64,000 nt of DNA from Cristatella mucedo. Its lineage: Eukaryota; Bryozoa; Phylactolaemata; Cristatellidae. The notes beneath the pieces are model-generated. The model worked only from the letters and a program-made list of their open reading frames with translations, had not been told where the DNA came from and did not search any database. Below, piece by piece: positions 1 to 64,000 of this stretch (position 1 is the first letter of the stretch; each line of letters starts with the position of its first letter). Where the stretch lies: NCBI GenBank assembly GCA_009760855.2, contig WPIO01000162.1, positions 186,001-250,000 on the forward strand. The letters are read 5' to 3'. The position numbers and the translations under genes are program-made.

Positions 1-530
1 ACACTGCAGAACATGACACCTAGATTTCGTGCTGATCCAACAGGAGATATGCTGACAGAGCCAATATTGAGCTTCAGCCTTGCTAATTTCTGAATCTTAC
101 TGGATTTGCCCATAATTATTAGGTTGGTTTTATCGTCGTTTAATTTTCAAAAATTTGCTGCCATTCATGTGTGGATGTCATCAATACATGCAGCAATGGA
201 GTTGAGAGAATTCGAGGTGCTCGAAGGCTGGGAGGTATCAAAGCGAAGGTACAACTGAGTGTCATCTGTATATATTTGAAAGCCTAGATTGCACTTGGAA
301 CTTACATGAGTAAGAGGGAGAGTATAAACCGTGAAAAGAACCGGACCTAGCATGGAGCCCTGAGGTACCCCATATTTCAGAAGTACCTCGGATGATCTTT
401 GTCCATTCACGTCAATACTGTAGAGAGTCTCATACTGAGATAGGACCTGAACCTTTGCAGAGAACTGCCATGGATTACCAGGCGAGATGAGAGGCGCTCT
501 AGAAGAACTTGGTGATTGAGAAGTTCATTT
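1..530 (-). mobile_element. LINE family B fragment, reverse transcriptase palm
   Basis: 5'-truncated non-LTR retrotransposon copy cut by the window edge. Read on the minus strand, 165-410 encodes the RT signature PQGSMLGPVLFTVYTLPL followed by YTDDTQLYL, a variant of the catalytic YADD box. The same sequence recurs at 31.9-32.3 kb and 37.1-37.4 kb. Frames are interrupted, so this copy is dead. The upstream limit near 530 is where I stop seeing similarity to the other copies. Confidence 0.85.
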
Positions 531-910
531 AGTCAAATACGTGTACATTTGAGTTCAGCCAAGAGTGGTGTAGCATAGCTAGATTTAAACACATTCTCAT
601 AAGAACTAAGATTATTCAAGGTATTGCACAGGGGCCTTACAACGAATGCAAAGAGTTAGAAGAGTTGGCAACGAGAATAATGTACTGCAATTTTGTAATT
701 ATAATATAGGCAAGTTATCTTCCGCTCACATTCCAAGGTCAATCAATAAAACACGAACAGGGTTTTCTTGGTTGCACGAAGGAACGTGATGCAGGGTTGT
801 TAGATTTTTGTGAGATATCTTGATGTTTGGGTGCGATGCACAATGTATCTAATCATTAAGAATGATGCCATGCATGATTTTGATACTTTTTTACTCGGTA
901 AAGAAGCAAA
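531..910. other. No gene seen
   Basis: AT-rich sequence with no coding signal that I recognise. It may include further decayed LINE-B sequence at its left side. The direct duplication begins just to its right. Confidence 0.5.
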
Positions 911-2339
911 GTAGGTGATGATTTTGAAGAACAACTTTAAATGGTGCCACCTAAAACAGGCATCAACCACATTTTAAAGTGGGTCTCATTATTGCGATTT
1001 TTAACGTTCCTTCTAACCAAATGAAAAATAACAGCAGTGTCGCTTAGCTACTTAATCTGTTTCGGACTCTAACTAAATGGTACATTTTTGAAAATTTCAA
1101 TCTAAAGAACTTATATTTTGCCACATTTAGCGTGAGAATGATCGGAGTGATTTCTTCCGTCCTCAATGAGGCAGTATTTCTGGTTCTTAATGTAGTAAAA
1201 TATGAATAAAAAGAGCAAAGGATCACGATTAGGTTTTCAAACGAAATTTGGCTATTACCTTACCATTGCAGACATGCCCAAGTCATAATATCTGGCTTTT
1301 CTTTTCCCTGATCGTTCTCTGGTTCATTAATGTTTAGGACTGATTGTAGCGGCATTGAATTCTTACCTTTGCAGCTTGTTATTAAGACAGCTCGATGAAA
1401 TGGCGTAACTGAGCTGTTACCTAAGCTCTCATAAGAACAAATTTTAATTACTTACCTTGATCACCAAGGAAAGGATTTTGTGTCAGCTAAATAAAGTACC
1501 TATCTGGAATGTTCTAGCATTTTGATATTCTAATAGATTCGCTGAGAATGTGAGAAAATATGTTGCACTTGCTTGAGTGTCAGCTAGTGAATCTATTTAA
1601 AATTAGCTAGAATCCTTTTGTGAAACTAAAGCCCCAGGTAGCAAACTGTAATTACAATGAGGTTCTTCTATTAGGGATCCATCACTCTGAGAGCCAAACA
1701 AATACTCATGTAAATAATATTACGTGCACATCTTTAATTGACTTCACTTGGTAGGACTTACATAGGGCTGCTTAAGACATCTGTAGAAAAGTATCTCAGC
1801 TATTATTATTACTGCCAGGGATTACAAAATATATACTAATCATTATTAACAGTTTGATTCATTCTAATTTCCAAGAAGTCTAAATTTAGTTATTGTAAGG
1901 CCCTCTAAATGAAAGGAGTAAACATTGTATTTCAGGTAATTGGAAGTTATCACCATATTTTGAGCCTATTCATTTATTTCCAATGTGCTACTTTCAACTG
2001 AAACAATAATAATGATATTTATACTATAGCAGCCACACTTATGCTACACAGTTTTCCAAAGTAATCAGTGTTTGTAGCTACCGTTTATGCAAAAAAACCG
2101 AGAGATAATGGTGATTACTTATTGCAGACGTTGTTGTCTTGACTAGAAGGGTGAATAATTAAACCCCTAATTAATTTCTTTTTCAGAACTTATTGAAATA
2201 TGTTTACCTTAGGTCGAACTTCTGTGGTTAAGTAAAATATTTTTATTATGCATGCCGGTTTTTTCATTATCACACTAATAATAAACAGAATAAATATGTC
2301 TCTGGTCTTAGGGGTTATACCCTGCTCCTAAATTTTGAA

Positions 2340-2757
2340 TGATAACAATAATAAAAATAATAGAGAATTTTAAACACCACCACCAGAGAACTCAATCTCT
2401 CTTTCTAGGAACTTTAGGTTTTCGGCAATCGAAGTACGACCAAATGTTAAGTGGTAGCATGTTCTGTACAAAACGCGAATAACATCGTTAGGGTTGGCAT
2501 GCATAGGTTCAGCATGTGAGTGTGGTTACTGGCAGCATGCAATGTGTCGGCACCCATATACACGTAATGGGCTATCTCAGGGAACAGCTAAAGGCTGCGA
2601 TGAATATATGCGTATTTAGTTTCTTTTCAAATGTGATCAAGTCAGGAAATGTCACGAATCAAGAAGAAGGTACGCTCCAGACCCACAGAGCATGCAAACT
2701 AAAAGCAAAGTCTCCAAAGGATTCGAGTTTGCTGTTACGTGATTCATTAAGATAGCA
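2340..2757 (-). mobile_element. LINE family B 3' end
   Basis: Minus-strand 3' terminal fragment recognised by the shared block reading agagaactcaatctctcttt followed by the region with repeated cagcatgc and gtggttagtgg words seen in every LINE-B 3' UTR here. The polymerase end is too decayed to translate. The orthologous copy in the second duplicate is interrupted by LINE-A. Confidence 0.75.
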
Positions 2758-3016
2758 ACACTAGACCAGAAAAACGTAAGTAACTTTTGCCCTGTTTACC
2801 TGCTGCTCCAATCAATTGGGATGTTCAGAATGGTAATGTACCACAACATTAATATGATCAACCACTCTAATCTAGTTATCAAAGATTGAGATATTTTCAT
2901 TCTGTTAATTCAGAATTGCTCAAGGTATTAAATGGGTTTGTCACAGCTGTAGATTTAGAAAAAGTCCCTCTATTTATTTTCCTAAATAAGGAGGTAAAGT
3001 GTATCACTCTAGATAC

Positions 3017-3212
3017 AGTATTTTGGAATGCCTCTTATCGGATTTGGGGGTGGCTGACGGACGGTTAAACCGTCCAGCTCACAGGCTGACACATTCAGGC
3101 GTTACTGGCAGGTTAGTGCAACTGACCAGCTCCAGTGTAACTGTCAGGGTCAAGTGCATCCAAGTACGTAGGGAGAACTCACCCGATGAGCGCATGAAAG
3201 TACGAATGCAAG
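3017..3212 (+). CDS. Putative exon or coding block C1
   Basis: An open frame reading SILECLL, then a variable stretch, then VQLTSSSVTVRVKCIQV and a tail ending RMQ. It aligns without gaps over about 40 codons, in the same frame, with diverged blocks at 22.2-22.3 kb and 17.5 kb. That suggests coding constraint. A possible donor (CAAG|gtatca) follows at 3213 in phase 1, matching the phase of exon A1. The left boundary and the function are unknown, and it could be an old decayed exon. Confidence 0.35.
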
Positions 3213-3283
3213 GTATCATAATTAATACTACAACTCGAACTGAGACGATATTGCGATTCACAAAGGTTTAATGAATTTTGCAG

Positions 3284-3336
3284 ACGATTCAATCAACAAT
3301 CCCTGCACAGCTGCTGACATAATGAGGAATTTTGAG
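3284..3336 (+). CDS. Exon A, unit 1
   Basis: A 53-nt internal exon between tgaattttgcag and gtaacaca. It starts by completing a codon (phase 1, reading Asp with a G from the previous exon) and ends in phase 0. The peptide reads DSINNPCTAADIMRNFE. Five other copies in the window keep the acceptor, the donor and a length of 2 modulo 3. Paired with exon B1, 1.5 kb downstream, it gives a 47-codon module. The family is not recognised. Confidence 0.65.
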
Positions 3337-3749
3337 GTAACACAAGTTTGCTTACTGTATGGGCTTCCTTTACAGTTAAACCAGTTTGCTAGATAGTAAC
3401 CAAGGTGATGACTTTGGCCTGACGGAATTATCTTATCTTATAAGAGTATTCAATCCCAGTGCACTACTAGGGTCAATTTTCTTTTAAAGACCACGCTAAA
3501 TTCAGTCTTGGCATCGGACTAAACTATTGTATTCGAATGTCGAAATGTATCGTCGCTTTAAATATCGGTGATGCTTTTAATTTAATTTGTTAAATAATAG
3601 CCAAGTTTTTACATATTATGTCGGTAACGTAGTTTCATCCATATGCAGTGTAGACATGTATTTCTTTTAAACAATATTTTGCAGCTGTCGTGCTTCGTCA
3701 GAACAGCTAAATATTAACCGTAATGTACGTCATAAAGCGACATCACAGA

Positions 3750-4265
3750 GATCGATCTCTTTCTAGTCTCTCTAAATTTGCTTCAAAATAAGCACGATCG
3801 AATAATTAGTGATAGCATGCTAAATAAAGGACATGAAAATCATGGCTAGTGCTAACATGCACGGGGTCGGCATGAAACTATGGTTAGTGGCAGCATGCAC
3901 AGTGCCAGACTGCACAGAATCAGGAAGCACATGCTCATAAAGGTCAAATCTTAGGAACCCACTGCAGACTGTGATAAATACTTGAGTTTTCAGTTTCTTT
4001 TTAAATGTGGTCAAGTCAGGTTATGTCTTGACGCAGCTCGGAGTGAGTTCCGGGTTTTGGGATAATAATAAGTAATGGCACGGTCTCTAAAGTATTTGAG
4101 GTTTGTAAGAGGTATAGGTAAACAGTTAGATTCTCAAAAGGTAGTGCTACGATGCTTAGCCTGGTGAAGAAGCAGATCTGATAGGTAGGCTGGAGCCAAA
4201 GAACGAAGGGACCTAAAAGTCAGTGACACCGTTAAAGACAATATCAACTTAACAAGCTTTTCAGT
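3750..4265 (-). mobile_element. LINE family B 3' fragment
   Basis: Minus-strand fragment with the LINE-B 3' UTR words and the C-terminal polymerase region, including the sequence that in better copies encodes DLTTFKRNLKTHLF (here DMTTFKKKLKTQVF-like). Shared by both duplicates, so it was inserted before the duplication. Confidence 0.75.
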
Positions 4266-4479
4266 TGCAGCTTAGAAGCTAGTACTTACTCACGAGGTGC
4301 TACAGAGAATTCAATTTCATCATCCTAACTTGCTGTTCATCACTGGCGTTTCTCTCTATCGTTGTGAGTTGCAGCTGGAACTTACTTTTTCGTTAGCCTA
4401 TACATGTTTACTAATTGCCCATCTAAAAAATGTCTTGGGCATCCAATTATGTCGCTTGTTACCCTGCATCAGTTAGTTT

Positions 4480-4796
4480 ATCCATTTCCCTGATTTGACC
4501 ACATTTGAAAAGAATTTAAAAAACACACCTATTTAGGACAGCGGTTAGTGGGTCCCTGTGATTATTCCTTCATGTGCTTATGTGTGCTGCTACTGTGCAT
4601 GCTGCCACTAACGACATTTGCATGCTGACTCCGTGAATGTCACACTAACCCTGTTATTCATTTTGTTTATCAAGCATGAGATTACTCACCATTCAAACGT
4701 GTTTCCCTTTCCAGCAAAGGTAAAGCACCTATAAAGAGATTGAGTTCTCTGAGGGCGCTTTATCAAGTGCATCATTGTTATTATTAATAGTATTAA
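4480..4796 (+). mobile_element. LINE family B 3' end with ATT tail
   Basis: Plus-strand 3' terminal fragment. It runs from the region encoding the last polymerase residues (tttgaccacatttgaaaaga) to the terminal block gagttctctgagggcgcttt and an ATT-rich tail. It lies in inverted orientation to the fragment at 3750. It is shared by both duplicates. Confidence 0.8.
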
Positions 4797-4863
4797 TTTC
4801 TATTAGGATTTTACTTTGTCTGCTGTAGTCAGTACTCTTCTGTAGTAACATTCACTTTTGCAG

Positions 4864-4951
4864 CAGCAGAAGGCGGATACCTACCTTACACCAATTGAGG
4901 GCAATAACCTTGAGCAAACGGAAGAAGATATCTACGAAAGCGTGGAAATTG
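4864..4951 (+). CDS. Exon B, unit 1
   Basis: An 88-nt internal exon, acceptor ttttgcag and donor G|gtataa, entering in phase 0 and leaving in phase 1. Its 29 codons begin QQKADTYLTPIEG and end EEDIYESVEI. Two tyrosines sit in Yxx-hydrophobic-like settings (YLTP, YESV). The acceptor is a NAGNAG type, so small length variants are possible. Neighbouring copies keep frame and splice sites. If the donor were ignored the frame would stop six codons later, so a terminal-exon role cannot be excluded. Confidence 0.65.
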
Positions 4952-6529
4952 GTATAATGCATAGCTAAACAATCGATAGTTTTTATATTTTACATGGTTT
5001 TTATTATAAGGCGTGCCTGCATTTTTGCATGCAAGACCAAAAGTAGGTGATGATTTTGAAGAACAACTTTAAATGATTCTACCTTAATCTGACGTTAACC
5101 AATATTTTAAGTCGGTCTCATAATTGCAATTTGTAACGTTCCCTCTCACAAAATGGACTATATCAGCCGTGTCGCTTAGCTACTTAACATGTTATTGACT
5201 ATAACCTAATGGTACATTTTTAAAACTTGCAATTTAAAGAACTAACATCTGGCCAAATTTAGCTTAATAATGATCGCAGTGATTTCTGCCGTCCTCAATG
5301 AGGCAATATTTTTGGTTCTTAATGCAGTACAATATGAATAAAAAGAGAAAAAGATCACGATTATTTGTTCTCGCGAAATCTTGCTACTACCTTACCATTG
5401 AAGACTTGCCTACGTCATAACATGTGGCTTTTGTTTTCTCTGACCGTTGTGTGGTTCATTAGCGTTTAGGACTGATTATAGTGGCATTGAATTCTTACCT
5501 TTGCAGCATGTTATCAAGACAGCTCGATAAAATGGCGTAACTGAGCTGTTACCTAAGCTCTCATAACAGCAAATTCAAATTACTTACCTTGACCATCAAG
5601 GAAAATATTTTCTGTCTGCTAAATGAAGTACCTATCTGGAATGTGCGAGCGTTTTGTAGATAAATATTCTAATAGATGGACTGCTGGTGCAGTCGTTCGT
5701 AAACTTAGTTTAAAGAAAAGTTGCAGATACAGAATATGCTGCACTTGCTTGAGTGTTAGCTAGTGAATCTAATAAAAATCAGCTAGAATACCTTTGTGAA
5801 ACTAAAGCCTCAGGTAGCGAACTGTAATTACAATGAGGTTCTTCAATTATGGACCCTTCACTCTGAGAGCCACACAAATACGCATGTAAATAAAGATTAT
5901 GTGCACCTCTCTAATTGACTTCACTTGTTAGCACGTACAATGGGCTGCTTAAGACATCTGTAGAAAAGTATCTTACCTATTATCATTACTGCCAGGGCTA
6001 TGAAATATATACTAATTATTCTTAAAAAGGTTAATTCATTCTAATTTCTAAGAAGTCAAAATGTAGTTATTGTAAGGCCCTCCTAATGAAAGTAGTAAAC
6101 ATTATATTTCAGGTAATTGTAAGTAGTCACCATCTTTTGAGCCAGTCATTTGCTTCCAATATGCTATGTTCAACCAAAACAGCAATAATGATATTCATAC
6201 TATATCAGCAACACTTATGATGCAAAGTTTTCCGAAGTAATAAGTGTTTTTTGCAACCGTGTATGCCTAAAAATCGAGAGGTCATGGCGATTACTCATTG
6301 CAGACGTTGTTGTCTTTACTATACTGGTGAAAAATTAAACACCTATTTAATTTATTTTTCAGAACATACGGAATTATGTTTACCTTAGGTCGAATTTCTG
6401 TGGTTAAGTAAAATATTTTTATTATGCATGCCATTTTTTCCATTATCACTCCAATCACAAACAGAATAAATATGTCCCTCGTCTCAGGGGTTATACCCTG
6501 CACCCAAATACAGGCTGATCATAATAATA

Positions 6530-7510
6530 AAATAATAGAGAATTTTAAACAGCACCCTAGGAGAACTGAATCTCTATTTCTAGGCACTATGAATATGGCT
6601 GCAAGGCTGGTCTTCAAGTCCCAGCGGTTTGAGCACGTGTCACCTTTGCTGAAAGAGCTAGGATGGTTGCCGGTTGAGCAAAGGATACAGAGCAAGTTCT
6701 TATGCTGACCCACAAGGCCCGCCACGGCTTGGCTCTTTCGTACCTAGCTGAACTGCTGCATCAGTTTCAGCCTCTTCGCGCCCTCAGGTCCTGTGTGGAC
6801 AATAAATTAGCTGTCCCATTCCTCCGCTTAAAGACAGTTGGCGACAGAAGCTTTAGCTCTGCAGGTCCTAGACTGTGGAACTCGCTTCCACAATGATTAG
6901 GCAACGACATCTACTCTCCGACTGCCGACTATGGCACATCTTTTTCAGCGGTCCTGAACTGCCAATTCTATTCTACTCACTACCTCAACTGCTCTCCTAA
7001 CTCTGCTATGGTTCCCACTTTCTCTTTGTTGCTTGAGACGAAGTCTGTTGGCTACCGAATGCGTGCCGAAAGCCGCTTAGGCTGTGAGTGGGCTATACAA
7101 AACTCTCCTGCGTAACACCCACATGGTCTTTATGACTTTGTGGAATTACTGACGGTGATACATTATATTCACTTTAAGTTTCCAGCAATGGAACAACGAT
7201 CGAATGGTTAGTGGTAGCATGTTTAATACAAACGTGAATAGCATCGTTAGGGTTGGCATGCACAGGTTCAGCATGCAAGCATGCTTAGTGGCAGCATGCA
7301 ATGTGTCGGCACACATAAGCACATAAAAGGGCGATCTCAGGGACAAGCTAAACACTGTGATGAATAGATGCCTATTCAGTTTCTGTTCAAATGTGATCAA
7401 GTCAGGAAATGTCACGAATGAAGAAGGGAGTAGGCTCCAGACCCACAGAGCATACAAACTGAAGGCAAAGTCTCCAAAGGATTCGAGTTTGCTGTTAAAT
7501 GATTTATTAA
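6530..7510 (-). mobile_element. LINE family B 3' end split by LINE-A
   Basis: Duplicate of the 2340-2757 fragment. Its two parts (about 6530-6586 and 7167-7510) are separated by a plus-strand LINE-A insertion. The uninterrupted copy at 2340 serves as the empty site. Confidence 0.75.
6587..7166 (+). mobile_element. LINE family A 3' fragment, insertion in duplicate 2
   Basis: 5'-truncated LINE-A copy. It encodes the post-RT C-terminal region NMAARLVFKSQ then LLKELGWLPVEQRIQ, with one frame break near 6700, followed by the family's 3' end (ttactgacggtgatacatta). It is absent from the matching place in duplicate 1. CACT occurs on both sides and could be a short target-site duplication. Confidence 0.9.
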
Positions 7511-7776
7511 GAAAGCAACACTAGACCAGAAAAACGTAAGAAACGTCTGCCTTGTTTACCTGCTGCTCCAATGAATTAGGATGTTCAGAATGGTGATGTA
7601 CCAAAATATTAACATGATCAACCACTCTAATCTAGTTATCAAAGAGTGAGAGATTATCATTCTGTTGATTCAGAATTGCTCAAGGTATTGAATGGGTTTG
7701 TCACAACTGCAGATTTAGAAAAAGTCCCTCTATTTATTTTCCTAAATACTGGGGTAAAGTTTATCACTCTAGATAC

Positions 7777-7972
7777 AGTATTTTGAAATGCCTCTTATCG
7801 GATTTGGGAGTGGCTGACAGGCTGTTAAACCGTCCAGCTCACAGGCTGACACATTCAGGCGTTACTGGCAGGTTAGTGCAACTGGCCAGCTCCTGTCTCA
7901 CTGTCAAGGTCAAGTGCATCCAAGTACATCGGAAGAACACACCCGATGAGCGCATGAAAGTACGAATGCAAC
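7777..7972 (+). CDS. Putative exon or coding block C2
   Basis: Copy of block C1 in the second duplicate. It begins SILKCLL and later reads KCIQVHRKNTPDERMKV. The frame is still open despite several substitutions. The possible donor at 7973 reads CAAC|gtatca. Function unknown. Confidence 0.35.
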
Positions 7973-8043
7973 GTATCATAATTAATACTATAACTCAAAC
8001 TGAGATAATGTATCGATTCACAAAGATTTGATGAATTTTGCAG

Positions 8044-8096
8044 ACGATTCAATCAACAATCCCTGCACAGCTGCTGACATAATGAGGAATTTTGAG
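8044..8096 (+). CDS. Exon A, unit 2
   Basis: 53-nt copy of exon A1, identical in peptide (DSINNPCTAADIMRNFE) and in both splice sites (tgaattttgcag and gtaacaca). Phases 1 in, 0 out. It lies in the second segmental duplicate, 1.5 kb upstream of exon B2. Confidence 0.65.
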
Positions 8097-8509
8097 GTAA
8101 CACAAGTTTGCTTACTGTATGGGCTTCCTTTACAGTTAAACTAGTTTGTTAAATAGTAACCGAGGTAATTGCTTCGGCCTGACGGAATTGTCTTATTATG
8201 TAATACTAGTATTCAATCCCAGTGCACTACTAGGGTCAATTTTTTTTCAAAGACCACGTCATATTCAATCTTGTCATCGGACTGAACTATTGTACTCGAA
8301 TGTCATAATTTATCGTCGCTGTAAATATCTGTGATATTTTTATTTAATTTTTGGACTAATAGCTATGTTATTACATATAATGTCGGTAACGTAGTTTCAT
8401 CCTTATACGGTGTAGACATGTATTTCTTTTAAACAATATTTTGCAGCTGTCGTGCTTCGTCAGAAGAGCTAAATATTAACCCTAATGCAGGTCATAAAGC
8501 AACATCAGA

Positions 8510-9025
8510 GACATCGATCTCCTTCTAGTCTCTTTAAATTTGCTTCAAAATAAGCACGACCGAATGATTAGTGATAGCATGCTAAATAAACGACATGAAA
8601 AACATGGTTAGTGATAACATGCACAGGGCCATCATTAAACTATGGTTTGTGGCAGCATGCATAGTGGCAGCATGCACAGTCTCAGGAAGTACACGCACCT
8701 TAAGGACAAGTCTTAGGAACCCACTACAGACTGTGATAAATACTTGAGTATTCAGTTTCTTCTTAAATATAGTCAAGTCAGGATATGTCTTGACGCAGCT
8801 CGGGAGTGACTTCCGGGTTTTGGGACAATACTAAGTAATGGCATGGTCTATAAAGTATTTGAGGTTTGTAAGAGGTATAGGTGAAAGATTAGATAATCAA
8901 AAGGTAGTGTTACGATGCTTAGCCTGGTGAAGAAGTAGATCTGATAGGTAGGCTGCAGCCAAAGCATGAAGGAACTTTAAAGTTAGTGAAACCGATTGAG
9001 ACAATATCAACTTTAAAAGCTTTTC
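8510..9025 (-). mobile_element. LINE family B 3' fragment
   Basis: Second-duplicate counterpart of the 3750-4265 fragment, same orientation and same truncation. Confidence 0.75.
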
Positions 9026-9239
9026 AGTAGCAGCTTAGACCCTAGTACTTACTAAAGAAGTGCTACTAAGAATTCAATTTCATCATCCTAATTTACTGTT
9101 CATCACTGGCGGTTCTCTTAATCGCTGTGAGTTGCAGCTGTGACTTACTTTTTTGTTAGCCTACTTAAGTTTACTAATTGCCCATCTAAAAAATGTCTTA
9201 GGCATCCAATTATGTCGCTTGTTAGCTTGCATCGGTTAG

Positions 9240-9556
9240 TTTATCTATTTCCCTGACTTGACCACATTTGAAAGAAATTTAAAAACTCACTTATTTAGGA
9301 AAGCATTTAGTGGGTCTCTGTGAGTCATCCTTCATGTGCTTATGCTTGCTGATACTGTGCATGCTACCACTAACGACACTTGCATGCTGACTCCGTGAAT
9401 GTCACACTAACCCTGTTATTCATATTGTTCATCAAGCATAAGATTACTGACCATTCAAACGTGTTTCCCTTTGCAGCAAAAGTAAAGCACCTACAAAAAG
9501 ATTGAGTTCTCTATGAGAGCTTTATCAAGTGCATTATTATAATTACTGTTAGTATT
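9240..9556 (+). mobile_element. LINE family B 3' end
   Basis: Second-duplicate counterpart of the 4480-4796 fragment, ending in an AT-rich tail derived from ATT repeats. Confidence 0.8.
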
Positions 9557-9625
9557 AATTTCCATTAGGATTTTACTTTGTCTGCTGTGTTCAGTACTCT
9601 TCTTTAGTAACATTCACTTCTGCAG

Positions 9626-9713
9626 GAGCATAAGGCGGAAACCTACCTTACACTGACTGAGGGCAATAACCTTGAGCAAACGAAAGAAGATATCTACGAA
9701 AGCGTGGAAATTG
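9626..9713 (+). CDS. Exon B, unit 2
   Basis: 88-nt exon, acceptor cttctgcag and donor G|gtataa, phase 0 in and 1 out. It reads EHKAETYLTLTEG at its start and EDIYESVEI at its end, with tyrosine motifs YLTL and YESV 13 residues apart. Compared with exon B1 all changes are substitutions and the frame is intact. Confidence 0.65.
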
Positions 9714-9801
9714 GTATAATACATAGCCAAACAATCAATTGTTTTTATATTTTACATGGTTTTCTTTATAAGGCGTGCCTGCATTTTTGCATGCAAGACC
9801 A

Positions 9802-10515
9802 GCTCAGTTTTCTTTAGCATTAACGTGAGTCTGTATTAAACTGCTCCAGGGATTTTTCTTGTTGCGTTTAGGATTGGATGCAAATTAAAAAAGTGAGAAA
9901 GATAGAGATCTAGCAGATTTCGAAGACTTTACATCAGTCTACGCCCGGTAGCTTAGAAAATTAACGATTATTTTTTCGCTTGAAAGCTGAAGTCCTGATA
10001 ATCAGAGCCATAACGTATTGTAAGAAGGTTAAAGATTTGCTGGCTAGTTCTGAGAGTAATCAATTGCCGTAAGACAAGGGCTCGTTGTAGACGTATTCAG
10101 CCATTATTAGCGAAGCTATTGTGGGAATTCATGCAGCCATAACAAAGTATACAGCTAAAGCATTTGCTAAGTCCTAACCTGTGACATTTTTAAGTGATTT
10201 TCCGTTAGTTGTGCAAGCAACGTGGCTACCTCAAAAAGTTGTAGTACTATAAATAGATCTCGTCTCGTGACGGCCATATACCACAATCTCAGCTGTATTC
10301 ACTGGTTGAAAAGTGCAGTCCAGATCTTATTAAGATTTTCAAAACGTCTGTGGAAAAAAGGGGTCCTGGTCAAGTCCTAAAAATCGGCTATCTAAAGACC
10401 AATAATTAAAATCCGTGGTTTTTTACAGTTGTCTTTGGAATAAGGATCAAAGTTCCATTCGAATTTCCTAGTAAGTTTGCTGCCCAAGCCAAATTTGAGC
10501 ATTATGTTTTACGAT
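9802..10515. other. Intron-like sequence, no gene seen
   Basis: Unique AT-rich sequence to the right of the segmental duplication. I see no exon copy, RNA gene or retroelement in it. Confidence 0.5.
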
Positions 10516-11165
10516 TGCTGAATCACTCTCTGTGAATAACTGCGATAAAGTTGGTCTTGTCATCATTTAATATAAGAGAGATTGTTGTCATCCATGTGAG
10601 GAAGCTATCAATACATGAAGCAGGGAAGATTTCGAAATTCGACAAGCTTGAGATCGGGAAGGGATCAAATCTAAGGTACAGCTGAGTATAATCTACCATG
10701 AAGTGAAAGTTGAGATTGTGCTTCGCAAACACATCGGAAAGAGGGAGAGTATACACTGCACAAAGAACGGGACCAAGCACTCAGCCCTGAGGTTTACCGT
10801 ACTTCAGCGATTCGTCTAATGATCATGAGTCCATTCCCAGCACTTATTCGAATATTTGTTTGAGATTGAACACAAGATATTGCAAAGCTGTGCCAATGAT
10901 GCCTAGGCGAAATGAGAGGCCATAAACAAAGAATATCTGATCAATACTTAAGTCAGCAGTCCTGGTAAGGTCGTTATGCAATCGAATACATGCTGATTCT
11001 GTGTAGTGACAAGCTATAGGGCTGCTCGTATTAGAGAAGTGTGAAGTTCCAATATATGAGTTCAGTTAATCAGCGACGAGTCGTTCAAATAACTTTGATA
11101 AGAACGGTAGAAGAGAGATGAGGTGATAGTTGCTGCCGCTTTCTTGGCTTAGAGTTCGTTTTTCA
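10516..11165 (-). mobile_element. LINE family B reverse transcriptase fragment
   Basis: Minus-strand fragment encoding MLGPVLCAVYTLPLSDVF, then VDYTQLYLRF (the YADD box mutated to VDY) and LNDDKTNF. Multiple stops and shifts. Its upstream edge merges with unclear sequence near 11.16 kb. Confidence 0.8.
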
Positions 11166-11284
11166 AGTAGTGGTCTGACTCTAACTTTTTGGAAACTTTT
11201 GCGACATGATATGCAGCCAATCACATATTAAGGATGATGAATATGCATGGGAGACTTGCTTTTCTCGGTAGAGAGTGGCCGAGC

Positions 11285-12545
11285 TAAATCCTTCTGCCTT
11301 TTATGTATAGTCACGAAGCAGCTGCTAGAACACATCCACATAAATAAAATTTCAGAGCTGGTTTTTAATCTGGGTTTAAGTGGGTGCACTCTGCTGAAAC
11401 TGCTACCCTGAAAGTAACCAATTACTTCTTATGTATCTGGAATGCTGGCGATATCGCTGCCATAGCATTTATAGATCTATCAGCAACTTTCGACAATATT
11501 GACCACTATATCCTACTTGAACGATTGAGAGCTACAATTGCTGGGGCGGACGGGGCACTGACGTGATTTAAATCGTAATCGTCTGAATGTGTTTAATCCA
11601 CGTCCTGTGGGGGTTAGGTCTCTTCCACCATGCCGGTCACCCACTTGGTCCCTCAAGGGTCTATAGTCAGTCCTTTTCTGGTCTCCTTTATTACTCAAGC
11701 TCTACGGAGAGTTGCTTAGTACCTCAGTTTTGCTGTTGCTTTGATGATGAGATTCGCAGCCATATTGGTCATTTAAAAAGTCAGAATCTGTTGTAGCGAC
11801 TGCGAAACTAAAAGCTTGCTATAAAGACATGCGATAAAAAAATCTAAACTATCACACAATGCCACTGCCACTCCTGAGATACACCATGTGTGTAGCTGGA
11901 GCAGATTACTTAGCTCTTTAATCAGGAGACACTGTATACTACTTTCATGACGAGTTCAGAATTTTGGTGCCGTCTTCGAATGTTGCCAAAATTTTGAAAG
12001 CTTCCTGGTGAACAGAGCTTTTACAGCTAGGCGTAATGTCCGATCCTTGTTGAATATTAGGAACTGTCTCCCATGGTGGCTAGCCAAGAATTTACCACGC
12101 TTGTTAGTTCCTTATCAGCTATAATATTGCCAATCGTTTTGGCTGAGCTATCGAAAAGGGCACAAGGAAGCTACTACTGGGGATGGATATAGCTGAAAGG
12201 ATAGTATAAAAATCCCAGAGGTTTGGACATGACAATTCTTGGCTGAAATAGCTTGGATGGGTTCTGATTCATTATTGGAAACAGAGCAACATACTTACTT
12301 TGAAAAAACCTGCCAGCCCGGCTTGGCTCCTTCAAGCTTAGCTGAACGGCTGCACCAGTTAAAACCAACTCGTACCCTCGGGGCTTATATGGATAATCAA
12401 TTAGCTGTAGCAATCCGCCTTATGAAGGCCGTTTTCTACTAAAGCTTTCGTTCAGCCTGTTCTCCACCGTTGAGCTCACTTATACAATTCTTACATAAAA
12501 GTGATTACTATCCTTCGGTCGACTATGGCATTTCCTTCTCCTACG
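11285..12545 (+). mobile_element. LINE family A, decayed RT copy
   Basis: Plus-strand copy. It begins at the residues upstream of the RT domain (similar to KQLVEHIEIN at 41.34 kb), passes through AIAFIDLSATFDNIDHYILLERL (RT motif with FDNIDH for FDTIDH), and ends inside the C-terminal region. Heavily frameshifted, probably one of the older copies. Confidence 0.8.
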
Positions 12546-13750
12546 AGCATCACTGGTACAGCATTACGATGGTTCAGATCATATCTCAGTGACAGACACT
12601 AGAGTATTAGTAATGATATGTAATGTACAAAGATCATACCAGGCCACTCCGAAGTATTGGGTACCTCAGAGATTTTTTCTTACTTCAAGTCTTTTCATGG
12701 TTTATACTCTCCCTCTTGGGGATGTGAATGCCAAGTATATTGTAGGCTGATAATTCTATGCAGATGGCATTCAGTCGTACCTTTGCTTTGATCCCTTCCA
12801 GCCCTCCAGCTTGTTGAATTCTATAAACTCACTTGCGACACGTATTTTTACCATCCTCACCGTACATGGATGACAACAAATTGTCTTAATTCGAATGATG
12901 ACAAAACCAACTTACTAGTCATGGCCAAACCAAGTGCAATGCGGATATTGGAAAGGCTAAAGCTCACAATTGGCTCAACCAGCATATATCCTGCTGAATC
13001 TGGATGAAACAAAGGTGTCGTGTTCGAAAATGACTTTTCAATTGGTAACCACAGCAGCGCCACAGTCAAGCTTGCCTACTTTTAGCTACATAAATTACCT
13101 AAAATTCTGACTTGCTTTGACATGGATAACACATATCGATTAGGCTATGTTTTCGTGACATACCGTCTTGACGTCTGTAACTCAATTCCTGCTTGTCTAT
13201 GGGCCAACCCACTCAGTCACTTGCAGCTGGTGCAAAACGTTGCCGCTAGGCTTGTATGTTGTGAGCCTCGCAGTAGCCACATCACAGCACTTCTCGCCGA
13301 CCGGCACAGGCTCCTAGTCAAAAGAAGCATCAATTTAGAGGTTTTGTCACTCGCTTCGTTCTTTGGCTCCAGGTTAACTGTAACATATGCTGCCCATTAG
13401 GCTAAAAATTGCAACACCTGCTTCTTTGAATTTGACTAACAACCCATACTTCATGTAAATCTCAAGCGGTCTGGAGACCGGGTCTTTAGGACGTTCACTC
13501 ACAAGCCTGACAGTCACTCCCGACTTGCGTCATGACATCTCCTGACATGTCCAAATCGAGAAAAAAAACTAGAAACGCACAGCGATTTATCACAAAATTT
13601 AGTGTGTCTCAGTGATTCGGCCTTTGGGTTCTTATAAGTATTGACACTATGCATGATGACACTAACTATAATTACGTGTGCTGATCCTGTGCATGTTACC
13701 CCTGACCATAATTTCTAGTTGCTTATTGAGCGTGTAACGTCTGACAATTA
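12546..13750 (+). mobile_element. LINE family B, decayed copy abutting LINE-A
   Basis: Plus-strand LINE-B fragment joined directly to the LINE-A fragment. It covers the RT palm (weak DDTQ remnant), the C-terminal region read as FVTYRLDVCNSIPACLW then LVQNVAARLVCCEPRSSHI, and the 3' UTR words. The abrupt A/B join suggests a nested or template-switched insertion. Confidence 0.75.
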
Positions 13751-13842
13751 GATCTTCCTTCGCACCACGAAAATTCCTAGAGGGAGATTCATTTAATTAA
13801 GGGTGCAGTATACAAGTTTCGTTTTTGTTATTCTTATCTGCT

Positions 13843-14345
13843 TCAGCCATCCTGAGCTGCTACTTCCATGCTACTCACTGCTTTGACTGATCTCCTGACC
13901 TAGCTATGCTTTTCATTCTCTCTTCTTAGCAGGGGATGAAGTTCGCTGGCTTCAAAATGCTTGCTAAAAGCATCTTTGGCTGTGAGTGTGGGCTACAACT
14001 CTCACGTGAGGTCGTGGGTTTGAATCTTGAGATGGGTGATTTTTTATCCCCGCCGGAAGCAGTGGTGATGGCTGCAAGGCTTTTCAGTAGGTACTCTCCT
14101 ACTGCCGACTATGGCTCATCCTTTTCAGCAGTCCTGAGCTGCTACTTCCATGCTACTCACCATGTCAACTGCTCTTCTGGCTCCGCTACGCCTCCCACTT
14201 TCTCTTTGCTGCTTGCGACGAAGTCCGTTGGCTATTGAATGCGTACCGAAAGTCGCTTAGGCTGTGAGTGGGCTATACAAAACTCTCCTGTGTAACACTC
14301 ACATGTTCTTTATGGCTTTGTGGAGTTACAGACGGAGATACGTTA
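13843..14345 (+). mobile_element. LINE family A 3' end with internal SINE remnant
   Basis: The 3' UTR of LINE-A appears twice in part (13843-13995 and 14086-14345). The parts are separated by about 90 bp that contain ggtcgtgggtttgaatctt, the B-box region of the tRNA-derived SINE seen at 17.3 and 60.1 kb. The fragment ends in the family's gttacagacggagatacgtt. Confidence 0.7.
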
Positions 14346-14544
14346 GCGTAAGATATCGGAGATACATATCAAAAGGTGATAAGGTCAAACAAGGAATCGA
14401 GAGGCTATAAACAGGTCCTAGCTGTATCTATTTAGGTATACATTTTTACGAAAACTTTGGTTTTTGGTAGAATTATGCAACGTACAGATGTGCCTGTTAG
14501 CATACGTGTGTGCCACAGCAATAAAGAATCTAATGCTATTGACA

Positions 14545-15300
14545 GGGAGCTTTCGTTTCCATCGATCATCCAGTCCTTCTTGAGTGCCTTTCAACTCGTA
14601 TGGGCACTATTGGCAATATATTTCTAAATGTTCTGTTATTGTCCCATTGGGAGACTCCGGAGTACTGGTGGGAATAAACATAGATCACCCGAGGAACTTC
14701 TGAAAAATGTGGTATATCAGGACTCTGTGCTTGGTCTCGTTCTTTTTAACGGTTTATGCTCTCCCTCTTGAAGATGTGATTTTAAAGCAAAATCTAGGCT
14801 TTAACTTCGATGCAGATGCAACAACTTAGACCTTTGCTTGGATACTTCTCAGCCCTCCGGTACTTCAAATTCTTCTTACTATCTTCTGCAGATATCAAGG
14901 ACATTCGCACATGGATGCAACAAAATTTCTTAATTGGAACGATCGTATAACCAATTTACCAGATATGGGCAAACCAAGCGTGATTCGGAAATTGGAAAGG
15001 CTGATGCTCAGGATTAGCTCTGTCAGTATATATTCTGTTGATTCTGCACAAAATCTAGGTGCCATGTTCCTGACTGACCTTTCATTAGACGACTACATCA
15101 GTATCTCAGTCAAGTCAGCCTACTTTCAACCATCAAGTTTTGAACAGGTGGGCATGTTTAGACAGGGAAACCACATCTAAATAGGTCCATACATTTGTGA
15201 CATCCCCTCTTGACTTCTCTGACTCACTAAGTGATTGTATACCTGATGGTGTCATCAGGCACATGCTGCTGGTAAAAAACTCTGCAGTTAGGCATGTCGG
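14545..15300 (+). mobile_element. LINE family B reverse transcriptase fragment
   Basis: Plus-strand fragment running from the region equivalent to DTIDHKVLLECL through the palm to the post-RT region, with many stops. It is followed directly by an inverted LINE-B 3' fragment. Confidence 0.7.
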
Positions 15301-15309
15301 ATACTAGTG

Positions 15310-15535
15310 ATAATAATGATACATTTGATACAGAACCCTCCAAAAACTCAATATTAATTCTAGGCCCTTTTCAATTGCTGCAAAGGAAACACCATTGAAG
15401 AATGAGTGGTATTAGGATTGATAAGCAACCAGAATAACATGGTTAGAGGTGACATGCTTAGGGTCAGCATGAAAGTGCGGTTAGTGACAGTCAACAACAG
15501 TGTCAGCACGCTTAATCACGTAAAAGATAAGATTA
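15310..15535 (-). mobile_element. LINE family B 3' end
   Basis: Short minus-strand 3' UTR fragment with the words ggttagaggtgacatgc and gtcagcatg, wedged between two plus-strand fragments. Confidence 0.7.
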
Positions 15536-15548
15536 ATAGTCTTCTCTA

Positions 15549-16167
15549 GCTTCGCAGCTGCCGCACCAGACTACTTCTGGCCGACCTTCGCAAGCTACCA
15601 GGCAAGCGAGGGGTCGAATTTAAGGTTTAACGGATTGACTTCAAGGTTTTGTCGCTCACTTTTAGGTCTCTTCATTCTATGGCTCCAGCCTATCTTTCAG
15701 ATATACTACCCCATCAGGCAAAGTATCGTACCACTCGCTTTTCGGAATCCAACAGTCTAGAAATACCTCGTACAAACCTTAAATCCTTTGGAGACCGTGC
15801 ATTTAGCTCGTATGCTCCCACAGCCTGGAGCTCCCTCCCGACCTGCATCAGAACATCCCCTGACCTGACCACATTTAAAAGAAACTTAAAAACATACCTA
15901 TTTAGGACAGCATTTAGTGGGTCCTTGTGATTCGTCCTCGATGTGCTTATGCGTGCTGACACTGTTCATGCTGCCACTAACCACATTTGCATGCTGACCC
16001 AGTGCATGTAACCCCTAACCATGTTATTCATTTTGTTTGTTTTTCAAGCATGATTTTACTTACTATTCTGTTGCGTATCACTTTGCAGCAAATGTAAAGC
16101 GCCTAGAAAGAGATTGGGTTCTCTGAGGGCGCTTTATCAAGTGCAATATTATTATTATTATTATTAA
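15549..16167 (+). mobile_element. LINE family B 3' end with ATT repeat tail
   Basis: Plus-strand 3' fragment that still has a 93-codon open frame from 15649. It reads MSLTFRSLHSMAPAYLSDIL and later DLTTFKRNLKTYLFRTAFSG, the C-terminus of the LINE-B polymerase. The 3' UTR ends in a clean ATT microsatellite (about 16147-16166), the normal 3' end of this family. Confidence 0.9.
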
Positions 16168-16665
16168 GGTTTCGTCTCTCACTTTTAGGTTGCTTCATTC
16201 TCGAGGTCCAGCCTCCCTATCAGATATAATCCCCACCAGGCTAAGCATCGTGATACTTGCTTGTCTTGATATATCCGTTTAGTCATACCTCGTATGAATC
16301 TCACATCCTTCGGAGACAGTGCCTTTTGTTCGTATGCTACCAAGCCTGGAACTCACTCCGATTTGCTTCACGTTATAACGTGACGACCACATTTAAACAG
16401 AAACTAAAAATGCATCGATTTATGATACTATTTAGTGGGTCCCCGTTAATCATCTTTTATATGCTTATGGGTGCTGACACTGTGCATACTGCCGCTAATA
16501 TTGCTGGCATGCTGACCCCGTTCATGTCAGCTCTAACGTGTTATTCCTGTCGTTTATGAGTTTATCACAAAACATTATATCGAGCTTCCTTCGCATTGCA
16601 TTTAAAATGTCCAGAAAGCGATTAAGATTACTGAGGCGAATTATTAAACGTATTCATATTATCAT
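16168..16665 (+). mobile_element. LINE family B 3' fragment
   Basis: A second plus-strand LINE-B 3' fragment starts immediately after the ATT tail of the preceding one, giving a head-to-tail pair. It repeats the region from the SLTFRSLH codons to the 3' UTR and is more decayed. Confidence 0.75.
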
Positions 16666-16671
16666 TTGAAA

Positions 16672-17110
16672 GGTCTCAAAATAATTTGAGGTTCGTTCGA
16701 GGTGTAGCTCAGCGATTATGATCAGTAAAGCGGACGGTAGGATTCGTAGCTTGATGAGGAGCAGATGTGATGATTAGGCAACATATTGAATTAACCTAAT
16801 TAATTAACAGAAGCTCGAATTCGATTTGCTGCTTGACTGTGAAGAAGTCCAGGTTAGCGAGGTGTCGTGTGAGTTGGAGACTGTGCAACTTACGAGAGTT
16901 AAGCCTAGCAGCTAAGTTTTGCTATAACAGTAACCGCCTGATTTCACAGGTCCACTAAGCAGAATGCAGTGAGTTCCAGGAGTGGCGATGGAATGTCATA
17001 AATATATTGGCAACTTTAGAAAACTAATAATGACATTTGATAAAGTGCCGTCAGCGAACTAAATCGCTATCTTGGCATTTCACATTTGAATCCAAGTTGA
17101 AACAAGTTCA
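16672..17110 (-). mobile_element. LINE family B fragments, minus strand
   Basis: Decayed minus-strand LINE-B sequence (post-RT region at 16672-17030, then the terminal 3' block at 17034-17110, recognisable as aaagtgccgtcagcgaacta). They may be one rearranged copy or two. The order is not the normal one. Confidence 0.6.
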
Positions 17111-17230
17111 AGATTTGTTACATCATTTAGTTAAAACTAAGCAATACCCTTTATTGGAGATGTCGTGGACTTCTAATGAAGATCACTTCGGAACAAGACT
17201 TAGGACATCAAATAATATTGCCATTGACAA

Positions 17231-17582
17231 AAAATTATTCTGGAGCACCTTTTACCTGACAAGCTAAACATTGGCTGTGCACTGCCACCGATGGCTCTCT
17301 AGGTAAGGTGGTTGCATTTCACGACCTTGGTCCCGAGGTCGTGGGTTCAAACCCTGTGGTTGGCGACCTTGTATGGCCTCTGCAAGTGCCGGTGATGGCC
17401 GTAAAGCTATTCTGTTGCTATACAAAAAGAGGCTTCGGAATCAGTGGGTATTTATTATTTATTAAAATTATTACAACCGTGTAGGTCTAAGCTCTTCGAT
17501 AGTGTGATAAGCATTGGTGTCAATAGGCAGAAGTCATCAGAGTACCATCTGATTGTTCCAGCACAATATATTGATGGAGATT
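17231..17582 (+). pseudogene. Coding block C3, interrupted by a SINE
   Basis: The left part (17231-17283) reads ILEHLLPDKLN and the right part (17471-17582) reads KLFDSVISIGVNRQKSSEY then HLIVPAQYIDGD. Both align without gaps with block C5 at 22.17 kb (ILEQLLPDLLN and LFDNVTSIDVSRLKSSEH). A SINE sits between them. If block C is an exon, this copy is broken. Confidence 0.4.
17297..17440 (+). mobile_element. tRNA-derived SINE, plus strand
   Basis: A tRNA-like head with gtaaggtggttgcatttcac in the A-box area and a B box in gtgggttcaaaccctg, followed by a body ending near tgctatacaaaaagaggct. The same unit recurs at 60071 and, inverted, at 63118. It is too diverged and too long to be a functional tRNA gene. 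Confidence 0.75.
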
Positions 17583-17644
17583 AACACTCACATTTTTTCA
17601 AACGTGATGTTCTCGAGATGCGCCTTCACCTTGATAAATTTTAG

Positions 17645-17700
17645 ACTATTCAATAAACTATCAAAATAAAGGTGCTCCTTTTGGCTCGGGGAAATTTGAA
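17645..17700 (+). CDS. Exon A, unit 3 (orphan)
   Basis: 56-nt exon-A copy, acceptor gataaattttag, reading YSINYQNKGAPFGSGKFE, ending in phase 0 before gtagaagt. An alternative donor six bases downstream would add Val-Glu without changing phase. No exon B follows before the next exon A at 18449. Splicing it directly to that exon would break the frame, so it is either skipped or a relic. Confidence 0.5.
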
Positions 17701-17919
17701 GTAGAAGTACTCATTAAATATTCGGTTTTCGAGACTAGAAGATTGATAAATTGTACGGATTATTTTTTTCTAAAGCATCTACGATACAGGTTTCGTATTT
17801 TTTGAACGTTTGCAGTTGACGGCAGAGAAGGGTATATATATATGTAAGCAGTTTGATGTTACATGGTTAGTCCAATAACTAAATAATACATATGTCCTTT
17901 GTTTGTCGTGCGATTTTCA

Positions 17920-18078
17920 GCACCGAAATAGAGGATTTTGTTAGGCCATTCCTTAAGGAAGCAATGCTATTACTGGAGAGCTTAAGCGATAGCTGCCGAG
18001 TTTCCCTACTGCCTGTAGAAAATGCACCAAAACGAGTGTTGGTGCACCCAAAAGATTCTTGGATCGAAAACTCAAATT
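17920..18078 (+). CDS. Putative coding block D, copy 1
   Basis: An open block after cgattttcag, reading STEIEDFVRPFLKEAMLLLE and ending before gttagtaa, a fair donor. It aligns in the same frame with 21855-22009, where the match reads IGIE, a stop, then FVRP. Similarity of both nucleotides and frame suggests a further duplicated exon, but with only two copies, one of them broken, the call is weak. Confidence 0.3.
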
Positions 18079-18448
18079 TAGTTAGTAACGTTAAAACAAA
18101 TTAATACGCTATTGATTCAGCATCACTGCTAATATAAAGAGACCTGGTCATGAATTCAGATGTAAACCGAGTCCCTATATTTGTCTTTTAATTATTCAGA
18201 CAATGGTTTTATACTATTGATTACCAAGCATTCTTGAGCTCCACTTATCTTGGTAACAACGACAGGGCACTCTAACGGTGCAAGTGCTATGTCAGTTTTA
18301 GAGTCAGGAGCTTCAACATATAAAGAGGAAGCAGTCATCCGATAGGCATTTAAATGTAAATTAGAGATATATCGATTATGATTATTAGTCTCTATTTTAT
18401 TCGCTAGGTTCTTGACGTTCTTGCCCATTCATCTTGATTGATTTGCAG

Positions 18449-18504
18449 ATCCTTCAGTCAACCGTCACCACGGAGCTGGTAATATGTGTCCAGGTACACT
18501 TGAG
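18449..18504 (+). CDS. Exon A, unit 4
   Basis: 56-nt exon-A copy with a good acceptor (gattgatttgcag) and donor (gtaatgtaag). The phase is 1 in, 0 out. The peptide reads PSVNRHHGAGNMCPGTLE after the split Asp codon, so it is the most diverged intact copy. It pairs with exon B3, 1.3 kb downstream. Confidence 0.55.
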
Positions 18505-19839
18505 GTAATGTAAGTTTGCATATCTGCACAGGTTTCCTTCCCACTTAAGCTAGCTTAGCTGGAAATGCATGTAGCCTAGTCAATTCATTGATTATTAGGG
18601 TTTGAATAGTTTTTTTTTAAATCAGACATTGATCCTACCAATGCATTATAAATCTACTAAACCTGATGTCTAGAAATATCTTCGATACTTTAATTTTCTT
18701 TTGCCATGCACAAGACAAATATTTATATATTGTCTTGGTAAGATTGTTTTGCTCGTATGCCTTATAGTCGTGCATTCCTTTTACGTCGACTTTATGAGTT
18801 TGCATCGTCTCTAGTACGTACTGATTACTGTGATCATGCTGAAAAGCCATAAGTTAGGCCATAATGTTTTTGTAATTTCCGACGAAAAGCTCACAATGAT
18901 AACTTAATATTCCGTAGTGCAGTTTCCTCAGATTTTTTGGGAGTCACCTCTATGACTCACTAATTTGAGAAGGTCTTTGTGAGTCCTACTTAACCCTAAT
19001 TAAACGTTTCTCAGATATTCCAGTCTTTTCGCATTCTACCTTGACTCAGTTCATCAATCTATTAATTTAACCAAGCTGGGATACTTTAACAACTAAGCTT
19101 TTAGTGTATAATAAAAGCCTGAACTGTATTTCGGCTCAATTGTATGATATTAACGTAAAGCTAAATGACAATCGAATCTGTATAGCTTTTTATTTTCAAT
19201 TATAATTGTCTATCGTAATCAAATCAAGCAGAAGTTTTTTTTATAATATGTAACAAACTCCAGTTATAAATAAGCTTAGAATTTTCACCTCACCCTAAAG
19301 TGCTTAGATTATGACTTTGCTGTCAGCCCTAATGGCACCGTTGAAGTAAATCGTAAATTGCTATCTCTTAAATTACCCTGTACTGATCCTTACAAGTCTT
19401 CAAAATTGATTTCATGGCTTATAAACGTAAATTGTTTAGGGATCTCTCTAAATATTTGTATGGATCCAACAATAAGCGTTTTTATTCCTTAGGATATGTG
19501 TACACTCCCTTAATATTACATTTAATTTTGCTGCGTAATTTCTGATATGACATACTGACAATAAGGTCAACTAAACTTGGGAAATCATGGAGAAAAAATT
19601 GTAGTTCTATTCCCGCTAGAGGTAACATTATTAATAAAACTACGTTAGAAAACCCTCCTTGGATTAAAGCAAGGCAATATTAAATTCAGATAAATTTGTA
19701 CTCGCTAAGCTAAAAACTATCTTCTTTACCTTAAGTGATTTTACCTATCGCTTTATTTTCCACGTTCGGAGCTCGTTAAACATTAAGCATCGTTTATTAT
19801 TAATTATTAAGCATCGTTTGGCATCATTCAATGTTGCAG
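18505..19839. other. Intron-like sequence between A4 and B3
   Basis: AT-rich. It contains the words agctggaaatgcatgtagcc (18555-18585 area) also found after exons A5 and A6, showing that the introns share ancestry with the exons. No retroelement recognised. Confidence 0.5.
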
Positions 19840-19921
19840 GAGCCGAAGAACTTCCAAAAACTAATTAAGGACGAGAACCATGAGCGAACGTACGAACACG
19901 TCCACGAAAGCATCAAAATCG
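19840..19921 (+). CDS. Exon B, unit 3
   Basis: 82-nt exon, acceptor caatgttgcag and donor G|gtatac. It is two codons shorter than its relatives but keeps phase 0 in and 1 out. It reads EPKNFQKLIKDENHERTYEH and ends HESIKI. The first tyrosine motif is lost (NFQK) while TYEHV remains. A length change of exactly two codons supports coding constraint. Confidence 0.6.
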
Positions 19922-20509
19922 GTATACTGCAGGGCAAACTAATATATTATTAATATGTCTTTGGTTTTTATGTGCAATATTTTATATCAGGGTTGCATGC
20001 AAGAAAAGGTATTGTTGTTTGAGCCCTATCAGTGTCTATAAAAATTTCCAGAATTGTATCGCTGAGAACTATATTTTAGGTTTTAAATGACTTGAATTTT
20101 ATATTAATTCTTTGGTGTTACATCATACTTTTACTAGCTTTCACGGGGATATTTACAGGGTCTCTTACAGTAATACAGCCTCGATTAAAATGTATGCCGA
20201 ATTAGTTTTCGTAAGCCAAGAAAATATAATACTATCCCTCAACTACTCCATAGTATTTGTCCGATACTTCGCTTGTCACAAAATTCTTTTTTAGAGGGTT
20301 GTAGGCCTGTCCTTAAACACCATAGCAGCTATTGTAATACAATTCAAGTCCAAGGCAATGTCCAGGCTAATCTGCAAGACCAAAGTTAGCCATCTAGCCT
20401 AACAAATCTTGTAGGATGATTCATCAAAATTAAAAGAAATTCTCACATTTTCCGTGAGCATTCCTTTGAACTTTTACTTGAGGTATATTACTATTTTGGT
20501 TTAATCTGA
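19922..20509. other. Intron-like sequence, no gene seen
   Basis: The first 80 bases after the donor resemble those after exons B1 and B2 (gtttttat, ttgcatgcaaga). The rest shows no recognised feature. Confidence 0.5.
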
Positions 20510-21275
20510 ATAATAAAAATGACTCATTTAATAAAGCGCCGTCAGAGAACTCAATCTCTTTCTAGGTGCTTCACATTTGCTGCAAATGTAAACACTATTA
20601 AATAATATAATGCTTGGTAAGCATCAGGAATAACAAGGTTAGGGGTGGCATGCACAGGGTCAGCATGCAAATGTGGTTAGTGGCACCATAAATACATTGT
20701 CAGCACCCATAAGCACATGAAGGAAGAATCGTAGGGACTCACTAATGCTGTCCTAACTAGGTGTGCTTTTTAAGTTCTTTTTTAACGTGGTCAAGTCAGG
20801 GGATGTCCTGACTTAACTAAATGCACGGTCTCCAAAGGGTGTGAGGTTTGTACAAGGTCTTGGTAAACTTTTGGATTCCGAAAAGCTGGTGGTACGATGC
20901 TTAGCCTGGTAGGGGAGCACATCTGAGAGATAGGCTGTTGCCGAAGAATGAAGTGACATAAAATTGAGTTACAAAACCTTGAAGTCGATCCGTTGCTTGA
21001 CTGGTAGCCAGTACAGGTCGGCGAGAAGCGGTGTGATGTGGCAACTGTGACGGTCACGACTGACAAGCCTAGCTGTGGAGCACCAGCTGTAATCACCTGA
21101 TTACACATGCTGGTAGGCCAGCAAGCAGTGATTTACAGAAGTCAAGACGGGATGTCACTATACTGTAGAGCTGATGTGGTCGTCTAACGAGAGGTCACTG
21201 TGGAACAGGACACCTAGATTTCGAGCCGATTCAACAGGAGATATGCTGGCAGAGCCAAATTTCAAAGTCAGTCTT
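20510..21275 (-). mobile_element. LINE family B 3' half
   Basis: Minus-strand copy from the 3' terminal block (ataaagcgccgtcagagaac at 20533) through the 3' UTR into the post-RT region, encoding VVTVTVATSHRFSPTCTGYQ out of frame. The 5' limit lies near 21275, before the RT palm. Confidence 0.85.
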
Positions 21276-21854
21276 CCGTGGATAAATGGCCCGTGCACGA
21301 TACGTCCCGAAATCCTAAAGATCTATGGTTCTCCGATAAAAGTCAAGACACCATAAAGAAGGTTTTATAAACACAAACGTGATTCCAATAGTAACTACTA
21401 ATGTTGGTTAGTCTATCGGAGAAATTCCTATCTTACTAGATCATTTTACACATGCATTTTTCCAATGTCAGCAAGATTAAAACGGTTAGAGGTGACAGGC
21501 ACCGATACAGCTTGCAAATATATATTTGGCTAAAATAACAGTAATAATGATTGCAATGGTATTCCAAGCAAATGTGTACCTACGATTTTATTAAGTACTG
21601 AATGCCTTTTCCATTCGCTTGTGACCTAAAATTGTAGGAAATGGAGATTGCTAATGACAAAACCTGTCTCACTGCTAGAAGATTGATACATTGTACATAC
21701 AGATACTTTTAAAGCTTTTGTATAATACGTGCAGCTACGGTAACGCGTCTTTAGTGGTGTAAAAAGTCAAAATTTAAGCTAACAGTTTCTTTTTATGAGT
21801 ACACAAAGAGCTCACATGTACAATATTCCCTTCGTCTCACATGTGATCACCAGC

Positions 21855-22009
21855 ATTGGAATAGAGTGATTTGTAAGGCCACTCAACGGGGAATCAACAC
21901 TAAATGTGGAGAACTTCAAGAGACTACTGTCTTGCCTGCCTAGTCCTGCTATCAAAACGGGATTATTGGTGGCAGTAGACCTACAAATACGTGGATCAAA
22001 CCTCAAATC
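21855..22009 (+). pseudogene. Coding block D, copy 2 (stop-containing)
   Basis: Homologue of the block at 17920. It reads SIGIE, then an in-frame TGA, then FVRPLNGESTLNVENF, with a TAG near the end. A gttagt donor-like site is kept. It lies 160 bp upstream of block C5. Probably decayed. Confidence 0.3.
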
Positions 22010-22168
22010 TGGTTAGTAAATGTCATAGAGATCATTACTGTATCGATCAGCATTGCTGCTGATGTGAAAATACCTCGTCATGAATGCATGAGTAGGTAGA
22101 AAGAGAAAGCGAGTACCTCTAAATTTATTGATGATGTTTGATAAAGTTTGTTGTGCTAATGACGACAA

Positions 22169-22345
22169 AGTATTCTGGAGCAACTCTTACCTGACCTGTT
22201 AAACACTCTCAGTGCCTTGCAAATGTTGAGCTCCAATCTCTTCGATAATGTCACCAGCATTGACGTTAGTAGGCTGAAGTCATCCGAGCATCATTTGATT
22301 GTTCCTGTGCAATATATTGATGGAAATACAAACTCGCCATTTTAA
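22169..22345 (+). CDS. Putative coding block C5
   Basis: Open frame reading SILEQLLPDLLNTLSALQML, then LFDNVTSIDVSRLKSSEHH and PVQYIDGN before a stop. It aligns codon for codon with blocks C1/C2 (VQLTSSS, CIQVRRE) and C3. Unlike C1 there is no clear GT donor in register, so how it would join exon A5 (44 bp downstream) is unclear. No family recognised. Confidence 0.35.
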   Translation, partial: SILEQLLPDLLNTLSALQMLSSNLFDNVTSIDVSRLKSSEHHLIVPVQYIDGNTNSPF

Positions 22346-22388
22346 TTGTGATGTTTTTACGATGCGCCTTCATCTTGATAAATTTTAG

Positions 22389-22450
22389 ACGATTCAATCA
22401 ACTGTCCACAAGAAGCTGCTCCTTTCGGCATGGGTAATTTTGAAGTAGAA
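22389..22450 (+). CDS. Exon A, unit 5
   Basis: Exon-A copy after gataaattttag, reading DSINCPQEAAPFGMGNFEVE, with a consensus donor gtaagt at 22451. An earlier weaker donor would remove the last two codons. Length is 62 or 56 nt, both 2 modulo 3. It pairs with exon B4, 3.2 kb downstream. Confidence 0.6.
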
Positions 22451-23159
22451 GTAAGTTTTCCAATATGTACGAGTTACTTTTGCACTTAAATAACTCGGCT
22501 GGAAACGCTTGTAGCCAAGTCAGTTCTTTGGGTTAGGAACATTTTTATGTTCTCATAACACCAGTCTTAAATCGAAGTTCACTACCTTGGTGGAACTTTA
22601 TAATTACTAAATTTCGCCTTTAGAGATTATTAGTGGTAGCCCTTTTGATTTGTACAAGCCGTCAATTGGCATATGGTTTTGGGCAAGCTTGCTTCATGAT
22701 TATACCATCTAGTCATGTATTTAGTATTTTGCAAAAATGGCCTAGCATAGCAATAATGAAGAAAGTAACATAGTTACAAGCATTTCAGTAGCATCTTAAA
22801 CAGCGATACGTGCAAGAAAAATACGTGCTAATAAATTCAATTTGTACAGCCTTAAATTGCTATCCTATGACACAGTTTCCAGGGATTGTCGGAAGTCACT
22901 TTTATGAATCAGCTATTTGAAAAACTATTTGGGATTTCTGGTTTCCCCTTTAGATTAGTTGTAAAATTACCCCGGATGTCAAATTTTGGAAAAAAGGCAA
23001 ACCGAGTGAGGAATCAGATCTTTTATTTCTACTATAACCTAAATGTGATATTCATTAACCATGCCGTTAGTGGCCATATTAAAAGCGTGAACTATAATGA
23101 GGCCCTATCTGACCACTTTTAAAGGAGTAGCATTCCGTCAAATTTTCACAAAATTTTAT

Positions 23160-23252
23160 ATATCTGGTGACAACTTCAGCTCCACCGCGAAGTCTGCCTA
23201 CTTTTAGGAACATACCATTTCCGAAAACTCGGGCTTATTTTGACACGGATAC
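23160..23252 (+). mobile_element. LINE family B short fragment
   Basis: About 90 bp resembling 37585-37675 (agctccaccgcgaagtctgcc and the following words). It lies head-to-head with the larger minus-strand copy that starts 5 bp later. Confidence 0.65.
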
Positions 23253-23256
23253 ACGT

Positions 23257-24085
23257 AATAATAATATTATTATTGCACTTCATACAGCACCCTCAGAGAA
23301 CTCAATCTTTTTCTAGGCACTTTACGTTTGCAGCAAAGTGAAACGCGATTGAATTGTGAGTAATATCATGCTTGATAAGCAACATGAACTGCGTGGTTAG
23401 GGGTAACATGTACAGGGTCAGCATGCAAATGTGGTTAGTGGCAGCATGCACAGTGTCAGCACGCATAAGCACATGAAGGTAGAATCACAGGGACCCACTA
23501 CATGGTGACCTAAAAAGGTGTGTCTTTAGGTTCTTTTTAAATGTGGTCAAGTCAGGGAATGTTCTGACGCAAGCCCGGAGGGAGTTCCAGGATTTGGAAG
23601 TGTACGAACTAAATGCACGGTCTATAAATAATTAGAGGTTTGTACGAGGTATTGTTAAACTGTTGGATTCCGAAAAGCGGGTGGTACGATGCTTGGCCTG
23701 AAGGGGTAGTAGATCTGAGAGATAGGTTTGAGCCAAAGAAGGAAATGACCAAAGAGTGAGCGACCAAACTTCGAATTAGGTCTGTTGCCTGACTGGTAGC
23801 CAGTGCAGGTGGGGGAGAAGTGGTGTGATGTGGCAACTGCGACGTTCACGAAAGACAAGCTATCTGCAGAGTTTTGCACGAGCTGTAATCGCCTGATTGC
23901 ACGTGGCGATAGGCCAGTTAGCACCGAGTTACTGAAATCAAGTCGGGATGTCACAAATGCATGGACCAATTTAGACGTGGTTTCCTTATCTAAAAAAGCC
24001 TGAATTTTAACAATGTTATATATCTGAACGTAGACAGCTTGAAATGTGGAGCTGATTTGGTAAAGCGTAAAGTGAGCTTTTAATG
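23257..24085 (-). mobile_element. LINE family B 3' half with ATT tail
   Basis: Minus-strand copy beginning with an ATT-type tail (23257-23275) and the 3' terminal block. It extends to the region encoding MVHAFVTSRLDFSNSVLTGL and IRRLQLVQNSA. Two frames are needed to follow the protein, so it is decayed. Confidence 0.85.
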
Positions 24086-24109
24086 AGTAAAAATGTAGAT
24101 AGATCGCTG

Positions 24110-24940
24110 TATAAGACTGCTATGAAAGATTTGAAATTGATACTCAAATAGACGTATGCAAAATGCAGTAGATTTCGAGTTGTCTTCTCTTGTGGTAGCG
24201 CTTGCATCTCAAAATTCAAATTAATTACTGTCTTCGTCTTTAAAGAGCGAAGCTTTTTTCATGAAGCTTTCAGCTCGAAGAACGTTTGGTTGTCCATTGT
24301 TTTCACACGTTCTGTCTTCTACATTTTACCCCGTTTCTCTGTTCTTGTAATCGTCTTCGTTCTTCTTATTTTCGTCCTCCTCAAACTGTGTCTTCTTATT
24401 TATTGTGTGATTATTAAAACATTGCTTGTGTTTTTCTCTTAACTTTTCTTCAGCTTTACCCACTTCAAAAAATCGTGTACTATGTTGCCATTTACTATCT
24501 AGGCTAGCTTGTTTTTTGTTTTTCTTGGCGCTACTTACGTTTTTTTCTCCGTTCTCTTCTGAACGTAGGTTCAGGTCGCCTAAAATTTTAAAATATACAC
24601 TGCATACGCAATGGAAATGCAGGTCACGGAGCGGGAATAACAATTGCTTTCACTTTGTCTCTGGATGATGAGGTTGAGCCATAAAAGAGCTTGACAGCGA
24701 AGCTTGAGAAAATTGGAAGATCCTACCTTGTCTGCATGCTTTTGCCAGGAGTCTCGTTGCATTCATTTTTGTTGAAAAGGGTAAAATCCAAACGAATTCT
24801 CAATAATCGCTTTCTCCGACTTACTATTTGGAGGCGAGCATTCCGAGTGAGCGGCAGACATACCCTCTCAACACCTCTGCATTGATTGGGTGAGCTCTGG
24901 CGGGAGTACCAGGCTGGTAGAGCTTGTTAAGCCTTGCGTG
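24110..24940. other. AT-rich stretch with unassigned Lys/Glu-rich minus ORF
   Basis: A minus-strand frame of 105 codons (24326-24643) is rich in Lys, Glu and Asn and would form a coiled or disordered peptide. The plus frame is Leu/Phe-rich. Low-complexity TC/AG composition can produce such frames by chance. I cannot support a gene here, but a host exon is not excluded. Confidence 0.3.
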
Positions 24941-24941
24941 T

Positions 24942-25220
24942 TCTATGATAATAATAATAATAATAATAATGTTCTTGATAAAGCGCACTCAGAGAACCTA
25001 ATCTCTCTCTAGGCGCTTTACGTTTGCTGCAAAGGGAAATGCAATTGAATGGTGAGTAAAATCATGCTTGAAAAAGACACAAAATAAATAACATGGTTAG
25101 GGGTGACATGCACAAGGTTAGCATGCAAATACGGTTAGTGGCAGCATGCACAGTGTCAGCATGCATAAGCACATGAAGGACGATTTGAAGGGACCACTAA
25201 ATGCGGTCCTAAATTGGTTA
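24942..25220 (-). mobile_element. LINE family B 3' end with TAA repeat
   Basis: Minus-strand 3' UTR fragment starting with a clean ATT-type microsatellite (24948-24970) and the terminal block. It ends near the stop codon of the polymerase. Young-looking at its 3' end. Confidence 0.85.
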
Positions 25221-25608
25221 CTGGCTTAACTAGCTCAGCTAGCAATATTCAAGTCCTCTGAAACATTTACTTACTTTGAATAACGATTAACACTTTAATA
25301 TGACTCCGTTTTCAAAATAAAATACTCACAATCGTATTTGCTTGTTGTGACCCTTCACCTTGGTGCCCGGGGCTACTTGCCGCTGCCCTTCTCTCACTAC
25401 TCCACCGTTAACTAACGCTCGGGCCTCATACACTCGGGTATTCACAAAAGACTATCTTCATGTTACAGTTTACCTGGAGGTAAAAGAACATTCGATAACT
25501 TTGTGCTAACCAATCCACAAGAAAATTTTTCTCCTTCCATTGAATTTCCCTACGGATTTATTTATTTGCTAAAGTCAGCCTTTTCTCATGTAAAATTTGC
25601 TGTTGCAG
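25221..25608. other. Intron-like sequence, no gene seen
   Basis: Contains a polypyrimidine-rich lead into the exon B4 acceptor. Nothing else recognised. Confidence 0.5.
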
Positions 25609-25696
25609 GAGCACACTACGGATGCGTACCTTACTCTGATTGAGAGCGAAGACTACGAGCGAACTTTCAAACTAACCTACGAAAGCCCGAAAATTG
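25609..25696 (+). CDS. Exon B, unit 4
   Basis: 88-nt exon, acceptor ttgctgttgcag and donor G|gtaggc, phase 0 in and 1 out. It reads EHTTDAYLTLIESEDYERTF and ends TYESPKI. Three tyrosines (YLTL, YERT, YESP). The frame is intact despite strong divergence from units 1 and 2. Confidence 0.65.
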
Positions 25697-26609
25697 GTAG
25701 GCTGCAGTGCGACCAAATTTATGTTTCATTCTTTTTTCGGATTTCTTGTGTGTATTTTTTCCAGATGTGTTAAATGCAATACTAGTTTGGCTAGCTGCCG
25801 TGCCAATCCAAGGCTATAAAAACTCAAAAAGATATGAATTTCAGTGCATCTACATTTTTTATGTGAATTTCAATTAGGCCTTATGGTAATACAGGACTCT
25901 TTACTAACTTCCGCAAAGGTGTTTTGTATTACTATTCGGAATGGTAATGAATCAATAAATTTATCTCTAAATAGGTTTTTCAAGTCTAAGGAAAAACTTC
26001 CACTATGCTCCCCTCTAGTTTATTACTCTTTATTTGCTCTGTCATAGCAGTCTCTTTCAGACGCGTGTAGACCTTCTACTGCTCACTTTAGCAGCTACTG
26101 TCACAAGCGTAAGGTCTCAGTTTAAGTACCTACTTATCTTAGAAAAACAGCCAGACCACCTGCTGGCAACATGTTGCTTGCCGATCTCATTCTAGACGCC
26201 GTAATAAATCAGTTCGTAGCATCTACACTGTAATCATAAGAGAGACTATACCACATTCCTCTAGCTCGCTTAGATTATATCAAATATATGGCTACGTATT
26301 TTGCACTTAGTGTTAAGGAGTCGTGATCTAGTCGTTCACAGTAGCATTCTCAATGTTAACAAGCCTAACACGGGCAGAGGTGATATGCAAAGCTTCAGGG
26401 TATACACATGGCTAGTGGGAGCTTCCACAGTTTGAGCTCATACAAGGACACAAAGCAAGGAGTAACTGATTACTAAAATAGTTTTTTTTCTCATAGATAT
26501 GGCCTTTCTAATTTTTTTAATATCCTATCAAGTGATGTGATCAAATTCCGTAATACCAAACGTTGACACCGGCCGAAAGGGATTCCTCATATTATCCTAA
26601 AACTAATAA
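25697..26609. other. Intron-like sequence, no gene seen
   Basis: Shares words with the regions after exons B3, B5 and the dead B6 (for example aaaaacttccactatgctcc near 25990), so it is a duplicated intron. No coding feature seen. Confidence 0.5.
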
Positions 26610-27068
26610 AAAGGATAAGTTCGATAAAGTGCCCTTAGTAAACTCGATCTCTTTTCAGGTGCTTCACCTATGCTGCAAAAAACACGATCGACTGGTTAGT
26701 GGTAGCATACTCAGTAAATACCAAGAATAACACGGTTAGGGCTGACATGCTTTGGGTCAGAGCTTGTTTGGTTAGTGTCAGCATGCACTGTGTCAATAAC
26801 ACATAACGGATTAATCACAATGACAATCTGGTGTGTTTTAGTGTCTTCTTAAATGTAGTTGAATCATGAGTTGTTGTTTCACAATTCAGGAGGAAGTTCC
26901 AGGCTTTTGGAGCTTACCAACTATGGAGGTTTTGTACGGTGTGGTGGTCAACCATTACATTCCAAAAAGCTGGTGATACGAAGCTTCGCCTGGCGAGTCA
27001 GTTGATCTGATAGGTTAGCTGGAGCCGAAGCTTGAAGGGACCTAAAAGTGAGAGACACAATCTCTAGG
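26610..27068 (-). mobile_element. LINE family B 3' fragment
   Basis: Minus-strand 3' terminal block and 3' UTR with decayed C-terminal codons. It abuts a plus-strand LINE-A fragment at 27069. Confidence 0.75.
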
Positions 27069-27488
27069 TAGTTGTTATGCTGACCCACAAAGGACCGCCA
27101 CGGCTTAGCTCCTCCATACCTAGTGTAACTGCTGCACCAATTTTAGTCTCTTGGTGCCCTCAGGTCCTATAGGGAAGATAAATTAGCCATTCTATTCTTA
27201 GGCTTATAAACCGTCAGCGACAGAAGCTTTAGCTCTGCAGGTCCTAGACTGTGGAAATCGCTAACACAATTCGTATGCGACGACAGCTACTCTCCTGCTG
27301 CCGACTGTAGCTCATCCTTTTCAGCGGTCCGAACTGCTACTGCTACTTTGCTGCCATGCCTCCCACTTTCCCTTTGTTGATTAAGATGAAGTCTGTTGGC
27401 CACCAAATGCATACCAAAAGCCGCTTATGCTGTGAACAAAACCAAACAGTCCTGTGTAACACCCACGTAGTTTTTATGGCTTCACAGT
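27069..27488 (+). mobile_element. LINE family A 3' fragment
   Basis: Plus-strand fragment starting at the codons for LTHKARHG (ctgacccacaaaggaccgcc) and running to the 3' UTR (acacccacgtagtttttatg). The extreme 3' tail is damaged. Confidence 0.8.
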
Positions 27489-28960
27489 TTTTACGGAATC
27501 ACACTGGGTTTGCCCGTAACTAGTAAGTTAGTTTTATCATCGTTAAGTTTTAGAAAATTTGCTGTCATCCATGTGCGGAAGTCATCAATACATGCAGCAA
27601 GTGAGTTGAGAGAATTGGAGGTGCTCGAAGGCTGGGAGGGCTCAAAACAAAGGTACAACTGAGTGTCATCCGCATTGAAGGAAAAGCCTAGATTGTGCTT
27701 GGCAATCACATCGGCCAGAGGAAGAGTATTAACCGGGAAAAGAACCGGACCACGCACTGAACCCTGAGGTACCTCATATTGTATAGGCTCCTGTAATGAT
27801 CCTTGTCTATTCACAACTATATTCCAGAGTCTCCCACTAAGACAGGACCTCAACCATTTTAATGCCGTGCCAGGATGCCCAGGCTACTGGTGAGAGGTGC
27901 TCGAAAAGGACTTGTTGATCGATAGCACCAAAAGTTATCAAAAGATCAATCTAAACAAGAAGAGACTCTACCTACGTCTGCTATTTTTTAAGAAGGTAAT
28001 TGTACGCCGGAAGCAATGATTACTCCAAGGAATAAATAGCTCTAAAACCAGAGTCCTCGGCATCAGGAGCCTACGAATAAAATGCGTGGTCTCAGAAGGA
28101 CTTGAGGTTTGTTTGAGATATTACAATACAATTATATTTATAAAAGCGGAAGGTACGATGCCCAGCCTTGTGATTTAGTAGATCTGATAAGTCGGCTGGA
28201 GTCAAAGAATGAAGGGAACGAACAGTGAGTGGAAAACCTTGAACTCGTGACTAGAGCTTGATTGGAAGCTAGTGCCGGCTAGAGAAAAGTTACCTGACGT
28301 GGTAACTGCAGCACTCAGGCCAAAAAAGAATAGAGGCCAAAGTTTCCATCAACTGTAAGCATGTCAATGCTCAGGCCGAAGAACAAAAAAGCATTAAGTT
28401 CCAGCAGTCAAAAAGGATAGCACGTATGCATAAGCCAATTTAGATGTAGTATCGCTTTCTAAGAAAGCCCAATTTGTAGCAAGGTTAGGCAGCTGAAAGT
28501 AGGAGGACGTGAACATGGACCTGATGTATTTGTCTAATAAAAAGTAATTTTCAAAGATTTCTTCTCGATATCGTGCGGATTCAGCAGGAGAAACGCTTGC
28601 ATAGCTAGATATTCAATGGTAGGTTTTCTATTTTCTGAATCATACTTGGTTTGCCCTAACTTAGTCAGGTGTTCCAATCGTCATGCAAAGTAAGAAAATT
28701 GTTTGTAACCTTAATGTGAAAGTCATAATGGAGTAGAGTGAATTTGACTTTCTGAATACACCCGGAAAAGTGCCACTGGCTATAATCTGAAAGCCTAGGT
28801 TGAGCTTGGTGGTTCCTTTGGAAAGAGAGAGAGTATAAAGCAGAAAATAATCGGAGCAAGCAAAGCTCATGGAGGCACAGCCTAAGTTTGTGATTCTAGG
28901 GATGATGCTTCACCGTTCATATCACTGCTGTGCAGCACACTTCTTAGATAGGACCTGAAC
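27489..28960 (-). mobile_element. LINE family B RT fragment(s)
   Basis: Minus strand. 27491-27853 is a 120-codon open frame with the RT core: PQGSVRGPVLFPVNTLPL, NADDTQLYLCF (ADD intact, Tyr changed to Asn) and LKLNDDKTNLLV. From 28075 to 28960 a second, more decayed minus-strand segment repeats the post-RT and palm regions, so two copies are probably stacked. Confidence 0.85.
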
Positions 28961-29964
28961 TTAGAACTTAGAACCTTAGTAATGTTTACGATTTTATTGA
29001 GGAATTAAAACAAATTGGAACGTTCTAGATACGTTAGAACTTGTAACTTTTAATCTTCGACAATAAAAGAAAGACGCTCCCGTCTGGTTAGCTTAGTTAA
29101 TGGTCAGCCGATTAGCCAATTTCAGCCAGAGCTTGTTGAGTGCTAGCAGGCCAAAGCCTTTTTTCCGAAATAGCTTCACTAATTATCAATAATCACTTCT
29201 CAACAATTTTAATAAAGTGTTGAGAATTGATTATTTTGCTATTGACCAAGCAGTTTCTATGTATAACGAGTTTTAGATCATAATTTGAACTTGCCAGCAA
29301 AAGCTGGGAACTAGTTTGACCAAAAATGCTCCCGTCATCCTATACGAAGCCCATCTAACATTTCATGTCCTTTGCAGAAATGAATTGCGCAAATTAAAGT
29401 ACTTGCGAACATCTTACAAAAAACCTTCACGGCTAAGACCCATCTAAATCTTACCCGATTGTTGCTTTATCGTCGCCTATAATAAAATCATATGCCTATG
29501 GACATCTGAACGTTTCCTGATTGGAGCTGAGTCAGCGGCACGAGCAGATGCCTTAGATTCTGCAGCTGCTTGCATACTGCCTACTAGGTTTGGGCATGCA
29601 TAAATAATTACCTTTTTGCTAGCGTACTTTGAATTCATTACTTAGATATAGTTGATGTCGCTAGTGTTCATTAATTGTGCATTAACTAAAGGAAACATAC
29701 TGACAGGTGGTGCCGAGCCTTGAACCATGGTGCAGCTCGTTTGATATTCGTAGGACTGCCTCCAGCTGTCCTGTCAGATCTCCTAAAAGCCATGCTGTAA
29801 ATGTCTCTGACTTAGTGGTATTCAGACTTGCTTTAACTCCGACGGCCCAACTTAGTGCTGGTCTATAAAATCAATGCTTAACAGTTGTGGTGCACTCTCA
29901 GCGATAGAGTAAAGAACATTCATGCAAATGTGTAGCAGGTCAGGGCCTATCTCGGCGATTAAGT
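28961..29964. other. No gene seen
   Basis: Unassigned sequence between LINE-B and the next exon-cassette unit. A tRNA-like or SINE word near 29080 was too weak to call. Confidence 0.45.
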
Positions 29965-30048
29965 AATGAGCATCCAAGTAATTAGGCGGCAATCATCCGG
30001 CCACCATCTGAATGTACTGATGCAATATATTGACGACGATTAATGCTC
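29965..30048 (+). pseudogene. Coding block C6 (decayed)
   Basis: Right half of block C, reading SIQVIRRQSSGHHLNVLMQY then IDDD and a stop. It aligns without gaps with CIQVRRE in C1 and SIGVNRQKSSEYHLIV in C3. An in-frame stop lies just upstream (LGD, stop, VM), so this copy is probably dead as coding sequence. Confidence 0.35.
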
Positions 30049-30100
30049 CCAATTTTAACTTGGGTTCCTGAGATGCACAAACATCTTAGCGAATTTGCAG

Positions 30101-30159
30101 ATGACTCTGTCAACTATCCCCACCACGAAGCTGCTAATTTCGGCACGGAGAAATTTGAG
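30101..30159 (+). CDS. Exon A, unit 6
   Basis: 59-nt exon A, acceptor gcgaatttgcag and donor gtagcg (weak). The phase is 1 in, 0 out. It reads DSVNYPHHEAANFGTEKFE, one codon longer than units 3 to 5 because of a second His. It pairs with exon B5, 3.2 kb downstream. Confidence 0.55.
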
Positions 30160-31002
30160 GTAGCGTAAACTCTGCATATCTGACAGGCTTTTCCTTTGGA
30201 CTTCATTAACTTAGCTGGAAATGCTGGCAGCCAAGTCAATGCCGTTCTCTTGTACAACTTACGTAATCTTATGAAGCTGCTTTTTAATCTGGGTGCAATA
30301 GCTGGGCTGTTTTCTGTCGTGTCTACCTTCAAATTATTAATTTATTTAATTTATTCTATTTAATCTATTTAATTTAATCTATGTAATTTAATTTTTTCCT
30401 AGAAAATACTTTTCATGATTTAATTTATCATTTGCTCCGTGCAAGCCATCTATTTACATGTGGTTTTAGTAAGATTGCTTTACCCGTATGCCATCTAGTT
30501 ATGCATTTGAATGCCTAGGACTTCTCAATCTTAACTTTACAACTAGCAGCAATGAAGAAATTAGTAGCTTTAGTAGCTTTTAAGCACCATTACAGACAAC
30601 AGCATGTCCTAAACAATTGACAATACCAATACGTACAGTCGATTTGTACGGTGCTAACTTACTATTTTGTGATGCAATTTCCTAAGATTGTCGAGAGTCG
30701 CTTCGGTAACTCTCTTATTGGCTAACCTATTCGTGACTCCTACTTGCCTATCATGAGATGTAGTTTTCAGTAGGCTGCTTCCTAGTTGACAGCAACGTGT
30801 TATCTCTTAAAAACCGCTAGATTGATCCTCGCACATCTGTAACGTTCATTTTATGTCTTACAAGGGTAACATCTGTAACGATCTCTCTCAATATCAGTAG
30901 TGCTGTGTTAGCGTATGAGTTCGTTGATCGATTTTAACAACGTTTAGATAGACCAAGACTTTATTTCGCCAACGTAGGAGAAAGACAGAGACAGAGAGAA
31001 TA
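30160..31002. other. Intron-like sequence, no gene seen
   Basis: Shares agctggaaatgctggcagcc with the introns after A4 and A5, and the words gcaagccatctatttacatg with 42.92 kb. Contains a short simple run of ttaattta words at 30340-30390. Confidence 0.5.
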
Positions 31003-32335
31003 AAAATAATAATAATAACTCACTTGATAGAGCGCCCTCAGAGAACTTAATCTCTCTCTAGGCGCTTTACATTTGCTGCAAAGTGAAATGCAATTGAATG
31101 GTAAGTAAAATCATGCTTGAAAAACAAACGAAATGAATAATATGGTTAGGGGTGACATGCACAGGGTCAGCATGCGAATGTGGTTAGTGGCTGCATGCAC
31201 AGTGTCAGCATGCATAAGCACATCAAGGACGAATCACAGGGACCCACTAAATGCTGTCCTAAATAGGTGTGTTTTTAGGTTCCTTTTAAATGTGGTCAGG
31301 TCGGGGGATGTTCTGATGCAGGTCGGGAGGGAGTTCCGGGGTATGGGAGCATACGAACTAAATGCACGGTCTCCAAAGGATTTAAGGTTTGTACGAGGTA
31401 TTTCTAGACTGTTGGATTCCGAGAAGTGGGTGGTACGATGCTTAGCCTGATGAGGTAATATATCTGAAAGATAGGCTGGAGCCATAGAATGAAGGGACCT
31501 AAAAGTGAGCGACAAAACCTTGAAGTCAATCCTTTACTTGACTGGTAGCCAGTGCAGGCCGGCGAGAAGTGGTGTAATGTGGCAACTGTGACGCTCACAA
31601 CAGACAAGTCTAGCTGCCGAGTTTTGAACTAGCTGCAATCGCCTAATCGTACATGCTGGTAGGCCAGTAAGCAGTGAGTTACAGAAGTCTAGACGGGATG
31701 TCACGAATGCATGGACCAACATAGATGTGGTAGCTTTGTCTAAACAAGCCCGAATTTTAGCAATGTTATGAAGCTAAAAATAGGCAGATTTGACTGTGGA
31801 GCTGATATGGTCGTCTAACGAGAGGTCGCTTTGGAATATGACACCTAGATTTCGAGCTTACTCAGCTGGAGATATACTGGCAGAGCCAATTTTGAGAGTC
31901 AGCCTTTCCAATCTCTGGATCACACTGAGTTTTCCCATAACTAGTAAGTTAGTTTTATCATCGTTTAGTTTTAAAAATTTTTCTGCCATCCATGTGCGTA
32001 TGTCATCAATGCATGCAGCTAGTAAGTTGAGAGAATTTGAGGTGCTCACAGGCTGGGAGAGATCAAAGCAAAGGTACAACTGAGTGTCATCCGCATAGAA
32101 GTGAAAGCCTAGATTGTGCTTGGCAATGACATCAGGAAGAGGCAGAGTGTACACCGTGAAAAGCACCGGACCTAGCACTGAGCCCTGAGGTACTCCATAT
32201 TTCAGAGGTATTTCAGATGATCTTTGTCCATTCACGTCTACACTCTGGAGTCTCCCACTGAGATAGGACGTGAACCACTGCAGAGCAGTGCCAGTGATGC
32301 CCTGGCGAGATGAGAAGAGGTTCGGTGAGGTCAGC
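31003..32335 (-). mobile_element. LINE family B, best minus-strand copy
   Basis: About 1.33 kb, 5'-truncated. Starting from an ATT-type tail at 31003-31017, the minus strand carries the 3' UTR, then the polymerase C-terminus (31234-31515, DLTTFKRNLKTHLFRTAFSG at its end), then LVHAFVTSRLDFCNSLLTGL (31534-31722), then the RT core (31858-32235: PQGSVLGPVLFTVYTLPL, HFYADDTQLYLCF, LKLNDDKTNLLVMGK). The catalytic YADD is intact. Two or three frameshifts separate the blocks. This is the family's reference copy in the window. The organisation and motifs fit the CR1/Jockey/Rex group of APE-type LINEs. Confidence 0.92.
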
Positions 32336-32634
32336 CGGCCGGCAGAGTAGTGTAAGTCCTCTTAGCCCAAGCCTCAAGAAAGTAGTGGTCTTTGTCTGCA
32401 ACCAGAAGATGGATTTGGGTTCAGGCATGTCTGAACTCAAGGGAGATTAATCTTACAGCTGGAAATTTATTGGCAAACCATGGATTGCTACAGATGTGAT
32501 ATTGAGCGATGTTATTTGTCAAGAATACGTCTGTATTTAATTTAGACTTAGTTTAATTTTTTCTACTTGGCTGCTGACAAGACTTGCACACGCTTTTACC
32601 TCATAAACTCAGGGATTTATATAAAAGCTACTTC
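32336..32634. other. No gene seen
   Basis: Short spacer between a LINE-B 5' truncation point and a LINE-A fragment. Confidence 0.5.
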
Positions 32635-33152
32635 ATGCTGAAAGAGCTAGGATGCTTGCCGGTTGAGCAAAGGATACAGAACAAAGTTCTTAAGCTGACC
32701 CACAAGGCCCGCCACGGCTTGGCTCCTTCGTACCTAGCTGAACTGCTGCATCAGTTTCAGCCTCTTCGCGCCCTCCGGTCCTGTGTGGACAATAAATTAG
32801 CTGTCCCATTCCTCTGCTTAAAGACAGTTGGCGACAGAAGCTTTAGGTCTGCAGGTCCTAGACTGTGAAACTCGCTTCCACAATTCTTACGCAACGACAA
32901 CTACTCTCCTACTGCCGCCTATGGCACATCTTATACAGCGGTCCTGAGCTGCTACTTCTATGCAACTCACTACCCCAACTGCTCTCCTGACTCTGCTATG
33001 CTTCCCACTTTGTCCTTGTTGTGTGAGACGAAGTCTGTTGGCTACCGGATGCGTCCCGAAAGCCGCTTAGGCTGTGAGTGAGCTATACAAAACTCTCCTG
33101 TGTAGCTCCTGCGTGGTTTTTATGACTTTCTGGAGTTACAGACGGAGATACA
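32635..33152 (+). mobile_element. LINE family A 3' fragment
   Basis: Plus-strand fragment with an open frame (32584-32868) reading LKELGCLPVEQRIQNKVLKL then HGLAPSYLAELLHQFQPLRA, followed by the 3' UTR and the terminal gttacagacggagatacatt. Very similar to 42.27-42.80 kb. Confidence 0.9.
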
Positions 33153-33381
33153 TTACAATTTGCTGAATTTTCGTCTGGAGTTATTATTATGATGATAAAG
33201 GCACTCGAAACGGCTGCCTTAGATGTAAAACAGGACAGATTATCATTTCCTGACATCGATGAATATTCAATAATTTAGTACTAACCAAGCTAAGGCGAAA
33301 CTGTTAAAATTCATTCTTATTTCCCTAAAGATTTTTTTCGCTGTCGTCAGCACTTGCCTTCAGCAAAATTTACCCTTGAAG

Positions 33382-33472
33382 GAGCAGAATGCTCACACCT
33401 ACCTAAGAGTGATTAATGGTGGTGAGAACCATGAGCAAGCTAACGAAGAAGCCTATGAAAGTCGAGAAATTG
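33382..33472 (+). CDS. Exon B, unit 5
   Basis: 91-nt exon, one codon longer than unit 1, phase 0 in and 1 out, donor G|gtatat. The acceptor reads ccttgaag instead of the usual tgcag, a possible weakening. It reads EQNAHTYLRVINGGENHEQA and ends AYESREI, with motifs YLRV and YESR. Confidence 0.55.
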
Positions 33473-34079
33473 GTATATTTCAGAACGATCAAATTTTTGT
33501 TCCATAAGTTGTTCGGTGTTTCCGCAAATTATATTCCTGAAGCTTTTTTCGGATTACTTCAAAGACAATCGCAGTATGTTGAAACCTGCAAGGAATACAT
33601 TTATGAGCATTTTTATTTGTTTTTCATGAAATGAATTTTCATTTAGCCTCCTGGTGCTACGTAACACTTGTACTTAATCTCATACAATTTATTGGAATTA
33701 ACATTAAGAATAATAACGACTCGGAAGAAAATACTGCCAAAAGATTTATAAGCTTAAGAAAGAAATACTACTTCCACAGTACTACCCTCTAGTCTCTCTC
33801 CTCCTTCAGTGCTGTGTATTTACCTGCAACCGATGATCCTGACAGCTATTCTAGTGCATTCTAGGTCCTAGGCAAAGTCCGTGCCTATTTGAAAAACATT
33901 AGCTAGGGCACCTTTCCGTAGTTGGTTCCCAGAAATAATTAAAGACACCATAAATGGTGGCTGGCAAGCGCCTTAACTTTTATAATAGGAAGAACGCTAC
34001 TGCATAGGTATAGATATATCTCCGTATGTAAGTCCACAAAGTCATATAGACCATGTGGGTGTTATGCAGCACCCACATA
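33473..34079. other. Intron-like sequence, no gene seen
   Basis: Resembles the intron after exon B4 (for example actaccctctagtctctctc near 33780). No exon or RNA gene recognised. Confidence 0.5.
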
Positions 34080-34552
34080 ATAGAAATGTGCCAATTTATC
34101 ACAGAATTTATTGAGGCCCTTTAATTTGTCATCAATGTGCTTATGTGTGCAGACACTGTGCATGCTGCCACTAACCCCACTTGTATGCTGAGCCTGTGTA
34201 TGTCAGCCCTAACCATGTTGTTCAAGTTGTTTATCAAGCATGATATCACTCACCATTCAATCGCGTTTCCGTTTGCAGCAAATGTAAAGCGACTAGAAAG
34301 AGATTGAGTTCTCTGAGGGTGCTTTATCGAGTGCATTACTATTATTATTATTATTCTCAGCTGCTTCAAGTTCTCAGTATCTCAAAACCTGGCATTGCGT
34401 CTTTACCAAGTTTATATTGGCTTGAATGGAGAGAGAATTCAATGCTACCACTAATACATGCTATCATGTTTTCTTTGTAGCAAATGTAAAGCGCCTAGAA
34501 GGGGAGTGAGTTCTCAGAGGAAGCTCTATCAAATTTGCTATTAATATTATTA
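34080..34552 (+). mobile_element. Two LINE family B 3' ends in tandem
   Basis: The first fragment (34080-34356) ends in an ATT microsatellite. The second (34425-34552) repeats only the last 110 bases (gtagcaaatgtaaagcgcct to an ATT-like tail). Both are 3' UTR only. Confidence 0.8.
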
Positions 34553-34614
34553 TAACCTTGTATATGTCTAGACATTTCTTTTCTCGTGTAAAAGAATCGT
34601 GATTAAATAGTTAA

Positions 34615-35566
34615 TCGTGGCTTCTTAGGTTTCTGCCATCCCTGTAAAGATGTCATCAATAAATTACGTAAAGGATTTAAAAAATTTCGGCGTGCTGGAG
34701 GTCTGGGATTGATCCAAGCAAAGTTACAACTGGGAGTCATCTGCATAGAAGTCAAAGCCTAGGTTTTTCCTGGCAATTACATTGGCTAGAGGAAGAGTAT
34801 AAACTGTTCAAGAACTGGAATAAGCCCAATATACGAGTATACAGTATACTGCTGGAATTCCTGGAGTGATCTTTGTGTATTCACATCACAGCTCTGGAAC
34901 CTCCCTCTGAGGTGGGACCTGAACCATTGTAGTAGCTTGTCCACATTGCCCACACGAGATCAGAGGCACCCGAAGATAATTTTGCGATCGATACCATCAA
35001 AATCAGAGAACTTAAAACCAAAAAAGATCAAGAAAAACTTTGCATTAATGCCTAAGAATGTCATTATATACTAGAATAGGTGCTGATGACATTTTCAAGT
35101 GAGTTGCTTTAAAAGCACACTGGAGCCTTCAAGCTATCTTTGATGTTTCAACATCAAATTTCAGCTTCTCAGCAATGACTCATTCCAGTGTCTTGATAGG
35201 AACAGTATGGGAAACTCTAGCAGAAGTTTTAGCCATTCAATTTCACCGAGAGCAGCTTTCTCTAGTAGTGGCCTGGCTGAGAGCAATTTGGAAATGTGCT
35301 GGGACCTGACCTGAAGCTGATGGCATAGTTAGTCGGTTAGTTATATATAACTGTAACAAATATCTGCGCCTCGTCAGCAGAGAAGTAGGGGTGGGGTCTA
35401 AACGACTGTTTGTCTTGCTTGATTTGCTTGTCAGAATGAAATCGTTCGTGGAATCTTTTAATGAAGATCTTGAGGTGCTGCAAGCAATTGAGGAATAAGT
35501 CTCCAGAGAGAAAGCAGCCATTCTAGAGGTGGACTTCAATACCTTGTCAATCCCGTCGACTAACAA
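34615..35566 (-). mobile_element. LINE family B, N-terminal RT region
   Basis: Minus-strand fragment covering the palm (34615-34990, stop-ridden) and the pre-RT region at 35243-35566, which reads LDPTPTSLL and PSASGQVPAHFQIALS. This resembles the conserved LDPlPTwLl and SSGxVPxxFKxAlv words that precede LINE RT domains. It is the furthest 5' part of family B that I see in the window. Confidence 0.7.
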
Positions 35567-36892
35567 GCTATATAAGTGATCAGTTAGATCATCATAAGAG
35601 TCACTAGGTCAGGAGTTAATGTGTGAGCAGTGAAGCAGATGGTTACTACGAGACATCAGAATACACGGATTGCACATCTCGGAGTAAACTACGTTTTATG
35701 GAAGCTTTTCTATAGCTAGAATCGATAAGTATTGTCTGCAGTTGTCATCAAATGCAGGCAGATCGAAAGTCAGTCCTGACCTTGCTAACGGTTTATTTTG
35801 CATTCAGCCGGCAATTAGTAAGGCTTGCTAAGTTAATTTTTTTGTGAAACTGTACCGGGCTCGCACATACTTTGGCAGCTCGGCAAAGAACAAAGACCCC
35901 CACAGGCTAGATGTGGTACTGACGACGACGGCTGTATTGTATCATACGCAGGCAGCAGTGTAAGCAAGGGAGTGTACATGCGAATGTAGAATCCGTCGTG
36001 GAAGCAGCTCTGGAGCTCGTAAAGAGGAGGGAGAGAGGGCGAGAGTGACCAACAGTGTATAGCCTGCTTACAGGCCGGTGCACAGGCAGAAAGTAGTTCG
36101 CTGACAGGTTAGCTGTTCATACGACCACGACCGGTGCTGAGCTGTTGCAATAAAATCTAGCTTAGTTAGCTGACACCGCCCGACTGCAGTGCCTAAGGAG
36201 AGGGTGGGCAGTGCACCCACCAGCCGGGCGGAGTAAATCCGACTGGGGCTAAACAAAATCATGACGTGGCCACTCATGGGAAACCGTAAGCCGTCATCTG
36301 AGCGATGGTGCACAGTGGGCTTAGATAGAGGTGCAAACCCGTCAAAATGTCGGCTAGTGGTGTTTTGTAGCTTTCTGCAAACGACGACAGGTCAGAAGGA
36401 GGATCGAGCATGATGGGTGCAAAAGTTATTATTACATTGACAGTATTAACTTCAAGAGACTAAATGTTTCATTAATAACAGGAGACTTTACATTATGAGT
36501 AGGACAAGAGCCGCCGCTGAATGATATCGGCATGTGGTCAGATTAGCAGAATTTCCAGATGATAGGTGATGAAACCAAACAGCTGTTGGAAAAAGTGCAC
36601 TTCGAGTAAGTGACCGTTGAAGTGAGATGGGTCGCGTATAGGAGTTCACGATAATAAGTCAGTTAGTCGCGTGCCAAGTTATTTGCTGAAGGATTCAGAT
36701 GAGTTATCGAAATAAATTTTGAAATTACAAACAAGTGAATATATTGATCTCTAGCACACATAATCAAAAGGAGATACGATGAACCATTGATAAATAATAT
36801 TTGATAAATGAAGGCGATAGACTACTGCCATCATTCGCCGCTTGTTTTGGGACGCACACACATACATATACTGGAACTGGTCGTGGCAGACC
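35567..36892. other. No gene seen
   Basis: Mixed composition. 35.85-36.35 kb is GC-richer than its surroundings and may be an unrecognised repeat. No frame in it resembles a protein that I know. Confidence 0.45.
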
Positions 36893-38402
36893 ACCCGAAC
36901 TCATATATCGAAACCTCACACCTAGCTAGTAAGTTCCAGTCTGGCTTTAGAGCTAATCACTCCACAGAGTCAGCATTGCTTAGGGTATACAACGACCTAC
37001 TTAGGAATGCAGACATGCGTAGAGTGTCACTGCCTGTTTTGCTCAATCTTTCGGCAGCTTTTGACACCATCGATCACAAAGTTCTTCTAGAGTGCCTCTC
37101 ATCTCGCCTGGGCATCAGTGGCACTGCTCTGCAGTGGTTCAGGTCCTATCTCAGTGGGAGACCAGAGTATTGACGTGAATGGACAAAGATCATCTGAAGT
37201 ACCTTTGAAATATGGAGTACCTCAGGGGTCCGTGCTAGGTCCGGTTCTTTTCACGGTTTATACTCTCCCTCTTGCTGATATGATTTCCAAGCACAATCTA
37301 GGCTTTCACATCTATGATGTTGACATTCAGTCGTACCTTTGCTTTGATCCCTCTGGGCATTTGAGCACCTCAACTCACTTGCTGAATGTTTGATGAAATC
37401 CGCACATGGATGGCAGCAAATTTTCTAACGCTAAACGATGATATAACTAGCTTACTAGTTATGGGCAAACCAAGAGTGATTTACAAATTGGAAAGGCTGG
37501 AGCTGAAAATTGGCTCTGCCAGCATGTCTTCACTTTAATTAGCTCGGAATCTAGGTGTCATATTCCAAAGCGACCTCTCGTTAAACGAACATATAAGCTC
37601 CACAGTCAAATCTGCCAATTTTCAGCTTCATAACATTTCTAAGTTTCAGGCTTGTTTAGATAAGGATACCACGTCCAAGTTGGTCCATGCATTAGTGACA
37701 TCCGGCCTCAAATTCTGCAACTCACTGCTTACTGGCCTACCAGCATGTGCAATCAGGCGATTGCAGCTGGTGCAAAACTCTGCATCTAATCTTGTCTTTC
37801 ATGAGCGTCGCAGTTGCCACATTACTCCACTTCTCGCCGACCTGCACTGGCTACCAGTCAAGCAACGGGTTGACTTCAAGGTTTCGTAGCTCACTTTTAG
37901 GTCACTTCGTTTTTTTGGCTCCAGCCTATCTATCAGATATACTCCCCCTCAGGCCAAGCATCGTCCCCCCCCCGCTTTTTGGAATACAAAGTCTACAAAT
38001 ACCTCGTACAAACCTCAAATCCTTTGGAGACCGTGCATTTAGTTCGTGTGCTACCGAAGCCTGAAACTACCTCCCGACGTGCATCAGAACATCCCCCGAC
38101 CTGACCGCATTTAAAAGGAACTTAAAAACACACCTATTTAGGACAGCATTTAGTGGGTCCCTGTGATTCGTCCTTGATGTGCTTATGCATGTTGACACTG
38201 TGCATGCTGCTACTAACCACATTTTCATGCTGACCCTGTGTATGGAATGCCTAACCATGTTATTCCTTTTGTTTGTTTCGCAAGCAAGATTTTACTCTTC
38301 ATTTAATTGCGTTTCATTTTGCAGCAAATGTAAAGTGCCTAGTGAGAGATTAAGTTCTATGAGGACGCTTCATCAAGTGAATTATTATTATTAACATTAT
38401 TA
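36893..38402 (+). mobile_element. LINE family B, best plus-strand copy
   Basis: About 1.5 kb. Plus strand encodes SKFQSGFRANHSTESALLRV, LPVLLNLSAAFDTIDHKVLL, then PQGSVLGPVLFTVYTLPLAD, with the YADD box damaged (IYDVDIQ). It continues through LVHALVTSGLKFCNSLLTGL to the 3' UTR and an ATT tail at about 38383-38400. Several frameshifts, including one at about 37170 in the RT. Confidence 0.92.
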
Positions 38403-38478
38403 CTACATATGTAAATATGCGCATGTTGATAATTTTATTTATATTGCAAATGGAAAACAGATATTAGTCACATATTTT

Positions 38479-38612
38479 GCTTGTATAGCACCCAAAGAGA
38501 GCCTTATCTCTATTCAGAGGCTTTGCATTATGCCATGTGGCCCGAGCCCAAGACCCAGGTCAGATCTTGGTCGAGGCGAGAATAGTAACCACTCAGCCAA
38601 ACCAGCTAAACT
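38479..38612 (-). mobile_element. tRNA-headed SINE with LINE-B-like tail, minus strand
   Basis: On the minus strand, 38612 to 38535 is tRNA-like, with tttggctgagtggttac as the A box and ggtcttgggctcgggcc as a degenerate B box. 38534 to 38479 (aaagcctctgaatagagata, then gctctctttgggtgctatac) resembles the terminal block of LINE-B. A second copy lies at 62169. Confidence 0.7.
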
Positions 38613-39619
38613 AAAAATAACTTATTTGAAAGGCTGCTTCAATGGGACTGCCGAAAAGTTTTGATAAGTCAGGATGAGCTTGCGATTGAGGCAATTCCGC
38701 CAGTTTTTATTAATCTGTGACTCTGAAATGAGGAGGTTGCTGTTGGGGGTGGCTCGTTAAGGTCAGAGTATTAAGTGGTTTCAGCATAATCATGGTCAAT
38801 GCCAGTGGGTCGAGGACAGTTTTACAAAATCATGCCAGTTATATATTATCAGGTACATTGCTACATGTTGAGCCGTAATTTCAAAGACCGCTGTTGCGAT
38901 GGGCCGCAGGGTTAGAACAGGCAAGATGACCAGAAAGTTGGAGTGATTTTCATCAGGGTGTGAGGGAGATCTCACAGGGCGGTAGGAGACAGTGCTAAGA
39001 ATACAAATCGTGCTGGGTCTCCGGGTACCGCTCAACCACCTGTCTGGCCGTTATCAATTATTAATACATAATTCACGAATCCTAGAAATAGCTTTAGCAG
39101 TCAGGAAAAGTGAAAAAAAACTCAAAGCAACTATAACTTCAATTTTCATGCAATTGAAGTCGGGAGTTAACCTACTGCTTCTGTTATAACCTGAAATATT
39201 CTGGACCAGCTATGTACTTACCAGTTTTTCAAATCTTTCATACGGCCCGGTTTGCTTACCTTATTTTTTCTGTCTAATTTGGGTGCTTATCTGGGTACCA
39301 CTGAGTTCATCATACAAGCAATCTCCCCGTGCTAAAGAGCGGCCTCTGGCGACTCCTAGCATGGTGTGGACCTTTACTTGATTTCTCCGTAATACCTTCG
39401 GGTATTCCGCTGCTATCTTCGCTGCGACTATTTATGAGCTGTCCTCGGATATGCTACACAAAACAGGACCTGCTTAGCATAAGATGCGATGTCGCCATTA
39501 GTCGAACCCTACCGGCTGGCCTTCTCCGGCAGGTCAGTGAGAACCTACCTGCATCCTGCATTCGCCCCATCAACAGCTCGGCTATCAAACCTACGACTCG
39601 TAATTTAAAGCGCTAGATA
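38613..39619. other. Unassigned sequence upstream of LINE-A
   Basis: Contains a 95-codon plus frame (39329-39616) that could be the end of a LINE-A 5' region or ORF1, but it shows no motif. The 5' end of LINE-A cannot be fixed from one copy. Confidence 0.35.
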
Positions 39620-42600
39620 GTACTTGTTGCCGTAGTAGCCCACCCACTGTAGCCCAGCACGTTGTGAAACGTCGTCCCACGGCCGTTACCAAGGTCCAAT
39701 TCAACTTCGAAGAGCCAGCTTCTGCCGGGCCGGATCGCAAACGGTAGAGAATACGAGCCACTTCATCGCCTTCGCTCAGTTGTTCGACAGCCTCTTAAAT
39801 TCCGCCTACTAAATGTCCGCTCCCTAAAAACCAAGGGGTTACTTATAGGCGATCAGGTGGTCCAGGAGAAGCGAGATGCATTTCTGCTTACCGAAACCTG
39901 GATGACGCCTTGTTCCAGTAGCTGTATTTCCGAGACCACCCCACCCGGGTTCTCATTCTATCAGTCCATGCATTCTGACAAGGTTGGTGGAGGGGTTTCA
40001 ATTGTTGTTCGCGAATCGTTTGGCTATAAATGTGCAGTTTCTCGCATGGGTCATCGTTTGAATCGGTTGCAATCAGGTCTTCATCAAAGACAATGCCTCT
40101 AGCGGTTTCGATATACCAGCCTCCATCTGGCTGTCTAAACTTGTTTGTAGGGGAGTTCTCAGGGTTCCTCGCTAAAATATTCGTGTGTGACAGGCCGCTA
40201 CTGATTGTAGGAGACTTCAATATTCACGTTGACAACCCTAGCAACTGCCAGGTCCGCTCATTTCTTGACTGTCTGGAGAATCTTGGCTTGACCCAACTCA
40301 TTAATCATAGCACCCACGTAGGTGGCCACATTCTAGATCTCGTGATTACTAAGGATGTCCTGCCCACTGACTTTGTTGTGTGCTCACTGACCCTCTCAGA
40401 TCATTGTTTGGTCTCGTTTACTGTTCCTGCTCCCTTGTACGTACAGGGCAATGTCGACTTTGCCAAACGACGAAACTTAAAAAGCATTGACATGGACAAG
40501 TTTTCTAAATCTGTTTGTGATGCAGGCCTTCTTGATTTGCATTCAGACTTGACCGGCAGCCTCGATACCCACACTGATGCGATAAACATGACACTCAGGA
40601 GTGCTCTTGAAAAGCATGCTCCCGTTCGCTCTATCCGTGTTCAAAGTCGTCGAGATTGCTTTCAATTTACAAAAAAACTCCTTAAGATGCGCCGTGTTAA
40701 GCGCAGGCTGGAACGTCGTTTTAAGAAATCGGGGTCTGAGGCAGACCTAGTCAATTTTAAAGACTTCCTTCGAGTTTACACCCAAAAGCTTAAAAAAGCC
40801 AGGGTTTCTTTTTTCATTAGAAAACTGAATTCCTGCCAGTCGGACACTAAACAGATTTATAAGACAGTAAACCATTTACTGGCCAATACTGTGAGGTCTG
40901 ACTCCCCAGATATTAAGGGCTCAGCCGAAAAGTTTTCAGCCTTCTTTACTGAAAAAATTGTGCACATTCGTGCCTCCATTAAGCCCCCTCCGACCAAAGA
41001 AATCGCCGTTTCTCAACCTGTGACCTTTCTTAAAAGGTTCTCTGATGTTTCTGCCTGTGATGTGGCTGCCTTAATAACGTCTAGCAAATAGAGCTCGTCT
41101 CCTGAAGACCCTATACCTTCATCTCTGTGGTCTTCACTGGCAGACCAACTTAGCCCTGCCATAGCCAAGATTTTTAATGCTTCTTTGGGAAAAGGGGTCG
41201 TCCCCAAGTCCTTCAAATCGGCAATCGTTAGACCTATTCTTAAAGTGCCTGGATAAGACACAGAGGTCCTTGCAAACTATCGTCCATTTTCCCTTCTTCC
41301 GTTCTTATCAAAGATTCTTGAAAAAATTGTTGCTAAGCAGCTAGTTGAACATATTGAAATTAATGGAATGTCAGAAACATTTCAATCAGGGTTCAAGAGG
41401 CAGCACTCTACTAAAACTGCTCTCCTCCGTGGTAACAATGACATTTTACGTGGCAACGACGACGGGAATGTCACTGCCCTAGCTCTGCTGGATCTGTCTG
41501 CTGCCTTCGACACCATTGATCATGAAGTTCTGCTTGAACGATTGAGAACAACGATCGGTCTGGCAGATGAAGCACTGGCATGGTTTAAATCATACTTGTC
41601 TGATCGTGTTCAATCCGTGTCGTGTGGGGGTCAGGTCTCAAACATGAGAAGGGTCACCTGTGAAGTCCCTCAAGGGTCTGTACTTGGTCCCTTGCTGTTC
41701 TCCATTTATACGAAACCTCTGGGAAAAGTGATTAAGGGCCATGGAATAGGATATCACTTCTATGCTGACGATACTCAGTTGTATTTTTCATTTAAACCGT
41801 CGGAATCTGCTGCAGCAACTGAGAAACTGAATGCTTGCCTTGCCGATATTCGATCCTGGATGTCGGAAAACTTCCTGAAATTAAATGACGATAAAACCGA
41901 ACTGCTGCTCATAGGACACCCTAAGCGTGTGGCTGGATTAAAAGGCTTTGCTGTTGTAATAGGTGATGCTATTGGACGACCTTCACCACGTGCTCGAAAT
42001 CTAGGTGTCGTGTTCGACAGGTACCTCAATTTCAAAAGCTTCATACCGAAGACTGCCTCTACAGCTAGCCATCACATCCGATCCCTATCCAAGATTAGAA
42101 GCTGTCTCCCACAGTGGCTTGTAAAAAATTTAACTAGCTCTTTAGTTCTGTCTCGGCTTGATTATTGTAATTATCTTTTGGCTGGGCTACCAAAGAGAGC
42201 TATTATGCCACTACAGTGGACTATGAATATGGCTGCAAGGCTGGTCTTCAAGTCCCAGTGGCTTGAGCACGTGTCACCTTTGCTGAAAGAGCTAGGATGG
42301 TTGCCAGTTGAGCAAAGGATACAGAGGAAAGTTCTTACGCTGACCCACAAGGCCCACCACGGCTATGCTCCTTCGTACCTAGCTGAACTGCTGCATCCTT
42401 TTCAGCCTGTTCGTGCCCTCAGGTCCTGTGTGTACAATAAATTAGCTGTCCCATTTCTCCGTTTAAAGACAGTTGGCGACAGAAGCTTTAGCTCTGCAGG
42501 TCCTAGACTGTGGAACTCGCTTTCACAATTCTTATGCAACGACATCTACTCTCCAACTGCCGACTATGGCACATCTTTTTCAGCGGTCCTGAACTGCTAC

Positions 42601-42811
42601 TTCTATGCTACTCACTACCTCAACTGCTCTCCTAACCCTGCCATGCTTCCCACTTTCTCTTTGTTGCTTGAGACGAAGTCTGTTGGCTACCGAATGCGTC
42701 CCGAAAGCCGCTTAGGCTGTGAGTGTGCTATACAAAACTCTCCTGCATAACACCCACATGATATATATGACTTTGTGGTGTTACTGACGGAGATACATTA
42801 CATTACATTAC
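39620..42811 (+). mobile_element. LINE family A, longest copy
   Basis: The only copy in the window with both an APE-like endonuclease and an RT. It ends at 42811 in repeats of ATTAC, the same 3' end as the fragments at 7.16, 14.34, 33.15 and 51.14 kb. The 5' boundary is uncertain. Family traits (APE endonuclease, RT with FYADDTQLY, long C-terminal region, microsatellite tail) fit the CR1/Jockey/Rex group. Confidence 0.9.
39715..42750 (+). pseudogene. LINE-A ORF2: APE endonuclease and reverse transcriptase
   Basis: This ORF would nick target DNA and copy the element's RNA at the nick. The endonuclease part shows LLNVRSLKTKG (39.80 kb), FLLTETW (39.88), a frameshift near 40.07, then SIYQPPSG, LLIVGDFNIHVD (40.20), GHILDLVITKD (40.33) and LTLSDHCLVSF (40.39). 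The RT part shows SGFKRQHSTKTALL, ALLDLSAAFDTIDHEVLLER, EVPQGSVLGPLLFSIYTKPL, YHFYADDTQLYFS and LKLNDDKTELLLIGHP (41.39-41.93). The C-terminal region includes LVLSRLDYCNYLLAGLPKRA. Lesions: the frameshift, a TAG at 41089 and a TAA near 41255. Otherwise it is remarkably intact, so it is fairly young but immobile on its own. Confidence 0.92.
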
Positions 42812-44520
42812 AATCTGTTTTCCATCTAATGAAATGGACTAGCGTTTTTTTTTTATATATAGACCTTCGTGTCTTTAGAGATATCTTTGATTGTTTTATT
42901 GTGTCCTTAGTTGTTTGCAAGCCATCTATTTGCACATGGGTTGGATAAAATTGCATTACCCTTATGCAAGCTATATATACTTTTTTACGTGATTTTTTGA
43001 AACTCTAGCTTGAAAAGAGCAGCAATGAATAAATTACCACCTTCATAAGCTTTGCAGCACCATCATAGATAATTGTGCCTTCCTCAGACGGGACATACGT
43101 TTAAAGTCCATATACAATTTCAAATGTTTATTATTTAATAAATTTATTTTGATTATCCCGAGTCAATTCTCTGGCTAACCTATTCGTTACGACAAGTTGC
43201 TCATCTGGAATAATTCCCAGATATCCGACCATATCACATTCTACCTTGACCATGTTCAGTTATCTGTGGCTATAGCCAAGCAGCAATACTTTAATGACGA
43301 TGTTTTTAGTGTAAAAACCAAAAAGCTAGAACTGCACTGCAGGTCGATTATACAATTTTAAAATTTTTAAAATAACTGTAAGTGTCCATCGACTTTTTAA
43401 GGCATCTTTTTTTCCAAATACAACTTTTTTCGTTGTTTTTATTATCAGAAAATATGCAGTAATCTGCTATTACAAACAGTGCTCTATAGGCTTGCAAGCT
43501 TTCCAGTACTCATATTGCCTAGGTTTTAGATTTAGCTATCTGTGTGCACTTTTTTAATATAGAATACATTTTTTATCTCAAAATTACTAAAGGCTGGGCT
43601 TTAAATGCATGCAGTGAGGAATATTTGTTGCTTATAAACGTTTAAACTTTGATAATCTCTGTAAACATCGCTGTGGCCCTTATTCGAAGCATGCTACATG
43701 TTAAATATGCATACATACCGTTTAGACTTAATTTATTTAATTTGGCCACATAACTGCTGACTGCTGCTAGTAGTTCGGCCACATAAGCCCAGACTTATAA
43801 GAAGTAGTACCTTTGTGTTGTTTGCTCCCTTTGAGGAAACATGATTATGATGTACACATTAGAACATCCGCTGCATTTATAAAACTGGACTGCCCACCAA
43901 ACCATATATTACTGCATGATAATTTCCTAGTCGCCAAGCTGAAACCAAACTTTTGTTCTTGAAGTGCATATGCCTTGGGATTCCTTTTTGACTAGTCAGA
44001 CCTGGTTTTAATTAAGCTAAATTAACTCTTGCAGGATTAGAAAACGGATTCCAAGCTAAAACTGAATGATGTCGAGAACCAGGAGCAAACTTACGAAAAA
44101 GCCTGCAAATACTAGCGAATTCGATTCAGCTAGCAAATTGATTTACGGAAAAGCATCCCAATCTAAGATTCGATATTTTCATGTTTTCCGTATGATTTTA
44201 ATATTGATGGTTATATTTTAGACGTTTGGCTTGCTTCAGAATCAGTTAGAAACTACGAAAACTTACAAGGCTTGCAGTGCTGGGCATTTAGATACCGTTG
44301 TATATTAAACTAATTCAAATATGCCATCATTTTTGCATGATACTTTTACAAGCTTTCATATGGATTTTGTTGGGACCACTTGTGAGGATTGATTGCTACT
44401 CAGTGGAACTCATTGGTGGAGTGGTCTTTCTAGTTAAATAAAAGAAAGACAGCTTCCACTGTACACCCCCTCTAGTATCTTGCCCTCTACTACCACTGTC
44501 ACGGTAGTCTCGTTTAGAGG
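42812..44520. repeat. Remnant of a further exon-cassette unit
   Basis: Shares intron words with the A6-B5 interval (gcaagccatctatttgcaca near 42922) and with post-B introns (cttccactgtacaccccctc near 44453). It holds the dead exon B6. The matching exon A was not found and may have been lost where LINEs occupy 34-42.8 kb. Confidence 0.55.
44035..44117 (+). pseudogene. Exon B, unit 6 (dead)
   Basis: Recognisable exon-B sequence after aactcttgcag. It contains ENQEQTYEKA, but its second codon is TAG, it ends in another stop, and the G|gta donor is gone (caaatactagcg). Confidence 0.6.
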
Positions 44521-44992
44521 TGCCTAGAACTGCTGCTGCTCAGAAATGGTACTGGTTCGAAAGGGAACTCGGCAGCTGGTGTAAAGAAGACACTCTCGCA
44601 TGGACAGCGTTGATGCCAAGGTTCTTGTTGTTATGTGAATCGCAAGTGGCTTTAGATGAGGAGGATGACATGCCCACGATTGACTGAATGTGATCTGCAT
44701 GTGGTTAGATAAGCAGAATCTGGTAACAATAGGCGTTAATAGCAAACAGTTGCATGGGATTCTAAAGGTGAGTAGGGTCATTCACACGATCCAAATAAGG
44801 AAATGAGTCAGCCGATACGAATAGACGTGCTGATGGCATGTTATCAAAATGCATTTTTAAATCACACGTAGCAAGGGAATATACATTTATTGCGCTCAGA
44901 ATTGAAATGAGAACAAAGAGATCTGAGCTAAAGGAAAAGATCCTACTTGGATAGCAATATATTAGTGCAACGATTGGAAGTTGGATGTTGGA
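44521..44992. other. No gene seen
   Basis: Unassigned sequence left of a LINE-B copy. Overlapping small frames only. Confidence 0.45.
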
Positions 44993-46375
44993 TAATAATA
45001 ATAATAAAATTGCGTACCACCCTAAGAGAACCGAATCTCTCTCTCTAGGCACTTTACAGTTGCCGCAAACAAAGCACTAACAAATATTTGATGGTAAAGT
45101 CCGTAAAGTAGTAGGTGCACTAAGCAACAGGCAAGAGAAGATGCAGGCACATGAAGGTCAAAGCACAGCGACCCACCAAATGCCGTAATAAGCAGGCTCG
45201 TTTAAGGCTTCTTTTTAAATATCGTCACGCCAGGGGACGTTGTGAGTGAGTCGGTGGTGAGTTCCAGCTTTTGGAAGTATAGCAACTAAAGACACAGTCT
45301 CCAATGTTTTTGAGGTTCGTGCCAGGTATGGCTAAGCGATAGGAGTCAGAACAGCAGGTTTTACGTTTATTAGCCTAGCGGGGAAATAGTTCTGAGAGGT
45401 AGGCTGGGACCAGAGAGGGAATGGGCCTAAAAGTAAGTGACGTAATCTTGAAGTCGACGCTTTGCTTGACTGGGAGCCTGAGCAGGTCGGCGAAAAGCGT
45501 TGCGATGAGGCCATTGCTACGCTCACGACAAACGAATCTGGCTCAAGATCTTTGCACCAACTGTAAGGCGCCCTATTGCACAGGCCAGTAGACAACCAGC
45601 CAAGCAGTGGTTACAGAACTCCAGACGGGATGTCATAAATGCAAGGACCAATTTAGATGTGGTATCCCTGTCTTAACAAGCCCAACTTTGGGCAATGTTA
45701 TGTAGCTGAAAGTATACAGACTTGACAGTGGAACTGGTGTTGTGTTCAAAGGACAGGTCACCAAAATGCCTGTTTTTCATATGGATTCTGCAGATGTTCT
45801 GGTAGAGAACGTTAGGCTTTTCACTTTGTGAATTACACTTGGCTTGGCAGTTACTAATAAGTTGGTTTTATAATGATTGAATTATGGACACTTTTGCTGC
45901 CACCCATGGGTGGATTTTCTCTATTAGTGCCGCAAGACAGTTTAGAGTATTCGAGGTGCTGGAGCAATAGGAGGGGTCAAAGCAAATGTGCAATTGATTG
46001 TCATCTGAATAGAAGTGAAAGCCGAGGTTGTGTCTAGTAATCATATCAACAAGAGAAAGAGAGAGAGAGAGCCCAGAAGCCGTTAAAACTTGGATCAAGA
46101 GCAGAGCCCTGAGGTACCCCATTCACTTGTCGTTCCTCGGATTATGTATATCAGTTCACATTAATAGTCTACGGTCTACCTCTCAGAAAAGATCTAAATA
46201 ATTGCAATGCAGTATCGGTGATGCCTAGACAAGAAGAGAGGCACACGAGAATTACTTGGTGATCAATAGTATCAAATGCTGCCAAAACATCGAGTAAAAA
46301 CGAACAAAGACACTCTAAATAAGTATGCATCTCTAATGGGGTCCTAAACGCCCGAATGTTGTTTTGCACAGCGGC
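44993..46375 (-). mobile_element. LINE family B, 1.4-kb minus copy
   Basis: From an ATT-type tail at 44993 the minus strand runs through 3' UTR, post-RT region and palm (remnant of FHFYADD as FHFYSDDNQLHICF) to the FDTIDHQVILVCL motif (46169-46369). The extent is similar to the 31003-32335 and 36893-38402 copies. Many stops. Confidence 0.88.
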
Positions 46376-46840
46376 AACTCAGCACACAAGCGGTTCCATC
46401 ACCACATCAAACAATATGGGCAACAGGGGGTCGCCCTGCCACTCCCCTTGCCCCCCCCCCGGCTAGGACTGGGTCGAGCATCCTAGAGCCAAGTCATTGT
46501 ACGGTCGAGTCCACAAAGACCCTGGCCACAAAGTCGATCAGTTGTCACTCGACTTCCATGTGCTGCAGTGCAGCGAAGCCTCGATGAGGGCCGGCCACAT
46601 GCGGAACACTAGGGATCGGAACACTAGGGAGTGCAATTTGCAGGTCCGGGAAGGCCAGCAGAGCTTCAATTTTGCTTTCAGTCGTCTCGGAGAGCCGACT
46701 CAACCAGGAAGGACTGCTCTAAGCAGCCTTCGCGTCCTGGCTGGAAGTCTTTCTGCTGCAGCGACTAAAGAAAATTCGCACACAGAAACTGGCTGGGGCC
46801 TGATTTTAACGATGCTGGTGGTGCAGAACCAAGTCTGTTT
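46376..46840 (-). mobile_element. Fragment of a third LINE family
   Basis: Minus strand encodes WQGDPLLPILFDVVMEPLVC near 46440-46380, an RT motif of the QGDPLSPxLF type, unlike the PQGSVLGPLLF of families A and B. Upstream residues IDFVARVFVDST support RT. GC-rich with a run of 13 C at about 46448. The family could be of the R2/NeSL or RTE kind, and I cannot decide. It abuts the left end of the PolB element. Confidence 0.6.
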
Positions 46841-46845
46841 AACCT

Positions 46846-47047
46846 AGTAGATATAAAATGAATGGTAAGTAGCCTAGGGCTCGATCAAATGACGTCATCA
46901 ATTAAACAAATCGTCCTCCGATAAACAATCTCGCTTCCCCTCGATCGTTTCTCATCGTTCGATTTATTTAATGGCTGCCGTCATTCTCGAGACCCTATTC
47001 TTCATACCCTTCATTTTATATATACTAAGAGTTGTTTAGGTTGATGT
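46846..47047 (+). repeat. Left inverted terminal repeat
   Basis: About 200 bp matching the reverse complement of 55106-55306 at roughly 92% by hand count. Its first 180 bp are also an imperfect palindrome: the start (agtagatataaaatgaatgg) pairs with the end (cccttcattttatatatact) and much of the inside also pairs, so a long hairpin could form. Confidence 0.8.
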
Positions 47048-47111
47048 GTCCATATAAGAGTAAAATATGATTGCAATTAATTAAATATTTAATTAAATAC
47101 ATTTGTTCCAT

Positions 47112-50100
47112 CTTTATACACATGTGTCAAAACATTAATAACTTTATGCGACGGGAGGGTGAAAAATTTAGCGATCATGCAAAACGTATTAGAGAATAGG
47201 TAAGAAAACGTACCGGTCTTCTTCCGAAATATACTTTCTCAAAAGACAGTGTAGATGCATTGATTGCAACTCTGCGTTCACCAACAACCATAAAACTAGA
47301 TAATACTATTGCTAAGAAAACCACTAAGCCTAAAAGTAGATGGTCTTTCGATAAAGAGTCCAGGAGGTTAATGAAGATACAGGAAACAGGTTGGTTTTTA
47401 GGAAAATCTTCTTCTAATGGTAAATTCTTAGATTATGAATATATTGGACTAGATAAGAATGTAATTGATTTTGATGTAAATATGATAAGATTGGACATAA
47501 CTTAAACAAGTTATTAAAGAATTACTTAAAAACAAGAGTGACTTAAAAATGACCCTTGTTATTTCACCTTTTTTAGCTTCAGAAAGTGGTGCGTATAATT
47601 ACCAACCATTTGCAGGAATAACTAATTCAAAAATAAAGATTTTCAGATATTGATAGAATAATTAGAACACAATTTGCAGCTTTTAAAAAGAAATTAGAGG
47701 AATGGTTAGAAAGAGGTTCAAATTGGATTATAGTTGGAGTTAATGCTATTTATGCAAAGTTTTCTTATTTTCGACACAAATTCGGCGGTAGTTACTTACT
47801 AATGCCAGAAGGATTAGTAAAGAAGAGATCAACAATTAATATAAAGAATGAATCAGATCATCTTTGTGCTTTATGGTGTGTGTTTAGGTTTCTCCACTAG
47901 AGAGATAACCATCCAGAGTCTATTGCTGATTTAAAAGAAATATTACATGAGAAATATTCACAGCATCTAAAGAGAATATAAGAGTTGTTCAACGTTAAAT
48001 ATAATTATCCTTCAAACGTATTAAATGTTGTTGATATTCCTCATTTAGCTGAATTATTTAACATAACTATCATTGTTTACGAATATGATAATAAAATTCC
48101 AACTCTACTTATAGTAGTAGAGGAAGAGAAAGAGAGGCATTTAGATCTTCTTTTGTATAACACTCCAAACAAAAGTAATTCTCATTACGTTATTATTAAA
48201 AACTTTAATGGATTGTGTAGAAGTAGCAAAGGATATGGAACACAGCTTACTTGTAAAAGATGTTTGTGTTGATTTTACTCTAAAGAAAAAATAGAATCAT
48301 GTTGATGCATGCAAACGTGGAAATGATGGTAAATCTAGGATAAGGATGCCAAGTGCAGATAGTAAAAAAGGAGATAAATGTTATTTTGGGGATTATGCTT
48401 AAACATTATGGTGTCCTTATGTTGCTTATGCAGACCTTGAATGTTTACTTACAAGCTTTAGAAAAACAGATAAAGAAGATCCTAATACTCCACAAGCGAC
48501 TTTTCAAAAGCATATTCCTTATTCATCTGCATATACTATTATTGATTATGAAGGAAAACAAAGAACATTTAAATTATTCAATGGTTCAAATAGAGTTAGA
48601 GATCTATTAAAAAGTTTGTTAGAAGAGGCTGAAACCATAAAAAATGAAATGAAACCTGTTGTTGATAAATATGAAAAGTTTGATTATAGTAATTTTAAGG
48701 AAGAAGACAGAAAAATTTGAGAATGCAACTGTTTGTCATGTTTGCGATTTCGATTTAGATGGAGATAAAGTTTTAGATCATTGCCATTTAACAGGAAAGT
48801 ATAGAGGTGCCCCACATAATGCTTGCAACTTAAGTCTCAGCATTTATCCTAAGAAGTTTAAACTTTCAGTATTTACTCACAACGTAAAAGGTTACGACTC
48901 ATATTTATTAGTACGAGTTTCAAGATTTTAAACTAGATAAAAAAGTCATTGCCATTAACATGGAGAAATATATAAACATTGAAATTGGCTCACTTAGTTT
49001 TAAAGACTCTTTACAAATGTTGCAAAAAGGTTTAGCAGATCTTGTAAATAACGTTGTTAAATCAGGAAAACCATTAGAACAAACAAGAAAATACTTTTCA
49101 ATGTTTAATGATAATGAATTCAATCTATTTAAAGAAAAAGGTATATTAAGCTATGAATATATAGACTCATTTTCAAGGCTATATGAAAAGTCACTACCCC
49201 AAATTAAAAGTTTGTATGGCACATTAAATGATACAAACATAGATGAAAAATATTATGATCGTGTTAAGAAAATTTGGGCATTGATGAAAAAATAGATCCA
49301 AACACTGAAGATACATTAGGAAAGTATAGCGATATTTATCTAACTATGGATGTCCTTCTACTTGCAGATGTATTTCAACATTTTAGACATTTATCAAAGA
49401 AAAGTGATGGTTTAGATCCTGCCAATTTCCTTGCAGCACCACGTTTAACTTGGTCTGCAGGTTTGAGATTTTCAAAGGTTAAATTAGATTTATTAATAAA
49501 CTTTGAACATTTTGACTTCTTTGAAAGTGCAATAAGAGGAGGAATAACGCAAGCATCATGCAGATATGTCGAAGCAAACAATGAAATGGCTTCTAATTAT
49601 GATAGTACTAAGGAAAAGAGTTGGTTACTTTATATTGAAGCAAATTCACTATGTGCTACAGCAATGACAAAACCACTTCCAATTTTTAATTTCAAGTTTT
49701 TAGATAGTAAACAAATAAAGAAGATTAAAACTAAGAAGATATTATCGTTAAAAGAGGATGCAGAAACTGGCTATGCTTTTAAAATAGATATGCATTGTCC
49801 AAAGCAATTACACGACACTTACTCTGATTATCCTATTCTACCAATCAGGAGAAAAGTAGGTGTTGAAGAATACTCTGAATATCAAAAGAAAACGTTATTA
49901 AGGGATGATAAAAAGAAAATAGATGAATATGAAACTAAAGTTGAAAAACTGATTGTTGATCTAGAACCTAGAGTTAAATATGTTATCCATTATAGAAATC
50001 TACAACTTGCAATTAAAAGAGGATATGTATTAACAAGGATGCATAGAGTAATGAGTTTTACACAAAGTAAATGGTTGAGTGGATATATAGTTAATAACAT

Positions 50101-51106
50101 CGAAAGGAGAAAAGTAGCAAAGGACGAGTGTGAAAAGGAATATTATAACTCAAAAACAATGCATTCTTTGGAAAGACAACAGAAAATGTTAGAGAAAGAG
50201 TAGACATTGAATTGTTCGATCTAAAATATGATAAGGATATTGCCGTTTCAGGTAAAAGAGTAATGAGTGCAAGGTTTAAAGATAGAAGATTGTTTAATCA
50301 AGATTTAGTTGGAATTGAAATAACGAAAGCAGAGATCTGTCTTGATGAACCTATTATTTTAGGTTTTACAAATCTAGATATTTCAAAACTAATAATACAA
50401 GATTTATATTATAACAGAATATTAATAATAACAATATTATAAAAGAATGAAATATTATTATAATGATAAAGTAATACTTGCTTATACTGACACTGATTCT
50501 TTGATAATGCAAAAAATACTGATAATGTTTATAAAGACTTTGAAAATTATCTAGAATACCTAGATTTGTCTGGTTATCCTAAGAACCAAGATATATGGAA
50601 AGTAGAAGGAGCAGAAACGATTATACCTGCTAATAAGGGAAGTCTAGGGAAATTCAAGGATGAAATATGTGAAAAATATTCAGTAGATCTAAAAACAAAA
50701 GATTTCATTAGAGATGAAAAAGGTGATATAATTGAAAATCAATTGTACTTGATGAGGGAGTTTTCTTAAGACCAAAACTGTATTCAATGCAGATAGCTAT
50801 AAAGAGAGATAAAGGAACAGAAGTTAAATCTGCAGTCAAAAAGGCAAAAGGAACAAGTAAAGACCTAGTAAAGAAGTGTTTGACTCATTCTGATTATGTT
50901 GGTTGTCTTAAAACTGGTTTTGATGTTGATTGCAATCAATCAAGATTTCAATCTAGCAACCATCAAATTTTCACTATAACACAATCTAGATAAAGCACTA
51001 TCAGCATTTGACTCAAAACGATATTGGTTAGACTGTGGAATTCATAGTTACTCTTACGGTCAATTTAGGATAAACGAGTCTGCAGGCCACTTTAAAACAT
51101 TATGCT
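47112..51106 (+). pseudogene. Protein-primed-type DNA polymerase B, decayed
   Basis: Would replicate the element's DNA. Visible in order: the N-terminal region with WIIVGVNAIYAKF and INIKNESDHLCALW (47.74-47.88 kb); a Cys/His module of endonuclease VII type, CHVCDFD...LDHCHLTGK...HNACN (48734-48829); HNVKGYDSYL, the exonuclease II motif (48.88); YLTMDVLLLADVF, exonuclease III (49.34); motif A read as EANSLC (Glu codon 49637, where active enzymes have Asp); motif B NAFFGKTTENVR in another frame (50158-50193); motif C YTDTDS (50483-50500); and a C-terminal SAFDSKRYWLDCGIH. At least five frameshifts and several stops, so inactive. The frame runs into the LINE-A tail inserted behind it. Confidence 0.88.
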
Positions 51107-51143
51107 TTGTGGAGTTACTGACGGAGATACATTACATTACATA
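51107..51143 (+). mobile_element. 37-bp LINE-A 3' tail
   Basis: ctttgtggagttactgacgg followed by agatacattacattacat equals the extreme 3' end of LINE-A (compare 42769-42810). An extremely short 5'-truncated insertion between the polymerase and the next gene. It replaces or displaces the start-site motif of that gene. Confidence 0.85.
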
Positions 51144-51144
51144 G

Positions 51145-51297
51145 ATGCCGAAAAGAAAGATTGAAGATACTAAACCATCACCAGTAAAGATAGTTAGATT
51201 TTCGGATAAAAAGAAAAAGCAAGATTACAAAAAACTAGTTGATATACAAGAAGAAGTAGAGTTATATGAGTCAATGGAGAAATTAAATATATATTAG
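51145..51297 (+). CDS. Small basic protein, 50 residues
   Basis: Reads MPKRKIEDTKPSPVKIVRFS, then a Lys-rich stretch KKKKQDYKK and an acidic end. The basic start resembles a nuclear localisation signal. It lies right behind the LINE-A tail, and only ATAG of the usual TATAG motif precedes its ATG. No family recognised. Could be a remnant of a longer gene. Confidence 0.5.
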   Translation: MPKRKIEDTKPSPVKIVRFSDKKKKQDYKKLVDIQEEVELYESMEKLNIY

Positions 51298-51314
51298 CAA
51301 AATTAGTTTTACTA

Positions 51315-51324
51315 TTATAGGATG
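51315..51324 (+). promoter_or_regulatory. TATAG start-site motif
   Basis: TTATAG, one base, then ATG of the acidic-protein gene. Member of the motif shared by the small genes of this element. Confidence 0.55.
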
Positions 51325-51591
51325 GATCTCAAAAAAATCGATATTACCAGTTCTGATAGTGAGTCAGAGTATTCAGAGGATTCAATGGACGACCCTGATT
51401 ATCAAATAGAAACAGAATCTGAATCTGAGTCTTATACTTCTGAAGAATCATCTTACATTGTAACAGATTCTGAATTAGAAGATGGTAAAGATATAGAAGA
51501 ACTTCTATTTGGTAAAAAAGATCCAACTGAAGAGGAATTAAAAGAATATCTTGTTGAGTCATTTGACAGTTCAGAAGGAGAAGAGATTTAA
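51322..51591 (+). CDS. Acidic Ser/Glu-rich protein, 89 residues
   Basis: Intact frame, strongly acidic and serine-rich (SSDSESEYSEDSMDDPDY, later YTSEESSYIV), ending SFDSSEGEEI. Expected to be disordered. Small acidic proteins are common among DNA viruses and mobile elements, but no family is recognised. The start is fixed by the TATAG motif immediately before the ATG. The intact frame contrasts with the broken polymerase upstream. Confidence 0.6.
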   Translation: MDLKKIDITSSDSESEYSEDSMDDPDYQIETESESESYTSEESSYIVTDSELEDGKDIEELLFGKKDPTEEELKEYLVESFDSSEGEEI

Positions 51592-51618
51592 TTTCAATTA
51601 AATAAGTTTTTATTTTCA

Positions 51619-51631
51619 TATATAGGAAATG
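51619..51631 (+). promoter_or_regulatory. TATAG start-site motif
   Basis: TATATAGGAAATG, the ATG being the start codon of the 91-residue protein. Confidence 0.6.
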
Positions 51632-51904
51632 GATGTCTCAACAATTTTAAGTTGTGAACAATCTAGAGAAATGGCAATAAAAATTTGTCTTCACAAACTT
51701 AAAGGTCAAGATCAACGAATAGTTAAACATTCACTAGACAAACTCACTCCAGATATTGATAGTTCCTATATTAGTATTCTTATAGATATATGTGATACAT
51801 GTGATAAACTAATGGAGAGTCGTAGTAAGATAAATGAGATGCATGAGGAAGCAAATAACAAATCTAAAACACTAACAACAAAACCAGGAGTAGTAATTTT
51901 ATAA
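51629..51904 (+). CDS. Unknown helical protein, 91 residues
   Basis: Intact frame beginning MDVSTILSCEQSREMAIKI. Charged and probably mostly helical, with Cys-containing IDICDTCDKLMESRSKI near residues 55-70. No signal peptide or membrane segment. Spaced 37 bp after the acidic gene and 14 bp before the next gene, so the genes are tightly packed and each has its own start-site motif. Function unknown. Confidence 0.6.
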   Translation: MDVSTILSCEQSREMAIKICLHKLKGQDQRIVKHSLDKLTPDIDSSYISILIDICDTCDKLMESRSKINEMHEEANNKSKTLTTKPGVVIL

Positions 51905-51908
51905 GTAA

Positions 51909-51921
51909 TATATAGAAAATG
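51909..51921 (+). promoter_or_regulatory. TATAG start-site motif
   Basis: TATATAGAAAATG preceding the frameshifted small gene at 51919. Confidence 0.55.
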
Positions 51922-52147
51922 GGTATTTAAATAATAGTATCTAATAACGCTGGAAGAGAATATGCACATAGAGTTTTTGTTAGACTTTTTGAATATTTTA
52001 GCGTAAATGATATAGAAAAAAACTCAATAAATTATTAAACTACCTGTTTCAATTATAAAAAAGTTATTTAAAATATGTGATATCGATGATGAAATAGATA
52101 AGGGAGAAGAATTGATATATTCTATTTATGAAAGTATTTTTCAATGA
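51919..52147 (+). pseudogene. Small gene, frameshifted
   Basis: The ATG of the motif is followed after three codons by a stop. Shifted frames then read SNNAGREYAHRVFVRLFEYF and, after another shift, KLPVSIIKKLFKICDIDDEI, ending SIYESIFQ. The pieces look like one helical protein of about 75 residues with two lesions. No family recognised. Confidence 0.5.
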
Positions 52148-52194
52148 GTAATTTTTCTTTATTTTTAGTGCATGTATATTTTTTTTTATTATGA

Positions 52195-52205
52195 TATAGG
52201 AAATG
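52195..52205 (+). promoter_or_regulatory. TATAG start-site motif
   Basis: TATAGGAAATG immediately before the 158-residue protein, within a T-rich stretch. Confidence 0.6.
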
Positions 52206-52679
52206 GAAGCCGTTACTGATCCAATGCTAGCAACTTCTGCTTTGGCACTTAAATCTTACGTTGATTATCTTGTTAGATCAAGAATGACAGCATATGATGA
52301 ACAACAACTCAGTTCTGATATTTCAGTTATGAATGATACATCTGTTAAGAAATTCTATCTTGATGAAGCAGATTCTGAAACACAAAAGATTATTAGTGCC
52401 GGTCAAAGTGAGGTTCTATCAGGTCTTGGGGAAAGAGTTAGATCTAAAGTTGATGCTCTTCTGGATGATCCTAGTGAGATTGCTGATTATACTACATGGA
52501 TTGCATCGCAACTTCCAAAAATCTCTACAGTCATATCTGGAGTATCTGGTGTTAAACCTGACATCACTGGAATTGTTAAAGACGAATGTTACCCAGTTCT
52601 ACCAAGTATTACTGATAGTAAGAGTGCAAGACAAAAAGCCGCTGAAGAAGCACTAGCAAAACCCGATCCTGTAGTTTAA
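52203..52679 (+). CDS. Unknown protein, 158 residues, intact
   Basis: The longest intact frame of the element's small genes. Starts MEAVTDPMLATSALALKSYV, has an alternating charged and small-residue pattern (GERVRSKVDALLDDPSEIAD), and ends QKAAEEALAKPDPVV. No membrane segment, zinc site or nucleotide-binding loop seen. A structural or DNA-associated role is possible but is only a guess. Start chosen from the TATAG motif. Codon use is AT-rich like the polymerase. Confidence 0.65.
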   Translation: MEAVTDPMLATSALALKSYVDYLVRSRMTAYDEQQLSSDISVMNDTSVKKFYLDEADSETQKIISAGQSEVLSGLGERVRSKVDALLDDPSEIADYTTWIASQLPKISTVISGVSGVKPDITGIVKDECYPVLPSITDSKSARQKAAEEALAKPDPVV

Positions 52680-52706
52680 TTAATTTTGAAAAAAATATAA
52701 AAATAA

Positions 52707-52719
52707 TATATAGAAGATG
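52707..52719 (+). promoter_or_regulatory. TATAG start-site motif
   Basis: TATATAGAAGATG before the frameshifted gene at 52717. Confidence 0.55.
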
Positions 52720-53019
52720 AACATTAGACAAGAAGTAAAGACTGTCTTAGAGAAGCACAAGGACAACAGTATTCAAACTTTAAAATCTGTTCTTATCCAA
52801 TGGGTAGAATTGAAGAAATCAGATCGACTTTGTTAGATGCTGTAAAACTAGTATTACAATATAAAGCACTTAGAATTAACCAATCTGACCAGAAATAGCA
52901 AATATATTTGTTAAAGTTAGAGATGGTTCAATTTTTGAAGAGTTCCTTAAAGACTTAAAAATAGAAAAAATAAATAGTATGAGGTCTGAAGCCTACTATA
53001 AAAATAAGAACTAACTATG
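52717..53019 (+). pseudogene. Small gene, frameshifted
   Basis: Begins MNIRQEVKTVLEKHKDNSIQ. After frame changes it continues RIEEIRSTLLDAVKLVLQYK and then EIANIFVKVRDGSIFEEFLK, ending AYYKNKN. About 100 helical residues if whole. Two frameshifts. The last codons lie in a 38-bp direct duplication. No family recognised. Confidence 0.5.
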
Positions 53020-53054
53020 AGGTCTGAAGCCTACTATAAAAAATAGAACTAACT
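52979..53054 (+). repeat. 38-bp direct duplication
   Basis: atgaggtctgaagcctacta and what follows occurs twice in tandem (52979-53016 and 53017-53054) with a one-base difference. It duplicates the end of the preceding gene including its stop. Confidence 0.85.
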
Positions 53055-53191
53055 AAACAAATGCTACAAGGGAAAGAAGAAGGAAAGAGTTTTTATATAT
53101 ACCAGAAGAATTTATTAACGAGACTATGGATTCGTGGAAGATGTACTATCTATTGAGATCATCATTGTTGATAAAGCACCTGATACCGTTA

Positions 53192-53383
53192 CTACGTAAA
53201 AAGTTCCTCAGGTTTTTGAATGTAAGTACTGGTCACTGTAATCGCAAGAGACAGTAAGATACCTATAAATTGAAAAACATATTTAACTCCTATTAATTTA
53301 GTTAAGCGACCTTTAATTCTATCATTATCTAAAAGTATTTGATTATACTTGGTATTTGCATATTTGGTTCGAAGGTCTGACAT
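53192..53383 (-). CDS. Small membrane peptide, 63 residues, minus strand
   Basis: The frame begins MSDLRTKYANTKYNQIL, with a basic middle (RIKGRLTKLIGVK) and one hydrophobic segment, FQFIGILLSLAITVTSTYI (about residues 38-56). A single-pass membrane peptide is likely. Its ATG is preceded on the minus strand by TATAGAACA, the same start-site motif as the plus-strand genes, which argues that it is real. It is the only minus-strand gene in the element. Confidence 0.5.
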   Translation of the reverse strand: MSDLRTKYANTKYNQILLDNDRIKGRLTKLIGVKYVFQFIGILLSLAITVTSTYIQKPEELFT

Positions 53384-53392
53384 TGTTCTATA
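53381..53392 (-). promoter_or_regulatory. TATAG start-site motif, minus strand
   Basis: Minus-strand TATAGAACAATG at the start of the membrane-peptide gene. Confidence 0.5.
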
Positions 53393-53689
53393 TTAATAAA
53401 AATCGTTTTATCAATCGTATTACGTCATGTACTAAATTTAGACTGTTGTGAAATTTCTGATATATCACGTGAGTAGGAGTTATCTTTCTTTCCAAAATGG
53501 CGTATTGTAATGAGATTATGTTCGATTACGATAGCGATGACTCATTTGATGTGAACGAGTATGTTATTTAAATTCCATACATGAAATTTTTCTCTGAGTA
53601 GAAGTTAGAGTTGGCGAATATGCTTGACTCGGTAAGTGAAATAAGATCATTCATTACTGAGTCAATTGCGTTATTCGTCAATACTAATT
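53393..53689. other. Spacer with a short acidic frame
   Basis: A 24-codon plus frame at 53497-53571 (MAYCNEIMFDYDSDDSFDV) lies after tccaaa with no TATAG motif. It may be the start of a broken gene. Otherwise nothing recognised. Confidence 0.35.
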
Positions 53690-54776
53690 CAAGTCGATGC
53701 CAAGAGGGTGACTTGTTCGATCATCTATCCTGCATCTTTCTTATGAGTTCGTGTCGATGCCCAGAGGGTGACACGACTCGGGGAGGAATGTTTATAACAA
53801 CTAATAGCTTAGTAAATCTTAGTGCAAGTCTATGCTTAAATGGTGACTAGTTCGATCGTCTATCCTTACCATTCTTGTTTAGTGCAAGTCGATGCCTAAA
53901 TGGCGACTTGTACGATCATCTATCCTTTTCATTCTTGTTTAGTTCAAGTCAATGCCCAGAGGGTGACTTGAATGATCATCTATCCTATATCTTTGTACCC
54001 AGGCTGGGTTCGGTTGGCTGGGATCGGACGGCTATAGTGAGGGTTAGGGTCACCGGCTAGGCCGGTGTCGGACCCTACGGCATGGCCGGATGTATGCCGT
54101 GACGTGAGGTCACCGGGGCTCTAGGGTACGGGAAGTTGGCCAAGTAAGTCGTGGTGTTGGACGCTCCCGGTCTCGCCGAGTTATGCACCTGGATTCGTGC
54201 AGGCGGGCTCCGGCGATGCTGCCACGCACGCAAGGGAACGAGTACACAAGATCCGAGCGGAGCTGGATAGCTCGCTCGTTGTTGACTTGTTTTTATTCCA
54301 CGTTCCCCGTGTAGCGTAATCGTGACCCCCCCCCCCTGTGTGTTGGCGTCTTTCGGTGGAAGCTTACGACTGTGGTAGTTGTCGACTCGGACTAGCCAGC
54401 AGTTACTCAGCCAGCCGGGTTTTGGACGGCGTACGCTCGTACTTTTGGACTCGGAGTGGGTACAACGACAGGACTGCAGAAGCCGACTGACCACAACTAA
54501 CACGTTTGTTCTCGCTTGCTGCGTCATCTTGCGCTCCCATAGTGTATAATGTATAGGATCCTCCCTGTAGACTTGTTTAGTTCCCCTGTTGTTGTTGGCT
54601 CATACGTTATTATAAAAATGTTTAACCTGACGGCCGCTCGTCTTACCCTAGCTCGGCGGCCTGGCGAGCTGCAGCGTGGCCGGAGTATGGCGGGTTTGGC
54701 GGGAATTAGCCTCTGACCCCTGGAACCCGGTTACATCTTTCTTGGGAGCTCGTGTCGATGCCCAGTAGGTGACACG
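53690..54776 (+). repeat. 60-bp array of covarying hairpins
   Basis: Six units, hairpins at 53690, 53750, 53825, 53885, 53945 and 54751, each 26 bp with 6-bp stems and a 14-base loop. Stems are CAAGTC/GACTTG in units 1, 4 and 5, CGTGTC/GACACG in units 2 and 6, and CAAGTC/GACTAG in unit 3. The loop core reads gatgcccagagggt or close variants. Spacing is 60 bp (75 once, and 60 again across the solo LTR once the LTR and one target duplication are removed). The paired stem changes keep pairing. Confidence 0.8.
53994..54735. mobile_element. Solo LTR of a retrotransposon
   Basis: 742 bp starting tgtacccaggctgg and ending ggttaca, flanked by the 4-bp target duplication TCTT (53990-53993 and 54736-54739). 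Removing the LTR and one TCTT restores the 60-bp period of the hairpin array, which proves the boundaries. GC-rich. A TATAAAAA box lies near 54611. A 4-bp duplication fits Ty3/gypsy-type elements, though other LTR classes are possible. The minus frame at 54075-54527 is not thought to be real. Confidence 0.85.
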
Positions 54777-55105
54777 GCTCGGGTTTTGGTGTTTTTGTCA
54801 TTTAATAAAGTGTTTGTCAAATGTATGACAAGTATTTTAGAATATCAAGATGAATCAACACTTGGAAGCGTAAGTATCAAGATAAGTAAGATAAGTATTT
54901 CGGAGCGCAGGGGGTGGGATAGGGATGGGGTGGGGGGTAGAAGGCAATTGAGAGAAGTTCGATTGCAATGTGACTAATTTCAACTACATAATTTGAAGAC
55001 GCCTGCCAGCCACTTGACTTATTGGACCAATGGCTAGTGCGCTTGCCACCATACGAGTAAAGCACGAGATCGAATCTCAAAACGGAATAAATATATTTAT
55101 TACAT
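54777..55105. other. Right subterminal region of the PolB element
   Basis: No gene recognised. 55026-55078 looks like a tRNA-derived fragment (ccaatggctagtgcgcttgc, then gagatcgaatctc as a B box), possibly a SINE head, just inside the right inverted repeat. Confidence 0.4.
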
Positions 55106-55306
55106 AGACATATCAAACAACTATTAGTAGATATAAAATGAAGGGTATGGAGAATAGGGTCTCGAGGATGACGGCAGCCATTAAATAAATCGGACGACGA
55201 TAAACGATCGAGCGGAAGCAAGATTGTTTATGGGAGGACGATTTGTTTAATTGATGACGTCATTCGACCGAGCCCTAGTCTACATGCCATTCATTTTATA
55301 TCTACT
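55106..55306 (-). repeat. Right inverted terminal repeat
   Basis: Reverse complement of the left terminus. The outer arms match each other better than they match the inner arms, and matching continues about 20 bp inward past the palindromic unit (ttgttt words at 47030 and 55115). That favours a true terminal repeat over two unrelated MITE insertions. Confidence 0.8.
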
Positions 55307-58040
55307 GATCTAGTCATTCTGTTGACTTATCTTTCTCCTCCCACCCCTGCAGTCATGGTTTTTATAATCAGCCCCTGCATCACCATCAGCCTGGTGCTGA
55401 TGGCGATTGCTCAGCTGCTGCTTTTGTGTCAGCATGGCAATAGCATACCTGTGTAGGCCAGAAGAATTGAGTTTGGATCCGTGTGGTGCTCAAAGGTTGA
55501 AAGCTCAATGCTCTGCAGCACGTGCCAACAGCAAACCAAGCCACGAACCTTTCCACATAATATAATGACACACTACGTGAACGTTGCTACTTACAGTGGT
55601 CACAGGTAACTCTACCAGTCGTATGAGCTGAAAAAAATTAGCATGTCAATGCTCACGGCTGCCAGCAGTCGAGTAGAAGGATAATACTGATGGGGTTGGC
55701 AGAGTGGATATTCCCATATGCCTCTGCCCAATAAGGGATTAGGCCTGGCTGCAAAGGAGCCGCCCACTGGGCAGGTAGAAGTCTTGAGTGGCAGGAGCTA
55801 ATTAATGCTTTGGCGAGGTCAAGCCCTCACCAGTGCCACTGAGCTCTGATTGGCCAGCGTTCCGGCTGCTAGCTTCAGCCTCAGCTAATTCTCACCCGTC
55901 AGCGATTTCTGCTGTCGCTGTAGGTCGAATCAGCCAGCAAGCTCATTTGAACCGGTTTTTAACAATTCAGCTTGAGCCAGCCGTGCTCTGCCTTCCAGGC
56001 CAGCGACTGCACCCACCAAGGTCCCCCAAAACTTGGCTGGTCTTACGTCCACATTAGTATGCAGGAAGGCATCTACTCGAGCCTCAGCTCTGAGTCAAGC
56101 AACCAGCTTATGCCTTTCTCAGTGGCATCGGTCATCGGAACGAGCTAGTAGCTCGTATTAAGCACTTGTGCCATCTATTCGACCACTGTAATGAGCTCCG
56201 AAAATATTCGTAGTCTTATCGTGGTCTTCCAGCTGAGCTGCAGTCGATCTTATGTTTTTGGTCGTGCTGGGTCTGCTTGCCCCGACCCTTCTTATTGCAA
56301 CAGATTATCAAATGTGGGCTACCTTGCCTAAGCCAAGAACTGGTCTGCACTCAGATTCGCTTGAGCTGAGCAAAGTTGGGTGCAATGGCGACATGATTCT
56401 CATAATTGCCTTTGTGCCTGCACTATAGCAGTTTTTTTTACAAATAAAAGAAATAATTGAAAGTCTTATGGCCATCTAGTCGATTATAGTTGTTTTTAAA
56501 AGGAGTATTTTAAAATACATGAGAAGTCTACCCACCACTAGCGCCACCCGACAATATTGAAGCCGTGGCGAGCTGAAAGTCAGGCTTTTGCCAGGCTTTA
56601 GAGTGCAGTCCTTAAGCAGGTCAATTTCTCTCGAAAGAGCAAGTCTGCACTCCCATCAGTCCTGGCCTGATGCTTTGGGCTCGGTTGTAGGCCACGAACT
56701 CATTCTCAGGCAGCTCTGGGATCTGTCGGCCGTGCAATTTGATGGAAGCAGGCACGGCATCCACACCTCGGCTGGTGATCGTGCAGCACTTATCCAGCCG
56801 GAACTGACTTACCTGCTCGAGGCTGTCCTCCATGCCATCAACCAAAGTTCTTTTCTGAGGCAGCAGCACCCCCAGCTGCCCCAATTTTTCACAGCCTTTT
56901 CGGCACCCTAAAACAGCTTCGAAAGCTTGGGCAAAAGCATGTTGGTGCAAAAGTTACTGGCATGCTGGGTTCGCCTATATGTTGTTCAACTTAAAAGTAC
57001 ATCAGCATTGCCAAAGTACAACCAACTATATTCTGCAATGATTGTTGTGCTTTGGCTGCTGAAATTCGCACGAAGAAGCTGCTCTGTTTTGCTGTCTGTT
57101 CTTGTTGCATAATCATAACCTGTGAGGCCGTGGCATCCATTCAAGTGGACAAGCATCACGAGCTCGAAGTTTCAGTGCGAGATATCGACTGGTTTTGAGG
57201 AAGGACCACGCCGGTCGCCCCATCGATGACATTTGCCTGCACTTCAGCGATGCCTTGCCTTTGCAAAAGACAATTTTCAGAATCCATATTCACAAGAAAG
57301 GCCCTGCTCCGGGAGCTCCTGCTGGGCAGCATGGCCGTTTGCCTCAGACGCTTTTCTGGCGGCTGGGGCCGGCTCTAGCTCCAGCAAAAAGAGCCTCGTT
57401 CTTGTCCCGAAGTCTCTGTCCTTCCCCGGAAGTGAGGCCAGCTGCTGCCTTTTCTCCTCGGAGGCATGACTGCATGCCATGTGGTTAGTCTCTGCCGGTT
57501 GGTGTTGCAAGCCCCAAAATGGCTCGGCACGATGCCATGCCGGATATCCGGCCTCGTTAAGCTTCTTGCCTCACATTTACAGAGCTTCCATGTACTGACT
57601 GGGAAGAGCAGAGGTGTCAAGAGTGGTGGCAACGGCCAGGAAGAACGTCGCCAAAACAACGCCATCGCTTGCGCCATGTTTCCCCTCTGTACTGCCCTGC
57701 TTGTCGGCCGCTTCAGACTATGCCCTGCTTCGCCTTTCGCAAATGATTGCCAAACAACGAAGCCAGCTTGGTAACCCTCAACATCACAACAGGCCAGTAG
57801 ACTACTTTTGGTTGGCAATGTCTGGTTTTTATCGCTTGTCCAGCTCATCCGGGGCCCAGGGCTGCCAGCCGCAGTGATTGGAGGCCTGCGAGTTGAGAGC
57901 CTCCTCCTTGAGCTCAAGCTTGTGCACTAGATACTCCGAATAAAGTCTTATTCAGCCTGAAGGCTGGTCTTTGTTATTCGGGATTTTAAGGATTTCAATA
58001 TTCAGGATTTTGTTATTCAGGATTTCCTAAATTTCAGTGG
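55307..58040. other. GC-richer unassigned region
   Basis: Long overlapping frames occur on both strands (up to 180 codons at 57375-57917 minus), but none shows a recognisable motif, and GC-rich sequence readily yields such frames. The end (57940-58040) has an aataaa signal at about 57939 followed by repeated attcaggatttt words, which could be the end of an unrecognised retroelement. No direct LTR pair was found by eye. Confidence 0.35.
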
Positions 58041-58149
58041 TAACTTGTATGTATGCAGATATGCTACTTGATCGGGTTCCAGTGCTGGTCGGCATGGAGT
58101 GGTAGAACGTGGCTACTGACGACTACTCAGGCTCTGCTGAAGCTCACCA

Positions 58150-58325
58150 CAGCCAACCCTAAGTGCAGATGGCTGACACTGTGCATGTCACCCCTTACCA
58201 TTTTATTCTTGTTTATCGAGCAGGCTACTACTAACCGTCCGATCGTGTTTCCCTTGCAGAAACTATATAGCACCTAGAGAGAGATTGGTTCTGAGGGTGC
58301 TTAATCAAATTGCTTATTATTGTTT
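58150..58325 (+). mobile_element. LINE family B 3' end
   Basis: Plus-strand 3' UTR fragment (ctgacactgtgcatgtcacc to gagagattggttctgagggt and an ATT-like tail). Confidence 0.75.
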
Positions 58326-58344
58326 CTATTAAGATTTACGAGGC

Positions 58345-59085
58345 CAGTATACCACCAAGCAGTGGGTTACGCTAGTTGGTCGAGGCCAGAAGTACGAGTG
58401 GACCTATTTGAATGTAGTTTACCTGTATATGCAAGCCCGAATTTCAGCATGTATTATAGCCAGTAGACAGACTTGATCATAGAGCTGATGTGGTCATCTT
58501 GTGAAAGGTCTCTGGATCAGAAAACAGACTTACTAGCAAATGCACATAAAGATATGCTTGCAAAGCCGATGTGCAACGTTAGGCTTTCTAATTTTCGAGA
58601 CACTTTGTTTGCTAGTAGTCAGTAAGTTGGCTTCAGTGTCGATATATTTGTAAACGTTTCCTGCCGTCCATGTGGGGATGTCAGAAATATGTGCAACAAG
58701 GGATTTAAGAGGACTCGACATGCTGGGGGTTGAAGGAATCGAAGCACTGCTAGTACTGGCAGTCATATGCATATAATCGGAAGCCTAGATTTTACATGGC
58801 AATCATCAGCCAGATTCATTGACTATGAAGATATGCAGATAGAGTACAAAACCGGTACTTACTCCGTACTTAAGAAGCTTGTCGAATGATTTTTTGAGTC
58901 TGTTCAGTCGAATGTCATTGTCTTTAGTAGCCCACTGTGATCAGATCTTAAACAAGGGCCACACCAATGATGCCCTGACCAGAAATTGGGCACACTAGAA
59001 GGACGTTTTGATCATTAACATCCAGCACTACCGAAAGATAGAGCAGAAAAAGCAGAGAATTTATTTACTCGAAAATTGCAACACC
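58345..59085 (-). mobile_element. LINE family B RT-region fragment
   Basis: Minus-strand, strongly decayed copy covering post-RT and palm regions, inverted relative to the preceding fragment. Recognised by words such as agctgatgtggtcatcttgt and the LSRC-type spacing shared with 31.8 kb. No open frame of note. Confidence 0.65.
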
Positions 59086-60070
59086 TGAAGCAATGCTGAC
59101 TTTGTGCAGTGATTCAATATCCTGGGTCCTAAGGTTGTGTGGTGATTCTCGATGCACAGGTAGGGCACCCACTGTAGAACGAAGGCGTTTTGTTCGTGGT
59201 CAAATATGCACAATTTACTAAGAGTAGAAGTCGTTAGCTAACAACTGAAGGAGAATGCTGATCTCTAGTGTGCGATATTTGTTGTGGAGTCATTCGCGAG
59301 ATGCACGAGGAAAATGAGCGGTGCTGTGGATGATGTTTCCAACTGCAGGTAATAGCAATATGTTTATGCATTACTAGATGAGTAGCACGATCTAGAGGTA
59401 GCAGCCCGGAGGGAAAGTTAGCGACGTAAAATTTGGCAACTGAGTCTTGAAGCCTGCTGGCGCCAACCTAGGAGGGGCGTTGCAAACGTCCACTAGCTTA
59501 CCATTCGTGGCTACCGGAGTCAGGCTTGAACAGGCGTGCGAGCAAACGCAAGCAAGACAAGCGACAAAAAGGTTAGTATTACGGCTGACTGGCATGCACG
59601 CACTGAATCCTTGACTGGCCAGCCTGACAAACAACTGCTCGAGACCGTTGCAGAGTTACACCAACGAAAGCGAGCACCCGCCTGGATGAAGCCGTGCTGC
59701 CTCAGCTCTCCAAAACTGCTCTACGAGCCGTCCTCGCTGCTATGGCCCGATCGATCTGTGGAAATGCTGCCGGTCTACCGGTCACAAGCTGTAGGCCGTG
59801 GACTGAAACCGGATGTCGGTAGTACTGTAGTTCCGATGTAGTTCTTTAGCCAAGGCCGTGCCAGCAGCATGACGAGAGGCTGCACCCTCGTGCGACCGCT
59901 GTCTTTGCGATTGAGCAAGTCGTGACGCAGTGTAGATGCTCAGTGATAGGGACCGAGAGCTATTGGAAAAATAAGCGGTAGTGACTAATGTAGTTTGACA
60001 TTCTCTAAGCGGAAGGTACGCGATATCACAGAGGATACCGAAGCGGGCACAAAGACGTTTATCCCTCGGT
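59086..60070. other. No gene seen
   Basis: Unassigned. Short frames on both strands lack motifs. Confidence 0.45.
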
Positions 60071-60235
60071 GAGCGGCAATGGCTCACTGGGTAAAGCGGT
60101 TGCTTTTCACGACCTCAGCCCCGAGGTCGTGTGTTCGAATCCTGGCGAGTGTCGGCGATCCTTAATCGCCACTACAAGCGGTGGTGATAGCCGTAAAAGC
60201 TCTTCCGTTGCTATGCAAAAAGAGGCTGTTAAATC
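60071..60235 (+). mobile_element. tRNA-derived SINE, best copy
   Basis: The A box is in ggctcactgggtaaagcggt and the B box in gtgttcgaatcctgg, about 40 bases apart as in tRNA genes. The body has gtggtgatagccgtaaaagc and ends near tgcaaaaagaggct. Longer than a tRNA, and it lacks an acceptor stem that I can pair. The same family as 17297 and 63118. Confidence 0.8.
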
Positions 60236-60949
60236 AGCTAGTACTTTTTTTTTCATCCACGTGGACGCCGCAGCGGCCAGCTAGTAGACGACTGGCCGCC
60301 CGTTGTCCTTGACCTAACTCCCCGGGCATTTGCCACCCGTTACTTATATACCACTGCCATAAATCGCAATAGCCCATAGCCCTACGACAGTGTCTTAATC
60401 TCAAATTAGCCACAACTAACGGACTTACCGGACCACCACCACGAAGTAGCGAACCACGAACGCCCAATGAGTGACAATGTTTTGCTTGAGAGAAACCTAG
60501 CTCTACGGTTCGCTTAAATTACATTTCGTAATTCATTAGGTCAGGCCTGCGAAAATTATAGCAACGTAATTATAACAAAATAGAAATAATAATAATAAAT
60601 AAAATATAAATAAATTACAAAAACTATAACAACGCAAGCCATTAATGAACCCAAAACCGTCAACAACGCGTGGTCTAAAGGCACGATCAAAGACAAACCT
60701 CTAAGCTAAGATGAAGCGAATAAGAGTGCAGCAGTTGACTGGAGAGCAGCTAAATCCTGCTAATGAACATTGAAAGCTTGCATAACTATTTACCAGCAAG
60801 TTTCTTCAAGAGCTCGCTCGAGACAGCAACAAGAGTTGTGACTGACCAGCCAAAGACGAATGTACCGGGCCCGCGGTGCTCTCGTGACGACGGTCGAAGG
60901 GTTAAGAGAGAGCACTTAGACACCAATCGGCGCAGCTTTGAAGAAACCA
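60236..60949. other. No gene seen
   Basis: Unassigned, with an A-rich simple stretch (60570-60625). Confidence 0.45.
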
Positions 60950-62160
60950 GCCAGCGGAGACCGTAACCAGCCGTAACCGCCAGCCGCTAACCGCAAGCTC
61001 ACTCGGGCAGCGGAGACGGCTGGCCGCCGCCGTACCAGCGCTGCCGCGGCTCCAGGCGGCCGCACGAGCGGCCAGTCGCACTCGACTCTGTCTCCGCCAG
61101 CTGACAGGTCGGCCGCTGCGGCCAGGGCAGCCGGTCGCGGCTTGGCGCCACCTCCGCCGCCGCAGACAAAAGCTCGGCGGCGGCCGGTCGTGGCGCCGCT
61201 GCCGCTCCGTCGGTCGGCGCCTGGAAGACAGGGCAGGCAGTCGGGCCAAACCAGCGCCGCCGACGCGCTTTGTCAGAGCACGCGGCAACCGGCGACGGTC
61301 CGACGTAAGCAGCCGGCACCGCGTCCCTCTGACGCCGATCGGCCGTCCAGCAGCGGTCTTCCTCGTCCTCCTCCGACGTTAACAGAAGCGTCGCCAGCGC
61401 ACTCGGGGTGGCGGCGGCGTCGCTGCGACGCCGGCCGGTAGCGCCGCGCTCTTCGCGGCCAATCGAAAGCCCCGCCCTGTCGCGCCGCTTCGTCCTTGTC
61501 CCACGCCGCGGTGAACAAGTTGCGGCGAACAAGTCGTGGCGCGGGCCGCTAGACTAACGCACCCCGCCGCCGCCTCCGGCGACCGCTCGAGCCGATGCGG
61601 AGCGCGCCTCCCGAACTCAGTCGAGGTCTTTGCGCGAGCTCCGCCTCTGGCCTCGCTCTGCCGCCCGCCCGTCAGAGGAGCCGGGCGAGCGGCGCTTCCG
61701 GGCGCCTCGGGCGACTCCGCGTCGCGGCTGGCGACCAGCGCTCCCCCTGTGGCATTCTTTCCGTCGGCGGCGGCGCCGCCGCCGACTCCGCAGGCGATAG
61801 AGGTGCGTCCGCGCTCATCCGCTATCGCCGCTCGAGGGCTGCCGTACGCCGCGGCGAGAAGACAGCGCTCGAGGCCCCACAGAGGACCGTCGGAGCGCAC
61901 CGCCATTCTCACGAAGTCGCCTCCGGGCTCTGACTGGTGGCGCCGTTCGCGGCCGAGATTTGCTGGTTCGCCTGGAGCCTAAAATGCACGATAGGATAAA
62001 TGCCGACTCGACCGAAGTGAACCGGTAGCCGAGAACAGCGTTCGGAGCCAATAGCGCTGTAGCAGCTACCTGAGACATGCCAACAGACGCGCGTCATTTC
62101 TGTCCTGGGCCTAACACGGACTGCGGCAGTTAACGCAGCGCCGGTACGCACGAGGACTAC
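60950..62160. other. GC- and CpG-rich stretch
   Basis: About 1.2 kb dense in CpG and CGG/GCC triplets, unlike the AT-rich remainder. It includes a perfect 24-bp palindrome at 61763-61786 centred on ggcgcc. Open frames of 100-180 codons exist in most frames of both strands and are best explained by composition. A promoter or first-exon region is possible. No protein motif is recognised. Confidence 0.5.
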
Positions 62161-62168
62161 TATCTATC

Positions 62169-62312
62169 GCCGAGCTAGTTTGGCCCAGTGGTTAAGGTGC
62201 TCGCCCCGACCAGGGTCTGGACGAGGTCAAGGGCTCGAGCCCTCTGCCATAAGTGAAGCGCCTGAATAGAGATTGAGTTCTCTTAGGGTGCTATAGAAAT
62301 GCATAATATTAT
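62169..62312 (+). mobile_element. tRNA-headed SINE with LINE-B-like tail
   Basis: The head has tttggcccagtggttaaggt (A box) and caagggctcgagccctc (B-box area). From 62251 it becomes aagcgcctgaatagagattg, then agttctcttagggtgctata, closely resembling the last about 60 bases of LINE-B, and ends in an ATT-like tail. The second copy is at 38479 on the minus strand. Confidence 0.75.
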
Positions 62313-62599
62313 CTATTATCGACAAGAGAAGTCCTTACGATCAATTTTTATAGTGTCATTAGAAGTACCAGATTTAAATCCGGTTGCTTGGCACCTCGCT
62401 CAATGAGAGGCCGGAGCCGCGGGTGCACGGCTACGAACACGGTAGACAGACACCTTTCTTCGACGTGTACGTAAAAGCACGCAAGAAGACGATCATAGCT
62501 ACCAGGATTTCTTCGATGCTAGCGAGCACGTAATCATGCGCAGTCTGTCAGTGAACGCTGGCTCGCAGGAGAGAAAAAAGCAAAATATTTCATTCGGGC
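62313..62599. other. No gene seen
   Basis: Short unassigned spacer. Confidence 0.4.
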
Positions 62600-63060
62600 G
62601 GAAGGAATGCTGAGCGGATCGGGCTCGTCATCCTCTGACATTAACGAGGCGCAAGGTCAAAATCGCGTTCGCGCCTCACCTCAGCTCCAGCCAGGCACGC
62701 TTCGCTCACCGACCGCTCTGCCGTCGACTTGTGCGACAAGCTCGGACGTCTCTCCACCCTGTACCCGCTCACTTTCAACTGCTTCCAGTTGCCCGCTCGG
62801 AAGAGTCCGGAGGCGGCGGTGGCGTTCCGCCAGCGGCAGGTGCTGACGGTTCGGTCCCGAACCGGTTGCTCGGCATCCGTCCGCTTTGGCGGGCATTCGG
62901 CAGCGCCGACGTAGCGCAGCTGTGCGTCAGTGCTGACGTCGTTCGACGGCCGAGCCGCTGCGGCGGCCGTGACGGCGCGCTCGCCGTTGAGCTGACTCCT
63001 TAGCGTAGGCGCGCGCCGATGCCGGTGCTAGAGACGCCTGCGCCTCAAAATCGTTGCCGG
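62600..63060. other. Second GC-rich stretch
   Basis: CpG-rich. One plus frame open from 62645 to 62914 reads LGRLSTLYPLTFNCFQLPA and looks more protein-like than the others, but it has no ATG of its own and no known motif. Kept as unassigned. Confidence 0.35.
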
Positions 63061-63117
63061 CGCTGGAGCAGGGCTGGATGCTTGAGTATGTGCCTGGGCA
63101 TCTCTCTGGGTTTACAG

Positions 63118-63215
63118 TGGCGACATAGGATCGCCGACCACAGGATTCGAACCCACGACCTTGGGGCCGAGGTCGTGAAAAGCAACCGCCTTACCTAGTA
63201 AGACCCTACGGACTT
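63118..63215 (-). mobile_element. tRNA-derived SINE, minus strand
   Basis: Reverse complement contains ggtaaggcggttgcttttca and gtgggttcgaatcctgtgg, the A and B boxes of the 60071 family. Truncated to about 100 bp. A run of 13 or more C follows at 63263. Confidence 0.75.
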
Positions 63216-64000
63216 TGCATCCTCATTCGGCACCGCGTCAGCCTCCACTTTTGATGGTTGCCCCCCCCCCCCCCGATTCGGCATCTTCGTCGCTGTCGTC
63301 CTGGACGTATTTTTTGTCGCCATTTTACGATAGCCAAGCAACGCTTGAAACCTGTCACCAAAAAGTTCATCTATTTACCAATACATCTACGCATATACAA
63401 CACATCTATAGACAAATGCGCTCATGTACAGCTACATCTACATACAATTACATCTATATGCGTACCCTCCCGCGATGGCTTTAGCTAAAGGTGTATGAAT
63501 AAGTACTCCTAATCGAGCACATGTTTAATACCTTGCACACAAGCTTCAGGATGAAGTCACCTGCACATCTTCTGCCGTCAGCTTGGTAGTCTGCGGGTAA
63601 ACTTACTTACCCGAAGACTTTGTTCTCTACATTGCCAGGTCAGTGATCGCTAACAACGAGGCTAACTGCAACATCAACTGGACGACTGCAGGCCTCGTTA
63701 TGCAAAGCACGCTTGGAAATTTGCTAATGGCTTATTTTTAGACATTTCGTAGGTAAGTGCCATGAACAATAATTTGCCAAATCGGAACAAGTGATCTTCA
63801 AGAAATGCAAAAACATAAAACCCGCGCTGCAATGACAGTGTAACTAATATTTTTACTTCATCCATATGCATATCTCAGCAGGTGACTTGAGTGCATCGGG
63901 TAACTTGACTACAAAGATGGCAGGTAAACCAGAGTTCACTCGCAATATTCTCGATACAAATAATTAGAAATATTTGTGGCACATTTGCAATTACATATGG
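63216..64000. other. No gene seen
   Basis: Contains a poly-C run (about 63263-63275) and AT-rich sequence with repeated acatctat words (63370-63460). No coding or RNA gene recognised. Confidence 0.45.

Follow-up and report, generated by a model that had tools for sequence, protein, structure and literature searches.

Repeated exons of compatible phase, arising by exon duplication, form the coding arrays of titin PEVK and nebulin, whose length can vary through splicing. The product of the KIV-2 repeat of LPA is a kringle, a folded extracellular domain. PMC6314250 describes this repeat as a unit of 5.6 kb, present in 1 to >40 copies, whose two exons measure 160 and 182 bp and whose intron measures 4 kb; the exons together come to 342 bp, that is, 3 x 114. 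CEACAM tails are made from several small exons. Sets of four exons for cytoplasmic sequence, encoding the non-canonical ITAM YxxLx7YxxI/M, are described in PMC2832619. PMC9231431 gives the ITAM consensus as YxxL/I-x(6-8)-YxxL/I and that of the ITIM as S/I/V/LxYxxI/V/L.

The locus described here lies in a 64-kb stretch of DNA, hereafter the window, and consists of two short exons, A and B, repeated in tandem. It shares with LPA KIV-2 the properties of a coding repeat built from two exons, both in the summed length and phase of its exons and in the head-to-tail duplication of its units, introns included, on one strand. We consider it probable, at roughly 60%, that the window holds a portion of a single animal gene, in which a repeat region has grown by duplication of the A-B unit.

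Exon inventory and phase

The exons follow one another in the order A1 B1 A2 B2 A3p A3 B3 A4 B4 A5 B5, with a dead B6 behind them:

Exon A1, 3284-3336, plus strand: 53 nt, phase 1 to 0, DDSINNPCTAADIMRNFE; the first D is a codon split with the upstream exon
Exon B1, 4864-4951, plus strand: 88 nt, phase 0 to 1, QQKADTYLTPIEGNNLEQTEEDIYESVEI
Exon A2, 8044-8096, plus strand: 53 nt, no difference from A1
Exon B2, 9626-9713, plus strand: 88 nt, 7 differences from B1
Exon A3p, 17645-17700, plus strand: 56 nt, open frame, weak donor, 748 bp upstream of A3
Exon A3, 18449-18504, plus strand: 56 nt, the most dissimilar of the A copies
Exon B3, 19840-19921, plus strand: 82 nt, column tyrosines replaced by F and H, one other Y
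Exon A4, 22389-22444 (or 22450), plus strand: 56 or 62 nt, the longer form ending at a perfect donor, gtaagt
Exon B4, 25609-25696, plus strand: 88 nt
Exon A5, 30101-30159, plus strand: 59 nt
Exon B5, 33382-33472, plus strand: 91 nt, acceptor gaag in place of gcag
Exon B6 (dead), 44035-44119 (end nominal), plus strand: in-frame TAG as codon 2, donor GT lost

Profiles built from the 11 intact copies and B6, flanks included, recovered exactly six A and six B exons from the 64 kb at E values up to 10, all on the plus strand, and B6 at 44,035 was the sole addition to the intact set. Eleven of these 12 exons have an open frame and splice sites. A preliminary description of this DNA had reported six A exons of 53, 53, 56, 56, 56 or 62, and 59 nt (2 modulo 3) and five intact B exons of 88, 88, 82, 88 and 91 nt (1 modulo 3), and these lengths and their end coordinates were reproduced. 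It had called the arrangement mostly alternating A-B on the plus strand, which is correct, the exception being the adjacent A3p and A3. Its statement that splice sites and phases are kept holds for 11 of 11 exons, with AG/GT, open frames and phases 1-0 in A and 0-1 in B, and its module of about 47 residues agrees with the 46-50 residues computed per A-B pair.

Added together, A and B measure 141, 141, 138, 144 and 150 nt, the fourth pair reaching 150 nt when the long A4 is used; each of these sums is divisible by 3, the phase is the same at both ends, and exon copies differ in length only by multiples of 3. Each pair is a phase 1-1 cassette (A from 1 to 0, B from 0 to 1), and cassettes can therefore be inserted, lost or skipped in any number without a frameshift. 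For reasons of phase, A3p and A3 can never both be used in frame. Because all five intact B exons end in G and all six A exons begin with AC or AT, the codon split between them is always GAY, which encodes Asp. Between the older copies, the unit 1-2 pair set aside, 23-46% of exon sites differ, yet AG/GT and the frame are kept.

Duplicated units and history of the array

The A/B array grew as a genomic unit was duplicated head to tail, introns included. The first two units and the remnant of a sixth are as follows:

Duplicated unit 1, 908-5039, plus strand: contains A1 and B1; aligns end to end with 5040-9801, edges from free-boundary alignment
Duplicated unit 2, 5040-9801, plus strand: contains A2 and B2; abuts unit 1 exactly and has its own retroelement 3′ end at 6589-7169
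Sixth-unit remnant, 42916-44104, plus strand: retains intron blocks and B6, A6 absent; adjoins a retroelement ending near 42.8 kb

Units 1 and 2 are 88% identical, with 3626 of 4125 aligned columns matching over 908-5038. The retroelement 3′ end at 6589-7169 is present in unit 2 only, without a counterpart in unit 1, and the segment 6586-7169 has 93.5% identity to 42220-42804. Units 3-6 have intron blocks in common, in the same order. Within the sixth-unit remnant, 42916-43072, 43214-43361 and 44012-44104 can be aligned to units 3 or 5, and the profile search of this remnant gave no A exon. The array is also in decay: besides the dead B6 and the lost A6, A3p stands unpaired and module 3 no longer has either of the column tyrosines.

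Divergence and selection

The preliminary description had set against its own reading a pattern in which exon copies diverge like introns, without frame bias. The outcome is mixed. On the one hand, exon identity is higher than that of either flank in 14 of the 15 B pairs (with one tie) and in 10 of the 15 A pairs; the five exceptional A pairs all include A3, which is there less conserved than a flank. On the other hand, module pN/pS over ten pairs runs from 0.48 to 1.55 and lies above 1 in three of them (1.55 for modules 1 and 3, 1.15 for 2 and 3, and 1.42 for 1 and 2, the last with just 7 changes), so that purifying selection is unsupported for those pairs. Selection looks uneven, with modules 4-5 constrained, module 3 relaxed and the 3′ end dead.

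Comparison of units 1 and 2 gave 0 differences in the 53 sites of exon A, 7 in the 141 of A plus B and 172 in the 1525 of the intervening intron. Random pairs of 53+88 windows from these units had 7 or fewer differences in 1.6% of draws, and at the true A-B spacing 94 of 2459 window pairs matched or beat the exons, which makes the exon/intron contrast between units 1 and 2 only suggestive. Exon A lies within the longest run of identity, which starts at 3271, measures 111 bp (runner-up 61 bp) and extends 45 bp into the intron; gene conversion may have taken place there.

Under simulated neutrality, a single lineage stays intact (frame, splice sites, no stop) with a probability of 0.19-0.38 for A and 0.10-0.25 for B. 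For the whole set, on a star tree with the missing A6 and the dead B6 scored as failures, the probability is 6e-7 to 5e-4, a guide and no clean p-value because the copies were chosen as intact. These values bear on the possibility that the array is dead or dying, its duplicates drifting and mostly unexpressed, as the dead B6, the absent A6, the A3p without a B, the pN/pS above 1 of module 3 against modules 1 and 2 and the many retroelement fragments in the introns would lead one to expect. The similarity of the dead B6 to the other B copies, at 0.65-0.68, is also on a level with that among those copies. Such an array is nevertheless unlikely, given that 11 of 12 exons are open with splice sites where the neutral expectation is 0.10-0.38 per lineage, and that module 5 has pN/pS of 0.54, 0.65, 0.66 and 0.48 against modules 1, 2, 3 and 4.

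Search for further exons

No convincing further exon was found in the 4.1-kb duplicated unit among the frames open in both copies. There are 136 such frames, from which the 25 longest and the ten with the lowest ratios were listed; the longest has a pN/pS of 0.94, and the short low-ratio frames among those ten contain only 2-13 changes each. A 93-codon frame at 2990-3266, just 5′ of A1 and open in unit 2 too, was rejected as an exon on its pN/pS of 0.94. A candidate terminal exon just past ~3692 was dropped on reading the sequence; its site was not seen kept in the older units. A Pfam search of the plus strand over 1-39.5 kb and 42.8-46.8 kb, with stops as X, returned reverse transcriptase only, a search that short or novel exons would escape. 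The window yielded no gene start, gene end, or signal, membrane or domain exon.

These results bear on the two readings that the preliminary description had offered, a single gene with a repeat region and a group of paralogous genes in tandem, each containing or ending in one A-B pair. Multi-kb head-to-tail units with one pair each are what gene duplication is expected to produce, and the short frames 4958-5036 (pN/pS 0.12, 6 changes) and 4612-4729 (0.23, 7 changes) could be further exons of such genes. The longest doubly open frame, at 0.94, and the Pfam result, within its reach, speak against a cluster, and the Asp at every B-to-A junction agrees with splicing from B to A. With no convincing further exon or domain found in these frames and scans, the single gene fits better and is favoured, and the paralogue cluster is considered unlikely.

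Retroelements and interspersed repeats

The region is rich in interspersed repeats, with reverse-transcriptase repeats on both strands and many retroelement fragments in introns; one interspersed repeat family extends over part of the frame 4612-4729. A reverse transcriptase located at 41257-42747 shows 90% identity over 67% of its length to a JGI sequence. Among the 120 matches listed of 7738, those with names are mostly from fish, with one coral, at ~44-51% identity, and two are labelled bacteria, probably through contamination. By their similarity, these matches point to the DNA being of animal origin. That A and B are themselves fragments of a dispersed mobile element and no host-gene exons, as the abundance of interspersed repeats on both strands might suggest, is very improbable, for the six copies of A and the six of B form a head-to-tail series on a single strand, keep register with their introns and occur nowhere else in the 64 kb, whereas the reverse-transcriptase repeats occupy both strands.

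The encoded module

A search with the joined five-module protein gave 333 candidates, none of them at E 10 or below, and a search with the array region, longer candidates being accepted, gave 842 candidates and no relative. A PDB search returned two rows, both at chance level; Pfam at E up to 10 returned three weak, irrelevant rows with the joined chain as query and nothing with either of two single modules, and Rfam at gathering thresholds and a tRNA scan returned none. A scan of viral contigs with an open stretch from the AT-rich block matched 13 stretches, no relative being confirmed, and one with the reverse transcriptase gave no match. Degenerate DNA patterns of the B motif occurred in 4 viral-contig records and 1 bacterial MAG record, likely by chance. 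The module sequence appears new, in an architecture of a known kind.

The modules are acidic, with net charges between -2 and -10; a charge-hydropathy line places all five on its disordered side, and none of the five has a membrane-like stretch. Four of the five copies have tyrosines at two columns of B, which suggests a role in phosphotyrosine docking. The strict ITAM, even with its spacer widened to 6-12, was found in 0 of 5 modules and nowhere in the joined chain; a very loose form (spacer 6-16, L/I/V/M/P) was found in 3 of 5. By inspection, 0 of 11 module tyrosines fit the ITIM S/I/V/LxYxxI/V/L. The failure of the strict ITAM and ITIM tests counts against the docking suggestion.

Proposed mechanism and significance

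According to the single-gene reading, the genomic unit with exons A and B would duplicate head to tail within one gene, each added phase 1-1 cassette would lengthen the protein by 46-50 residues and all live A-B pairs would be spliced into a single mRNA. The product might be a disordered, probably cytoplasmic region, and the B tyrosines (e.g. TYLTL, 13 residues, YESV) might be phosphorylated and bind SH2 domains. If each cassette carries docking tyrosines, the number of cassettes would set the number of docking sites. Taken further, the gene could encode a lineage-restricted signalling protein with a cytoplasmic tail of phosphotyrosine-docking cassettes, in which skippable exon pairs would make the number of sites vary by individual or splice form and unequal crossing-over would let tyrosines be gained, lost and swapped; we regard this extension as speculative and rather unlikely.

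If transcribed, the array would be a readable record of how coding repeats grow and decay, since a single 44-kb stretch preserves a duplication recent enough to show 88% identity next to older copies that have diverged, an A exon lacking a partner and, at one end, a dead copy. If the tyrosines dock, it would offer a natural means of testing whether the strength of a signal follows the number of motifs.

Comparison with known systems

Titin PEVK and nebulin differ from the A/B array in that their sequence and context are unrelated to it. The tails of the ITAM type (CD3 zeta, CEACAM) resemble it in their two tyrosines, a hydrophobic residue at or near +3, a short acidic stretch and small exons; they differ in that no sequence homology to them was found and no receptor is seen in the window. 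Compared with the ITAM consensus cited above, the modules here have a spacer of 13-14 residues, and V, P or R is the last residue of their second motif. In conclusion, the likeness to LPA KIV-2, as far as the cited description of that repeat extends, lies in a ~5-kb tandem unit with two exons split by a long intron, the pair encoding one protein repeat, whereas the module here has ~47 residues and is predicted to be disordered, and its copies have diverged at 23-46% of exon sites (the unit 1-2 pair aside) in an array that is decaying at one end.

Exon copies and their support

The repeat of two short plus-strand exons, A and B, over 30 kb that was proposed in the preliminary description is borne out in detail; direct reading covered positions 1-63,000, and every exon was relocated. 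The six A exons (53, 53, 56, 56, 56 or 62, and 59 nt) and five intact B exons (88, 88, 82, 88 and 91 nt) have the numbers and lengths claimed; AG lies 5′ and GT 3′ of each, and the phases described (A 1 to 0, B 0 to 1) are all open. Profiles built from the A and B exons, B6 and flanks, and run on both strands of the whole 64 kb with E up to 10, recovered the known exons together with one extra B at 44,035 (B6), whose second codon is a stop and whose donor is missing; they revealed no further A or B copies in either orientation.

Four lines of evidence say that A and B are real exons. Length differences among copies are all multiples of 3. Every intact B (5/5) has G as its last base and every A (6/6) starts with AC or AT; the codon split by the B-to-A junction therefore always reads Asp, and changes there are only silent. 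Divergence of exons at the pace of introns with no frame bias, which the preliminary description had named as part of its refuting condition, has a mixed outcome: the exon is more similar than either flank in 14 of 15 B pairs, with one tie at two decimals, and in 10 of 15 A pairs. These pairs are non-independent and include the dead B6, which resembles the others as closely as live copies do. Two adjoining units each hold one A-B pair:

908-5039: unit 1, with A1 and B1
5040-9801: unit 2, with A2 and B2

The longest identical run in their alignment (111 bp) includes exon A, and A and B together differ at 7 of 141 positions versus 172 of 1525 (11.3%) in the intron separating them. In neutral simulations the probability of remaining intact per lineage was 0.19-0.38 for A and 0.10-0.25 for B; for the whole exon set on a star tree it was 6e-7 to 5e-4, a guide only, the copies having been picked as intact.

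Origin of the array and selection

Units 1 and 2 directly adjoin and align over their full length, with 3626 identical columns of 4125 aligned, a count that omits a 581-bp retroelement end found in unit 2 only. Older copies have exon and intron blocks in common, in the same order, with exon identities of 54-77% for A and 62-70% for B, dead B6 included. The array thus arose by tandem duplication of genomic DNA, introns included. The copy A3p adjoins A3 without an intervening B; splicing the two together would break the frame, so that at most one can be used per transcript.

Purifying selection across the array is non-uniform, and module 3 (a module being the joined A+B product) looks relaxed. 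Nei-Gojobori pN/pS over 10 module pairs ranged from 0.48 (4 v 5) to 1.55 (1 v 3), and also exceeded 1 for modules 1 v 2 (7 changes) and 2 v 3; A3 takes part in each of the five A comparisons in which exon identity does not exceed both flanks; and 94 of 2459 window pairs taken in the unit at the true A-B spacing have a difference count as low as the exons. Further, the identity around A1 and A2 continues 45 bp into the intron (3337-3381 in unit 1), though the units differ by 12%. The intronic part could mark a splicing element or a patch of gene conversion, and since the identity reaches so far, gene conversion could account for it.

One gene or a paralogue cluster

Between the two readings offered initially, one gene with a repeat-encoded region is favoured, short of proof, over a cluster of tandem paralogues. 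Were each unit a separate gene, further exons would be expected within it. Of 136 segments that are open in unit 1 and unit 2 alike (the 25 longest and 10 lowest ratios considered), the longest (2990-3266) has a pN/pS of 0.94. Low ratios resting on few changes occur in some short segments, for example 4958-5036 (0.12, 6 changes) and 4612-4729 (0.23, 7 changes), and a further small exon may exist. When plus-strand frames were compared with Pfam, stops being read as X, reverse transcriptase was the sole match over 1-39.5 kb, 42.8-46.8 kb and one frame of 55.4-60.8 kb. The lack of convincing other exons favours a single gene whose remaining exons are located beyond the window or are too small to recognise.

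Mobile elements and other features

2431-45549: interspersed repeats in many copies, several on both strands
39668-42800: non-LTR retrotransposon with endonuclease-like and reverse transcriptase frames
46846-55306: 8.4-kb block flanked by inverted repeats (192 nt, 92% complementary)
53819-53986: 60-bp tandem repeat within that block (2.8 copies, 85% matches)
60001-64000: GC rise to 52-60%, arginine-rich frames on both strands

The exon copies are interspersed with retroelement fragments, which occur in both orientations. The retrotransposon matches PF00078 above the cut-off and PF14529 slightly below it, and its 3′ end also occurs as separate copies (e.g. 6586-7169 and 32636-33157). Judged by the relatives of the retroelements, the DNA is from an animal. 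One 49-nt interspersed family, which contains a GGTTAGNGGTGACATGCACAGGGTCAGCATGCAA-like sequence, has 17 copies; remnants of reverse transcriptase and tails of repeated ATT lie close by. In the bracketed block, which is AT-rich over about 48-54 kb (GC 29-33%), the open frames are short; one has a match to Endonuclease_7 (PF02945), and others, without a Pfam match, look like pieces of a type-B DNA polymerase. The block is probably a broken Polinton-like element. The GC-rich end is possibly a promoter or repeat region.

Encoded module and known systems

Each module has 46-50 residues (e.g. DDSINNPCTAADIMRNFE-EHKAETYLTLTEGNNLEQTKEDIYESVEI) and is acidic and hydrophilic; the charge-hydropathy rule predicts all five on the disordered side. 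B has two tyrosine columns, each kept in 4/5 copies, whose motifs are 13-14 residues apart, and the conserved final Ile may be partly due to the splice donor. The paired motifs recall the ITAM, of which the consensus was taken from PMC9231431: none of the five modules has the strict form and three have a very loose one, while by inspection none of 11 tyrosines lies in an ITIM. Because the strict ITAM and ITIM forms are absent, phosphotyrosine docking is proposed by resemblance only, as a likely function without membership of either class.

Protein searches, Pfam and PDB gave no relatives of the repeat; candidates in the protein search need exact shared words and a set length range, and distant relatives could escape. 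The repeat sequence appears new and the kind of architecture already known: it matches that of the LPA kringle IV-2 array, described in PMC6314250 as a 5.6-kb unit with exons of 160 and 182 bp and one repeat per exon pair.
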